NCBI RefSeq assembly: GCF_000337195.1
Contig: NZ_AOID01000041.1
Coordinates: 1 to 42,503 of the forward strand
Origin: Natrinema versiforme JCM 10478
Lineage (GTDB): Archaea > Halobacteriota > Halobacteria > Halobacteriales > Natrialbaceae
DNA: 42,503 bases
Reading direction: 5' to 3'
Shown: piece after piece, positions 1 through 42,503 of the stretch
Numbering within the stretch: the stretch's first letter is position 1
Layout of the letters: each line of letters begins with the position of its first letter
Position numbers and translations under genes: made by a program
Notes under the pieces: model-generated
Seen by the model: the letters and a program-made list of their open reading frames with translations, nothing else
Told to the model about the DNA's origin: nothing
Databases searched by the model: none

Positions 1-13
1 AATGCTATATGAT

Positions 14-29
14 CTCCCCAGTTGGGGAG
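14..29. terminator. Short perfect hairpin at window edge
   Basis: A perfect 6-bp stem (CTCCCC / GGGGAG) with a 4-base loop AGTT. It could be the terminator of a gene outside the window. No T-run follows, so this is only a structural observation. Confidence 0.25.
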
Positions 30-189
30 GGTCTGTTGGCGGTGAATGTTAGTACACACTCACACATAATGGTCCACGTTCGATGACTCCGACTCGACGA
101 CCAAGCGGGCGTCACCGAACTACCAAGGCTAACATCAGATCCCATCTGTACGGCGGACCGCAGGGGTGGAATCCTCATCTCGTGCGGAT

Positions 190-619
190 GTATTCATAAG
201 CCGTCCGGGGTACATAACCCCTTCGGACCGGAACCATCCGGGATGACGGGACGAGTTGAACGTCCCGTCGATCACATCTTCTTCGTGTTCACATCCGAAT
301 TCCCTCGTACATATAAGGGCGTCGGATCGCCGCCCCGCCGGAAACCGCATCCGGCGAGGGCGTGTGCGATCACAACTGAACGCCCACGCACGTATAAGGG
401 CTCCGGACTGTCGCAACCGGGAACACCGGTCGCGAACACATCCATAGTGGAACCCCCGTGTACGGATAAGGCCGTCGGATCGAACCGACGGCGTATCCGA
501 GGGTGGATGGAAGACATCCCCCGCGCCGGGTTGCGGCCGGAGGGAACGTGACGGAGTGCGCCACGTCGTTCGCATTACAATCGAATGCCGGGTACACATA
601 TAAGGCCGTCGGACGAGAC
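190..619. repeat. Family of imperfect TATAAGG-core repeats in a gene-free stretch
   Basis: The first 917 bases hold no convincing gene. Within them a short motif with the approximate consensus GTACATATAAGGSCGTCGGA recurs at 305-329, 385-410, 457-482 and 590-619. Weaker copies lie at 190-209 and 210-231. Each of the four good copies is preceded by a looser block that includes CACA or TACA and a following GAA (the 457-482 copy by ACACATCC then GGAA). The spacing is irregular (about 70-135 bases). Three copies share one reading frame and give TYKGVG-like peptides, but no open frame around them looks protein coding. Options are arrayed promoters or TBP/TFB sites, protein-binding sites, or a decayed repeat array. 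Confidence 0.45.
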
Positions 620-885
620 TGGTATCGGAACCCGCTACCATGGCACGATTTTCCACGAGATAGTCGACTCGCAAACACTAATAAATGCATTCGCTCCTCG
701 AGCGAGTCGATTCAGGACCAGAAAGCATGTCACGCGGGCGGAGGTCGGCCGGTCATCCCGCCCTTGTAGGGAGTCGGACCGAATGATACCCGCGTAGGTC
801 GCACTCGAGCGTGCACGCGCAAGAAGGTTTCCTCGTGTCCCCGTGTCGGCGGCGCAGGGAGAGGGATGGGGAACGCATCGATGCC

Positions 886-892
886 GATAAAC
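886..892 (+). promoter_or_regulatory. TATA-like box for the wHTH gene at 918
   Basis: GATAAAC lies 26-32 bases before the ATG at 918, the expected distance for a leaderless or nearly leaderless haloarchaeal transcript. A purine-rich GGGGGAGA just before the ATG could also act as a ribosome binding site. Confidence 0.35.
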
Positions 893-917
893 CACGTGCG
901 TTGCAAGGGGGAGACGA

Positions 918-1295
918 ATGGTCCGGGACCCGTTCGCTTCGGAATCGACGCCGGCCGCGGAGGAGATCTGCTCTGCGCTGGACGATCCCGACTGCCGTGA
1001 GATCATCCGAAACCTCGAGGAACCCATGACCGCATCGGAGCTATCGAAGCGGTGTGAGATCCCACAGTCGACGCTGTACCGGAAACTCGAGCTGTTGACC
1101 GAGGCGACGCTGCTCGAGGAGTCGACCGAGATTCGACAGGACGGACATCACGCGAGCAAGTACTCGGTCGCGTTCGACGAGATCACGCTCGGGTTGGACG
1201 AGGATCGGTCGCTGACGGTCCAGATCGATCGGCCGGCGCGGACGGCGGACGAACGGCTCGCGGACCTGTGGTCGGAGGTGCGAAAGGAAACATGA
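918..1295 (+). CDS. Winged helix-turn-helix transcriptional regulator
   Basis: A 125-residue acidic protein. Residues about 15-90 have the pattern of an ArsR/MarR-like winged helix: a helix containing ALDDPDCREIIRNL, then an HTH with LSKRCEIPQSTLYRKLELL, then a wing. Single-domain regulators of this kind are abundant in haloarchaea and often control the gene directly behind them. Its stop overlaps the start of the next gene by 4 bases (ATGA), so the two are probably translationally coupled. The effector and target are unknown; no metal or ligand site is visible. The start is supported by a purine-rich stretch before the ATG and by a TATA-like box about 29 bases upstream. Confidence 0.85.
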   Translation: MVRDPFASESTPAAEEICSALDDPDCREIIRNLEEPMTASELSKRCEIPQSTLYRKLELLTEATLLEESTEIRQDGHHASKYSVAFDEITLGLDEDRSLTVQIDRPARTADERLADLWSEVRKET

Positions 1296-1588
1296 ATCCA
1301 TTTCCCGCCGGCTCGGCCGAGATCATGCTCGCGCTGGCCGTCGTCAAGACGCTCGTGCTCGTGGTCGGGGGCATTATTACGTACTTCGCGTTCAAGGCGT
1401 ATCGCCGGACACGACAGCGGGCGTTGGGCTATCTCGCGGGCGGGTTCGGTCTCGTCACGCTCGGCTTTGTACTCGCCGGCATGTTGTACGAGCTACTCGG
1501 TGTCGATCTCGTGACGGGGATCCTGCTCGAGAGCCTGCTCGTATTGGCCGGCTTCGTCGTGATCGCGTACTCGCTGTACGTGCAGTGA
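1292..1588 (+). CDS. Small three-helix membrane protein (DUF7521-type)
   Basis: A 98-residue protein with three hydrophobic segments at about residues 8-32, 42-62 and 75-97. A basic loop (KAYRRTRQR) between the first two suggests a cytoplasmic loop. The ATG at 1292 overlaps the upstream stop and is preferred to a GTG at 1268. Small membrane proteins paired with a wHTH regulator are a recurrent haloarchaeal arrangement, and I believe this is the DUF7521 group. No catalytic residues are evident. A role in sensing membrane state together with the regulator is inference only. The 230 bases after it, up to the convergent end of lpdA, contain nothing I can identify. Confidence 0.8.
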   Translation: MNPFPAGSAEIMLALAVVKTLVLVVGGIITYFAFKAYRRTRQRALGYLAGGFGLVTLGFVLAGMLYELLGVDLVTGILLESLLVLAGFVVIAYSLYVQ

Positions 1589-1818
1589 CTCTTTCGTGGC
1601 GGATCGACAAGTACGTCCGCTCCGGGGCTGATCGTCCCGCTCTCTCGCAGTTCGTCGCGCGGTCACGGCTCTCGGCGATCGCAGTTTTGGACCGTCAGAT
1701 AGTCGCGCTGTGTCACGTAGTCCACCACGCCAGAGAATTCCTCGGCGCTCGAGAGAGACGGAATCGAACGAATCGGTGAAAAGCGAGCCGTGGATACGGA
1801 CTGCGGGCGATCGCCGCG

Positions 1819-3288
1819 TCAGCGGTTCAGCGTGTGAATCGCGTGTCCGAGCGCGTTTTCGGCGGCTTCCATCACCGCTTCCGAGAGCGTCGGGTGGGTG
1901 TGGACCGTCGACGCGACGTCCTCGAGGGTCGCACCGAGTTCGATCGCGAGGGCGAGTTCGGCGATCAGTTCCGAGGCTTCGGGGCCGACGATCGAGGCCC
2001 CGAGGACGTAGCCGTCTTCGTCGTCGGCGACGATTTTGACGAACCCGTCGGCGTCTCCGGTCGTGAGCGCGCGGCCGCTCGCGCGGAACGGGAACTGACC
2101 GGTCACGGGCTCGAAGCCGGCTTCGTCGGCCTCGGATTCGGTCATGCCGACGGTTCCGATTTCGGGATCGGTGAAGACGGCGGCCGGCATGGCTTGGTGG
2201 TCGAGGGCGGCGGGTTCCCCGGCGATTACTTCGGCGGCGACCTTCCCCTCCGCGCTGCCCTTGTGTGCGAGCATCGGTTCGCCGGCGACGTCGCCCGCGG
2301 CGAAGATGTGATCGACGTTCGTGCGTGCGTGCGAATCGGTGTCGATGAACCCGCGGTCGTTCGTCTCGATACCGGCTTCCGCGAGGTCGAGGGTGTCCGA
2401 GACCGGCTGGCGGCCGACAGCCACGAGTACTTTTTCGGCGTCGAGTTCGAGGCGTTCGTCTTCGACGGTTTCGGCGCTGCCCCCGTCGGCGGCGGCCTGT
2501 TCGGCCGGTTCGGCGACGACGCGGATGCCATCTGCGCCGTCGCGGTCGTGCCACTCCGATGCGGTGTAGCCGAACTCGAAGTCGATCCCGAGGTCGTTCG
2601 CGCGTTGCTTGACCGGGCGTTTGAGATCGGCGTCGTACCCCGGGAGGATCGAGTCGAGCATCTCGAGGACGGTCACGTCCGTCCCGAGTTTGGCGAAGAC
2701 GCTCGCGAGTTCCATCCCGATGTAGCCGGCCCCGACGACGACCAGCGAGTCGGGGACGGACTCGAGCGCGAGGGCCTGTTTCGAGTCGAGGACCGGTTCG
2801 CCCCCGTACTCGAAGTTCGGAATCTCGATGGGCCGCGAGCCGGTCGCGATAACGGCGTGTTCGAACTCGAGGCTCTCGGAGCCCTGTCCGTCGCCGCTGT
2901 GGGAGACGCGGACGGTGTTCTCGTCGACGAAGTGGGCGGTTCCCTCGAGCAGGTTGACCTGATTGGCCTTGCAGAGCTTCTCGACGCCGCCGGTGAGCTG
3001 GTCGACGACGCCGTCTTTCCAGTCCATCATCCCGGCGAGGTCGATCGCGGGGTCGGCGTGAATGCCCATCTCCTCGGCGGTGGCGGCCTCGTGAGCGATG
3101 TCGGTCGCGGTAATCAACGCTTTGGAGGGGATACAGCCGTAGTTCAGACAGGTCCCCCCGTAGGCGTCTCGCTCGACGAGCGTGATGTCGAGATCGAGTT
3201 GGCCGGCGCGGATCGCGGCCACGTAGCCGGCGGGGCCCGCGCCGATGACCAAGACGTCGGTTCCGGTGGTGACGTCTCCGACGACCAT
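1819..3288 (-). CDS. lpdA: Dihydrolipoyl dehydrogenase (E3)
   Basis: A 489-residue FAD-dependent disulfide oxidoreductase that reoxidises the dihydrolipoyl group of E2 and reduces NAD+. The FAD-binding GAGPAG is at residues 16-21 and the redox-active pair C47 and C52 sits in CLNYGC. A second nucleotide-binding GAGYIG follows in mid-protein. The FAD-contacting AAGDV and the C-terminal HTHPTLSE (residues 463-470), which carries the His-Glu couple, are intact. Length is normal for the family. A strong ribosome binding site (GGAGGAGG at 3296-3303) precedes the ATG, fitting an internal operon gene 72 bases after E2. A moderate insertion with AAADGGSAE lies before the second half of the NAD domain. 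Assignment is secure. Confidence 0.97.
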   Translation of the reverse strand: MVVGDVTTGTDVLVIGAGPAGYVAAIRAGQLDLDITLVERDAYGGTCLNYGCIPSKALITATDIAHEAATAEEMGIHADPAIDLAGMMDWKDGVVDQLTGGVEKLCKANQVNLLEGTAHFVDENTVRVSHSGDGQGSESLEFEHAVIATGSRPIEIPNFEYGGEPVLDSKQALALESVPDSLVVVGAGYIGMELASVFAKLGTDVTVLEMLDSILPGYDADLKRPVKQRANDLGIDFEFGYTASEWHDRDGADGIRVVAEPAEQAAADGGSAETVEDERLELDAEKVLVAVGRQPVSDTLDLAEAGIETNDRGFIDTDSHARTNVDHIFAAGDVAGEPMLAHKGSAEGKVAAEVIAGEPAALDHQAMPAAVFTDPEIGTVGMTESEADEAGFEPVTGQFPFRASGRALTTGDADGFVKIVADDEDGYVLGASIVGPEASELIAELALAIELGATLEDVASTVHTHPTLSEAVMEAAENALGHAIHTLNR

Positions 3289-3295
3289 CAGTTAT

Positions 3296-3303
3296 CCTCC
3301 TCC
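3296..3303 (-). promoter_or_regulatory. Strong Shine-Dalgarno of lpdA
   Basis: GGAGGAGG on the minus strand, 7 bases before the lpdA ATG. It fixes the start and indicates leadered, operon-internal translation. Confidence 0.6.
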
Positions 3304-3359
3304 ATCGCGTGTGTCGTGCGTGAAATCTGTGTGTTCATGGTCGGTACCGGTGGCTTCGA

Positions 3360-5036
3360 TCACTCGAGCAATAGTAGGTTGGGGTTCTCGAGGTACTCCA
3401 TGACGGTGTTCGTAAACTGCGCGCCCACCGCGCCGTCGATCAGCCGGTGATCGAACGACAGCGACAGGGTCAGCACCGAGCGCGGTTCGATCGACTCGGT
3501 GCCGTTCTCGTCGACCACGACCCGAGGCTTGCGTTTGATCTCACCGATCGCGAGGATGCCCGCCTCGGGGTAGTTGATGATCGGCGTCGCGTACTCGCCG
3601 CCGATACCGCCGACGTTGGTGATCGTAAACGTCGAGCCGCGCAGTTCGCCGGGACTGATCGTCCGATCGCGGGCCTTCCGGACGACCTCGTTCAGCTCCG
3701 AGGAGAGTTGCAGCAGTCCCTTCCGGTCGGCATCCTCGACCACAGGGACCATCAGTCCGACGTCAGTCGCCGTCGCGATCCCGATGTTGTAGTAGTCGCG
3801 GTAGACGATCTCCTCGTTTTCCTCGTCGATGACCGCGTTCATCTCGGGGTGTTCGTGCAGCGCCGCGACGACGGCCTTCATGATGAACGGCATGTAGGTG
3901 AGCCGGATGCCCCGCTCCTCGGCGCGGGGTTTGAGTTCCTCGCGTGCCGCGACGAGTTCGGTCACGTCAACCTCGTCGTGGTGGGTGACCTGTGGCGCGC
4001 TATACTTGGACTCCACCATCGCCTCGGCGATGCGCTTGCGGACGCCCCGGAACGGCTCGCGGCGTTCGCGCTCGCCCTCGGCGAAGTCGGCCCCCTTCGT
4101 CCCCACCCGCTCGCCGGCTTCGACTGCGTCTCGATCTGCCTCCTGTGCCCGCTGTTGGGCAGCCGCGTACTCCTGGACCGCTTCGGGCGTGACGAACGCT
4201 TCGCCGTCGCGCTCCTCGGTCGTCGGGACGGCATCGATGTCGATTCCCTCCTCGTCGGCGATCCGCCGGGTCGCTGGCGCGGCCAGTGTCGTGTCTCGAT
4301 CGGCGGATTCGACCTGTGCCGGCGTCTCCGTTCGCTGGGTGCTCGAGGCCTCGGTCCCCGCCGTAGCAGCCGATTTCTCGCCGGTTCCGGCACCGGCACT
4401 CGCACCGCTCGAGTCGCTCGTCCCCGTTCCAGCGCCGGCCGTATCGGATGGGGGATCGGCTTCGGCGGTCGACGATTGTGCCTGCACCGCTCCGTCGCCA
4501 ACTCCGCCGCCAGTAGCGGCCTGCACGTCGGCCGCGGTGATCCGACCGCCGGGGCCGCTTCCCTCGAGACTCAAGAGGTCGATCCCTTCCTCGCGGGCCA
4601 GCCGGCGCACGCGCGGGGGAGCGAAAACACGATCGTCGGGCGGGGCGACCGCTTCGGTGTCCGCCCCGGTCGCGCCGGGGTTGCCGGCGACGGCACCGGG
4701 TTCGTCCTGTGGCTCGCCCGGTTCGTCGACGCCGGCGGGTTCGCTCGTCTGCTCTCGCTCCGATTCCGTCTCCGTCTCGGCCGCGCCGTCAGTTTCGCCC
4801 GCCACGTCGAACGAGATGATCACCGTCCCGACGGGGACGACCTCGCCCGCCTCGACGTGTAACTCACGGACCGTGCCGTCGACCGGCGCGGGGACCTCCA
4901 CGAGCGCTTTGTCCGTCTCGACCTCCGCGACCGGTTGGTCCTCGGAAACCTCGTCGCCCGCCTCGACCAGCCACGAGACCAGTTCGCCCTCCGCGACTCC
5001 CTCGCCGACGTCCGGTAGCTCGAATTCCCTGACCAT
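3360..5036 (-). CDS. 2-oxoacid dehydrogenase E2, dihydrolipoamide acyltransferase
   Basis: A 558-residue E2. The lipoyl domain spans residues 1-80, with the lipoyl lysine K43 in VETDKALVEV. A long Ser/Thr/Ala/Glu-rich linker follows. A clear peripheral-subunit-binding domain lies at 138-172 (PRVRRLAREEGIDL, then GPGGRITAADV). A second, degenerate copy appears at 252-290 (PATRRIADEEGIDI, then FVTPEAVQEY). The acyltransferase core covers about 328-558, with the catalytic DHRLIDG motif (H530, D534). The ATG at 5036 lies 2 bases beyond the E1beta stop. It transfers the acyl group from E1 to CoA and forms the complex core. The acyl specificity (pyruvate or branched-chain) cannot be read from sequence; in haloarchaea pyruvate is normally oxidised by a ferredoxin oxidoreductase. 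Confidence 0.95.
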   Translation of the reverse strand: MVREFELPDVGEGVAEGELVSWLVEAGDEVSEDQPVAEVETDKALVEVPAPVDGTVRELHVEAGEVVPVGTVIISFDVAGETDGAAETETESEREQTSEPAGVDEPGEPQDEPGAVAGNPGATGADTEAVAPPDDRVFAPPRVRRLAREEGIDLLSLEGSGPGGRITAADVQAATGGGVGDGAVQAQSSTAEADPPSDTAGAGTGTSDSSGASAGAGTGEKSAATAGTEASSTQRTETPAQVESADRDTTLAAPATRRIADEEGIDIDAVPTTEERDGEAFVTPEAVQEYAAAQQRAQEADRDAVEAGERVGTKGADFAEGERERREPFRGVRKRIAEAMVESKYSAPQVTHHDEVDVTELVAAREELKPRAEERGIRLTYMPFIMKAVVAALHEHPEMNAVIDEENEEIVYRDYYNIGIATATDVGLMVPVVEDADRKGLLQLSSELNEVVRKARDRTISPGELRGSTFTITNVGGIGGEYATPIINYPEAGILAIGEIKRKPRVVVDENGTESIEPRSVLTLSLSFDHRLIDGAVGAQFTNTVMEYLENPNLLLLE

Positions 5037-5038
5037 GA

Positions 5039-6034
5039 TCAGAACTCCGCGGCGTCTCGAATGCCGTCCTCGATGCGCGCCGGCTCGGGCAGGTAGTAGT
5101 CCTCGAGCGCGTACAGCGGGAACGGCGTGTCGAAACCCGTGATGCGCTCCACCGGGGCTTCCTGATACAGTAGTGCTTCCTCCTGCAGGGTCGCGGTGAT
5201 CTCGGCTCCCAGCCCGCCGGTCTTCGGTGCCTCGTGGACGACCGCGGCGCGGCCGGTCTTCTTGAAGGATTCGACGATGGTCTCCTCGTCTAACGGCGAG
5301 ACCGTTCGCAGGTCGACTACCTCGGCGTCGATCCCCTCGTCTTCGAGGTTCTCGGCGGCCTCGAGCGTCGGCCGGGTCATCGCGCCCCACGTGTAGACCG
5401 AGATATCGCTGCCCTCGCGGCGGACGGCCGCCTCGCCGATCGGCACCTCGTAGGATTCGTCCGGAACCTCCTCGCGGAACGCCCGGTAGATGAGTTTGGG
5501 CTCGAGGAAGAGCACCGGATCGGGACTCCGGATCGCGCTGGTCAGCAGCCCCTTCGTATCGTAGGGGGTCGACGGGATGACGACCTTGAGCCCGGGCTGG
5601 TGGACGAACATCGCCTCGGTCGATTCGGAGTGGTGTTCGGGCGCGCGGATCCCGCCGCCGTAGGGGGCGCGGATAACCAGCGGACACGTGTATCGGCCGC
5701 GCGAGCGCGTCCGCAAGCGCGCGGCATGGGAGACGATCTGGTCGAACGCGGGATAGATGAAGCCCATGAACTGGATCTCGGGGACCGGCCGCATCCCGTA
5801 GGCGGCCATCCCGATCGCCGTCCCGACGATACCCGACTCGGCGAGCGGCGTGTCGACGACCCGGTTCTCGCCGAACTCGTCGTAGAGGCCTTCGGTCGCG
5901 CGGAAGACGCCGCCGTTCTTGCCGACGTCTTCGCCCATGACGATGACGTCGTCGTCGCGGGCCATCTCGGTGTGCAATCCGTCCCGTACGGCCTGTACCA
6001 GCGTGAGGGTCTCCGATTCTGATTCTGCTGCCAT
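5039..6034 (-). CDS. 2-oxoacid dehydrogenase E1 component, beta subunit
   Basis: A 331-residue protein matching E1beta of thiamine-diphosphate 2-oxoacid dehydrogenases along its whole length. VIVMGEDVG carries the conserved glutamate (E35) that activates the cofactor. Other conserved blocks include RVVDTPLAESGIVGTAIGMA, the APYGGGIRAPEHHSES segment and the C-terminal transketolase domain with ISVYTWGAM and GFDTPFP. It pairs with E1alpha to decarboxylate the 2-oxoacid and acylate the E2 lipoyl arm. The ATG at 6034 lies 4 bases after the E1alpha stop, preceded by GGAGTGAT on the minus strand. Normal length, no missing key residues. Confidence 0.96.
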   Translation of the reverse strand: MAAESESETLTLVQAVRDGLHTEMARDDDVIVMGEDVGKNGGVFRATEGLYDEFGENRVVDTPLAESGIVGTAIGMAAYGMRPVPEIQFMGFIYPAFDQIVSHAARLRTRSRGRYTCPLVIRAPYGGGIRAPEHHSESTEAMFVHQPGLKVVIPSTPYDTKGLLTSAIRSPDPVLFLEPKLIYRAFREEVPDESYEVPIGEAAVRREGSDISVYTWGAMTRPTLEAAENLEDEGIDAEVVDLRTVSPLDEETIVESFKKTGRAAVVHEAPKTGGLGAEITATLQEEALLYQEAPVERITGFDTPFPLYALEDYYLPEPARIEDGIRDAAEF

Positions 6035-6038
6035 GGTA

Positions 6039-7145
6039 TCACTCCAAGAGCGCGTCGTCGCCGTGGTCCTCGCGGATCGATTCGAAGTACTCGAGTTGCG
6101 TTTGGAGCCGTCGGGGCATCCCCTCGTAGACGTGGGCGAAGATCTCCTCGGGGTCTGGCCGTTCGACCGACTCGGCCGACCCGATCGCGTCGGCCACGGC
6201 CTCCTCGATCCGCGCCTCGATCGTCTCGACCCGCTCCGCGTCGAGGATGCCCGTCGACCGCAGGTACGTCTCGAGTCGCGGGATCGGGTCTTTCTGCTTC
6301 CAGCGTTCGACCTCGTCGTCGGTCCGGTAGACGGAGGGATCGTCGGCGGTAGTGTGGGCTCCGAACCGGTACTGGACGGCCTCGATGAGCGTCGGCCGCA
6401 ATTCGTCTTCGTCGGGGTCCTTGGCTTTCTCGAGGGCCTCCTTGGTGACCTTGTAGACCGCGATCGGGTCCATGCCGTCGACCTGCACCCCCTCGAAGCC
6501 GTAGGCGGTGGCCTTCTGGGCGAGCGTGGCACTCGCCGTCTGGCGTTCGCGCGGGACCGAGATGGCCCACTGGTTGTTGTTACAGAAGAAGACGGTCGGC
6601 GTGTCGAAGACGCCGGCGAAGTTCAGCCCCTCGTGGAAGTCACCTTCGGAGGTCGCGCCGTCGCCGAAGTAACAGATGAAGGCCTTGTTTTCGTCGCGGA
6701 GTTTCGAGGCCCACGCCGCACCGGTCGCGTGGGGAATCTGGGTCGCGATGGGGACCGCGACCGAGAAGATATTGACATCCTCGGGCATGTAGTTGCCGCG
6801 CTCGTGGCCCATCCAGTAGAGCAGAGTCCGCTCGAGGGAGAGCCCGCGAACCAGCCCGACGCCGTGTTCGCGGTAACTGGGGAAGACCCAGTCCTCTTCG
6901 GCTAACGCGTGGGCGCTACCGACCTGTGCGCCCTCCTGTCCGGACAGCGGCGGATAGGTGCCCATCCGCCCCTGCCGCTGGAGGCTGACGGCCCGCTCGT
7001 CGAACCGGCGCACGAGCCGCATCTGCTCGTACATCTCGACGAGTTGGTCCTCGGTGAGATCCGGCACCTCGGCACCCTCTCGGACCCGACCCGCCTCGTC
7101 GAGTATCTGTACTCGCTCGCGGGGATCGCGCTGTAACGTACTCAC
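6039..7145 (-). CDS. pdhA: 2-oxoacid dehydrogenase E1 component, alpha subunit
   Basis: A 368-residue protein carrying the thiamine-diphosphate motif GDG (161-163), then about 26 residues, then NN (189-190). Other conserved blocks are YREHGVGL and the phosphorylation-loop-like [16 protein letters not shown] chose the GTG at 7145 ([13 protein letters not shown]). An ATG 60 bases upstream lies outside the TATA box at 7188-7193, and its extra residues do not resemble the family. It is the first gene of the E1alpha-E1beta-E2-E3 operon. The symbol is the customary annotation; substrate specificity is not proven and could be branched-chain 2-oxoacids. Confidence 0.94.
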
Positions 7146-7187
7146 GGGACAACCCACCTGTACATACTCGAGTAAACTATCGCTCAG

Positions 7188-7193
7188 GATAAA
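7188..7193 (-). promoter_or_regulatory. TATA box of the 2-oxoacid dehydrogenase operon
   Basis: TTTATC on the minus strand with a GGGAAA stretch upstream that could be the TFB-recognition element. Transcription should begin near 7165, giving a leader of about 20 bases before the GTG at 7145 and excluding the ATG at 7205. Confidence 0.5.
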
Positions 7194-7358
7194 GGAGTTT
7201 CCCAAAAGTAGGTTACTGTTCGTGAGATTTTTGCCGGACGGCTGGACGACTCCGAGACAGATCCCGACAACAGCGAACAGAAGTGCGCAAAGCCGACCGA
7301 TTTCTGCCGGTTGTGGAACGTGACTCTCGAGTGCGAGCGACCGTTGACGCGGGCGCGC

Positions 7359-8327
7359 TTAGGACTCGGTCTGCTGTGGCCGCGTCGGGCGCGCGTCGGC
7401 CCTCGCTTCCTCGACGCTCTTGCCCTCGCGCAGGACGGCGTCGACGAACAGTTCGCCGGCCTTGTACGACGAGCGCACCATCGGACCGCTGGCACAATAG
7501 AGGAAGCCTAACTCGTCTTCGGCGACGCGTCGCCACGTCTCGTACTTATCGGGGTGGTCGTAGCGCTGGACCTCGAGGTGATCCCGCGAGGGCTGGAGAT
7601 ACTGCCCCAGCGTGACGATGTCGACGCCGCGTTCGCGCAGGTCCGCAAGCGTCTGGTAGACCTCGTGGTCGTACTCACCGTGCCCGAGCATGACGGAGGT
7701 TTTGGTGTAAATGTCGCTTTCCCGACCGACCTGCTCTAAGACCGACAGGCTCTGCTCGTAGCCGGCGCGGCGGTCCCGAACGGGGTACTGCAGGCGGTCG
7801 ACGGTCTCGACGTTGTGGGCAATCACGTCGGGTTCGGCGTCGATGATCTTCCTGACGAGGCGCTCCTCGCCCTGAAAGTCAGGAATCAGCACCTCGACGA
7901 GGATGCCGGGGTGGCGGGCCTTGATCTCGCGGATCGTCTCGGCGAAGTGGCCCGCACCTTGGTCGGGCAGATCGTCCCGGTCGACGCTGGTGAGGACGAC
8001 GTAGTCCAGCCCGATCTCGGCGATCGCCTCGGCGACGTTTTCCGGCTCGTCGGGATCGAGAGCGTCCATCCCGCCGGTCCGAACATCACAGAAGTTACAG
8101 CCTCGAGAGCAGCGATCGCCCATCAGCATGAACGTCGCCGTTCCGCCGCCCGACCCACTGCCGTCGGACCCGCCCCTGCCCGACCAGCACTCGCCCAGAT
8201 TCGGGCAGTTTGCCTCCTCGCAGACGGTGTGCAGGTCGTGTTCCCGCAGCGTCTCCCGGATGCCGGCGAACTCCCGTCCCGACGGCGGGCGACTCTTCAG
8301 CCAGTCGGGCTTGCGCGCGCGGCTCAT
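7359..8327 (-). CDS. lipA: Lipoyl synthase
   Basis: A 322-residue radical SAM enzyme that inserts two sulfurs into protein-bound octanoyl groups to make the lipoyl cofactor. Both iron-sulfur cluster motifs are intact: the auxiliary cluster cysteines C36, C41 and C47 (CEEANCPNLGEC), and the radical SAM cysteines C73, C77 and C80 (CSRGCNFC). The C-terminal RSSYKAGE carries the conserved serine region. A Gly/Ser-rich insertion at about 50-63 separates the two cluster motifs and looks like a flexible lineage-specific loop. It lies 213 bases upstream of the operon whose E2 needs lipoylation. It appears to have its own promoter. Confidence 0.97.
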   Translation of the reverse strand: MSRARKPDWLKSRPPSGREFAGIRETLREHDLHTVCEEANCPNLGECWSGRGGSDGSGSGGGTATFMLMGDRCSRGCNFCDVRTGGMDALDPDEPENVAEAIAEIGLDYVVLTSVDRDDLPDQGAGHFAETIREIKARHPGILVEVLIPDFQGEERLVRKIIDAEPDVIAHNVETVDRLQYPVRDRRAGYEQSLSVLEQVGRESDIYTKTSVMLGHGEYDHEVYQTLADLRERGVDIVTLGQYLQPSRDHLEVQRYDHPDKYETWRRVAEDELGFLYCASGPMVRSSYKAGELFVDAVLREGKSVEEARADARPTRPQQTES

Positions 8328-8350
8328 ATCACCACATGGGTCCGCGCGGT

Positions 8351-8358
8351 CAAAAACC
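8351..8358 (-). promoter_or_regulatory. TATA-like box of lipA
   Basis: GGTTTTTG on the minus strand lies 24-31 bases upstream of the lipA ATG at 8327, fitting a leaderless transcript. Confidence 0.35.
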
Positions 8359-8464
8359 GTGGTGGTCCCGCGGTTCGTCTCGACTCGAGCGAACCGTCGG
8401 TATGGAGGGACAAATCGGCCGCCGCTCGACAGCGTCGCGGGTAACCGGTCCGTTCCCCCGATAG

Positions 8465-8470
8465 CTTTAC
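8465..8470 (+). promoter_or_regulatory. TATA-like box of the PH-domain gene at 8497
   Basis: CTTTAC begins 32 bases before the ATG at 8497, the usual spacing for a near-leaderless haloarchaeal transcript. Confidence 0.3.
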
Positions 8471-8496
8471 GGACAGGTACGGAATAGGCGCGGCCG

Positions 8497-9012
8497 ATGG
8501 CCCTCGGCTCGACGCCCGACTGGTTTCACATCAGCGACGACGAGAGCATCGTCTGGGAGAGCCGCCCCCATCCGATCGCGATGGGGACCGAGCTCCCGGT
8601 CGGGATCGCGCTCGCGCTCGCGGGCATCCTGCTCGCCGGGTGGAGCGGGACCGACGGCGTCGGGCTCCTGACGATACTCGGCGTCCTCGTCACGGTGGCC
8701 GGCGTGAGTATCGCGCTCGCCCGGTATCTCATCTGGACGAACACGCGCTACGTCATCACCTCCACGGAGCTCTACAAGAAACGGGGCGTGATCTCCAGAG
8801 ACGTTACTCAGTTCCGCCTCGATCGCGTCCAGAACACCAGCCTGCGCCAGTCCGGCGTCGGCCGCCTGCTGGGCTACGGCGACCTGACTGTCTACACCGC
8901 CGGCTCCGGCGAGCCGGAACTGGTCTTCGAGGGCGTCCCCCAACCCGAGCGGGCCAGCAGCCGGCTCAGCGACCGACTCGAGCGCGTCGCGGCCGACGAA
9001 TCGACCGTCTGA
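8497..9012 (+). CDS. Two-TM bacterial-type PH domain (bPH2/DUF304) membrane protein
   Basis: A 171-residue protein. The N-terminus carries the family-like ESIVWESRPHPI. Two membrane segments follow at about residues 31-47 and 51-70. The PH-like domain comes next: TNTRYVITSTELYKKRGVI, then VTQFRLDRVQNTSLRQSG and GYGDLTVYTAG. Such proteins are membrane anchored with a cytoplasmic PH fold, usually of unknown function, and some are linked to envelope stress. Here it stands alone with its own promoter. It is not especially close to the larger PH protein at 15899. Family assignment is good; function unknown. Confidence 0.87.
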   Translation: MALGSTPDWFHISDDESIVWESRPHPIAMGTELPVGIALALAGILLAGWSGTDGVGLLTILGVLVTVAGVSIALARYLIWTNTRYVITSTELYKKRGVISRDVTQFRLDRVQNTSLRQSGVGRLLGYGDLTVYTAGSGEPELVFEGVPQPERASSRLSDRLERVAADESTV

Positions 9013-9108
9013 ACGGCGGGTCCGACGGATGGCGGTCGCCACCGAACGCGAGACTGTCTCGAGGCGGGATGACATCGCGGGCCGGGGAGCGGGGAAAACA
9101 CAAAGCTC

Positions 9109-9117
9109 ATTATATTA
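9109..9117 (+). promoter_or_regulatory. TATA box of the membrane protein gene at 9140
   Basis: ATTATATTA lies in an AT-rich patch 23-31 bases before the ATG at 9140. It fixes that start as leaderless and rules out start codons further upstream. Confidence 0.55.
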
Positions 9118-9139
9118 CCCGAATTCTACCAGTGACACA

Positions 9140-9730
9140 ATGTCTTCACAGCTGGCAACGTCCGAAGAGAGCACGGTATCGCGTGGCTCGAGCGTCGCGG
9201 CGAGTGCGGGACTCGGCGTCTTCGCGGCCGCGATCGGCTATCTCCTGACGTACCTGCTGGTCGGGAGCGACGTCCGCGAGATCTTCGGTGAGGATGTCGC
9301 CCAGTGGAAAGGCGTCGCGTGGTACTTCTACGAAGCCCACATGGTCGACGTCGAGGCCAGCGGTCAGGTCGGCTCGTTCAGCGGGACGCGGGTCCTCGAT
9401 CTCATCGCCGAATCGGGTGCCGACCCGCTGTACGCGATTCCGCCACTCGTGTTGTTCGCAGTCGGTGCGTTTCTGGCCGTGCGATGGTCCGTTACCGACC
9501 TCGGCGACGCCGTTATCGCCGGTGCGCCGGTGACGATCGGCTACGCCGCGGTCATCAGTCTCGGAGCGATCGTCGCCGAATCAACCACGGAAGCGTCCAC
9601 CTTCGGTATCGAGACCACCAGCTCGATCGCGCCAGTGCTCGTGCCCGCGATCGTCCTCGGCGGCGTGTTGTATCCGCTCGTCTTCGCCACCGCCGGTGCC
9701 GCGATCGCCGCCGTCGCCAACGCACAGTAA
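9140..9730 (+). CDS. Uncharacterised four-helix membrane protein
   Basis: A 196-residue protein. Hydrophobic segments lie at about residues 21-43, 92-110, 115-140 and 160-190, with a 45-residue hydrophilic loop after the first (VREIFGEDVAQWKGVAWYFYEAHM). The aromatic-rich loop probably faces outside. The start is set by a strong TATA box. It resembles haloarchaeal proteins often labelled transporter without evidence; I see no transport motif. Its neighbours are the PH protein upstream and the helicase downstream, each with its own promoter, so context gives no function. Confidence 0.75.
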   Translation: MSSQLATSEESTVSRGSSVAASAGLGVFAAAIGYLLTYLLVGSDVREIFGEDVAQWKGVAWYFYEAHMVDVEASGQVGSFSGTRVLDLIAESGADPLYAIPPLVLFAVGAFLAVRWSVTDLGDAVIAGAPVTIGYAAVISLGAIVAESTTEASTFGIETTSSIAPVLVPAIVLGGVLYPLVFATAGAAIAAVANAQ

Positions 9731-9750
9731 GACGACTCGAAGGAAACGCC

Positions 9751-9756
9751 TTTGAC
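9751..9756 (+). promoter_or_regulatory. TATA-like box with BRE for the helicase gene
   Basis: TTTGAC preceded by GGAAACGCC, 24-29 bases before the ATG at 9780. It indicates a leaderless mRNA and supports ATG 9780 over the GTG just before it. Confidence 0.45.
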
Positions 9757-9779
9757 CCGGCACTCCCCGTTTCCGTGTG

Positions 9780-12155
9780 ATGGAGGTTGCCGAGGTTCTC
9801 CCCGAATTCGCGGACGCTTTTGCCTTCGAGGAGTTCAACCGGATGCAACGCGAGGCACTGCCCGCACTGCTCGAGTCCGAGGACAACGTGGTCGCGAGCG
9901 CGCCCACCGCCTCGGGGAAGACGGCGCTCGCGGAACTCGCGATCTGTAAGGCGCTGGCCGACGGGGGCACCGCGCTCTTTATCGCCCCGATGCGAGCGCT
10001 GACGAACGAGAAGGAAGACGACTGGGACCGGTTCGAGGAACTGGATTACTCGGTCTACGTCGTCACCGGCGAGCGCGACCTGAACCCGCGGCGAGCGCGC
10101 CGGGCGGACATCCTCGTGATGACCCCCGAAAAGCTCGACTCGGCGACCCGCAAACACGACTCGCGGCGGTACGACTTCGTCACCGACATCGATGTCTGCG
10201 TGATCGACGAGGTCCACCTGCTCGACGCCGACCGCCGGGGCTCGGTGCTCGAGGTGACGATCTCTCGGCTGCGCCGGCTCTGTGACCCCCGGGTCGTCGC
10301 GCTCTCGGCGACGATGCCGAACATCGGGGACGTGGCGGCGTGGCTCGACGCCCCCGAGGAGACGACCTTCGAGTTCGGTGAGGAGTACCGGCCTGTCGAA
10401 CTCAACGCGGGCGTCAAGACGTATACCCACGGCGACAACTCCTTTGCGGACAAGTACCGCCGGCTCTACCGGGCGCTGGATCTGGCTGAGCCCCACCTCC
10501 GCGAGGACGGCCAATCGCTCGTCTTCGTCTCCTCCCGACAGGACACCGTGCAGGCGGCCAAGAAGGCCAGAGACGAGATCGCGGAACGCGACATTCCGAT
10601 GGGCGCGCGTGGCGACTACGACTTCCACACCGACTCGAAGGAACTCGACGACGGCACGCTCCGGAAGTCGGTGCTCGACGGCGTGGCCTTCCACCACGCC
10701 GGGCTCTCGAAGAACGACCGCGACCTCGTCGAGGAGTGGTTCAAGGCGGGCCACATCGAACTCCTCTTCTCGACCTCGACGCTGGCGTGGGGGGTCAACC
10801 TGCCCGCCCGCTGTGTCGTGATTCGGGACACGAAACACCACGACCCCCTCGAGGGCGAAGTCGACATGAGTCCCCTCGACGTGCTCCAGATGCTCGGCCG
10901 CGCCGGCCGCCCGGGCTACGACGACGTCGGCTACGGCTGGGTCGTCTGCGACACGGCGGAAGCCGACAAGTACCGCCGACTGCTCCGCGACGGGAAGGAG
11001 ATCGAGTCCCGACTGGCCGAAAGCCTCGAAACGCATCTCAACGCCGAGATCGCGATGGGGACGATCACCGATCTCGAGGACGTAATGGACTGGCTCGAGA
11101 CGACTTTCTACTACGTCCGCGGCCAGTCCAAACCCGACGAGTACGACTTTCCGAACCTCCGCCAACGGGTCCGAGACTGTCTCGAGGGGCTGGTCGATCG
11201 CGGGTTCGTCGAGACCGGCGAGGATCTCTCGATCGAGGCGACGCCGCGTGGCGTCCTCACTTCGAAGTACTATCTCAGACTCGACACCGCGGCCCGGTTC
11301 GCGGCCCTGTGTGACCGCGTCGGCGGCGAAGACGGCGGAAGCGCCAGCGGCGACGAACTGACGACCGGCGACATTCTCGAGGCGGTCGCGACCGCCGCGG
11401 AGTTCGACTCCGTCTCGTCGCGCCAGGACGAACGCGACGCGATCAGCGCGGTCCTCGTCGGCGAAGATACAGCGGACCTCGAGGCGGGCGAACGAAAGGT
11501 ACTCGCGATCCTCCGGAGCGCGGCCAGCGGGACGACCCCCTCCGAACTCCGGAGCGACGCGTGGGTCATCCGCCAGAACGCCACGCGGCTCCTCTCGGCG
11601 CTCGGGGCCTTCCTCGATCGGTTCGTCGGCCCCCACGCCGCGAACCTCGCGCGGCGGGTCGAGGCCCGGATCGAGAACGGCGTCGCCGAGGACGCGGTCG
11701 GGCTGACCGCCATCGACGGCGTCGGCTCGGGTCGGGCGAGCAAGCTGGCGACCGAGGGGCTCTCGACTCCCGGCGATGTGGTCGACGCGGGCGTCGCGGG
11801 CCTCGTCGACGCCGGCCTCACGGAAGGCGTCGCCGAGGGCGTCTCCGAGGGCGCACAGTCCCTGCCCGCGATCGAAATCGAGTGGGGCCAGTTCCCCGAG
11901 ACCGTCGCGACGGGCGAGAACGAGGTCTGCGAGGTCACGGTCCGAAACGTCGGCGAACCCGCTCGAGCAGGGGTCCGCGTGACCGTCAATGGAGTAGAGA
12001 TGACGAGCACGAACACCTATCTGCGCGACGCCGAGACCCTCCCGGTCGGCGTCTTCGGTGCCGACGCGGACGAACTCGAGTTCACCGTTAGCGTCGCCTT
12101 CCCGGAGGAGCCACTGGTCCCGATTACGGATACACGGATTGTTCGCGTCGAGTAG
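9780..12155 (+). CDS. Ski2/Hel308-like superfamily 2 helicase with HhH and C-terminal Ig-like domain
   Basis: A 791-residue ATP-dependent helicase. Motif I is APTASGKT (41-48), motif II DEVH (143-146), motif III SAT (176-178) and motif VI QMLGRAGRPG (370-379). A winged-helix/ratchet region follows. A helix-hairpin-helix segment (GLTAIDGVGSGRASKLATEG) lies near 640-660. The last 100 residues form a beta-rich domain (CEVTVRNVGEPARAGVRVTV) resembling the FN3/Ig-like end of Sec63/Brr2-type cassettes. The family unwinds DNA or RNA in repair or RNA processing. The HhH and missing zinc finger make a Hel308/Brr2-like label reasonable, but the substrate is not decidable. Starts from its own promoter, leaderless. 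Confidence 0.92.
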   Translation: MEVAEVLPEFADAFAFEEFNRMQREALPALLESEDNVVASAPTASGKTALAELAICKALADGGTALFIAPMRALTNEKEDDWDRFEELDYSVYVVTGERDLNPRRARRADILVMTPEKLDSATRKHDSRRYDFVTDIDVCVIDEVHLLDADRRGSVLEVTISRLRRLCDPRVVALSATMPNIGDVAAWLDAPEETTFEFGEEYRPVELNAGVKTYTHGDNSFADKYRRLYRALDLAEPHLREDGQSLVFVSSRQDTVQAAKKARDEIAERDIPMGARGDYDFHTDSKELDDGTLRKSVLDGVAFHHAGLSKNDRDLVEEWFKAGHIELLFSTSTLAWGVNLPARCVVIRDTKHHDPLEGEVDMSPLDVLQMLGRAGRPGYDDVGYGWVVCDTAEADKYRRLLRDGKEIESRLAESLETHLNAEIAMGTITDLEDVMDWLETTFYYVRGQSKPDEYDFPNLRQRVRDCLEGLVDRGFVETGEDLSIEATPRGVLTSKYYLRLDTAARFAALCDRVGGEDGGSASGDELTTGDILEAVATAAEFDSVSSRQDERDAISAVLVGEDTADLEAGERKVLAILRSAASGTTPSELRSDAWVIRQNATRLLSALGAFLDRFVGPHAANLARRVEARIENGVAEDAVGLTAIDGVGSGRASKLATEGLSTPGDVVDAGVAGLVDAGLTEGVAEGVSEGAQSLPAIEIEWGQFPETVATGENEVCEVTVRNVGEPARAGVRVTVNGVEMTSTNTYLRDAETLPVGVFGADADELEFTVSVAFPEEPLVPITDTRIVRVE

Positions 12156-12280
12156 CGGCCGGAGACGGGACAGCGACCGGCGGACAGGCGTTCTACAGTC
12201 GTTCGAGACCGGCTGAGAGTCACCGGAGAGTCGTTCGATAGCCGATACTTCTTTGCAGTTCTACCCTCGACACTCCCGAT

Positions 12281-13828
12281 ATGCAGACCGAGTTTGGGGT
12301 GGGTGGAGCGACAGCCGCGGTGCGGTCGGGGGGCGGGGCCATCGAAACGTGGACCGGCGCGACGGGGTGGACGGAGCGATCCGGCGCGGTGCTGTCGCTG
12401 GCGGACGATCCGACCGCGCTCGCGCTGATCGCGGCGGTGCTCGCGGTCGTCGGTGCCGCAGTCGTCGTCCGTGTTCGGTCCGGAACGGAAACCAACGGCT
12501 CCGACGCCACCGACCGCTCGAGCGGTGAATCGGCCGGGAGCGACATCGAGACCGAGCGCAGCCGCGAGACGGTCGCGGATCGGATCGGGGAGTCGACCCT
12601 CGAGCGACTCGAGCCGATCGTTCCCGACGCGGTCGACCGCGTCCACGAGGTCGCGTTCGACGACCGCGAGCCGGACCCGGCGGCGATCGATCGCGCCGAG
12701 CGCGACCTCCGCCGCGCGCTCGAGGACGCGCTCACCGACGGCCGATTCGACGCAGGTCTGACCGCGCCGGACGGCGAGCGTTACGAGATCGTGAACCTCC
12801 CGAGCCGGTACCGCGAACTCGCGGTGCCGCCGTCGGGGGAGACGGTCCACATCGGGTCGACGGAAGCAGCCGTCCGCGACCGGCTCGAGGACGGCACACT
12901 GCGGGAGGCGGCCGCGACCGCCGCGGCGGTCGACGACCACCGCGAGGAGATCCGTCAGTACGTTCGTCGCCGCGAGGGTGAGATCGTCGATCTGCGGGAC
13001 GAAATCGAAGCGACGTTAGACGATATCCGCGAACTGGTCGACCGCCTCGAGGGCTCGCTGGCCGATCGCGTCGACGACTTCGTGCTGTCGGGGCGACACG
13101 ACGAGGTCGAGGGCGTCGCCGAAATCGAACGCGACGTATCGGACGCGACGCGGTCGCTGCACCGCTGTTCGTTCGACGACGCGAAACGGGAGCTTCGGGA
13201 CGCCCGCGAGGCTGCCGACGAACTGCTCATCACCGTCGACCTCCTCGGCGGGCTGGTCGGGACGATCGAGCACGGCAGCGGCACGGTCGAGTTGCCGACT
13301 GCCGTCTCGACGGCGCTTGTGTCCGATCTCGTGCCGATCATCGAACGGCAGTACGACGTGGACGCGTCCGTCGAAGGGGACGCGATCGTCATTTCCGAAC
13401 GGAACGCGCTCGGCGGAGAAGGTGACACGACGGGAGCCGCGGGCGAGCCGGCGAGAGGCGGCGACGGGTCGTCGGCGCGCGAACGGACGCCGACCGGCGG
13501 GTCGACGGCCTCGGCGGGGACCAGAGACCGCGTCACGACCGAGTCAGTCGCCGACGAGATCCTGTTCGTCCTCCGGGAACTCGACGGCGACACCGGCGGC
13601 GACACCGTTCAGTGTCAGACCGAGCAACTCCCGACGGGCGTCGCGCAACCGGCCGTCCTCGAAGAACTGGCCACGTTCTGCCGGCGACAGACGGATATCG
13701 TCGCCGCGGTCGACCTGCAGGAGGGAGCGCCGCCGGGCTTTCTCGAGATCGAGTTCACCGATCGGACGACGCCGGCCGGCGGCCTCGAGACGCTGCGGGA
13801 GCGGTTCGCGGAGCGCCATGGCGGCTGA
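12281..13828 (+). CDS. Membrane-anchored coiled-coil protein, first gene of the tubulin cluster
   Basis: A 515-residue protein of unrecognised family. A single membrane segment lies at about 45-64, followed by basic residues, so the bulk is probably cytoplasmic. Residues about 120-215 form a compact domain. Residues 216-265 are a heptad-rich coiled coil (DLRDEIEATLDDIRELVDRL). After further helices, a Gly/Ser/Thr-rich linker at about 375-415 leads to a C-terminal alpha/beta segment (residues 425-515). The layout (TM, helices, small C-terminal domain) parallels the 696-residue protein at 20807. Lying just before a tubulin-like gene, it is a candidate membrane anchor or nucleator. Function is inference. 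Confidence 0.8.
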   Translation: MQTEFGVGGATAAVRSGGGAIETWTGATGWTERSGAVLSLADDPTALALIAAVLAVVGAAVVVRVRSGTETNGSDATDRSSGESAGSDIETERSRETVADRIGESTLERLEPIVPDAVDRVHEVAFDDREPDPAAIDRAERDLRRALEDALTDGRFDAGLTAPDGERYEIVNLPSRYRELAVPPSGETVHIGSTEAAVRDRLEDGTLREAAATAAAVDDHREEIRQYVRRREGEIVDLRDEIEATLDDIRELVDRLEGSLADRVDDFVLSGRHDEVEGVAEIERDVSDATRSLHRCSFDDAKRELRDAREAADELLITVDLLGGLVGTIEHGSGTVELPTAVSTALVSDLVPIIERQYDVDASVEGDAIVISERNALGGEGDTTGAAGEPARGGDGSSARERTPTGGSTASAGTRDRVTTESVADEILFVLRELDGDTGGDTVQCQTEQLPTGVAQPAVLEELATFCRRQTDIVAAVDLQEGAPPGFLEIEFTDRTTPAGGLETLRERFAERHGG

Positions 13829-14032
13829 GCCGATTGCTGCGAGACGCACCGGGGCGGGCCAGCCGCCGAAGGCCGAAGGGCGTCGTTACCCGCGCGCCGA
13901 CGGCGGCGAACGATCGACGACTTTCGTTATCGATGAAGTATCAATGAATTTTCCACAGAACGGGCCGGGAGATCGCGACCGGCGCGTCTGGCGGAGTACG
14001 GCGCGCGAACGTCGCCGGACCACACGTAATCC

Positions 14033-14038
14033 TTTAGA
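14033..14038 (+). promoter_or_regulatory. TATA-like box of the zinc-finger tubulin gene
   Basis: TTTAGA lies 34-39 bases before the ATG at 14072, predicting a leader of about ten bases. The 243-base gap before this gene otherwise holds only an AT-richer patch at 13919-13956. Confidence 0.4.
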
Positions 14039-14071
14039 TAGTTCCGACGTACGGGTAGGGTAGCACCGAGA

Positions 14072-15661
14072 ATGACGAATCTCTGTAAAATCTGTATGGC
14101 GCGGGAGGGGGAGTGGGAGCGGGCGACCCTCGTCGAGCACATTCGAGTCGCACACGGCGACGAACCGGCTTCGGTCGAACAGGTGTATCCGGAGCTGCGC
14201 GAGGAGGTCTTCGCCGCGGAGTCCGAGTCGGAACCGACCGACACCGGGCCCGAGTCGGGGACGCCGACGGAGACACCGAGCGAGGAGTTGCTCGACAGTT
14301 CGTACGGCAAGAAGTGGTTCCTCATCGGCGTCGGCGGCGCGGGCAACAACCTCCTCGACGCGATCTTGCTGCGCCGCGAGACGCTGTCCGAGAACAACGA
14401 GCGACGCGCGCGGATCTGGGAGGGCGGGCTCGCCGGCTACGGGGCGCTGAACACGAACGTCAGCGAACTCGAGCAGACCTACTACGCACAGGAGGAAAAC
14501 GACTACAGCCGTAACGACCTGCTGCCGAACTGTATCATCGGCTCGGGCCGGCACGATTACGCGGGGGCCGGCTACCGGTGGGACATCGGCAAACAGCTCA
14601 TGGAGGCCGATTTCGAGGGAGACGCTGACCCGTTCCGGGAACGGTGGGACATGCGGACCGATCACATCAAAGACTCCCAAGCGGTGATGTTCGTCCACAG
14701 CGTGACGAAAGGCACCGGCTGCGGCGCGACGCCGGTGCTCGCCGAGAAGCTCAGAACGGAGGTCCTCGCGGACGAGACGATCGTCCCGAAACCGCTCTTT
14801 AGCAGCGTCGTCATCCCGTCGGAGGGAACCGAGTACTCGGAGTACGGTGGCCGCGCGAAGGTAAACGGGGTCGTCGGGCTCGCACGTACCTCGAGAGCGG
14901 TCGACGCGATCATCCCCTTCGACAACAACCGCCTCGAGAACGTCCAGGCGGACATCCGCCCGCGGATCGACCGCCTCGAGGAGTACAACCCGCCGCAGTA
15001 CACGGAGATCAACCGGCCGCTCGTGGCGTTCCTCGAGGCGTTTACCATGTCGTCGGTGCCGCAGTTCCTCGACCGGGACGCGACGATGTCGATCATGGGC
15101 GACGTGTTCGACCCGGCCGACAGCTTCCGGCCGGTCGAAGACAAGTACCAGCTGAACCCGGACGTGTCGTTTACGCCGGCCGTGATCCTCGCGCCGGTGC
15201 TCGGGCGCTCGCGGGCGAATTCCATCGATCGATCCAAACTCGAGATCCTCGTCCGGAACGCACTGTTCCAGAACAAGCTGGCCGAGTTCGATCCGACGAC
15301 CGCGTGGGGCGGGACATTCCTGGCGTACGGGCCGCCCGAAAAGATGGACGACGTATCGGAGTTCGTCGCCGACGGGACGCTGACCGAGATCATCTCCGGC
15401 GAGGAGTTCCTCGACGCGGGCAACGTTTCGGGGATCGAAACCATCGATGTCCATGTCAAACAGCTCGTCACGCCCGATCTCGACGACGTTCACCTCTGGG
15501 GGACGCTATGGAACCCGAAGATGCCGTCGCTGTCGGACATGTACGATCAGGCCCAGCGCCTGAAACAGGAGGGCAGCACCGAGCAGGCCGAGAACGTCCG
15601 CGAGGAGTGGGACGCGGTCGAGGCGCTGTTTTCCTCTCTCGGCCGGGAGAACATGGGATAG
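14072..15661 (+). CDS. Tubulin/FtsZ-superfamily GTPase with N-terminal C2H2 zinc finger
   Basis: A 529-residue protein. Residues 5-28 form a C2H2-type finger (C5, C8, H23, H28), followed by an acidic linker (45-75). The GTPase part starts with GVGGAGNN (86-93, nucleotide loop) and ALNTN (125-129). The tubulin signature loop appears as TKGTGCGATP (212-221). FDNNRL (283-288) corresponds to the FtsZ guanine-side strand. A candidate catalytic T7 loop is VFDPADS (345-351). The C-terminus (about 380-529) matches the expected second domain plus a helical tail. It should bind GTP and polymerise. It is neither FtsZ nor CetZ, whose signatures are GGGTGTGA-like and have no zinc finger. It may belong to the divergent Tubulin_2-like family. 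Own promoter. Confidence 0.85.
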   Translation: MTNLCKICMAREGEWERATLVEHIRVAHGDEPASVEQVYPELREEVFAAESESEPTDTGPESGTPTETPSEELLDSSYGKKWFLIGVGGAGNNLLDAILLRRETLSENNERRARIWEGGLAGYGALNTNVSELEQTYYAQEENDYSRNDLLPNCIIGSGRHDYAGAGYRWDIGKQLMEADFEGDADPFRERWDMRTDHIKDSQAVMFVHSVTKGTGCGATPVLAEKLRTEVLADETIVPKPLFSSVVIPSEGTEYSEYGGRAKVNGVVGLARTSRAVDAIIPFDNNRLENVQADIRPRIDRLEEYNPPQYTEINRPLVAFLEAFTMSSVPQFLDRDATMSIMGDVFDPADSFRPVEDKYQLNPDVSFTPAVILAPVLGRSRANSIDRSKLEILVRNALFQNKLAEFDPTTAWGGTFLAYGPPEKMDDVSEFVADGTLTEIISGEEFLDAGNVSGIETIDVHVKQLVTPDLDDVHLWGTLWNPKMPSLSDMYDQAQRLKQEGSTEQAENVREEWDAVEALFSSLGRENMG

Positions 15662-15720
15662 TTTCGGGGCGACCACACCGGCCTGCGCTCCCTCCGGTGC
15701 TCGCTGCCGGCGGACATTCA

Positions 15721-15766
15721 TCGTATGTATAATTATATGAAAGTAAATGTGAACTATTACAGTCCT
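15721..15766 (+). promoter_or_regulatory. AT-rich promoter island before the PH/zinc-ribbon gene
   Basis: A 46-base stretch far richer in A and T than its surroundings, with TATAATTATATG at its centre. A start near 15770 would give a leader of about 130 bases before the ATG at 15899, unusual among the mostly leaderless genes here. The intervening leader shows no obvious hairpin. Confidence 0.35.
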
Positions 15767-15898
15767 TTGCTCGACACGTGCCACCAATGGAGAACGATAG
15801 GTGTGGGAGACGGTTTTCGGCAGTGATGGGTGCCGGCCAGCGAGCGAACGGGATGGGGAACTGGGGATCGAATCGAACGGCGACACACGTGGCGACAG

Positions 15899-17866
15899 AT
15901 GAGTGAGGACAACGGCCATCAGGCGAGTACCGCCGGAATCAACCCGCTCGACGGGGAGATCGTCCTCGAGAACGTCCACCCCTCGTGGATCAACTGGAAG
16001 TGGCGACTGTTCGGTTCGGTGCTGTTTCTCGTCGTCGGCCTCGGGGTCGACGGCGGTGGGAGGGGCGTGGTGATGGGGCTCGGCGTGTTGTTGTTCCTGA
16101 ACGTGTATTTCGCCCGAAAGCGGAGCCGGTACGTCGTCACGAACCAACGGATCAAGGGGAAAACGGGCCTGGTCGGCTCCTCGACGTTCGAGACCCGACT
16201 GGGGAACATCAACGGAATTTCGACCAACTCCGGTATCATCGAGGGACTGTTCGGCAAGGGAACGGTCCAGGTTACCGACGCGGCCGGCGAGCGGTTGCCT
16301 ATGAGCGGTATCGGCAACTACGAAGAACTCGCGCGGTCGCTTCGCGAGCAGCACCAACAGTCCATGCAGCCGGGACGCGGCGGCCGCGGAGCGACCGCCC
16401 GGTCCGGCCCGGCGGCAGGCCAACAGCGCGGGGGGCAAAGCACACAACAGCAGGAGCAGCAAGCTCCCGGAAACGGGGGAACCGAACCCCGATCCAACGA
16501 CCGATCGGCACCCGACCAGACCGAGACGGATACCGTGGAAAAGGACCGCTGTCTCGAGTGCGGGACCCGCGTCGATGCCGACGTGAGTTTCTGTCCGGAA
16601 TGCGGCGCGGACGATCCGTTTACGCCGTCGGAAACCGACGAGACGTCGGCTTCGACCCGCAGCGAGCCCGCGGCTGCTCCGGAACCGGGGCCCGAACCCG
16701 AACCGCGAAACCATCCAGTCACGACGATTGCCAACTCGATCGCAAACCGGCACCATCCGGACTCGAGCGCGGCGGCCGAACTCTGTCAGGCGTTAGCGGC
16801 CGAGGACGTGGACGAGCGACGGCTCGAGGATGCACTCGAGGACGCCGTCGAAACCCTCGAGACGACCGCGTCGGTGACCGACGCCGTCGAGGGAGTCGAC
16901 GACCCGTCCGAACGACGCCAACTCGAGTCCGCGCAGCGAGCCCTCGCCGGCGAGCGCGGGCGGCTTCCAGACGCGCTCGAGCCGATCGTCGATCGGACGC
17001 TCGCGCTCGGCGACGAACTCGACGCCTGCGAGCGCGACCGGGATCGGATACAAGAGGCGGCCGACGCGGCCTGTCGGGCGGCGAGCCAGAACGCGGACGT
17101 TCGATTGCGGAGCGACGATGTCGCCGATCGGACGGCACAGCTCGCCGAGACGATCGAAAGCGGCGAACTGGGCGACGACACGCCCGAGTCGACCGTGCCG
17201 TCGGTCGCCAGCGACCTCGAGCGCTCGGCCCGCCCGCAGTCGCCACAGTCCAGGGAGTTGCTCGAGACGCTGGGCGAATCGGCGTCGGACGACACCGCGT
17301 CGGTCCTGCAGTCGACGGTCGACTCGCTCGATGCGTACGCGGACTTGCAAGCGTCGATCGCTGACATCGGCGAGCGCGACGTTCGGCGGCGACTTGATGC
17401 CCTCGACGACGAACTCCAGCGGGCGGACGGCGACGTTTACCGCCACCTCGCGGACAGGGTTCGGGAACTCGAGGCGATGCTCGAGCGAGACGGCGTGACC
17501 GACGTGCAACTGTACGCGATCTATCAGGAGAGTACGTTCTACGATCGGACGCTGCTGCCGCGGCTGTCGCGGTCGCTCGACGGGGACACCGCGGCAGACA
17601 CCGGGCAGTTGATCGCCGATCTCGAGGCGCGGATCGACGAGATCGAGCGCGAGTACATCGATGTCCGGGCCGATCACAACCACACGATTCCGCGTCACTT
17701 CCTCTCGTTGGCCGACGACCTCCGGGCCGAGGCCCAGCGCGTCGACGGGGAGAGCCCGATGCGGGCGGTCGGTCTCTGCTCGGCGGCCGACGAGGTCCTC
17801 GGCCACGTCGAGGCGCTTTACGAACGAAACGAGTACAGCGTCATGCTCCGGCGGCTCCGCGGATAG
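15899..17866 (+). CDS. Membrane PH-domain, zinc-ribbon and coiled-coil protein
   Basis: A 655-residue protein. Two short membrane segments lie at 36-50 and 56-71. A bPH2-type domain follows at about 74-150 (SRYVVTNQRIKGKTGLVGSS, then TRLGNINGISTN). A Gln/Gly-rich linker leads to a zinc ribbon with C218, C221, C232 and C235 (CLECG, then CPECG). The remaining 400 residues are almost wholly helical and probably coiled coil. ATG 15899 is preferred over a GTG at 15830, whose extra residues look non-family. The N-terminal half resembles stand-alone PH proteins such as that at 8497. Between two tubulin-like genes, it is a plausible membrane scaffold for filaments. That role is inferred from context. 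Confidence 0.82.
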   Translation: MSEDNGHQASTAGINPLDGEIVLENVHPSWINWKWRLFGSVLFLVVGLGVDGGGRGVVMGLGVLLFLNVYFARKRSRYVVTNQRIKGKTGLVGSSTFETRLGNINGISTNSGIIEGLFGKGTVQVTDAAGERLPMSGIGNYEELARSLREQHQQSMQPGRGGRGATARSGPAAGQQRGGQSTQQQEQQAPGNGGTEPRSNDRSAPDQTETDTVEKDRCLECGTRVDADVSFCPECGADDPFTPSETDETSASTRSEPAAAPEPGPEPEPRNHPVTTIANSIANRHHPDSSAAAELCQALAAEDVDERRLEDALEDAVETLETTASVTDAVEGVDDPSERRQLESAQRALAGERGRLPDALEPIVDRTLALGDELDACERDRDRIQEAADAACRAASQNADVRLRSDDVADRTAQLAETIESGELGDDTPESTVPSVASDLERSARPQSPQSRELLETLGESASDDTASVLQSTVDSLDAYADLQASIADIGERDVRRRLDALDDELQRADGDVYRHLADRVRELEAMLERDGVTDVQLYAIYQESTFYDRTLLPRLSRSLDGDTAADTGQLIADLEARIDEIEREYIDVRADHNHTIPRHFLSLADDLRAEAQRVDGESPMRAVGLCSAADEVLGHVEALYERNEYSVMLRRLRG

Positions 17867-17947
17867 GCGCGTTTCGGATCGCGATTGCCCGTCGCCGACC
17901 CGAATCGCACGCGAGAGCTGATTGGTCTTCTATCCGACATAGGTCCT

Positions 17948-17968
17948 CGATATATTCTATCAATATCG
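17948..17968. promoter_or_regulatory. Inverted repeat upstream of the eight-gene operon
   Basis: CGATAT and ATATCG form 6-base arms around a 9-base spacer, inside an AT-rich stretch (17948-17980) of the 285-base gap before 18152. It could be an operator or an alternative promoter. No partner site was found elsewhere in the window by eye. Confidence 0.3.
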
Positions 17969-18115
17969 TGTGAAATATCTCGCGTTTCTAGGATCGACCC
18001 GAAACGGTTACTATCGGCCATTTCATCCGGAAACACGGTCGTCCGCGGGGCCAGTAGCTTTATTGTATGATGCTCGAGTGGTCTGATTGATAAGACATGT
18101 ACGATCCGTTAACTA

Positions 18116-18122
18116 CATTTAG
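18116..18122 (+). promoter_or_regulatory. TATA-like box of the eight-gene operon
   Basis: CATTTAG lies 30-36 bases before the ATG at 18152, consistent with a short or absent leader. A second TATA-like stretch (CTTTATTG at 18058-18065) could be an alternative upstream promoter. Confidence 0.4.
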
Positions 18123-18151
18123 AGCTGAACGAAACGGTTTTCGATAGTTAG

Positions 18152-19531
18152 ATGACGTACCTGTTCGTTGGGGCCGGACAAGCGGGGGGTGCTATCGTCG
18201 ACTCGGTGTTCGATTACACCGACGATTCGCTGCTGGGGTTGTTCGATTCGGCCGACATTTCGACGCTGGGTCGGCCGCTGGTGTTCAATTCGACGATGCG
18301 GGACCTCCAGAACCTCTCAAACGTGCCGCCCGAAGATCAGTACGGAGTCGCAGAGCAACACGGGCTCGTCCAGGGGACCGAGCCCGGATTCGAGGAGATG
18401 GTGACCGGCGGGTTCGGTCGAAACCCGGTCGACGCCGACGAGGTGATGGCCGAGCACGCACCGCAGATCCAGACGATTCTCGGCGAGAAATTCGATCCCT
18501 CGTTCGCGAACGACGCCGGCGGTGCGGCGTTCGACGACGCACCCGAAGACGAGGTAGACGACCCGGTCGACGGCGACTCGCTCGAGGACGACGAGCCGGC
18601 CGGGACCGGTCCCGAGCCGGCGGTCGAACCGACGGGGTCGGGCGTGCAGTTCGCGTTCCTGTTCCTCGGACTCGGGGGCGGAACCGGCTGCGGGATCGGC
18701 CCGCACCTCGCCCGCGAGATCAAGGCGTTTACCGACGGTCGGACCAAGGTGGTCGCGGTTGCGGTGTTGCCGAACACGCAGAACGCGGACGCGGTCGGCG
18801 AGTCCGACGATGACGAAGATGACGTCAGCGCCGGCCGACAGGCGTGGAACGCCCGGTATGGCCTCGATCGGCTTGAGGACGAAGTGGACGGGATCGTGTT
18901 GGTCGACAACCAGCGCATCTCGTATCTCGACTCGGCGGGCGGCGAGTTCGGCGAGTACAACGAGTACGTCGCCGCGTCGATCTACGATCTCGTCGCCGGG
19001 CCGGTGTTGAGCGGGATCGACCCGAGCGCGGTCGACGGCATCGACACGCCGGATATCGACGTTCGGGACATCGTCACCTCGCTGTCGTTCGGCGTCGCCG
19101 GCGAGGAATCGGAGCCGGGCTACGCCGCGATCGGTCGCTCGGTGACGATGACACAGTCGCTGCCGGGCTATCTTCTGCCATTCGTCGGCAAACGCGACAT
19201 CGACAGCGCGGCGCTCTCGCGGCTGTCGGCGGCAAAGCAGACCCTCGCGAAGGCCGACGTCGAGGACGCCCAGAAGGCGATTTCGCTGATCAGGGCACCG
19301 AAGGCGAACCTCGGATCCGGCGGTCACAGCGTCGAAATCGGGACGGTCAAGCGATACCTCGAGGGGACCAGTAACCTGAGCGAGGTCAACCTCGGCGTCG
19401 CGATGAGCGATCGGAACCTCGCGTCGGTGACGACGCTGCTGACCTACCGCCGCGAGGACCTCGACCGGCTCGCGGATATCGAAGCGGCCGCCGAGGCCTA
19501 CGAAGCGGAAACGGAGGAGTTGCTTACATGA
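18152..19531 (+). CDS. Tubulin/FtsZ-superfamily GTPase, CetZ-like N-terminus
   Basis: A 459-residue protein, second of three superfamily members. The nucleotide loop VGAGQAGGAIVD begins at residue 6 and is close to the GFGQAGG start of CetZ. The signature loop is GLGGGTGCGIGP (173-184). A strand IVLVDNQRI (248-256) and a T7-like loop DIDVRDI (301-307), followed by GYAAIGRS, match the FtsZ/CetZ order and retain the catalytic acidic residues. Between the loops lies a very acidic insertion at about 121-162. Other CetZ hallmarks (NTDTA) are replaced by VFNSTMRDL, so it is not a standard CetZ. First gene of an eight-gene operon, with its stop overlapping the next start (ATGA). Polymerisation is predicted, not shown. 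Confidence 0.87.
   Translation: MTYLFVGAGQAGGAIVDSVFDYTDDSLLGLFDSADISTLGRPLVFNSTMRDLQNLSNVPPEDQYGVAEQHGLVQGTEPGFEEMVTGGFGRNPVDADEVMAEHAPQIQTILGEKFDPSFANDAGGAAFDDAPEDEVDDPVDGDSLEDDEPAGTGPEPAVEPTGSGVQFAFLFLGLGGGTGCGIGPHLAREIKAFTDGRTKVVAVAVLPNTQNADAVGESDDDEDDVSAGRQAWNARYGLDRLEDEVDGIVLVDNQRISYLDSAGGEFGEYNEYVAASIYDLVAGPVLSGIDPSAVDGIDTPDIDVRDIVTSLSFGVAGEESEPGYAAIGRSVTMTQSLPGYLLPFVGKRDIDSAALSRLSAAKQTLAKADVEDAQKAISLIRAPKANLGSGGHSVEIGTVKRYLEGTSNLSEVNLGVAMSDRNLASVTTLLTYRREDLDRLADIEAAAEAYEAETEELLT
19513..19519 (+). promoter_or_regulatory. Shine-Dalgarno for the 87-residue membrane protein
   Basis: GGAGGAG lies 8 bases before the ATG at 19528, inside the end of the preceding gene. It supports the overlapping start. 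Confidence 0.45.
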
Positions 19532-19791
19532 CGCGGCGGCGGGCTACGCTGTGCGTGCTCGTCCTCGTCGTCGTCCTCTGTGGACTCACGGCGACGGTCG
19601 CGGCGGACGAATCTGCCGTGGAAACGGCCATCGAGGAGACGAACGGAGCCGATACCGCGACATCGCTCGCGGAGCAAACGCTGCCGCTTGCGGCCGGCGG
19701 TGCGCTGCTCGGGCTCGGCCTCGGTGCCGCGGTCGCGAGCGGAATCACGTACTGGTACAAGAATCGGGAAATCGGGGGGCGACTGCAATGA
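19528..19791 (+). CDS. Small secreted/membrane protein with signal peptide and one TM
   Basis: An 87-residue protein. A Sec-type signal (residues 1-26, RRR followed by a leucine/valine core and an ATVAADE-like end) precedes a 25-residue external segment. A second hydrophobic, Gly/Ala-rich helix lies at about 53-72, followed by a short basic tail (WYKNREIGGRL) inside. It overlaps its neighbours by 4 bases at each end, so it is surely translated with them. No known family recognised. Such a tiny single-pass protein beside a filament GTPase may be a membrane tether; that is a guess from position. Confidence 0.72.
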   Translation: MTRRRATLCVLVLVVVLCGLTATVAADESAVETAIEETNGADTATSLAEQTLPLAAGGALLGLGLGAAVASGITYWYKNREIGGRLQ

Positions 19792-20810
19792 CGCCGACTC
19801 GAGTGCGACGAATGCTGCTTTTCGCGATTGTCGTGTGCGCGATACTCGCCGTCGGGTCGGGACCCGCCAGCGCGACCGCGGCCGACATCGACTGCCCCGG
19901 CACCGATTCGACCGTCGTCGGCGACATCGACGGCGAGTGGGTCGACGGCGAGGAACAGCTGTACGAGGGCTCGACGTTCGACATCGCCTACTGTAACGAC
20001 GGCTCGACCTACGAGGGCGACTGGCTGACCGACGATGGGGCCGACGGCTTCGAAATCCGCGACGAGCCGAGTTCGACAACCGAGGGTGTCTACACCGTTG
20101 CGATCACCGGCGAGGCCGGAACGACGGTCGCGTTCGACGACTACGTCACCCTCAACGACGTCGAGTCCGGGCTCACCGTGACCGTTGCGGGCGAACCCAC
20201 CGGCGAGGCGGCCCTCGCCGAACTCGAGGACGAGCACGCCGCCGAGTACCTCGAGGCCCGACGCTCGCTCGAAAACGCGACGACGGCACTGAACGAGACG
20301 ACCGCGGCACTCGAGGAGGGCGACGCGGATATCGCGGCCGCCGAAGAGGATCTAGATGAACTCAACACGACTTACGGAAATATGAACGATCGAGCGGACG
20401 CGCTGAATAGCTATCTGCTGGCAGAGGCGGAAGCCGGGAACGAAAGCGGTGCGATCGGCGCGCTCGCGGCGGTACAGGCGGATGCAAGCCAACAGCGCGA
20501 GGAGACGGACGACGCTGTCGAGCGATACCAAACCGCCGTCGAAACGGAGCGAAGTGCAGCTCAATCGACGGTCCGGATGACGACGCTGGGATCGCTCGCC
20601 GCCGGTCTCGTCGTCGGCGTGGCGGCGGGCGCGGCGGTTCCGCTGGTCGCGGCGCGGCGCGTCGAGGAGACGATGAAGCTGAGCCGAAACGTGTCCTACG
20701 ACCGGAAGACGGCGCTGGTGCCGATTCTGGTCGGGCTCGCTCTGGCCGTCGCCGGCGGTGCGTTGCTCGTCACCCTCGGCGGGGTCGAGCTACTGGAGGT
20801 GATCCGATGA
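19788..20810 (+). CDS. Signal-peptide protein with external coiled coil and two C-terminal TMs
   Basis: A 340-residue protein of unrecognised family. Signal peptide 1-30 is followed by a beta-rich external domain (35-135) with two cysteines (C36, C69) that could pair. A coiled coil covers about 140-260 with NxT/NxS glycosylation sites (NAT, NET). Two membrane helices lie at 264-288 and 308-330 with a basic cytoplasmic loop between them. ATG 19788 overlaps the previous stop by 4 bases; the frame is open further upstream but those residues have no signal-peptide character. It could present a surface sensor domain while its loop contacts the cytoplasmic proteins of the same operon. Confidence 0.8.
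   Translation: MTPTRVRRMLLFAIVVCAILAVGSGPASATAADIDCPGTDSTVVGDIDGEWVDGEEQLYEGSTFDIAYCNDGSTYEGDWLTDDGADGFEIRDEPSSTTEGVYTVAITGEAGTTVAFDDYVTLNDVESGLTVTVAGEPTGEAALAELEDEHAAEYLEARRSLENATTALNETTAALEEGDADIAAAEEDLDELNTTYGNMNDRADALNSYLLAEAEAGNESGAIGALAAVQADASQQREETDDAVERYQTAVETERSAAQSTVRMTTLGSLAAGLVVGVAAGAAVPLVAARRVEETMKLSRNVSYDRKTALVPILVGLALAVAGGALLVTLGGVELLEVIR
20795..20804 (+). promoter_or_regulatory. Perfect extended Shine-Dalgarno of the 696-residue protein
   Basis: GGAGGTGATC is the full complement of the archaeal 16S rRNA 3' end, placed just before the ATG at 20807 and within the preceding gene. It suggests strong translation of this internal cistron. Confidence 0.6.
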
Positions 20811-22897
20811 AATCGAACGCGAAGAGCGCGCTCGGGATCGGTGGACTGGTCGTGCTGGCGGCCGCGATCGGAGCGGGCGTCTTCGTCTTGAACGGGTCCG
20901 AAATCGCGGTCTGGTTCGTCATCGGCGGCATCCCGCTGATCATTGTCGGTGGGATCGCGCTGTATGTCCGCGGCGTCGTCTCCCGCAGCGGCACGAGCGA
21001 ACAGCAGTACGTCGAAAAGCGGGCGCGGGCCGTCGCACAGGACTTTCAAGAAACGGTCCGGGAACGAAACGACCTCCACACCGCGTACCCCGGGTGGGAG
21101 TTCACCGCGGACGCACAGTTCGAGTCGATCGCGGGCGATCTCCGGGCGGAGGGCGTCGCGTTCGACCTCGAGTCGGGCGCGTTCGACCTCACGAAGTCGG
21201 TCAAGAACGCCGACGTGCAGTCCTTCGAGGAGATCGCGGCCGAGATCGATCGCGTCGAGGAAGACGTCGAGACGGAGTTCCGGTCGTTCGCGACCGACGA
21301 ACTGTCCCGGATCGAGGACGCGCTCGACCGGCTCGAGGAGGTCGACCTCGTGGGCCGCGAGGCGGCGATCGACGAGCCGGCTCCGGACGCGGCCGTGCCG
21401 GCCTGTCGCGATTCGGTCGACGCCGCCAGAGCGACCGCGACGGAGACGATCGAGACGGCGATCGAAACCGTCCGCGAGATGGGGCGGGGCGACCAGCGGC
21501 CGGCCGACAGTGATGCGATCGAACGGGATCTGGAGGCGGCCGCCGACGCCGTCGGTCGCAACGAGTTCGGCGCGGCCGTCGAGTCGGTCCTCGAGGCGCG
21601 AGACCGGCTTCGCGATCAGTTCTCCGGCTCGTTCGACGCCGAGCGGGACGCGGTGTTGACGCTGGTCGACGCCGTCGAGGACGCCGGCGTGGCCGCACAC
21701 GTCGACGCCGAGTACATCGACGCGATCGACGAGGTCGAATCGGCCGTCACCGGCATGGATTCGGCGCTCGATCTGTCGGAGGTAAGCCGGCGTCGCGCCG
21801 ACCTCCGCCGGACCTGCGTCGACGTGGTCGCGGCGCTCGAGCGCACCCTCGCCGAGGAAGTTGAGCCGCTCCGAGACGCGGACCTGCCGCCCGGCTACTA
21901 CGCGGAGCCGGCGATCGCCGGCGAGACGTTCGTCGACGAACTCGAGGGGATCGACGACTTCGAGCGGTTCACCGAGCGGTGGCGGGAGGTCGCCGAATCG
22001 CTCGCCGACGCCGTCGGCACTGCAAGCACCAAGGCCGCCGTCGTGGGGGCCTACGACGATGTCGCCGAGACCATCGAAGCGGAACTCGAGGCGTCGGGAG
22101 AGGTCACCGACGACGACCTGCCGGTGCGAAACGCCGACGAGTTCCTCGGGCTCTACTACCGGCGCAACGAGGGGGTCGAACTCGATCCCGACGTCCCGGT
22201 TCTCCGACCTGGCGACGTCGAAACCCACGATCTCTCCGTCGACGTCGCCTACGAGCGAGGCGGCACGAAACGGACGGCGACGCTGTCGCTGTCGGGATCG
22301 GGGTACGACGAGACTGCGACCGTCGAGACGCGGGTCGCTGGATCGACGACGTTCGCGGACGTCCCGGCCGGCAGCTACGCGCTCGAGGCCGAGCCCGGCG
22401 ACGACGCGTTCGCACCGATCGAACGGGAGGTGCGGGTCGACGGCGGGACGACGATCGAGATCGAATTCAGCGAACAGAGTCTCCGCGAACGGGTCTGTGC
22501 GGACACCGATACGGACATGGGCGAGCACCTGTCGGAACTCCGCCCGCGCCTCGAGGAACTCTTCGAGGACGAGGGACACGTGTCGACGGCGATGGAGCTG
22601 CCGGTGCGGTCCGCACACGCCCCCTGCCTGCTCGCCGTGTGGGCCGAGACGGACGGCTACGACGCGACAGAGACCGGCGACGGCGAAATCGTCGTCTTCG
22701 AGCGCGATCAACTCGAGCGCGAACTGACCAACGTGGTCAGGTACAACCTCGAGCCGGGCGAGCGGCTTTCCTTCGACGACCTCGAGCGGAACTTCCTGAC
22801 GGCACCGGTCCCGCGGTCGGTGATTCGGGACGTGATCGCGGACCTGAGCGAGGAGCACAGCGTGACGACCAGCGGCGACGCGATCGAACTGAAGTAA
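20807..22897 (+). CDS. Two-TM protein with long helical region, Ig-like and C-terminal winged-helix-like domains
   Basis: A 696-residue protein. Two membrane helices lie at 10-30 and 37-56, and the rest is likely cytoplasmic. Residues 65-430 are mostly helical. A beta domain follows at about 470-565 (YERGGTKRTATLSLSGSGYD, then FADVPAGSYALEAEPG), like carboxypeptidase regulatory/Ig-type folds. The C-terminal 80 residues (LSFDDLERNFLTAPVPRSVI, then EEHSVTTSGDAIELK) resemble a winged helix. Its start is set by a perfect Shine-Dalgarno and a 4-base overlap. The TM-coil-small-domain layout parallels the 515-residue protein at 12281. It may be the main cytoplasmic adaptor between membrane and filaments; inferred from topology and position. 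Confidence 0.8.
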   Translation: MKSNAKSALGIGGLVVLAAAIGAGVFVLNGSEIAVWFVIGGIPLIIVGGIALYVRGVVSRSGTSEQQYVEKRARAVAQDFQETVRERNDLHTAYPGWEFTADAQFESIAGDLRAEGVAFDLESGAFDLTKSVKNADVQSFEEIAAEIDRVEEDVETEFRSFATDELSRIEDALDRLEEVDLVGREAAIDEPAPDAAVPACRDSVDAARATATETIETAIETVREMGRGDQRPADSDAIERDLEAAADAVGRNEFGAAVESVLEARDRLRDQFSGSFDAERDAVLTLVDAVEDAGVAAHVDAEYIDAIDEVESAVTGMDSALDLSEVSRRRADLRRTCVDVVAALERTLAEEVEPLRDADLPPGYYAEPAIAGETFVDELEGIDDFERFTERWREVAESLADAVGTASTKAAVVGAYDDVAETIEAELEASGEVTDDDLPVRNADEFLGLYYRRNEGVELDPDVPVLRPGDVETHDLSVDVAYERGGTKRTATLSLSGSGYDETATVETRVAGSTTFADVPAGSYALEAEPGDDAFAPIEREVRVDGGTTIEIEFSEQSLRERVCADTDTDMGEHLSELRPRLEELFEDEGHVSTAMELPVRSAHAPCLLAVWAETDGYDATETGDGEIVVFERDQLERELTNVVRYNLEPGERLSFDDLERNFLTAPVPRSVIRDVIADLSEEHSVTTSGDAIELK

Positions 22898-22900
22898 TCA

Positions 22901-24127
22901 ATGGGACAGACAGACACGTTTACGAGATGGAGCGTCATCGCCTCGGGAGAGGGTGGCGGACGCATCGCATCGCAGTTTTTCGACCGCACCGAGAACCCGG
23001 GCATCGACGACCGGATTCTGGTGATGAACACGAACAGAGCGGACCTGCGGAACACGATCGACCGGCTCCGGTCGAAACTGGGGGCCAGCGAAGAGGAGGA
23101 CGTGATCGAGTCCCACGCCCTCGAGTTCGGCTCCCAGCAGGGGGCGGGGAACTTCTTCCCGAACGGGGAGGCCTGCGCGCGGGAGGACCTCGATCGGATC
23201 GTCAACCGGATCACCGAGTTCGGGACGACCGACGCGTTCATGCACGTCGCGACGCTCGGCGGGGGAACCGGTAACGGCTCGATCCCCTACGTCGTCGACC
23301 AGTTCAAAGACGGGCTGCGCGACCTAGACGACGACAACGCCGCCGAGGAGTGGATGGACAGCGTGATCCACGCCGCCGTCGGCGTCTGGCCCTACTACTA
23401 CGAGCAGCCCCAGCGACACTTCAACGCGATCTGCGGGCTCTCGCGGCTGCTGCGGACCGACGACGACGAGCAAAACGCCGACATGGTGTTGCTCGCGTCG
23501 AACTCCCACCTCGACGACGACGAGACCGCCGCCGGCGACCAGTACGATTCGATCAACGACGCGATCATCACCGCGGTTGACCTGATGATCGGGGCCGGCC
23601 GGGAGACCCACAGCGTCATCGATATCAAGGATTACGTGACGATCCCGTCCCAGATGGACGCCTATCACTTCACGCCCGCCGTCGCGACGGACCTCAACGG
23701 CTCCGTCTACGAACTCGAGTACATGCTCGATCAGGCGGCCGAGGGGGCGTTCGTGCCGATGGACGTGGAGACGACGACGGCCGCCTACGCGATCGTTCGC
23801 GCGCCCGAGCAGATGATCGACGACGGGGAGATCACCGAACCGGACGTCTACGAGGCGTTCCGCGAGTGGACCGGGAAGAACAATATCAACGTCGCCGGGC
23901 AGGCGAGTCTCACGCCGAAACGCGGGCGCGGCAGCGACGTCGACGTGCTCCTGTTGCTCGGCGGCTTCGATCTGAACCCGCTGCTCGATCACTCGTGGGA
24001 CGACTTCGAGATGCTCGGCGACAGCCTCGCCGGCCAGTCCCGCGGCGGCGGCTCCGATCTGACGACCGCCCAACTCGACCGGATCGTCGACAACCTCGAG
24101 TCGTACGTCGAACGGAACGCGGAGTGA
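22901..24127 (+). CDS. Tubulin/FtsZ-superfamily GTPase, third divergent member
   Basis: A 408-residue protein. The nucleotide loop is SGEGGGRIASQF (15-26) and VMNTNRADL (41-49) replaces the NTD loop of FtsZ. The signature loop LGGGTGNGSIP is at 119-129. A strand ADMVLLASN (193-201) and a T7-like loop VIDIKDY (239-245) follow, keeping two aspartates where the catalytic pair sits. No zinc finger or long acidic insertion is present, so it is the most compact of the three. It begins 3 bases after the previous gene without a clear ribosome site. It presumably co-assembles or works in parallel with the protein from 18152. Substrate GTP and filament formation are predicted from the motifs only. Confidence 0.86.
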   Translation: MGQTDTFTRWSVIASGEGGGRIASQFFDRTENPGIDDRILVMNTNRADLRNTIDRLRSKLGASEEEDVIESHALEFGSQQGAGNFFPNGEACAREDLDRIVNRITEFGTTDAFMHVATLGGGTGNGSIPYVVDQFKDGLRDLDDDNAAEEWMDSVIHAAVGVWPYYYEQPQRHFNAICGLSRLLRTDDDEQNADMVLLASNSHLDDDETAAGDQYDSINDAIITAVDLMIGAGRETHSVIDIKDYVTIPSQMDAYHFTPAVATDLNGSVYELEYMLDQAAEGAFVPMDVETTTAAYAIVRAPEQMIDDGEITEPDVYEAFREWTGKNNINVAGQASLTPKRGRGSDVDVLLLLGGFDLNPLLDHSWDDFEMLGDSLAGQSRGGGSDLTTAQLDRIVDNLESYVERNAE

Positions 24128-24129
24128 GC

Positions 24130-27081
24130 ATGACGGGACTGACACTCGATCCCGACGCCCGTTCGACCGCCACCCGCGCGCTCGTCGCCCTCGTCCTCGC
24201 GCTCGCGGTCGCCGGTGCGACGGTCGCACCGGTGACAGCGGCAGCGACGGCCCAAGACGGCAACGGGGAGATCGGTATCGAGCGGACCAACGACTACCTC
24301 GAGGTCTCCCTCTCGGAGTTCGGCGACGACCGGCCCGAGGAGGTGACCCTCGAGGTCACCGCGGGCAACGAGAGCGCCTCGACGACCGGGAACAGCAGCG
24401 ACGGCTCGGCCGAGGTGGCGATCGCCGAACTGGCCGACGGGATCGGCCACGAGTCGCTGCGCGAGGCGGAGGTGACGGTCACGGCCGGCGATCAGACGGC
24501 GAACGAGACCCTCGACCTGCGTACGGTCGCGCTCGCGAACGACGTTCCGGTTCGGATCGACGGCGGCGACGAACCGCAGCTCGTGCTCCCGCTCGATCAA
24601 CGCGACACGGTCGGGATCACGGAAAGCGACACGGTCACGGTCTCCGCGGGCGGTTCCGAGACCGAGGCCGACGTCCGAGCGAACGGCACGCAACTCGCGA
24701 TCGACCAATCGTGGCTCGTCGGCGCGGTGGACCCCGGCGATGAAATCGACCTCGAGGCGTCCGTTGGCGACTGGGAACCGACGGAGCGAACCCTCGAGCC
24801 GGAACTCCGCGATATCGATACCGACCTCGTGCTCTGGCACCCGCTGGTCGAGACCGGCAGTCAGTACGACGTTGCGGCCGAGGACGACGGCGGGAACCGG
24901 TACGTGAACAACAGCATCGCTCCCGCTCGCCCCGGCGAGATCGACCTGCCATCGCTCTCGAGCGCGACCGACGTGAGCGTCAGCCTGTCGGCCGCGGACG
25001 GAGGCAACGCCTTCCTCGAGGACGAAACCCTCTCGCTCGCGGAACCGGCTCCGCTCTCCGCGACCGTCGTCGGTGACGGCTCGACGGTCGCGTTCGAGGA
25101 GAGCGTCGACGGACTCACGGTCTCGACCGTCATCGTCAACGAGAGCGATGGGTCTCTCGAGCAGTTCGCGCTCGAGAACGGGACGGTCGAGAACGGCGAA
25201 CTCGGCCTCGACGGGACGACGGTGACGGCAGACGACGAACTCCTGGTGGCGACCGATGCGGGACTCGCGAGAGTGACGCTCAGTGCCCCTGAATCCGGTA
25301 CCAACAGCGATTCCGCGGGCGCAGGCGGGCCACTCTCGCTACTGATCGACATCGGCAAGCTACTCACCCCACTGCTGATTCCGGGTCTCTTCGGACTCGC
25401 CGTCGGGTACGGTGCCTACCGGTTCCGCGACGAATGGAGCCGAGAACGGCTCAAACTGACCGGCCTCATCGCCGTCGGACCGGCGCTGGCGATCGCGATC
25501 ATACTCGTCGTCTTCCTCACCGGAGAGTTGACGTCCACGGCATTGTCGTCCTTCGACAAGACCATCGGTTTGCTACCCGTCGAAGTCGCGCCGTGGCCGC
25601 ACGTTATCTCCGGTTTTGGCGTCCTCCTCGGCGCGGCGCTGGCACCGGTGACCTACTACTTCCTCGGCGTTCCGGCCGGTGCCGACCGCCCGACCGGATT
25701 CACCGTCGATGTCTCCGTAACCGACGGGGAGCAGTCGCTGGGCGGCCGAACGGAGGTCTATTACCGGCGGGCGAACGTCGACGACCCGGAGACCGAGAGC
25801 ACGATGATCTCGAGCGGCGAGGGACGGGTCACGGTGCCGGATCGCGGCCCGTGGGAGGTCGTCGCGAAACACGACTCACACAGCTCCGATGTCGCCGACG
25901 TGACCAAGCGGAGTTCGAGCGCGACGCTTACCGTCTCATTCCCGGCAACGATCACGCTCGTCGACCGCGACGACGGCGAGCCGATCTCCGGTGCGACGAT
26001 CACGCGCGACGACGGGGCCACCGACACGACGAACGCGTCCGGCCGCGTCTCGCTCGAGCCCGGCGACGACGGCTCGAGCGTCGAGGTGGAGATCACTCAC
26101 GAGAAGTACGAGACCCGGACGGAGACGGTCTCGTTCACCCAGAACGGAGACCGAACGGTCAAGCTCGCGCCCCGGACCGGACGCGTGCGGCTGGTCTCCC
26201 GCGTCGACGGCGTTCGGACGCCGTCGATGGCGCTCCAACTGAGTCCGCGGGAGAAGGTGCTCGACGATCGGTACGGAACCGTCAGCATGACGACCGACCG
26301 CGACGGGGTCGCCACCCGCGACGGGCTCCTGATCGGACAGTACCGGGCCGCGATCGGTGCTCCGGAGAGACGCGAAAACCTGTTCGAGGGCGGGAAAACC
26401 GTCCTGACGGTGCGCGAAGACCGGTCGACGAAAGTCGAGGTCGACGCCCGCTTTACGTGGTCCCTGTCTTCGAGCCACCGGGACCGGATCGATCAGCTCC
26501 GACGCGAGGTCCGTGCCCTGTCCGACCACAGCGGGCGGGATACGACCATCCCGCGGTACTACGGCTCGGTCGTGACCGCGATCCTCGAGACGGTCGAATC
26601 ACTGCCCGACGCGGGCCATCGCTTCGCCCACAGCGAGGCGGAGCCCGACGCCGTCGCGGACGCGCTGCTTTCCGCCGCCGAGGCGGCGATCGACGCGATC
26701 AACGACGCGATGACGACCAAGCGGAACGTCGACCTCTTCGCGGCCTGCGCGGACATGCCCGATCCCGGCGTCGGCTGGGACGGCGAGTGCGACCTCGAGA
26801 CGGTCCTCGAGTGGCTCGAGGCCGACGCGATGAGCCGACGAAACACGCTCAAAGACCGGTACGAGAACGTCACGGCGCAGGTAGAGACCGAGCGCGAATC
26901 GGTCTCGGAGGCCGCACCCGCCGAGGAGATGCTGCGCCGCGCCTGGGAACTGGGCAGCGACGCCGGTCGCGGTGACGAGGCGATCGTCACCATCTACACC
27001 GCCCTGCTGTTGCTCGACGCGGTCGAGGCCGTGTTCGAGCGCGATCCCCTCCGCGACAGACTCTCACGGACGGTGTTCTAA
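24130..27081 (+). CDS. Large membrane protein: ectodomain, three TMs, cytoplasmic Ig-like repeats and helical end
   Basis: A 983-residue protein of unrecognised family. A signal peptide (about 1-42) precedes a beta-rich, acidic ectodomain to about 395. Three membrane helices lie near 400-432, 442-467 and 491-514. Next come Ig/carboxypeptidase-regulatory-like beta domains at about 520-780 (for example FPATITLVDRDDGEPISGAT, then TFTQNGDR-like strands). A helical region ends the protein. ATG 24130 is 2 bases after the previous stop; the reading frame continues upstream within the tubulin gene but that part is meaningless. It spans the envelope, so it may couple the surface layer to the cytoplasmic GTPases. 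No enzyme motif seen. Confidence 0.8.
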   Translation: MTGLTLDPDARSTATRALVALVLALAVAGATVAPVTAAATAQDGNGEIGIERTNDYLEVSLSEFGDDRPEEVTLEVTAGNESASTTGNSSDGSAEVAIAELADGIGHESLREAEVTVTAGDQTANETLDLRTVALANDVPVRIDGGDEPQLVLPLDQRDTVGITESDTVTVSAGGSETEADVRANGTQLAIDQSWLVGAVDPGDEIDLEASVGDWEPTERTLEPELRDIDTDLVLWHPLVETGSQYDVAAEDDGGNRYVNNSIAPARPGEIDLPSLSSATDVSVSLSAADGGNAFLEDETLSLAEPAPLSATVVGDGSTVAFEESVDGLTVSTVIVNESDGSLEQFALENGTVENGELGLDGTTVTADDELLVATDAGLARVTLSAPESGTNSDSAGAGGPLSLLIDIGKLLTPLLIPGLFGLAVGYGAYRFRDEWSRERLKLTGLIAVGPALAIAIILVVFLTGELTSTALSSFDKTIGLLPVEVAPWPHVISGFGVLLGAALAPVTYYFLGVPAGADRPTGFTVDVSVTDGEQSLGGRTEVYYRRANVDDPETESTMISSGEGRVTVPDRGPWEVVAKHDSHSSDVADVTKRSSSATLTVSFPATITLVDRDDGEPISGATITRDDGATDTTNASGRVSLEPGDDGSSVEVEITHEKYETRTETVSFTQNGDRTVKLAPRTGRVRLVSRVDGVRTPSMALQLSPREKVLDDRYGTVSMTTDRDGVATRDGLLIGQYRAAIGAPERRENLFEGGKTVLTVREDRSTKVEVDARFTWSLSSSHRDRIDQLRREVRALSDHSGRDTTIPRYYGSVVTAILETVESLPDAGHRFAHSEAEPDAVADALLSAAEAAIDAINDAMTTKRNVDLFAACADMPDPGVGWDGECDLETVLEWLEADAMSRRNTLKDRYENVTAQVETERESVSEAAPAEEMLRRAWELGSDAGRGDEAIVTIYTALLLLDAVEAVFERDPLRDRLSRTVF

Positions 27082-27084
27082 GCC

Positions 27085-28080
27085 ATGCCCACACGATCTA
27101 CCCGACGGTCGATGCTACTCGCGGCGATACTCGTCGTCGCGACGGTCGCGACGGTACCCCTCTTCGGAGGGACCGCCGCCGCACAGGAGGAGAGCGCGAA
27201 CGACTACTTCGAGACGTTCCGCGGGATGGAGGGGACCGAGGCCTACCAGGAGTACGACGAACTCGAGACGGTCCGAACCTTCGCCGTGTCCCAGACGCAG
27301 GTGACCGGCGACCTCTCCGCCGACGAGCGCGCGGAGTTCGCGGCCGTCGCCGGCACCCTGCGGGCGTTCGACCGCGCTTACGTCCGCGCCGAAGACGGCG
27401 AGTACGAGGCGAGTCTCGCCGCCGCCGAGAACGTCAGCGAACATATCGACGACCTCGAGCAGTACGACCAGACGCAGGCGACGCTCGCCGGACTCGCGCT
27501 GACGCGGTTCTACGAGCGACTCGGCGACGGGCTCTACGAGGAGGCCGACGCCGTGAACCGAACGCCCGACCGGATCGAGCGCCTCGAGATGACCGCGACC
27601 GCCTACGAGCGGGCGGACATGCCCGACGAGGCGGCTCAGTTCCGAGTGCAGGCCGAGCAGTTGACCGCCGAGTACGAGCGCGACCGCGAGACCATCGCGA
27701 CCGCGCGCAACGCGACGGCGACCTTCGTCGAAGACTGCACCGATTGCGCGGACGTCCAGGCGGCCATCAGCGCAAACGGCCTCGAGACGTTCGCGGCCTA
27801 CGGGGAGGCACGAGCGACCGAAAGCCAGATTCGGGACGCCAGCGACCGCGCGGCGACCCACGGACTCACCGATCGAGAGGACGAACTGACCGCGATGGCC
27901 GACGACGTGACCGAGACCCGAACGACGCTCGCGATCGCCTCGAGCGCGGTGCTGGTCGGCTACGGGGTCGCCGTCGGACTGTTGGGAACGATCATCGTCG
28001 GACGGCTCTTCCTCTGGCGACGGACCTACGAGGCGTCGAGAGTCGGCTCGGTCGTCGCAGTGGGTGATAGCGATGTCTGA
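27085..28080 (+). CDS. Signal-peptide, helical ectodomain, single-TM protein
   Basis: A 331-residue protein. Signal peptide (1-33, ending GGTAAAQ) and an acidic, alpha-helical ectodomain of about 240 residues, including a cysteine pair in EDCTDCADV. One membrane helix lies at about 285-310, followed by a short cytoplasmic tail with RRTYEASR. The regular helix pattern with paired Ala/Tyr positions suggests a TPR-like or spectrin-like bundle. It begins 3 bases after the previous stop. The same topology recurs in the following 751-residue protein, whose helical part also precedes a C-terminal TM. They may be partners. Not a known family to me. Confidence 0.78.
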   Translation: MPTRSTRRSMLLAAILVVATVATVPLFGGTAAAQEESANDYFETFRGMEGTEAYQEYDELETVRTFAVSQTQVTGDLSADERAEFAAVAGTLRAFDRAYVRAEDGEYEASLAAAENVSEHIDDLEQYDQTQATLAGLALTRFYERLGDGLYEEADAVNRTPDRIERLEMTATAYERADMPDEAAQFRVQAEQLTAEYERDRETIATARNATATFVEDCTDCADVQAAISANGLETFAAYGEARATESQIRDASDRAATHGLTDREDELTAMADDVTETRTTLAIASSAVLVGYGVAVGLLGTIIVGRLFLWRRTYEASRVGSVVAVGDSDV

Positions 28081-30328
28081 GCGCAAACGAGTGCTGTTCG
28101 TCGCGTTCGTTCTCGCGATAGGCCTGACGATGGCGGCCGTCCCGGGGGCGATGGCACAGAGCAGTGTCACCGTCACCGCTGACAGAGGGTCGGTCGAACT
28201 GGGGACCGAGACGGAGACGCACTCGGTCACAGTCGAGAACAGGGGGAACGACTCCGTCTCGATCGATATCTCGTCGCCATCGGGTATCGACGTCGACCCG
28301 GATCAGCGAAGCGTTCCGGGGCAGTCGAGCCGAACGATCGACCTTGATATCAGCGGCGACGACGATGCGAGCGGCGGGACGGTCACCGTCAGCGCCGGCG
28401 GCGGCTCGGACAGCTTTCAGGTCGACCGCCTCCCGATCCCCGGCCTCGAGGACGAACCCCTCGACACCGGTGACGTACTCGTCGGCGGGAGCGCGTCCGG
28501 CGAGGTCGATATCGAGGAACTCACCGGCGAAGGGGGGTTGAGTTACGCCAGTGCAACCGTCGTCAGCACCGATCCGGACGCCGATCTGGGCGTCAGCACG
28601 AGCGGCGGCACGCTGAACTGGAACGTCTATGCCGACAGCGGCGTCGACCAGCACGAGGACCTCGAGTGGGAGGTAGAGCTCAGGGCGAACGGCGACTCCA
28701 GAACGACCCGAACCGTCGACGTCGAGGGCCGCGTGATCTACCCCGCCGAGTTCGGCGAGGTCACCCTCGACGACGAGATGACGTTCGACGAACCCCGCGG
28801 CTCGTCCTCGACGATCACGAAGACGGTCGATCTCGATGTCGAGAACACCGGCGACCTCGAGTTGGATCTCGACGGCGTGACGGCCTACGCATCAAACGGC
28901 GGGCTCGACGTCTCGGTCGCGGACAGCCCGGACACGATCGACGGACAGTCCACCGAGACGGTCGAGTTGGCGGTGACGGCGGATACCACGCTCTCGGAAG
29001 GGACCTACGACGTGACCGGGTCGGCCAGCGCGGCGGATTACAGCGTCAGTGACGCGAGCTACGAGGGCACCGTCGACATCGAGCACGGAACGGAACTCGA
29101 CGTTCCCAGCCGGATCGACCTCGGGGACGTGCCGATCGGCGAACCCGAGCGGCGGTCGACGACCGTCGGTGAATCGCTCGGCTATAACAACGTCGACAAC
29201 CTCGAGGTTTCGCTCGAGGACGGGCCGGACAGGTGGCTCACCGTCGAGGAGTCCCCGTCGCGGCTCGCCGCCGGCGACGACCGGCCGGTCGTCTTCGGGA
29301 TGGCCTTCGAACCCGATGCCGAGGTGGGGACGAGCTACGAGTGGACGTACGTCGTCGACGGCGACGGCGTCGAGGAAGAGACCGTGACGGTCACGGCCTC
29401 GCCGGTCCCGCTCGATCTCGGGCCGATCCGGTCCGAGGTGTCGTCCTACGACGGGACGGTCGCCGATCGCACCGTCTCGATGATCAACACGATGGACGAG
29501 CGGTCCCGATCCGGCGACGTGTCGGGCGACGATATCACCCGAGTGCTGTCCTACGGGAGCGCCGCCTCGCTCTACCTCGAATCGATGGAGGCCGCCCGCG
29601 AGCGACAGGCCGCCGGGGAGTACGAGTCCGCCCAGCGGGAGATCGTCCAGGCCGCGGCCGCCTACAACACGATGACCCTCTACGCGAACGAACTCGAGGG
29701 CGACGCCTTCGAAGACGACAGTTCGGCGGTGATTTCGACCGCTGAGAGCGACCTCGATGCGGCGATCGCCGAACAGGAGGCCTACTACGAGGAGCGCCTC
29801 GAGTCCGAGAACGTCTCGCTGATCGAGGAGGCGACGGTCCAGCGCCAGCTCGCCCGGGTCGCGCTGTTGCAGGGCGACGACGAGCGGGCGGCGACGCTCG
29901 AGTCGGACGCCGAATCGGCCTTCCAGAGCTACACGGAGTCCGTCTCGGAGGGCGAGCGGGCCCGTCAGCGGGCCGACGAGACGTGGGCCGCGATGGAGAC
30001 GGAGCAGTTCGTCACGATCGCCGGGCAGCCGCTGTTCCTGAACCCGGCCGAGTACGACGCGTACGCCGAGCGCGTCGACGAGATGGACACCGCCTACGAG
30101 AACGCGACGGCGACGTTCGAGGAGGCCGGCGAGACGAGCCGAGCCGAGGCGGTGACGGCGGAGTACGAGCAGCGGACCGCCGCGCTGCAGGTGACCCGCT
30201 GGTCGCTGTTCGGCGCGGTCGCGGTGTACGCGGCGCTCGTCATCGGGATCGTCTTCCGGACCGCACGCGGGATGTACTGGTATCTCCGTGACGCGCGGGA
30301 GTCAGTCAGCGGCGACTTCCTCGTATAA
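28073..30328 (+). CDS. Surface protein with Ig-like (CARDB/NEW3-type) repeats, helical stalk and C-terminal TM
   Basis: A 751-residue protein, last gene of the operon. Signal peptide 1-28 is followed by about four Ig-like domains (30-460), each with a pattern like TVDLDVENTGDLELDLDGV, typical of CARDB or NPCBM-associated NEW3 modules. A helical bundle follows at about 470-705 and a single membrane helix at 708-730, with a short basic tail. It overlaps the previous gene by 8 bases; ATG 28073 is chosen over a GTG 9 bases upstream. Helical stalk and TM mirror the 331-residue neighbour. Likely exposed on the outer face as a binding or spacing element of the system. Confidence 0.82.
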   Translation: MSERKRVLFVAFVLAIGLTMAAVPGAMAQSSVTVTADRGSVELGTETETHSVTVENRGNDSVSIDISSPSGIDVDPDQRSVPGQSSRTIDLDISGDDDASGGTVTVSAGGGSDSFQVDRLPIPGLEDEPLDTGDVLVGGSASGEVDIEELTGEGGLSYASATVVSTDPDADLGVSTSGGTLNWNVYADSGVDQHEDLEWEVELRANGDSRTTRTVDVEGRVIYPAEFGEVTLDDEMTFDEPRGSSSTITKTVDLDVENTGDLELDLDGVTAYASNGGLDVSVADSPDTIDGQSTETVELAVTADTTLSEGTYDVTGSASAADYSVSDASYEGTVDIEHGTELDVPSRIDLGDVPIGEPERRSTTVGESLGYNNVDNLEVSLEDGPDRWLTVEESPSRLAAGDDRPVVFGMAFEPDAEVGTSYEWTYVVDGDGVEEETVTVTASPVPLDLGPIRSEVSSYDGTVADRTVSMINTMDERSRSGDVSGDDITRVLSYGSAASLYLESMEAARERQAAGEYESAQREIVQAAAAYNTMTLYANELEGDAFEDDSSAVISTAESDLDAAIAEQEAYYEERLESENVSLIEEATVQRQLARVALLQGDDERAATLESDAESAFQSYTESVSEGERARQRADETWAAMETEQFVTIAGQPLFLNPAEYDAYAERVDEMDTAYENATATFEEAGETSRAEAVTAEYEQRTAALQVTRWSLFGAVAVYAALVIGIVFRTARGMYWYLRDARESVSGDFLV

Positions 30329-30338
30329 AATTCCGCCT

Positions 30339-30354
30339 CCGGCCTGCCGGCCGG
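30339..30354. terminator. Hairpin between the two convergent operons
   Basis: CCGGCC and GGCCGG form a perfect 6-bp stem around TGCC in the 59-base gap between the converging operons. It may serve both strands as a terminator. No T-run follows, so other signals must finish termination. Confidence 0.35.
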
Positions 30355-30387
30355 TGACTGCGATCCGTCTCGACGACCGAACCGACG

Positions 30388-33333
30388 TTACTCGAGGCGG
30401 AACGGCGTCGACAGCGACGACGGAACGCTCCGAGTTGACGACTCGTTTTCGACGCGCTCGATCGACCAACGCTCGCGGTGGGCGTCGGTCCAGTCCGCCT
30501 CGTCCGCGACCGACGGGCCGGCTGCGCGAACGGCGTGTTCGCGCTCGGCGTCGTCGACCGCGAACCGGACCGTCGCGTCGAACGACGGGTCCGAGACGCC
30601 GGGTTCGATATCGACGAAGTGCTCGATTCGATCGCCGGGCTCGAGGCGCTCGCGGCGCGCTTCCGAGTAGAACAGTTCATTGATCGGCTCGCCGCTCGCC
30701 GACACCGCGACGTCCGACAGCGGCCGGTCGCCCTCGTTCTCGAAGACGAGCACGACGGTCCCGTACTCGCCGGCGACCTGCGTCTCCGGGCCGATCGCGA
30801 TCCGGAACCGGTCGTCGTCATCGGCGGAGCCGGCCGCAATCGACGAGACCGTCGCGACGATATCGATCCGGCGGTCGGTGCCGTCCCCGTCGGTGACTTC
30901 CAGCACTCCTTCAATAGCGTCCGCGTCACCGTCTACGTCCGCCGCGTCCCAGCGCTCGGGGCCGGCGGTCGCGGTCGTCGACTCGCCGGCGGCGAGGCGC
31001 GCCTCGAGCGGGACCGCGCGGCCGGCGATCTCGAGCCCGCGAACCCGACGGGGCCGGTCGTCGCGGTTCTCGAGGTCGGCGACGACGGTCCCGTCGGTCG
31101 GATCGACGGTGGCCCGAACGGCGACGCCGCCCTCGCCGGCAGCGATCGTGCGTTCGGAAAGCCGCTCGCGAACGTCTCCGTTGACCGTGATCGATGCCGA
31201 CGGCAGGGTGGCGCTCTCGCCCGAGAGGACCGCCACCGATCGCTCGAGGGTCGTCCGCTCGCCGCCCGCGAGCCGACCGATATCGACGGTCGAATCGCCA
31301 ATATCGACGGCAACGGTCGCCGCCGAGTCGCCCTCGTTCTCGAGGTCGATTCGGTCCCGGACCGCGTGCCCGACCGGTGCCCGCTCCTCGTCCGGCCGCC
31401 GCGTCGCGACGATGAGAGAGTCGCCGGCGGTATCGTCGCCGGTCGCAGATTCGGCTGGGTCGGGGCTGGGACTCTCTTCGCCGTTGGCTTCGGGTCCGCC
31501 AGCGGCCGTTTCAGTGCGTTCCTCGATGCTGTCAGCCGACTCCGTCTCGTCCCCGCTCGTCGGCTCGGTTCCGACCGCCGACCCGTCTGAAGTACCGCCG
31601 TCGCCGACCGAATCGTCGGCGGTCGCGGACGGCGTGGCGGCCGACTCGGATTGGGCGGACCGAGCAGATCGGGACGATCGGGACCGGCTCGCGCCGCCGA
31701 GTCCCGACGAACTAGAGAGCGTCCCCGGACCACCGCCGGAGAGCCGGACCCGTTCGTCGACGTCGAGCGACTCGAGGCCGATCCGGGCGGTGCCGTCCTC
31801 GAACCGGGGCACGACGAGCAGCAGGTCATCGCCCTCGACGGTTACCTCGGTCCGAACCCGGCCCGCTCCCGGGAGTTCGATCACGAGCCGGTCGACGACG
31901 GGCACCGTGCCGTCGATCTCGACGGTCGCACGGATCGCGTCCTCGTCGGGTTCGACATCGATGGTCGGGATCGGCGGCAGCGTACACGTCGGGGCGTACT
32001 CCCGGCGGCGCTCGCCGCGGGCGACCTCGAGGCCGACCGACACCCGCCGGTCGGGTTCGTACGGCCGCGTGACGGTCCCCGTCCACGTCTCGCCGGGCTC
32101 AAGGGCGTCTGTGCCCGCGTCCGTCTCGCGGAGCCGAACGTCCTCGAGCGCCACGCCGCCGACGTTCTCGACGGCGACCGCGAGTTCGGCGACGCCGTGA
32201 TCGATCGTTGTCGCCTCGAGATCGGTTTCGACGGCTATCCCGCCGCTCGCGGCGTCGTCCAGTTCGATCGCCGCCCGCTCGACGACTGAATCGTCGACGG
32301 CGAGTTCGACTTCCGTCTCGCCTTCGGCCCTGACCGATTCGACCGGGAAGTCCACGAGCGTCGTCTCGCCCGCCTCGATCGCTGCGGTCCGTTCGTCCGG
32401 CGAGAGCGTCGCCCCGTCGACGGCGGCGGTCAGTGAGACGCGACGCTTTCGGTCGGTGACGTTGGTCACCTCGACGTCGATCGTGCCGCCGACGCCGACG
32501 CTGTCGGTCGCGACGGCGAGCCGGAGCCGGTCGCGGCTGTGCGTGTGGATCGACACCGTCCCGTCCCGGATCGCACAGACGAGCGACCCGTCGGCCGTCG
32601 CGTAGCCGTCGCCGCTCGAGAGGCCCGAAACCGAGGCCGTCGCGCCCGCGGGGTCGACCGCGCGGATGCCGTCCGCCGTGGTTACCAGCACCAAGGAATC
32701 GCCGACCGGCGCGACGTGTTTGGCCGCGAGTTCCGTCTGCCAGCGCGACTGGCCGGTCTCGAGGTCGGCCGAGACGAGCCGATCGTTCTGCAGGGCGGCG
32801 ACGATCGCGTCGTCACACCGCCCCAGACTCCGCACCACGGCCTCGAGGTTCCGGTCGAAGGCGACCTCGCCGTCGGGATCGATCCGGGTCAGGAACGACC
32901 ACGTCGCGATCACGAAGCCGGAGGGCGTGCCGAGCAAGCCGTCGTCGGCCGGACCGCCCGGCCGCGTGCGCTCGATATCGAACTGCTCGCGACCGGTCGC
33001 GATATCGACGGCGCGAAGCCGATCCGGCCCGAGCACGCCGACGAGCCCCGTCTCGGGGACGGCGGCGATCGCGTGTGCGTCCCCGACCGGCTGCTGTCGG
33101 ATCCGGTCGCCGTCCCGCGAGTAGGTCGTCAGCGTCTCCGCCGAGAGGACGAGCACGCGATCGGCCAGCGCGAGGTCGACGACCCGCTCGCCGTGGTCGA
33201 TCTCGAGGCTGTCCCCGCCAGTGGCCACGACGACGCGGTCGTCGGCCCCGAGCGCGATCGCCCCGTCGCCGACGCCGACGGCGTCGACGCGGCCGCTCTC
33301 GAAGGAGCCGACCTGCCGGTAGCCGTCACTCAT
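30388..33333 (-). CDS. Cytosolic beta-propeller and Ig-repeat protein
   Basis: A 981-residue protein without signal peptide or TM. Residues 1-275 contain PQQ/WD-like propeller repeats (for example DLETGQSRWQTELAAKHVAP, then VLVTTADGIRAVDPAGA). They are followed by CARDB-like Ig domains (about 278-560) with the pattern VEVTNVTDRKRRVSLTAAV. A long Ser/Asp/Glu/Thr-rich linker spans about 562-690, and more Ig domains complete the C-terminus. Such domains normally occur outside cells, so their use in the cytoplasm is odd. It is the last gene of the minus operon, overlapping the AAA ATPase by 8 bases, with a strong GGAGGTGAG site. Possibly a large scaffold or cargo recogniser for the ATPase. Confidence 0.82.
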   Translation of the reverse strand: MSDGYRQVGSFESGRVDAVGVGDGAIALGADDRVVVATGGDSLEIDHGERVVDLALADRVLVLSAETLTTYSRDGDRIRQQPVGDAHAIAAVPETGLVGVLGPDRLRAVDIATGREQFDIERTRPGGPADDGLLGTPSGFVIATWSFLTRIDPDGEVAFDRNLEAVVRSLGRCDDAIVAALQNDRLVSADLETGQSRWQTELAAKHVAPVGDSLVLVTTADGIRAVDPAGATASVSGLSSGDGYATADGSLVCAIRDGTVSIHTHSRDRLRLAVATDSVGVGGTIDVEVTNVTDRKRRVSLTAAVDGATLSPDERTAAIEAGETTLVDFPVESVRAEGETEVELAVDDSVVERAAIELDDAASGGIAVETDLEATTIDHGVAELAVAVENVGGVALEDVRLRETDAGTDALEPGETWTGTVTRPYEPDRRVSVGLEVARGERRREYAPTCTLPPIPTIDVEPDEDAIRATVEIDGTVPVVDRLVIELPGAGRVRTEVTVEGDDLLLVVPRFEDGTARIGLESLDVDERVRLSGGGPGTLSSSSGLGGASRSRSSRSARSAQSESAATPSATADDSVGDGGTSDGSAVGTEPTSGDETESADSIEERTETAAGGPEANGEESPSPDPAESATGDDTAGDSLIVATRRPDEERAPVGHAVRDRIDLENEGDSAATVAVDIGDSTVDIGRLAGGERTTLERSVAVLSGESATLPSASITVNGDVRERLSERTIAAGEGGVAVRATVDPTDGTVVADLENRDDRPRRVRGLEIAGRAVPLEARLAAGESTTATAGPERWDAADVDGDADAIEGVLEVTDGDGTDRRIDIVATVSSIAAGSADDDDRFRIAIGPETQVAGEYGTVVLVFENEGDRPLSDVAVSASGEPINELFYSEARRERLEPGDRIEHFVDIEPGVSDPSFDATVRFAVDDAEREHAVRAAGPSVADEADWTDAHRERWSIERVENESSTRSVPSSLSTPFRLE

Positions 33334-35095
33334 CGCCCTCACCTCCGCTCGAGCCGGCGTCTTCGTCCGCCTCGTCGGGCTCCGAGATATCGATCTCGGC
33401 CATGTCCGAACTCGAGTCGTCCGTCGTTGCCGACCCCGAGGGCGGTTCGTCCGACGGCGTCGCGGTTCCGTCCGTCGGAGCCCCCTCCGCCGGCGTCGCG
33501 GCCCCGGCTGACGGGGCCGAATCGCCGCCGAGCAACTGGCCGAGCGAGGCTGGCTCCGAGCCGAGGCCCATTCCCAGCCGGTCGGCCTGCTCTTCAACGT
33601 AGCGTTTGAGTTCGGGGTAGCCCTCGAGGTCGTCGATCTGGGTCCGCACGCTCGCGACGTACTGGCGGATCGTCTTCGGCTCGGTCGCCTCGAGGCGCTC
33701 GAGGAAGTAGTCGGTGTCCGGTTCGATTGGCTCGCGATCGGGGAGGTGGACGCTCTCGACGAGTTCGCGCTGGAGGTCGCTTCCGAGGACGCGATCGGCG
33801 ATTTCGGCCGGGGTGTACCCCTTCGATTCGGCCCCGATGCGCTCGTAGTCGACCGCCGTCGTGCCAGTCATCGACGAGAGGTGCTTGCGCCAGACCTCGG
33901 CCATGACCGTCTCGTCGGGCTGGGGAATGAACTGCTGGATCGGGAACCGACGGGTCGCCGCCGGGTCGATGGTAAACGGCATGTTCGTCGCCCCGATCAC
34001 GAGCAGGTTGTCCTCGATCTCGTTCATCTCCTGGAGGAAGGCGTTAGTCAGCGACCGCTCGTGGCGCTGCAGGGAGTCGTCGCCGCGGTCCGGAATGAGG
34101 GTGTCGACCTCGTCGAAGAAGAGGACCGCGAAGCCGTCCTGTGCGATCCCGTGGGCCTTCTCGAAGATCGCCTCGACGCGTTTCTCCGACTCCCCCGAGT
34201 ACTTCGAGAGCACGTCGCTGCCCTTGATCTCGAGGAACTTGACCTCGCCGTAGCTCTCCTCGATGCGGGAGTTGAACTTCGCCTCGTAGGCGATCGCCTC
34301 CGAGATGAGCGTCTTCCCACAGCCCGGCGGCCCGTACAACAGCATGCTGTTGCCCCGCGAGGCGAACTCGTCGCCGTAGCGGTCGATGACCTCGTCGCGA
34401 ACGTCCGGATCGAACAGCGCGAGCAGGTTCTCCGCGGTCCGCTTGACCTCCGGGAGCCCGGCGACGTCCTCCTCGAAGCTGACGGTCGGCTTCTTCGGTT
34501 CGAGCGAGACCTGTACCTCCTCGTCGTTGCCGGCCCCCTCCTCGCCGGCCCCGCCGGGACCGGGGCCGCCGCGACTCGCCGCGTTTCTGGTCGCGCGAAG
34601 CTCCCGAAGTTCCCCGGCGTCGATGAACTCGAGGTCGGTGTTCGGCGTGACCCGCAGCGTCGCGTAGTCGGTCGGCTCCATCGCCGCGACTTCGAAGGTC
34701 GCCAACTCGTCGCCTTTCGGGACGACCTCTTCCATCGGGTGGAGCAGGTAGTCGTTCTCCCGGAGGAACGGCTCGAGGTCGTCTGGGACGATCTCGCTGG
34801 TGTGGATCTTCGCCGTGGAACACTCCACGACATCGCGTTTCGACACGTCCGAATCGACCAGGAAGTCCTTGCCCCGGTCGATACCACCGAACACGGTTTC
34901 GACGTTCTGGTGCATCCGGACCTTGTTCCCAATCCCATCGATGATCGAGTCGTCGACCGGTTCGACGTAGAAAAAGGCCCGCCTGTCGTTGTGGCGAATC
35001 TCGACGGTATTGGTGTTCGGTCCGACCTTCTTCGCTCCGATCTTGATCCGGGACGTCGGCTGATCTCGCTTCAGTATTGGCGTCAGGTTATGCAT
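33326..35095 (-). CDS. AAA ATPase with CDC48-N-like domain
   Basis: A 589-residue ATPase. Residues 1-160 look like a double-psi barrel N-domain: EVAAMEPTDYATLRVTPNT resembles the VVETDP-Y-V-P-T end of the CDC48 N-domain. A Gly-rich linker lies at 175-190. The single AAA domain follows, with Walker A GPPGCGKT (255-262), Walker B VLFFDEVD (324-331), sensor GATN (368-371) and arginine finger RR (382-383). A helical small domain and a disordered acidic tail complete it. No MIT domain and no second AAA ring, so it is neither Vps4 nor full CDC48. It overlaps its neighbours by 8 bases at each end. It should unfold or extract proteins, most simply those encoded beside it. Confidence 0.9.
   Translation of the reverse strand: MHNLTPILKRDQPTSRIKIGAKKVGPNTNTVEIRHNDRRAFFYVEPVDDSIIDGIGNKVRMHQNVETVFGGIDRGKDFLVDSDVSKRDVVECSTAKIHTSEIVPDDLEPFLRENDYLLHPMEEVVPKGDELATFEVAAMEPTDYATLRVTPNTDLEFIDAGELRELRATRNAASRGGPGPGGAGEEGAGNDEEVQVSLEPKKPTVSFEEDVAGLPEVKRTAENLLALFDPDVRDEVIDRYGDEFASRGNSMLLYGPPGCGKTLISEAIAYEAKFNSRIEESYGEVKFLEIKGSDVLSKYSGESEKRVEAIFEKAHGIAQDGFAVLFFDEVDTLIPDRGDDSLQRHERSLTNAFLQEMNEIEDNLLVIGATNMPFTIDPAATRRFPIQQFIPQPDETVMAEVWRKHLSSMTGTTAVDYERIGAESKGYTPAEIADRVLGSDLQRELVESVHLPDREPIEPDTDYFLERLEATEPKTIRQYVASVRTQIDDLEGYPELKRYVEEQADRLGMGLGSEPASLGQLLGGDSAPSAGAATPAEGAPTDGTATPSDEPPSGSATTDDSSSDMAEIDISEPDEADEDAGSSGGEGDE
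33338..33346 (-). promoter_or_regulatory. Shine-Dalgarno of the propeller/Ig gene
   Basis: GGAGGTGAG on the minus strand lies 4 bases before the ATG at 33333, inside the AAA gene, and supports that start. Confidence 0.45.
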
Positions 35096-35816
35096 TGTCG
35101 TCACTCCGTAGCTGCGTCGTCGCGTCCTCGATCGTCGATAACAGTTCGTCCTGCCGGTGGTCCGCCCGGTCGCGGACGTACCGGGTGTCGGCGTCGGCCC
35201 GGCGAACGACCAGCGAGAGCGTCTCGAGCATCCGGGCGATCGCCTCGCAGCCGGTCGCGAGCGGCCCGTCGACATCGCCGGCCTGCACCCGACGGACGAT
35301 CCGCTCGAAGTCCTCGCGGACACCCTCGAGTCGCTCAAGTAAGGTCTCGATGAGCGGTCGCCAGTTGCGCGCGTACGGCGCGGTCGCAGACAGCGGGACG
35401 ATCACCCTCGAGTCGACGGTCTCGAGGCGATCCGCGGCCGCGACGCGGTCGGCGACCGCCGGCGAGAGGTCCCCGATCGGCGTCGACCCGCGCTCGTACC
35501 CGGTCTCGAGGACCAGTCGAACGAGATCGTCCCGGTCTGCCGGACTCTCTCCCGACCCCGTTGCCGTTCGACCGGAGCCGCCGTCGGGCAGGCAGTCACG
35601 GCCCGCTCGATCGCTGGTCTCGGTTTCGATCTCAGTCTCGAGTCGCGGCGGGAACGGTGCCCCGGCGCGAAGTAGTTCGGCGAGGTCAACGAGGGCGGCC
35701 ATCGCGGTGTCGACCCACAGCGCGGGTTCCGACCCCGAGAAGGTCCGCACGGAGAGGAGTCGCTCCCCCTGTTCGTCGACCCGACGAACCCCCTGCAGCA
35801 ACGAGTCTGCGCGCAT
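35088..35816 (-). CDS. Uncharacterised helical protein next to the AAA ATPase
   Basis: A 242-residue protein with no TM and no recognised motif. The N-terminal 55 residues (LLQGVRRVDEQGERLLSVRT) and the C-terminal 120 are predicted helical, with a Thr/Glu/Gly-rich loop at about 60-95. The C-terminal helices (PLIETLLERLEGVREDFERI, then TRYVRDRADHRQDELLSTIE) suggest a bundle that may bind a partner. It starts 1 base after the coiled-coil gene ends and overlaps the AAA start by 8 bases. Overlap on both sides suggests fixed stoichiometry. It may be an adaptor between the ATPase and the coiled-coil protein. Confidence 0.7.
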   Translation of the reverse strand: MRADSLLQGVRRVDEQGERLLSVRTFSGSEPALWVDTAMAALVDLAELLRAGAPFPPRLETEIETETSDRAGRDCLPDGGSGRTATGSGESPADRDDLVRLVLETGYERGSTPIGDLSPAVADRVAAADRLETVDSRVIVPLSATAPYARNWRPLIETLLERLEGVREDFERIVRRVQAGDVDGPLATGCEAIARMLETLSLVVRRADADTRYVRDRADHRQDELLSTIEDATTQLRSDDNA

Positions 35817-35817
35817 C

Positions 35818-36876
35818 CTACGACATCCCGAGTTCGCTGGCCTCGGTTTCGGGGTCGGTCTCCTCGACCTCCTCGCCGGCCGTCTGCTGTGCGGTTTCGC
35901 CGAGCGAGCCGATATCGCTGAGGATGTCGTCGGCCATCGAGTCCAGTTCGTGGTCCGCCGTATTCTCTAGCTCCTCTTCGAAGCCGCCCACGCCGGCGAG
36001 TTGGGTCGTCAGCTCCCCCATGTTGTCGACGATGTTCATCGCCTCGTCGGGGAACGTCTGCTTCTTGAGCGCTTGGGTCCGGACCTGTTCGCGCTTGTTT
36101 CCGAGCGTCATCTTGGCCGACTCCAGCATCTCGATGTTGTCGGCCAGCCTGTCGGCACCGCTCTCGACCTTCTCGGCCAAGTTCTCCTGATCGGCCTCCT
36201 TCATCTTCTTGTGGTAGATCAGCTTCCGCTTGAGCTGCGTGAACCGCTCTCGCTCCTCTTCCGGAAGCGTCGACGGATCCTTCGGGACGCCCGCGCCGGT
36301 GCCGAGGCTCTTCAGTTCCTGTGCGGTCTCTTCGAGGTGTTCGTCGATCTTCCCCGAGCTCTGGTCGATGTCGGCCATCCGGTTCTCGAGTTTCTCCTTT
36401 GCGCTGTCGACCCGGTCGATCGTCTCGGAGATCTTCTCGACGCAGGCGTCGATCGCGGCCGCCCAGTTCAGGATCATCCGACCGTTTATCTCCTCGGGGT
36501 TGTCGCTGGGGTTGCGAAGCATCACGACCTGTCCGCCCTGCAGGTCCAGGATGTCCTCGTCGGCGAGGAATTCGAGAAGCGCCTCGGCCTGCTGTTCGCT
36601 CGTGACGATGTCGCCATCCTCGTCGCTTGCCGAGGCGAGCGTTTCGATCGCTCGCCGGCGGTCGATCCGTCCGTTCCCCTCCTTGAGTTCCATCGATCCC
36701 AGCAGGTCGGTCTTGATGATCGCCCGGATGGCCCGCTCCCACTCCCCTTCGATGTCGTCGCCCTCGATCCAGCGGGCGTCGAGGCGAACCGGGTCGTCGG
36801 TCTGGTTGACTGGGTCGGCGATCACGAACTCCCGTCCGTCGCTTTCGATGCGTTCGAATTCGTACTTTTGTGGCAT
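35818..36876 (-). CDS. Coiled-coil protein with winged-helix-like N-terminus, ESCRT-III-like outline
   Basis: A 352-residue soluble protein. Residues about 45-122 look like a winged helix (IIKTDLLGSMELKEGNGRID, then LADEDILDLQGGQVVMLR). Then come a long helix (136-195), a Lys/Arg-rich second helix (about 210-285, with TQLKRKLIYHKKMKEADQE) and an acidic tail with short helices (DDILSDIGSLGETA). A basic helical hairpin plus acidic C-terminal helices is the outline of ESCRT-III/Snf7 proteins, and an AAA ATPase is two genes away. No conserved MIM sequence is certain. It could equally be an unrelated coiled-coil bundle. Reported as a hypothesis; profile searches would decide. Confidence 0.72.
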   Translation of the reverse strand: MPQKYEFERIESDGREFVIADPVNQTDDPVRLDARWIEGDDIEGEWERAIRAIIKTDLLGSMELKEGNGRIDRRRAIETLASASDEDGDIVTSEQQAEALLEFLADEDILDLQGGQVVMLRNPSDNPEEINGRMILNWAAAIDACVEKISETIDRVDSAKEKLENRMADIDQSSGKIDEHLEETAQELKSLGTGAGVPKDPSTLPEEERERFTQLKRKLIYHKKMKEADQENLAEKVESGADRLADNIEMLESAKMTLGNKREQVRTQALKKQTFPDEAMNIVDNMGELTTQLAGVGGFEEELENTADHELDSMADDILSDIGSLGETAQQTAGEEVEETDPETEASELGMS

Positions 36877-36948
36877 TGTGTCTCTGTTGTGGTTGCGTCG
36901 GTCGTTCAGGATGACTGTGTGTCGCGTTCGAGTATCCGTTCGGGCCCG

Positions 36949-38067
36949 TTAGGCGGCCATACCGCCGAACTCCTCCTCGTTGACGAGGCTCCGGTAGCGG
37001 TCCCGGACCGCGTCGCGGACGTACTCGTTGACTTCCGTCGCGTTGCTCACCTGCAGTTCCTCGAAGTGGTCCTCGGCCAGTTCGACCCACTCCGGCAGCG
37101 TGCCGGGCAGCTGGTCCTGCTCGGCTTTCAGGTCGGTCCGGATCCGTCTGGCGTGGTCCTCGACCACGTCCTCGAAGGGGCCGACTGCCTCGACCATCTC
37201 CCGCCCCCGGTCGAGCCCGAGCCGGTCGATCACCGAGTCGCGGGTGCTCTCGAGGATCTCGCTGCGGACGCTCCGGGCCGTCGAGAGGACGTCGAACCGG
37301 CTGTCGATCTCGTTTTCGACGACCTGCTCGAACTCGGCGGTCCGGAGCACGTAACTCGAGTCCTCGAACTCGGCCTCGACGTCGTCCTCGATTCGTTCGG
37401 CCAGATACCGGGCGTACTCGTCGATCGCCTCCTCGACCAGATACTCCCCGTCGAGATCGACGATATATCCCTCGCGGTCGAGATACCGGATCACGTCGGA
37501 CGTCGCATCGACGTCGATGACGCTCTCGAGGTCGCCGTGGGCAATCTTCCCGTTCGAGGCCTCCCGCTCGAGCCGCGAGTCCAGGCCGACGTCGTCGGCG
37601 TGTTCCTTGAGCTGGGGGCCGATCGTGTAGTAGTCGCGTTTGCCGGCGGTGATCCGCCGAACGTAGTTCCGGTCGGCGAGTTCGTCGGCGAAGAACTCCA
37701 TGTCATCGATCGCGAGCGAGAACCGCGAGCGCAGGGTCTCTCCGGTGACGACCAGCCGCTGGCCGAACAGGTTGGTCAGTTCCCGGGTGATGTTCATGTT
37801 CCCTTTGACGCCGAACGGATCCACGTAGAAGACGCCGTCACGGAGTTGCTCGAGGTCGACGAACTCGTCGGCTGTCATCTCGGTCAGCGCCTTGCGCATG
37901 TCGCTCGAGGAGAGCGACCGCGCGTTGACGAGGCCGATGTCGGCGCTCTCGTAGGCGGACTTGATCTCGCTCTTCTGATCGGAGACGTAGATAAATCCGT
38001 AGTTGTCCTGGGCGATGTCACGACAGACGTCTTCCAGAACGTCGGTATCGACCGGTAAGAGCGTCAT
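36949..38067 (-). CDS. Winged-helix-rich soluble protein, first gene of the minus operon
   Basis: A 372-residue acidic protein with no TM. It seems to contain successive winged-helix-like units at about 60-150 (FFADELADRNYVRRITAGKR, then YYTIGP) and about 170-215 (GKIAHGDLESVIDVDATSDV, then GYIVDLDGEYLVEE). A helical C-terminus follows. The order of short units, with gkI-DL, L-GyI and dgeylvee patterns, recalls by eye the N-terminal part of UFL1 and PCI-type scaffolds; this is a weak resemblance. A DNA-binding role is also possible. A TATA-like box about 28 bases before the ATG suggests it is leaderless and leads the operon. Confidence 0.75.
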   Translation of the reverse strand: MTLLPVDTDVLEDVCRDIAQDNYGFIYVSDQKSEIKSAYESADIGLVNARSLSSSDMRKALTEMTADEFVDLEQLRDGVFYVDPFGVKGNMNITRELTNLFGQRLVVTGETLRSRFSLAIDDMEFFADELADRNYVRRITAGKRDYYTIGPQLKEHADDVGLDSRLEREASNGKIAHGDLESVIDVDATSDVIRYLDREGYIVDLDGEYLVEEAIDEYARYLAERIEDDVEAEFEDSSYVLRTAEFEQVVENEIDSRFDVLSTARSVRSEILESTRDSVIDRLGLDRGREMVEAVGPFEDVVEDHARRIRTDLKAEQDQLPGTLPEWVELAEDHFEELQVSNATEVNEYVRDAVRDRYRSLVNEEEFGGMAA

Positions 38068-38092
38068 TGTTGAGTGAGTTATATGCTCGCAT

Positions 38093-38098
38093 ACTAAA
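38093..38098 (-). promoter_or_regulatory. TATA-like box of the five-gene minus operon
   Basis: TTTAGT on the minus strand is 26-31 bases upstream of the ATG at 38067, the expected leaderless spacing. The 176 bases between this gene and the HAD gene hold no other recognised element. Confidence 0.45.
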
Positions 38099-38243
38099 CC
38101 TTGCGACCGTTGTCTTCGTTTCCCGACGACGGGAGATATTTCAACAGTTCGAACGGAAAGACCGAAAAAACGGTCGCCGGAGAACCGACAGGGACGGGGA
38201 TCCAGAAGCGAGCGGCGCGGGTACCCAGCGATCGCGAGCGGGA

Positions 38244-38897
38244 TTATATCACAGTGTTCTCGCGCACGCGCTCTCGAAGTTCGGCCGGCGAGTCCACGAT
38301 CTCGTCGGCGGCCGAGCGGTCGATGTCGCCGTGGGCGTCGATCCGGTAGGCGACGACGACCGTCCCCGCTCGAGCGGCCGCCTCGATGCCGTTCGCCGAG
38401 TCCTCGACGACGACACAGTCCGCGGCGGGGACGCCGATCTCGTCGGCCGCGTACTCGAAGACGTCGGGGGCCGGTTTGCTCGCCGCGTCGATGTCGTCGG
38501 CGCTGATGACGCGGTCGAACTCGCCCTCGAGGGTGAAGCGCTCCGTGACCATCCCGATCCAGTCGTGGGGCGAGGAGGAGACGAGCGCGGTCGGGACACC
38601 GCGGTCGTCCAGGTCGGCGAGGAGGTCGTGGAGCCCGTCTAAGAGTTCGACGCGGTCGGTGTAGATTTCCTCGGCGGCCGCGGTAAAGCGCCGGACGAAC
38701 TCTTCGCGGGAGATCGCGGTGCCGTACTCCGCGTCGAGGTAGTCGTAGATCTCGCGGAAGTTCATCCCGCTCGTCTCGGCGGCGTCGACATCCTCGTCGG
38801 GGACGGCCGCGGGGAAGATATCCTCGCGCTGGAAATCGACCCAGTAGTCTTCGCTGTTGACGAGCACGCCGTCCATATCGAACAACACAGCAGGCAT
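38244..38897 (-). CDS. HAD-superfamily hydrolase (beta-phosphoglucomutase/phosphatase type)
   Basis: A 217-residue protein with the four HAD motifs: DMDGVLVNSE with nucleophile D7 and acid D9, VSSSP for motif II, the KPAPDVF lysine, and VVEDSANG with the Mg-binding acids. The cap helices after motif I place it in the subgroup of beta-phosphoglucomutase and small phosphatases. The substrate (phosphosugar or phosphoglycolate-like) cannot be decided. It is a single-gene unit with a TATA-like CTATAC at 38923-38928 about 29 bases before the ATG. No sign that it belongs to the neighbouring filament system. Confidence 0.93.
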   Translation of the reverse strand: MPAVLFDMDGVLVNSEDYWVDFQREDIFPAAVPDEDVDAAETSGMNFREIYDYLDAEYGTAISREEFVRRFTAAAEEIYTDRVELLDGLHDLLADLDDRGVPTALVSSSPHDWIGMVTERFTLEGEFDRVISADDIDAASKPAPDVFEYAADEIGVPAADCVVVEDSANGIEAAARAGTVVVAYRIDAHGDIDRSAADEIVDSPAELRERVRENTVI

Positions 38898-38922
38898 GTA
38901 CGGCGGGGTATTCGATCGCCGC

Positions 38923-38928
38923 GTATAG
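38923..38928 (-). promoter_or_regulatory. TATA-like box of the HAD gene
   Basis: CTATAC on the minus strand is 26-31 bases before the ATG at 38897, fitting a leaderless transcript. Confidence 0.35.
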
Positions 38929-38947
38929 CCGTTTGGCCCGAACGGCA

Positions 38948-39541
38948 TCAGCCGAAGACGGTACCGCGCCGTTCGTGTTCCATCTCCGTTTCGACGGCCG
39001 CGGCGATGTCCCCGCCGAACTCCCGCTCGAGCAGCCACAGCGCCAGATCGATCCCCGCGGTGACCCCGCCGGCGGTGAGCACGTCGCCGTCGTCGACGAC
39101 GCGATCGTCGATCACGCTTCCGGCGGCGGCCTCGAGATCGTCGATCGCGACCTGATGGGAGGTCGCGGGTCGCCCCTCGAGCAGGCCGGCGTCGGCAAGT
39201 ATCATCGCGCCGGTACAGACCGACGCGACCGTCGCGCCATCGGCGTGGCGCGCGGCGACGGCCTCCGGCAGACGCCCGTCCTCGACGGCGGCCCGGACGC
39301 CGCCCTCCGTGGTCCACCCGCCACCGGGGACAACGAGCAGGTCGGGGTCGCCGAGCACCCCGTCGGGTTCGACGCGGAGCCCGTGACTCGCCGTCACGAG
39401 CGGGGTTTCCTCGAGGATCACCAGCTGCGTCTCGATCGCCGCGCCAGCTTGGGCCCCGTTCTCGAGGACCTCGTAGGGGCCGATGGCGTCGAGTTCGTCG
39501 AAGCCGTCGAACAGCACGATTTCGGCGGTCATATCGTCCAT
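38948..39541 (-). CDS. DJ-1/PfpI family protein
   Basis: A 197-residue member of the class I glutamine amidotransferase-like fold. The nucleophile elbow is SVCTGAMILA with C109. The early acidic residue E16 in FDELDAIGPYEVL and the strand LLVVPGGGW are typical of the DJ-1/ThiJ/isonitrile-hydratase branch. The C-terminal histidine of HQVAIDDLE is suitably placed. Members act as glyoxalases, hydratases, proteases or stress proteins; this one cannot be assigned. A start at 39532 (MTAEIVLFDG) is equally plausible. The 285 bases between it and the next plus-strand start hold only promoter-like AT patches. Confidence 0.92.
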   Translation of the reverse strand: MDDMTAEIVLFDGFDELDAIGPYEVLENGAQAGAAIETQLVILEETPLVTASHGLRVEPDGVLGDPDLLVVPGGGWTTEGGVRAAVEDGRLPEAVAARHADGATVASVCTGAMILADAGLLEGRPATSHQVAIDDLEAAAGSVIDDRVVDDGDVLTAGGVTAGIDLALWLLEREFGGDIAAAVETEMEHERRGTVFG

Positions 39542-39826
39542 ACGTGATCGTCGCGATCGATCGTGAAATCCGTTGTGTAGAAGGGGATCTCACCTAACGC
39601 CGATCGGCTTCAGCCGGTCGCTCCCCGTCGGGCGCGCGGCTGCTCGAGTCACTCATTGCCTCTCACTCCGACTACGGGCTGACCACCGTCGCAACCCCGA
39701 TCGGGTGGCGTTAAACCGGGATCAAACCGACGAAAACGATCGGTAAATGGAGTCAAACGCTCGAAATCCGCGTTCACGGCATCCACCCTTCAAGTCGATA
39801 TGACCACCGAGAGTCGGATGCAAGCT

Positions 39827-40309
39827 ATGAACCGAACAACGCTCATCGCAGTTGCCTGTGCCGCACTGATCATGGCGACCGGGTTCGCCGCCGCGGCACC
39901 CGGAAACGCACCCGTGTCCGTTGACACGGGCGCGGATAGTACCGACGAACAGCACGCGAACGAACACGCCGACGACCGAGCCGGGAACGGAACCGCTGCC
40001 GACAGTGCAGCCGGCGAAGACGAGGGGCAGGGACCGAACGCTGACCTCCCCGAGCAGGTCCCCGACCACGTCTCCAGTATCCACGACCGCGTGTCGTCGT
40101 TCCTGAACGGCGGCCTCGACGGGTCGCTCGGTGACGCTGTCAGCGAGGTGACGCCGGGTGACGACGACGAAGCAACCGACGAGACCGAGGCCGACGACAG
40201 CGACGAACCCGCCGCCAACGGTGACGAGGTCACCGAAAACGATAGCGAGTCACAGGAGAACGACGACGAGAGCGCCGACAGCAACGAGTCGGCCGATAGC
40301 GACGAATAA
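39827..40309 (+). CDS. Small secreted acidic protein, paralogue of 41302 gene
   Basis: A 160-residue protein from the chosen ATG (upstream ATGs at 39800 and 39818 are alternatives). A signal peptide (MNRTTLIAVACAALIMATG, cleaved near AAAAPG) precedes a mature part rich in Asp, Glu and Ser. A conserved core around LPEQVPDHVSSIHDRVSSFL, then GSLGDAVSEVTPGDD, recurs in the 82-residue protein at 41302. The tail is almost pure acidic/Ser repeat, disordered and typical of halophilic secreted proteins. Followed after 21 bases by a small membrane protein, so the two may be cotranscribed. No function is known to me. Confidence 0.7.
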   Translation: MNRTTLIAVACAALIMATGFAAAAPGNAPVSVDTGADSTDEQHANEHADDRAGNGTAADSAAGEDEGQGPNADLPEQVPDHVSSIHDRVSSFLNGGLDGSLGDAVSEVTPGDDDEATDETEADDSDEPAANGDEVTENDSESQENDDESADSNESADSDE

Positions 40310-40330
40310 TCCGCCACCTCACTGATCCCC

Positions 40331-40651
40331 ATGCCTCCACCCGCTCAGCCGGTACCGATCGGGCTCGAGGACCGACTGCTGGCGTTCGCCGTGAGCCTGC
40401 TAATCGGCGGTGCCGCCCTCCACGCCGGCACCCATGTCGTCGCCGACGCCCGTGACTACGCTCACGCCGTGCTGACCGCGCTGCTCGGCGCGCTGGCGTG
40501 GATCGCGGTCGTCAAGTGGCGCTACCGACTCGGCTGGCTGCGCTCACTCGGCGTCAGCGCGGCCGCGTGGGCCGCCGCGGTGGTGGTCCTCGCGGCCCTC
40601 GAACTGCTCGGTATCGGCTCGGTCTCGGCGCTCGGCGTGCCGGGTACCTGA
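40331..40651 (+). CDS. Small membrane protein, paralogue of 40850 gene
   Basis: A 106-residue protein with hydrophobic segments at about 14-36, 45-62 and 73-95. The block DARDYAHAVLTALLGALAW is matched by DVEDYSYATVTALLGAIAW in the protein at 40850, and both end in GVPG. They are therefore duplicated members of one small family. The first and second helices are separated by the charged block that contains these conserved residues. It lies 21 bases after the secreted protein and has no clear promoter of its own. Function unknown. Confidence 0.72.
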   Translation: MPPPAQPVPIGLEDRLLAFAVSLLIGGAALHAGTHVVADARDYAHAVLTALLGALAWIAVVKWRYRLGWLRSLGVSAAAWAAAVVVLAALELLGIGSVSALGVPGT

Positions 40652-40819
40652 ATCGCGTTCCCGCTGGCGCTTTCCTCCACCCGCGTTCCGTTCGTGTGAC
40701 CGTGTCTCCGCTGCCGTTCAAGCGTAGCATGTGGTATTCTGGATAAGCTGACTCGGGTCACACAATCGGCGACTCGAGTCGGTTCGATCTCCCGGCCGAT
40801 CACGAAATCACCACGTGGG

Positions 40820-40827
40820 TATACGTA
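40820..40827 (+). promoter_or_regulatory. TATA-like box of the 40850 gene
   Basis: TATACGTA within a nearly palindromic GGTATACGTATCC, 23-30 bases before the ATG at 40850. The symmetry could also be an operator. Confidence 0.35.
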
Positions 40828-40849
40828 TCCGGGCATCGAAGCGGTTCGC

Positions 40850-41200
40850 ATGGTTGCACTCGTCGGATCGCTTGTCGCCTTCGTCGTCGCGCTCCTCGTC
40901 GGCGGGCTGGCGATCTTCGCCAGCGCGCGGGTCATCGTCGATGTCGAGGACTACTCGTACGCGACCGTTACCGCGCTCCTCGGTGCGATCGCGTGGGCGC
41001 TGACCTCGTGGATTCCGCTGCTCGGCCCGATACTCGCGCTGATCGCGTGGATCTGGGTGATCAACTGGCGGTATCCCGGCGGCTGGGGGACGGCCGCGGC
41101 CATCGGGTTCATCGCGTGGCTCGCCGCGCTCGCGATCCTGTTCGTTCTCAACACTGTTCTGAGACTCGGCGTCGGCGCGTTCGGCGTCCCGGGTGCGTAG
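40850..41200 (+). CDS. Small four-helix membrane protein, paralogue of 40331 gene
   Basis: A 116-residue protein with helices at about 5-26, 38-55, 58-70 and 83-104. It shares the conserved EDYSYATVTALLGAIAW block and the GAFGVPGA end with the 40331 protein. It differs by an extra helical hairpin (SWIPLLGPILALIAWIWVIN). Own promoter. The conserved acidic-aromatic block between helices is the best candidate for a functional site. No known family recognised. Confidence 0.78.
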   Translation: MVALVGSLVAFVVALLVGGLAIFASARVIVDVEDYSYATVTALLGAIAWALTSWIPLLGPILALIAWIWVINWRYPGGWGTAAAIGFIAWLAALAILFVLNTVLRLGVGAFGVPGA

Positions 41201-41301
41201 GTCTGTACTGCCGACGGCGATCGATACTCGGCGTAAATCGGCGCAAATCGGGGTCACGGACTCCCCGGTTGAAGGGCTCGAGTGACCACGCACCGATCGT
41301 G

Positions 41302-41550
41302 ATGCAGAGACAAACGCTACTCACGATCGCGATTTCGGTAACGCTTCTCGTCGGTGCGACGGGCGCTGTGACGGCACAGCCAGCTAACGGGCCCCCAGAC
41401 GAGCTTCCGGACCCGGTCCCGGAATTCGTCTCCGATATCTTGGGGGCCATAACTGACTTCGTCGGGGGCGCGCTCGAGGCCCTCGGTGAGGTCGTTCGCG
41501 GACTCACCCCCGGCGGTGATGCCGGCACTCCGAACGGCGATAACAACTAA
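41302..41550 (+). CDS. Small secreted protein, paralogue of 39827 gene
   Basis: An 82-residue protein. Signal peptide 1-25 (ending AVTAQP) is followed by ELPDPVPEFVSDILGAITDF and ALGEVVRGLTPGGD, which align with the core of the 39827 protein. It lacks the long acidic tail. The amphipathic segment between the prolines and the TPGGD end may be a short membrane-active helix. It closes the A-B-B-A arrangement with 39827, 40331 and 40850. Function unknown. Confidence 0.72.
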   Translation: MQRQTLLTIAISVTLLVGATGAVTAQPANGPPDELPDPVPEFVSDILGAITDFVGGALEALGEVVRGLTPGGDAGTPNGDNN

Positions 41551-41633
41551 CTCGGAAGTGACATATTCCGATGGAGAATGACCGTATCAAACGGATAGAC
41601 GACCTGAACCCTCCGTCTCCGAGTTCCGCATGC

Positions 41634-41639
41634 TTTAAC
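41634..41639 (+). promoter_or_regulatory. TATA box of the last gene
   Basis: TTTAAC lies 24-29 bases before the ATG at 41663, supporting a leaderless start there. Confidence 0.5.
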
Positions 41640-41662
41640 CGATGTGGCAAGAACCACCTCGT

Positions 41663-42503
41663 ATGAACGTTCGCGCCGGCGTGACGGTGGTGATCGTCAC
41701 GGTGCTTTTGGCCGGGACGGGACCGATCGCGGCCGCAGCCGGAGCGACCCAAAGCGGACAGTCCCAGTCGGAGCCGTTCGCGCTCCAGCAAGACGGGATC
41801 GACGCGGACGAGGTCCGAATGGACGTCGCGGTACAGCCCAACGGGACCGCCGAGTGGACCCTCGAGTTCTGGGTGCGCCTCGACGACAACGAAAGCGAGA
41901 CGGCGTTCGAATCGCTGCGGGCGGACATTCGGGACGACCCCGAAAGCCACACGCAGTCCTTCGCCGATCGGATGAACGACACGATCGGCGCGGCGAGCAA
42001 CGCGACGGGACGCGAGATGGCCGCCGACGGGTTCAGTGTGAGCACTGATCGCCAGTCGCTCGCGCGCGAATACGGCGTCGTCAGGTACACCTTCGACTGG
42101 CACGGGTTCGCCGCGAGCGATGGCGACGAACTCCGGGCCGGCGACGCCCTCGAGGGGCTCTACCTCGACGACGGAACCCGGCTGCTGATCGAGTGGCCGG
42201 CCGACTACGAACTGACCTCCGCGACCCCCACCCCGGACGACGAACGCGAGCAGGCGGTGATCTGGCGGGGCGGGGACACCGACTTCGTCTCCGGCGAGCC
42301 GCGGGTCGTCGTTACCGCGGACTCGGGACCGAACGCGGCACTGCTCGCGGCCGCCGCAGTCGCCGTGGCCGGCCTCGGCGCGGTCGGCGCGTGGTGGTAC
42401 CGCAATCGTCGTTCGGCGGCGGATCAAGCGGCCGGCGGGGGCGGGGAGTCGCCCCGTCCGAGTGACGCGTCCGACTCGGCGGCTGCGACGGCCGCGGCGA
42501 CGA
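41663..42503 (+). CDS. Incomplete membrane protein with signal peptide, ectodomain and TM (DUF7345-like)
   Basis: The reading frame is open from the ATG at 41663 to the end of the window (280 residues seen). Signal peptide about 1-27; ectodomain with MDVAVQPNGTAEWTLEFWVR and a tryptophan-rich YTFDWHGFAA, then IEWPADYEL; membrane helix at about 223-243 followed by WWYRNRR. After that comes an Ala/Gly/Ser-rich linker that is cut. Proteins of this layout in haloarchaea usually carry a cytoplasmic wHTH domain after the linker, making them one-component membrane regulators. That domain would lie outside the window. Family name is from memory. Confidence 0.75.
   Translation, partial: MNVRAGVTVVIVTVLLAGTGPIAAAAGATQSGQSQSEPFALQQDGIDADEVRMDVAVQPNGTAEWTLEFWVRLDDNESETAFESLRADIRDDPESHTQSFADRMNDTIGAASNATGREMAADGFSVSTDRQSLAREYGVVRYTFDWHGFAASDGDELRAGDALEGLYLDDGTRLLIEWPADYELTSATPTPDDEREQAVIWRGGDTDFVSGEPRVVVTADSGPNAALLAAAAVAVAGLGAVGAWWYRNRRSAADQAAGGGGESPRPSDASDSAAATAAAT

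Follow-up and report, generated by a model that had tools for sequence, protein, structure and literature searches.

The window, a 42,503-nt stretch of DNA from Natrinema versiforme JCM 10478 (GCF_000337195.1, contig NZ_AOID01000041.1), contains a ~26-kb cluster of 16 genes at positions 12281 to 38067, in which eleven genes on the plus strand face five on the minus strand. The boundaries given in an earlier sequence-only reading agree with the starts of gA (12281, plus strand) and gO (38067, minus strand). Its tally of 14 genes (three GTPases and 11 others) is too low, however, as the count of 16 includes a small overlapping gene, gD2 (19528 to 19791), with counterparts annotated at other loci. 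The plus-strand genes encode tubulins, putative tethers, and secreted or membrane proteins, while the minus-strand, ESCRT-like half encodes a beta-propeller/Ig protein, a Cdc48/Vps4-like AAA protein, and winged-helix/coiled-coil proteins. Gaps of 237 to 285 bp separate gA, gB, gC, and the gD-gJ run. A comparison of the cluster edges for terminal repeats gave a longest common word of only 8 bp. The genes are as follows:

gA, 12281..13828, plus strand: 515 aa; helical/coiled-coil after a single N-terminal TM segment; putative filament tether
gB, 14072..15661, plus strand: 529 aa; N-terminal C..C..H..H zinc-finger-like motif and tubulin/FtsZ GTPase domain (PF00091, 4e-12)
gC, 15899..17866, plus strand: 655 aa; bacterial PH domain (bPH_2) beside a hydrophobic segment, zinc ribbon, helical C-terminus
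gD, 18152..19531, plus strand: 459 aa; tubulin/FtsZ GTPase (PF00091, 1.5e-11)
gD2, 19528..19791, plus strand: 87 aa; two hydrophobic segments (signal-like N-terminus, one TM)
gE, 19788..20810, plus strand: 340 aa; signal-like N-terminus and, after a middle region, a C-terminal pair of TM segments (hydropathy)
gF, 20807..22897, plus strand: 696 aa; two N-terminal TM segments, then a large helical and beta-sandwich-like part
gG, 22901..24127, plus strand: 408 aa; tubulin/FtsZ GTPase (PF00091, 4.2e-9)
gH, 24130..27081, plus strand: 983 aa; signal-like N-terminus and additional TM segments; beta-sandwich resembling CarboxypepD (score under the Pfam cut-off); C-terminal end well conserved
gI, 27085..28080, plus strand: 331 aa; two invariant Cys; signal-like N-terminus followed by a helical part, a single C-terminal TM, and a short tail
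gJ, 28073..30328, plus strand: 751 aa; signal-like N-terminus, Ig-like domains, then a helical part and a C-terminal TM; conserved tail with an EAVSGDFL-like end
gK, 30388..33333, minus strand: 981 aa; N-terminal PQQ-type beta-propeller and Ig-like segments; no TM predicted
gL, 33326..35095, minus strand: 589 aa; one AAA domain (Cdc48/Vps4-like; PF00004, 5.4e-32) after a ~190-aa N-terminal domain
gM, 35088..35816, minus strand: 242 aa; helical protein, in an ESCRT-III-like position directly upstream of the ATPase gene gL
gN, 35818..36876, minus strand: 352 aa; winged helix and long coiled-coil hairpin (AlphaFold model, pLDDT 65.6)
gO, 36949..38067, minus strand: 372 aa; tandem winged helices (AlphaFold model, pLDDT 88.3; Foldseek)

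Profile searches bear out the earlier claim of three tubulin/FtsZ-superfamily GTPases with GTP loops and T7-like acids. PF00091 scores for gB, gD, and gG (47.2, 45.4, and 37.4 bits) all exceed the 33-bit cut-off, which places the three within the tubulin superfamily. Their G-rich (GTP) loops and an invariant D..D pair are kept in alignments of 24, 26, and 26 orthologues, respectively. In profile comparisons, the gG acids align with those of both gD and gB, whereas those of gB and gD do not align with each other. The least secure of the three T7 assignments is therefore that of gB, whose profile also matches FtsZ/tubulin chains only weakly (5.8e-4).

The three GTPases have the superfamily domain and GTP loops in common with the haloarchaeal CetZ, FtsZ1, and FtsZ2, although they belong to neither group. 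None matches CetZ_C (PF21011), for which the comparison gene C41:46018 gives 8e-38, and all fall far under the FtsZ equivalog cut-off (TIGR00065; 34, 22, and 24 bits for gB, gD, and gG versus 295 bits). In the tree they form three clades with long stems, apart from the FtsZ/CetZ proteins of the same genome. These features bear on whether the cluster is a dispensable cell-shape or division cytoskeleton, in which extra FtsZ/CetZ-type paralogues and envelope partners change morphology and the ESCRT-like half merely turns filaments over. The conserved GTP loops and numerous TM partners would fit such a role, as would the published finding, in the accessible literature, that CetZ1 shapes haloarchaeal cells. 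The separate long-stem clades and lack of CetZ_C argue against it, as do the two further FtsZ-type genes in 26/26 gG carriers and the presence of gG in only 26/242 Halobacteria genomes. We consider this explanation unlikely.

The sequence-only reading had also linked the cluster to a divergent FtsZ/tubulin family, FtsZl1 (Makarova and Koonin 2010, PMC2875224), a link that does not hold. As far as the accessible text of that paper goes, FtsZl1 likewise belongs to the tubulin superfamily and is encoded in a membrane-associated, multi-gene locus with no assigned function. However, it belongs to the Tubulin_2 family (PF13809), to which gB, gD, and gG have no match at E up to 1. It also has a coiled-coil extension, and its T6-H7 could not be identified; gB, gD, and gG, by contrast, do carry T7-like acids. 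None of the neighbor types described for FtsZl1 (vWA, kinase, GTPase, or OmpA) occurs among the 15/16 cluster proteins scanned. There is also a likeness to Halo.Tub (Santana-Molina et al. 2023, PMC9871819), a group of tubulin-like paralogues from Halobacterota that fall outside canonical CetZ and likewise occur in several quasi-tandem copies with coiled-coil neighbors. Compared by description, gB, gD, and gG are likely identical with Halo.Tub, although the accessible text of that study describes no full cluster.

The minus-strand half centers on the ATPase gL, whose relatives include Cdc48 (7.5e-55) and Vps4B (3.9e-33). It has a single PF00004 stretch, MIT is missing from the 20 Pfam families listed (E up to 1), and a profile of its N-terminal 200 aa (11 rows) had no significant PDB sequence match. 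None of the 18 gM members matches ESCRT-III or PspA in Pfam; gM and gN have an invariant N-W in common. For gN, the model of which is of modest confidence, no PDB structure match was significant (best E 0.018). Assignment of gN to ESCRT-III by structure was rejected: Vipp1/CHMP chains are listed, non-significantly, among other coiled coils, and a second aligner lists other coiled coils. The best Foldseek matches of gO are UFL1 complexes (2e-6), ahead of SelB and ESCRT-II, with TM-scores that are all low. The second aligner returned SelB, MarR-type, and ESCRT-II folds at Z 8 to 9, and no UFL1 among the matches listed, which excludes nothing. We did not retain gO as a UFM1-ligase relative, keeping only the description "tandem winged helix". 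Among 17 gK members, Pfam finds PQQ_2 in 10 and a NEW3/Ig-like domain in 2; gK is the one propeller protein that Pfam reveals in the cluster.

This arrangement corresponds to that of Halo_adaptin, an archaeal ESCRT system predicted in 2024 (Makarova et al., PMC11188069 / PMC10936438). In the accessible text, its parts include a Vps4-like AAA protein with a non-MIT N-terminal domain related to VAT/Cdc48 N. A PspA/ESCRT-III-like protein is encoded upstream of the ATPase, followed by a winged helix-coiled coil protein, with a tandem winged helix protein proximal. Also described are two adaptin-like propeller/Ig proteins, further Ig-like proteins, a membrane protein, and a CetZ-related GTPase. The order gO-gN-gM-gL is the same as that described, and we find it in the window and at 17/17 gO loci found in the genome collection, including that of the reference species, Haloquadratum walsbyi (accession cited, WP_014555335.1; compared here through the strain J07HQW1 locus). 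Within that order, gL is Vps4-like, with one AAA domain and no MIT, and gM occupies the ESCRT-III place at 17/17 loci, despite its lack of family matches. The modeled gN (winged helix plus coiled coil) and gO (proximal tandem winged helix) correspond to the next two parts. The propeller/Ig protein gK resembles the adaptin-like proteins as the 2024 paper understands them, gJ is Ig-like, and membrane proteins are present. We conclude that the cluster is very probably a member of the Halo_adaptin type.

The two descriptions nevertheless differ. One CetZ-related GTPase and one membrane protein are named in the accessible text, whereas the cluster has three tubulin-superfamily members, and TM or signal-like segments are seen in seven or more of its proteins. 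Two propeller proteins are reported there and one is seen here. In H. walsbyi J07HQW1, three PF00091 proteins lie within 9 kb, at the places expected for gB, gD, and gG. To the accessible text of the 2024 prediction, the analysis adds that three different tubulin-type GTPases belong to the Halo_adaptin system. In the accessible literature, neither an experiment on this system nor a mention of its three tubulins came to light. The earlier description of a filament, membrane, and ATPase system fits the anatomy, but it missed the match of the minus-strand half to the published ESCRT-like system.

Membrane and surface proteins, with topology taken from hydropathy, make up much of the plus-strand half. 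The two N-terminal TM segments of gF are present in 26/26 orthologues. An Ig-like domain is the best family in 11/21 gJ members, and the C-terminal ends of gH and gJ are conserved, whereas conservation of the gI tail does not exceed that of the remainder of gI. No convincing relatives of gF, gI, or gJ were found among PDB sequences. The 0.83 conservation block of gH spans just three residues. ARAGORN calls a tRNA inside gE.

Ig-like gJ with its signal-like N-terminus, together with gH and the conserved gH/gJ ends, could instead indicate a surface adhesion, motility, or cell-contact machine, in which filaments would move Ig-like surface proteins or hold them in place, with no vesicles involved. 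Such a machine would also suit genomes G042 and G048, where the cluster is shortened and the core gD-gK exists without gB and gO; the ESCRT half is therefore not always needed. Yet no pilin family was found in the 15/16 proteins scanned, and the AAA/winged-helix half would be left unexplained. This, too, seems an improbable account of the cluster.

We show that the cluster genes are co-conserved, as the sequence-only reading had supposed. Orthologues of gG (42 to 100% identity) mark 26 genomes, and the gene order is repeated, fully or partly, at 25 further loci (the G162 copy ends at a contig break). Orthologues of gA and gD are found at 24/26 and 26/26 loci, respectively. The minus-strand half is not nearby in G017, G061, and G098. 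Carriers of gB (E below 1e-200) and carriers of gO are the same 24/242 genomes, including those where the two genes are separated by 266 kb (G017) or 72 kb (G098) on the same contig, or lie on different contigs (G061). Given FtsZ1, partial rank correlations of evolutionary distance with gG are 0.67 to 0.95 for eleven genes, based on 171 mutually non-independent genome pairs. Thus, tubulins, membrane/secreted proteins, a Cdc48/Vps4-type AAA protein, and winged-helix/coiled-coil proteins are co-inherited.

The distribution is patchy. In the order to which G478 belongs, a gG relative is found in G478 alone among 53 genomes, and in the window's own genus 14/16 loci fetched are clean empty sites. 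Patchy spread and clean empty sites are common for defense islands, and a large cytoskeleton-like machine that genomes acquire and lose as an island might serve in anti-virus or inter-strain conflict. PADLOC matches, however, are just generic AAA/coiled-coil models (10/16 proteins scanned), and Pfam finds no known effector domain in 15/16 cluster proteins scanned, which makes a conflict system quite improbable.

Genomic location bears on a further alternative, TubZRC-like segregation of DNA or plasmids, in which tubulin filaments would pull DNA via the winged-helix adaptors gM, gN, and gO. Among PDB sequences, the gD and gG profiles match RepX, TubZ, and a phage FtsZ-like protein at the ~1e-7 level, matches that are distant and weaker than the best FtsZ/CetZ-type chains. 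The cluster does encode winged-helix proteins, and gG and gB are present on five plasmid records. On the other hand, 11/25 other gG copies lie on contigs >2.8 Mb, and the many membrane or signal-bearing partners do not suit a segregation role, which we regard as highly improbable.

We favor, with moderate confidence, the explanation that the cluster is a Halo_adaptin ESCRT system with three tubulins, combining membrane-tied filaments with ESCRT-like remodeling. Judging from sequence, its putative work is likely cargo sorting or budding. Spelled out step by step, this mechanism is tentative and somewhat short of probable. First, gD and gG (perhaps with gB) would polymerize beneath the membrane, to which gF, gA, and the PH protein gC would tether the filament. 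Coupling of the filament to external Ig-like domains, which would bind cargo or the surface layer, may fall to the C-terminal ends of gH, gJ, and perhaps gI. Tandem winged-helix gO, together with gN, may then recruit the ESCRT-III-like gM, and gL would use ATP to pull the assembly apart. Because its distribution equals that of gO, gB is the likely coupler of the tubulin filament to the ESCRT half. Rather than dividing the cell, the system would produce sorted membrane patches or vesicles.

Two great systems shape membranes, tubulin-type filaments and ESCRT-type machines, and their inheritance as one unit is unusual. Here, three deeply divergent tubulin relatives are tied through inheritance to an ESCRT-like module. 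A full cluster copy (OE_RS12000 to OE_RS12075) is located on plasmid PHS2 of the laboratory strain Halobacterium salinarum R1; therefore, its role is testable by gene removal, and the empty sites within the window's genus provide natural comparisons.

A more speculative version, which we think rather doubtful, is that gB, gD, and gG form a mixed polymer mechanically coupled to the ESCRT-like half. Zinc-finger gB would recruit gO, gN, and gM, and gL would disassemble tubulin filaments besides or instead of ESCRT-III, as a prokaryotic counterpart of katanin/spastin. The gA-gB-gC set might then be a portable adaptor that also serves FtsZl1-type systems. At one locus, this set lies beside a Tubulin_2 protein.

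We find that the cluster at 12281-38067, on a 70-kb contig of the 4.19-Mb genome, encodes three GTPases of the tubulin/FtsZ superfamily. The products of gB, gD, and gG all pass the Pfam Tubulin cut-off (4e-12, 1.5e-11, and 4.2e-9, respectively), as the sequence-only reading had proposed. Its accompanying figure of 11 other proteins does not hold, since the cluster comprises 16 genes: 11 on the plus strand (gA, gB, gC, gD, gD2, and gE-gJ) and 5 on the minus strand (gK-gO). The two halves converge at ~30.35 kb. Adjacent genes overlap or almost touch from gD to gJ, and gaps around gA, gB, and gC measure 237-285 bp. ARAGORN places a tRNA-Leu (gag) at 20100-20184 on the minus strand, inside gE, which codes on the opposite strand; this is probably a false call. 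A CetZ-family gene (CetZ_C 8e-38; L009 3619-4767) lies 8 kb past the cluster, at ~46 kb of contig C41 and beyond the window. Its neighbors, judged by eye, resemble tRNA-synthetase genes.

The three GTPases are related to one another and distinct from CetZ, FtsZ, and FtsZl1. None matches CetZ_C or Tubulin_2 in Pfam, and all score far below the FtsZ equivalog cut-off. They thus differ from the FtsZl1 family, the 2010 family cited in the sequence-only reading, as described in the accessible text of Makarova and Koonin 2010 (PMC2875224). In orthologue alignments, gB, gD, and gG all retain the G-rich loops together with an invariant D..D pair. In profile comparisons, their families align across 286-323 columns (probability 97-98%). 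The D..D pair of gG lines up with those of both gD and gB; those of gB and gD do not line up with each other. Against PDB sequences, gD (4.5e-12) and gG (3.2e-13) profiles match FtsZ/CetZ-type chains clearly and gB weakly (5.8e-4). The gB N-terminus bears a C..C..H..H motif conserved in 85% or more of the 24 orthologues. Phylogenetically, gB, gD, and gG form three fully supported groups (stems of 1.9-2.4 changes per site), placed apart from the genome's own FtsZ/CetZ proteins, with long branches leaving the order among the three unsettled.

Of 242 Halobacteria genomes, 26 encode a gG orthologue (42-100% identity). The same search gave weak superfamily matches alone in 203 of the remaining 216 and no match in 13. 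All 26 carriers also have two FtsZ-type genes, which we take to be FtsZ1 and FtsZ2. Single-query tblastn across 26 loci (the window and 25 gG copies elsewhere), which yields lower bounds, detected gD, gF, gG, gH, gI, and gJ at every locus; gA, gB, and gC at 24; gK and gL at 21; gN and gO at 20; gE at 17; and gM at 15. Profiles add gE at two more loci, and a multi-query search finds gM at 17/17 loci with gO. Gene order is constant wherever the genes are present. Co-conservation of the neighborhood is thereby confirmed, with gO (E <= 1e-10) and gB (E < 1e-200) found in identical sets of 24/242 genomes. Some 10^33 different sets of 24 genomes can be drawn from 242, a number to be read in light of kinship, as these are not 24 independent events. 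This co-occurrence needs no physical link: gO and gB are 266 kb apart in genome G017 and 72 kb apart in G098, each on one contig, and on different contigs in G061. The contig of G162 is interrupted between gL and gM. G042 and G048 carry gD-gK with neither gB nor gO anywhere in the genome. gB is tied to the ESCRT-like half, and gD/gG plus the membrane set can occur on their own. G048, which has the cluster only in its short form, encodes a further tubulin that distantly resembles gG (132 bits; G048:C8, L147 10242-11438).

The plus-strand half also encodes candidate membrane and surface partners, with topology predicted from a simple hydropathy analysis of the proteins in the window.

gA, plus strand: one TM segment (hydropathy)
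gC, plus strand: PH domain (bPH_2) adjoining a hydrophobic segment (Pfam, hydropathy)
gF, plus strand: two TM segments, in 26/26 orthologues (hydropathy)
gE, gD2, gH, gI, and gJ, plus strand: signal-like N-terminus and further TM segments (hydropathy)

TM counts of gH and gJ differ from orthologue to orthologue. An Ig-like domain is the best family for gJ in 11/21 members, and gH has a CarboxypepD-like sandwich scoring below the Pfam cut-off. The last 15 residues of gH average 0.70 identity versus 0.40 overall, a value also reached by its best 25-residue stretch, starting at residue 860. The gJ tail is likewise conserved (last 15 residues, 0.67 versus 0.50 overall), and that of gI is not above its own average (0.49 versus 0.50).

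On the minus strand, gK has a PQQ-type propeller in 10/17 members and NEW3/Ig-like segments in 2/17, with no TM segment by hydropathy in 19/21 orthologues. gL is an AAA ATPase with a single AAA domain, closest to Cdc48 (7.5e-55) and also matching Vps4B (3.9e-33). The AlphaFold model of gO (pLDDT 88.3) has tandem winged helices, with UFL1, SelB, and ESCRT-II as nearest folds at low TM-scores. That of gN (pLDDT 65.6) has a winged helix and a coiled-coil hairpin, with no significant match in PDB. gM and gN have an invariant N-W in common, and their profiles match weakly (probability 41%, E 0.0003).

We document the composition of the cluster, its hydropathy topology, its conserved GTPase and ATPase motifs, and its co-inheritance. 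The sequence-only reading of a multicomponent filament and membrane system is partly supported. In the mechanism we propose, gD and gG would assemble into membrane-located filaments anchored by gF, gA, and gC, and gH and gJ (perhaps also gI) would connect through their C-terminal ends to external Ig domains. gB would be the coupler to gO-gN-gM, and gL the disassembly engine. The output could be cargo sorting or vesicles, as is also suggested in the accessible text of Makarova et al. 2024 (PMC11188069, PMC10936438). Two observations count against this mechanism: neither gM nor gN is demonstrably an ESCRT-III protein here, and two carriers lack both gB and gO. Roles in cell shape and in surface adhesion are the strongest rivals; defense ranks below these, and DNA segregation last.

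The minus-strand half agrees in content and order with Halo_adaptin, an archaeal ESCRT system type for which H. walsbyi serves as reference, as far as the accessible 2024 text describes it. H. walsbyi J07HQW1 has this half too. Of its five PF00091 proteins, three are encoded within 9 kb at the cluster locus and are taken by position for gB, gD, and gG; the other two have FtsZ-like scores. That text mentions one CetZ-related protein, whereas three tubulins are present here. In its accessible parts, we found no statement of three tubulins, a gB-ESCRT tie, a stand-alone gD/gG and membrane set, or a clean presence/absence unit; the tubulin content of the system is under-described there. Halo.Tub, described in accessible text as having several quasi-tandem copies (Santana-Molina et al. 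2023, PMC9871819), is probably the same proteins as gB/gD/gG, likened by description. Distant relatives of gA-gB-gC occur in genomes G031 and G081 (gB 1.4e-75 and 4.6e-93), both of which lack gO. The G081 locus (G081:C4, L136 1896-15543), where these and a propeller protein adjoin a 1143-aa Tubulin_2 (FtsZl1-type) protein (1.6e-11), joins the 2010 FtsZl1 and 2024 ESCRT systems. At the G031 locus (G031:C9, L138 8406-20755, with L139), one protein joins a gH relative to a protein kinase domain; close by is a weak AAA relative of gL.

The cluster is cleanly gained or lost. At 14 of the 16 same-genus loci fetched (out of 21 genomes), it is absent and the flanking Hel308-like and HAD genes are adjacent (~20-720 bp); gO and gB were found nowhere in the 6 of these 14 genomes covered by class-wide searches. 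The same flanks enclose the cluster in the window and G192, and gO and gN adjoin HAD in G558. Once FtsZ1 distance is removed, eleven cluster genes show correlations of 0.67-0.95 between their distances and those of gG (19 genomes; 171 pairs, not independent). Identity of gG to the window is 82% in G141, from another family, and 64% in G203 and G214, from the same family, whereas FtsZ1 identity is 85-87% in all three. Together, this contrast and these correlations point to transfer of the cluster as one unit, although loss would also fit at the shared site.

Carriers with gO, among 17 loci, include Halobiforma, Halorubrum, Haloarchaeobius, Natronomonas, Halorussus, Haloquadratum walsbyi, Halobaculum, Halopenitus, and Haloferacaceae metagenome genomes. 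Plasmid records with gG/gB come from Halobacterium salinarum R1 (PHS2), Natrinema sp. SYSU A 869, and three Halobaculum. PHS2 bears the entire cluster (L091, OE_RS12000-OE_RS12075), and other Halobacterium records of the plasmid collection have no gG or gB match. The SYSU A 869 plasmid (L092) is 87% (gB) and 96% (gG) identical to the window, with an annotated minus-strand half unlike the window's in gene number and size. Halobaculum halobium plasmid NZ_CP126159.1 bears two copies (L093 and L094), one with genes at the gB/gD places annotated as shorter pieces.

Outside Halobacteria, in the same phylum, a 41%-GC contig of a 66% complete genome (G478:C155, L145) has a rearranged cluster with relatives of gF, gG, gH (two pieces), gI, and gJ and a two-domain Cdc48. 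The 53 genomes of its order otherwise gave no gG match at E 1e-22. A phylum sample of 392 genomes includes ten with relatives of gG at E < 1e-80; nine of the ten belong to Halobacteria.

Follow-up and report, generated by a model that had tools for sequence, protein, structure and literature searches.

What kind of tubulin-superfamily (TSF) protein is encoded at positions 18152-19531 of the window (the whole 42,503-nucleotide stretch of Natrinema versiforme JCM 10478 DNA analysed here), and what might it do among its neighbors? An earlier sequence-only reading of this DNA placed a CetZ-like gene at exactly these coordinates and drew attention to its second nucleotide loop and to an acidic insertion. 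The protein is real, and the two features picked out are ordinary; the interest of the locus lies in its gene context, part of which has been published.

Identity and fold

The gene, designated T2, is a 459-aa open reading frame with an ATG start. It belongs to the tubulin superfamily (Pfam PF00091, E 1.5e-11, the only Pfam assignment), and an AlphaFold2 (AF2) model built with 28 orthologs (pLDDT 70, pTM 0.75) has the full two-domain TSF fold throughout. The nearest solved folds are the CetZ structures 3zid, 4b46, and 4b45 (Z of 37.2, 35.9, and 35.4), and FtsZ and tubulin structures score lower, at ~29–31. With a GTPase domain that includes the GGGTGxG loop, T2 is a CetZ-like TSF protein with a predicted GTPase function, as judged from sequence and model. 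Assignment to FtsZl1 was rejected, as T2 does not match the Tubulin_2 profile PF13809; the FtsZl1 architecture, an N-terminal TSF domain followed by a long coiled coil and a helical domain, is also absent, all of T2 being TSF fold. The PF13809 match elsewhere in the N. versiforme genome falls in a CetZ gene.

This genome contains nine TSF genes. Two encode FtsZ, three encode CetZ, and the remaining four are divergent; all four of these are on the contig that carries T2, and three of them (T1, T2, and T3) are in the window. The fourth, also CetZ-like, is just past the window at contig coordinates 46018–47166 (L011 8018–9166), outside the conserved block described below.

A conserved block of 16 genes

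The three TSF genes of the window are part of a block spanning 12281–38067, with the gene order A-T1-B-T2-c-D-E-T3-F-G-H followed by a convergent arm, L-K-J-AAA-I. Its features are as follows.

12281..13828 (+): A, membrane protein (1 TM, 45–63) with a coiled-coil region; conserved in the block
14072..15661 (+): T1, TSF protein with N-terminal CxxC..HxxxxH, T4 KGTGCG, and T7 FDxxDSF; PF00091 4e-12, motifs in 20/20 orthologs
15899..17866 (+): B, bacterial PH domain, zinc ribbon, and helical region; PF03703 8.1e-8, PF13240 2.3e-5
18152..19531 (+): T2, predicted TSF GTPase, 459 aa; PF00091 1.5e-11, AF2 pTM 0.75, 28 orthologs aligned
18503..18637 (+): acidic, predicted disordered loop of T2, residues 118–162, before the GGGTG loop; 16 D/E of 45, 0 K/R, pLDDT <50
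19528..19791 (+): c, small two-TM protein; open reading frame conserved in the block
19812..20810 (+): D, signal/TM protein with 3 hydrophobic segments; conserved in the block
20807..22897 (+): E, two N-terminal TM segments, helical and beta domains; also conserved outside Halobacteria
22901..24127 (+): T3, TSF protein with GGGTGNG and VIDxxDY intact; PF00091 4.2e-9, 21/21 orthologs
24130..27081 (+): F, multi-TM protein with 5 hydrophobic segments and a weak CarboxypepD_reg match (Ig-like/prealbumin-type); PF13620 1.1e-4, below cut-off
27112..28080 (+): G, signal and C-terminal TM protein; conserved in the block
28091..30328 (+): H, signal, weak matches to Ig-like domains (ASH/HYDIN type), and C-terminal TM; weak PF15780/PF22544, conserved outside Halobacteria
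30388..33333 (-): I, large PQQ-like beta-propeller protein; RefSeq name of the H. salinarum ortholog OE_RS12020
33326..35095 (-): AAA, single-AAA Cdc48/Vps4-type ATPase with a ~220-residue N-domain; PF00004 5.4e-32, VCP-like ATPase 5.4e-51
35088..35816 (-): J, helical protein just upstream of AAA, in the place of the published ESCRT-III/PspA-like gene; position compared with PMC10936438
35818..36876 (-): K, winged-helix-like N-terminal part and long helical hairpin; AF2 pTM 0.65
36949..38067 (-): L, promoter-proximal gene of the right arm; position as in PMC10936438

Gene order and strand are kept in 20 of the 22 haloarchaeal genomes whose neighborhoods were compared, and in the same set the genes flanking 12281–38067 are shared by close kin only. 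T2 orthologs are present in 15/125 genomes of Natrialbaceae, and a T2 match is present in 45/391 genomes of the class, five of these being weak and fitting other TSF proteins. The block occurs in 17 named-genome loci, and all ten that were examined (10 kb each side) hold T1, T2, and T3. It is plasmid-borne in Halobacterium salinarum R1 (PHS2, OE_RS12000 to OE_RS12075, followed by an ISH8-type transposase) and in Natrinema, T2 is present on three Halobaculum plasmids, and the block is also chromosomal, e.g. in Halovenus salina and H. walsbyi. In R1, gene order and profile matches point to OE_RS12070 as T1, OE_RS12060 as T2, OE_RS12040 as T3, and OE_RS12015 as AAA. The distribution is patchy and the cassette is mobile. 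Halobaculum G378 has a second copy (L092, C2 9000–28000), apparently on an H. halobium plasmid, in which T1 and T2 are each in two frames and apparently decaying, with an intact copy alongside.

Nucleotide loops of T2 and its paralogs

The motifs GxGQAG, NSTxRDL, TGGFGRxP, GGGTGCG, and DNxR are invariant in the 28 aligned T2 orthologs, and loops T1–T4, T6, and T7 (loop numbers, not to be confused with the gene names) are all intact and invariant in this set. Loop 1 of T2, VGAGQAGGAIVD, is CetZ-like and follows the pattern GxGQAGG, and a CetZ of the same genome reads IGFGQAGGKIVD. Loop 2 is NSTMRDL, following the pattern N[ST]xxxDL, and the family form NSTxRDL is present in 28/28 orthologs. The proposal that the usual NTDTA loop is missing was therefore misleading: comparison with the CetZ and FtsZ proteins of the same genome shows that canonical CetZ itself has VN[ST]AxxDL and not NTDTA, and NSTxRDL is a close variant of this form, so that loop 2 is not missing.

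Loop 1 and the segment DIDVRDI had both been taken to fit the CetZ pattern. This holds for loop 1. DIDVRDI does align with the T7 loop of FtsZ and CetZ, and its two aspartates, D303 and D306, are invariant in 28/28 orthologs, but the family pattern DxxD (28/28) differs from the VVDSSE (in one case VVDASE) of the canonical CetZ proteins sampled, and is closer to the DFAD of FtsZ. The catalytic loops are intact in 28/28 orthologs, yet an intact motif set is no proof of polymerisation.

T1 is distinguished by a CxxC..HxxxxH motif of the C2H2 zinc-finger type and by an altered T4 loop, KGTGCG, both present in 20/20 orthologs. The notion that T1 is without T7 acidic residues was rejected, as FDxxDSF is invariant in the superfamily alignment.

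The acidic loop

The insertion of about 40 very acidic residues before the signature loop is real, corresponding to residues 118–162, which contain 16 D/E in 45 residues and no K/R (T2 as a whole is 18% D/E). In the predicted structure it is a surface loop that connects helix 104–122 with the strand ahead of the GGGTG loop, and it forms the longest segment of low confidence in the model (pLDDT <50). It is not a family trait, as its length varies among orthologs from ~9 to 102 residues and is reduced to ~9–13 residues in several, and its sequence identity is far lower than in the remainder of the protein. The variable length and low identity indicate a drifting loop that is not diagnostic of the T2 family, and we interpret the stretch as a disordered loop at the protein surface that has no conserved role; its acidity may reflect salt adaptation. 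The insertion is absent from canonical CetZ, so the result that would have told against the earlier reading, a T2 placed firmly inside CetZ with an insertion that ordinary CetZ proteins share, was not obtained; the insertion is not common to all T2 orthologs either, and lends no support to T2 being an early branch or a partner subunit.

Phylogenetic placement

In the best tree T1, T2, and T3 form separate clades, each with 100/100 support and each outside canonical CetZ. T1 and T3 group together at 87/84, and the branch that separates the three jointly from the rest has a support of only 76/63. The tree program flagged long branches in the TSF tree, and a topology uniting T2 with CetZ as its sister is not rejected (p-AU 0.33). 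The distinctness of the three clades is firm and the deep branching order is not; the suggestion that T2 is an early branch is compatible with its place outside canonical CetZ. CetZ1 and CetZ2 of Haloferax volcanii (Brown and Duggin 2023, PMC9856176) share the fold and the loop 1 and loop 2 patterns with T2, but T2 differs in T7 (DxxD as opposed to DSSE), in having only 21–23% identity over the structural alignment, in falling outside the canonical clade, and in gene context.

Santana-Molina et al. (2023, PMC9871819) describe, in the available text, a Halo.Tub group with quasi-tandem copies, and this may be the T1/T2/T3 trio, likened here by description and not by sequence; that text describes neither a system nor an ESCRT link for Halo.Tub.

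The ESCRT-like arm and the Halo_adaptin system

Makarova et al. (2024, PMC10936438) reported Halo_adaptin ESCRT loci in Halobacteriales. As given in the available text, their ATPase has VAT-N and no MIT, and a PspA/ESCRT-III-like gene lies upstream of it. The loci further encode a winged helix fused to a coiled coil, and their proximal gene carries a duplicated winged helix; a CetZ-like protein, membrane proteins, and beta-propeller/Ig proteins are also present, and H. walsbyi is among the named carriers. Genes AAA, J, K, L, and I and the tubulins of our block appear to agree with that account in order and in described domains, the match being by description and not by accession: a single-AAA Vps4/Cdc48-like ATPase (PF00004 is found once, and the VCP-like model scores 5.4e-51), a putative winged-helix/coiled-coil protein, membrane proteins, a beta-propeller protein (I, from the PQQ name of its ortholog), and CetZ-related proteins (T1–T3) occupy one locus. 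H. walsbyi is a carrier in both, its left arm lying in the stretch compared here (L121). The difference is that the available account has one CetZ-related protein, whereas the block studied here has three distinct TSF families and two accessory modules and is linked to FtsZl1.

The reported VAT-N and PspA similarities were not reproduced here with HMMER. The profile of the AAA N-domain has no match at a significant E-value among solved structures, that of J, the helical gene in the ESCRT-III/PspA-like position, has no meaningful match in the PDB, and the Snf7 profile has no match in the block. The AF2 model of K has a winged-helix-like order of elements and a long helical hairpin, as read from its secondary structure without a fold match. 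Identification of K as ESCRT-III is not supported, there being no Snf7 match, no Pfam support, and no Foldseek match at E <0.001; the Z scores of K (up to 11.4) are only to unrelated helical proteins, in a range common for helical bundles. An ESCRT-III identity of J or K was thus not confirmed by profile or structure comparison. A katanin/spastin-like severing function for AAA was rejected, its best matches being Cdc48/VCP.

The ESCRT-like arm is present in 20/20 genomes with T1 and absent from both genomes without it (p ~0.004, phylogeny ignored); in two carriers it lies away from the block, elsewhere in the genome (G139) or on another contig (G310). The two genomes without T1, G158 and G160, have no T1 match at 1e-10, no A or B in the region compared, and no K genome-wide, and they keep T2, T3, D–H, and I but not the ATPase arm. 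This suggests a minimal version of the cassette, and the arm is accordingly not strictly required by T2 and T3. A search of 16 genomes picked for absence of the cassette gave no K. New here are the three co-conserved tubulins, one of them with a zinc-finger motif, the joint absence of T1 and the ESCRT-like arm from two genomes, and loci bridging to FtsZl1.

Loci bridging to FtsZl1

FtsZl1 (Tubulin_2) was proposed by Makarova and Koonin (2010, PMC2875224) as part of a predicted membrane-remodelling system. It resembles T2 in being a divergent TSF protein encoded in operons of membrane proteins, and T2 differs in having no PF13809 match and no coiled-coil extension and in keeping T6–T7. Profiles from iterated searches mixed T1, T2, and T3 (~77 matches each), and the bridging loci were scored with pure ortholog profiles. 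In other archaea, homologs of E, F, G, and H are encoded next to FtsZl1 or to tubulins resembling T2 and T3. In G486, which is not haloarchaeal, a T2-like protein and homologs of E, G, and H surround an 863-aa FtsZl1 protein (PF13809 3.6e-27); G187, a haloarchaeal genome, has homologs of A, T1, B, and I adjoining its FtsZl1, and G652 has T3, E, F, G, and H together with a Cdc48-type ATPase. The available published descriptions of these systems contain no statement that we found linking the 16-gene block to the FtsZl1 system.

In the G486 locus (L229/L230, joined 18516–23710) FtsZl1 has a long coiled coil and its operon mate is a shortened T2-like protein with a degraded GGGTG motif (GLGGEIGG). 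Conjugation-type genes (TrbL_3, TraG-like) near the FtsZl1 and T1 locus of G187 (L239 2005–6231) suggest mobility. In G652 (L226 5868–9697) the neighbors of a two-AAA Cdc48-type ATPase, as read from sequence, are a TolB-like propeller, a helical protein, and two proteins with coiled coils. This set may be an analog of the J-K-L-I arm; the profiles of I, J, K, and L match none of its proteins.

A proposed tubulin-ESCRT cassette

Tubulin-type and ESCRT-type machines are commonly viewed as alternative routes to membrane reshaping. A conserved cassette encoding three dissimilar tubulins along with a Cdc48/Vps4-like ATPase and numerous envelope proteins makes their cooperation testable, and directly so in the laboratory strain Halobacterium salinarum R1, where it is carried by plasmid PHS2. 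Such cooperation would also provide a biological role for the 'non-canonical' archaeal tubulins, which surveys have until now listed without function.

We favor, with a probability of about 0.6, the reading that T2 is a polymerisation-competent CetZ-like GTPase, one of three co-conserved paralogs of a discrete cassette that would combine filaments with an ESCRT-like membrane machine. T2 and T3, with the zinc-finger protein T1 as a specialised subunit, would form GTP-dependent filaments beside the cytoplasmic membrane, and the membrane proteins A and D–H, with the PH-domain protein B, would keep them in place. AAA, the Cdc48/Vps4-like ATPase, together with the putative ESCRT-like proteins J-K-L and the beta-propeller I, would remodel or disassemble this assembly and so drive membrane shaping, budding, or sorting. 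Starting from the family, the intact catalytic loops, the conserved block, and two genomes that lack T1 and the ESCRT arm together, we infer polymerisation, hetero-assembly, membrane attachment, and the order of action; T2 may assemble jointly with its neighboring paralogs T1 and T3. A further and more tentative proposal, which we think somewhat doubtful, is that T1, T2, and T3 constitute a three-subunit cytoskeleton working physically with the ESCRT-like Vps4 module and sharing descent with FtsZl1, such that two separately described systems are one lineage.

The sequence-only reading had offered T2 as a partner unable to polymerise alone, and a version in which T2 regulates another tubulin and is itself kept from assembling by the acidic insert would be in keeping with the two adjoining TSF paralogs and with the position of the insert before the T4 loop. 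There is no positive support for it, however; the catalytic and T7 residues are all invariant, and since the insert is down to ~9–13 residues in several orthologs it cannot underlie a conserved block of assembly, so this remains an unlikely account. About equally unlikely is the idea that T2 is one more CetZ for cell shape or motility, like CetZ1/CetZ2, with incidental neighbors. CetZ structures are its closest solved relatives, it has CetZ-type loops 1 and 2, and the sister topology is not rejected, but the best tree puts T2 outside canonical CetZ, T7 is DxxD and not DSSE/DASE, three canonical CetZ genes are already present in the same genome, and the linkage of T2 to 15 other genes is fixed.

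We give least credence to a plasmid-maintenance (TubZ-like) or defence system on mobile DNA, to which the patchy and partly plasmid-borne distribution, a score of the AAA ATPase against the IetA defence profile, and the conjugation-type genes close to the G187 relative might point. The products are mostly membrane proteins and the cassette is also found in chromosomes, including those of Halovenus salina and H. walsbyi. The IetA match is confined to the AAA domain; for the remaining proteins tested PADLOC gave either nothing or weak coiled-coil matches, and with matches of these kinds only, the defence reading was rejected.

Other features of the window

A tRNA-Leu called by ARAGORN at 20100–20184 (-) is probably false: the call falls within the coding sequence of D, and Rfam gives no match for it at gathering score. 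To the left of the block, at 1819–8327 (-), are genes that read from sequence as dehydrogenase/lipoyl-transferase complex-like, including a lipoyl-synthase-like gene at 7359–8327.
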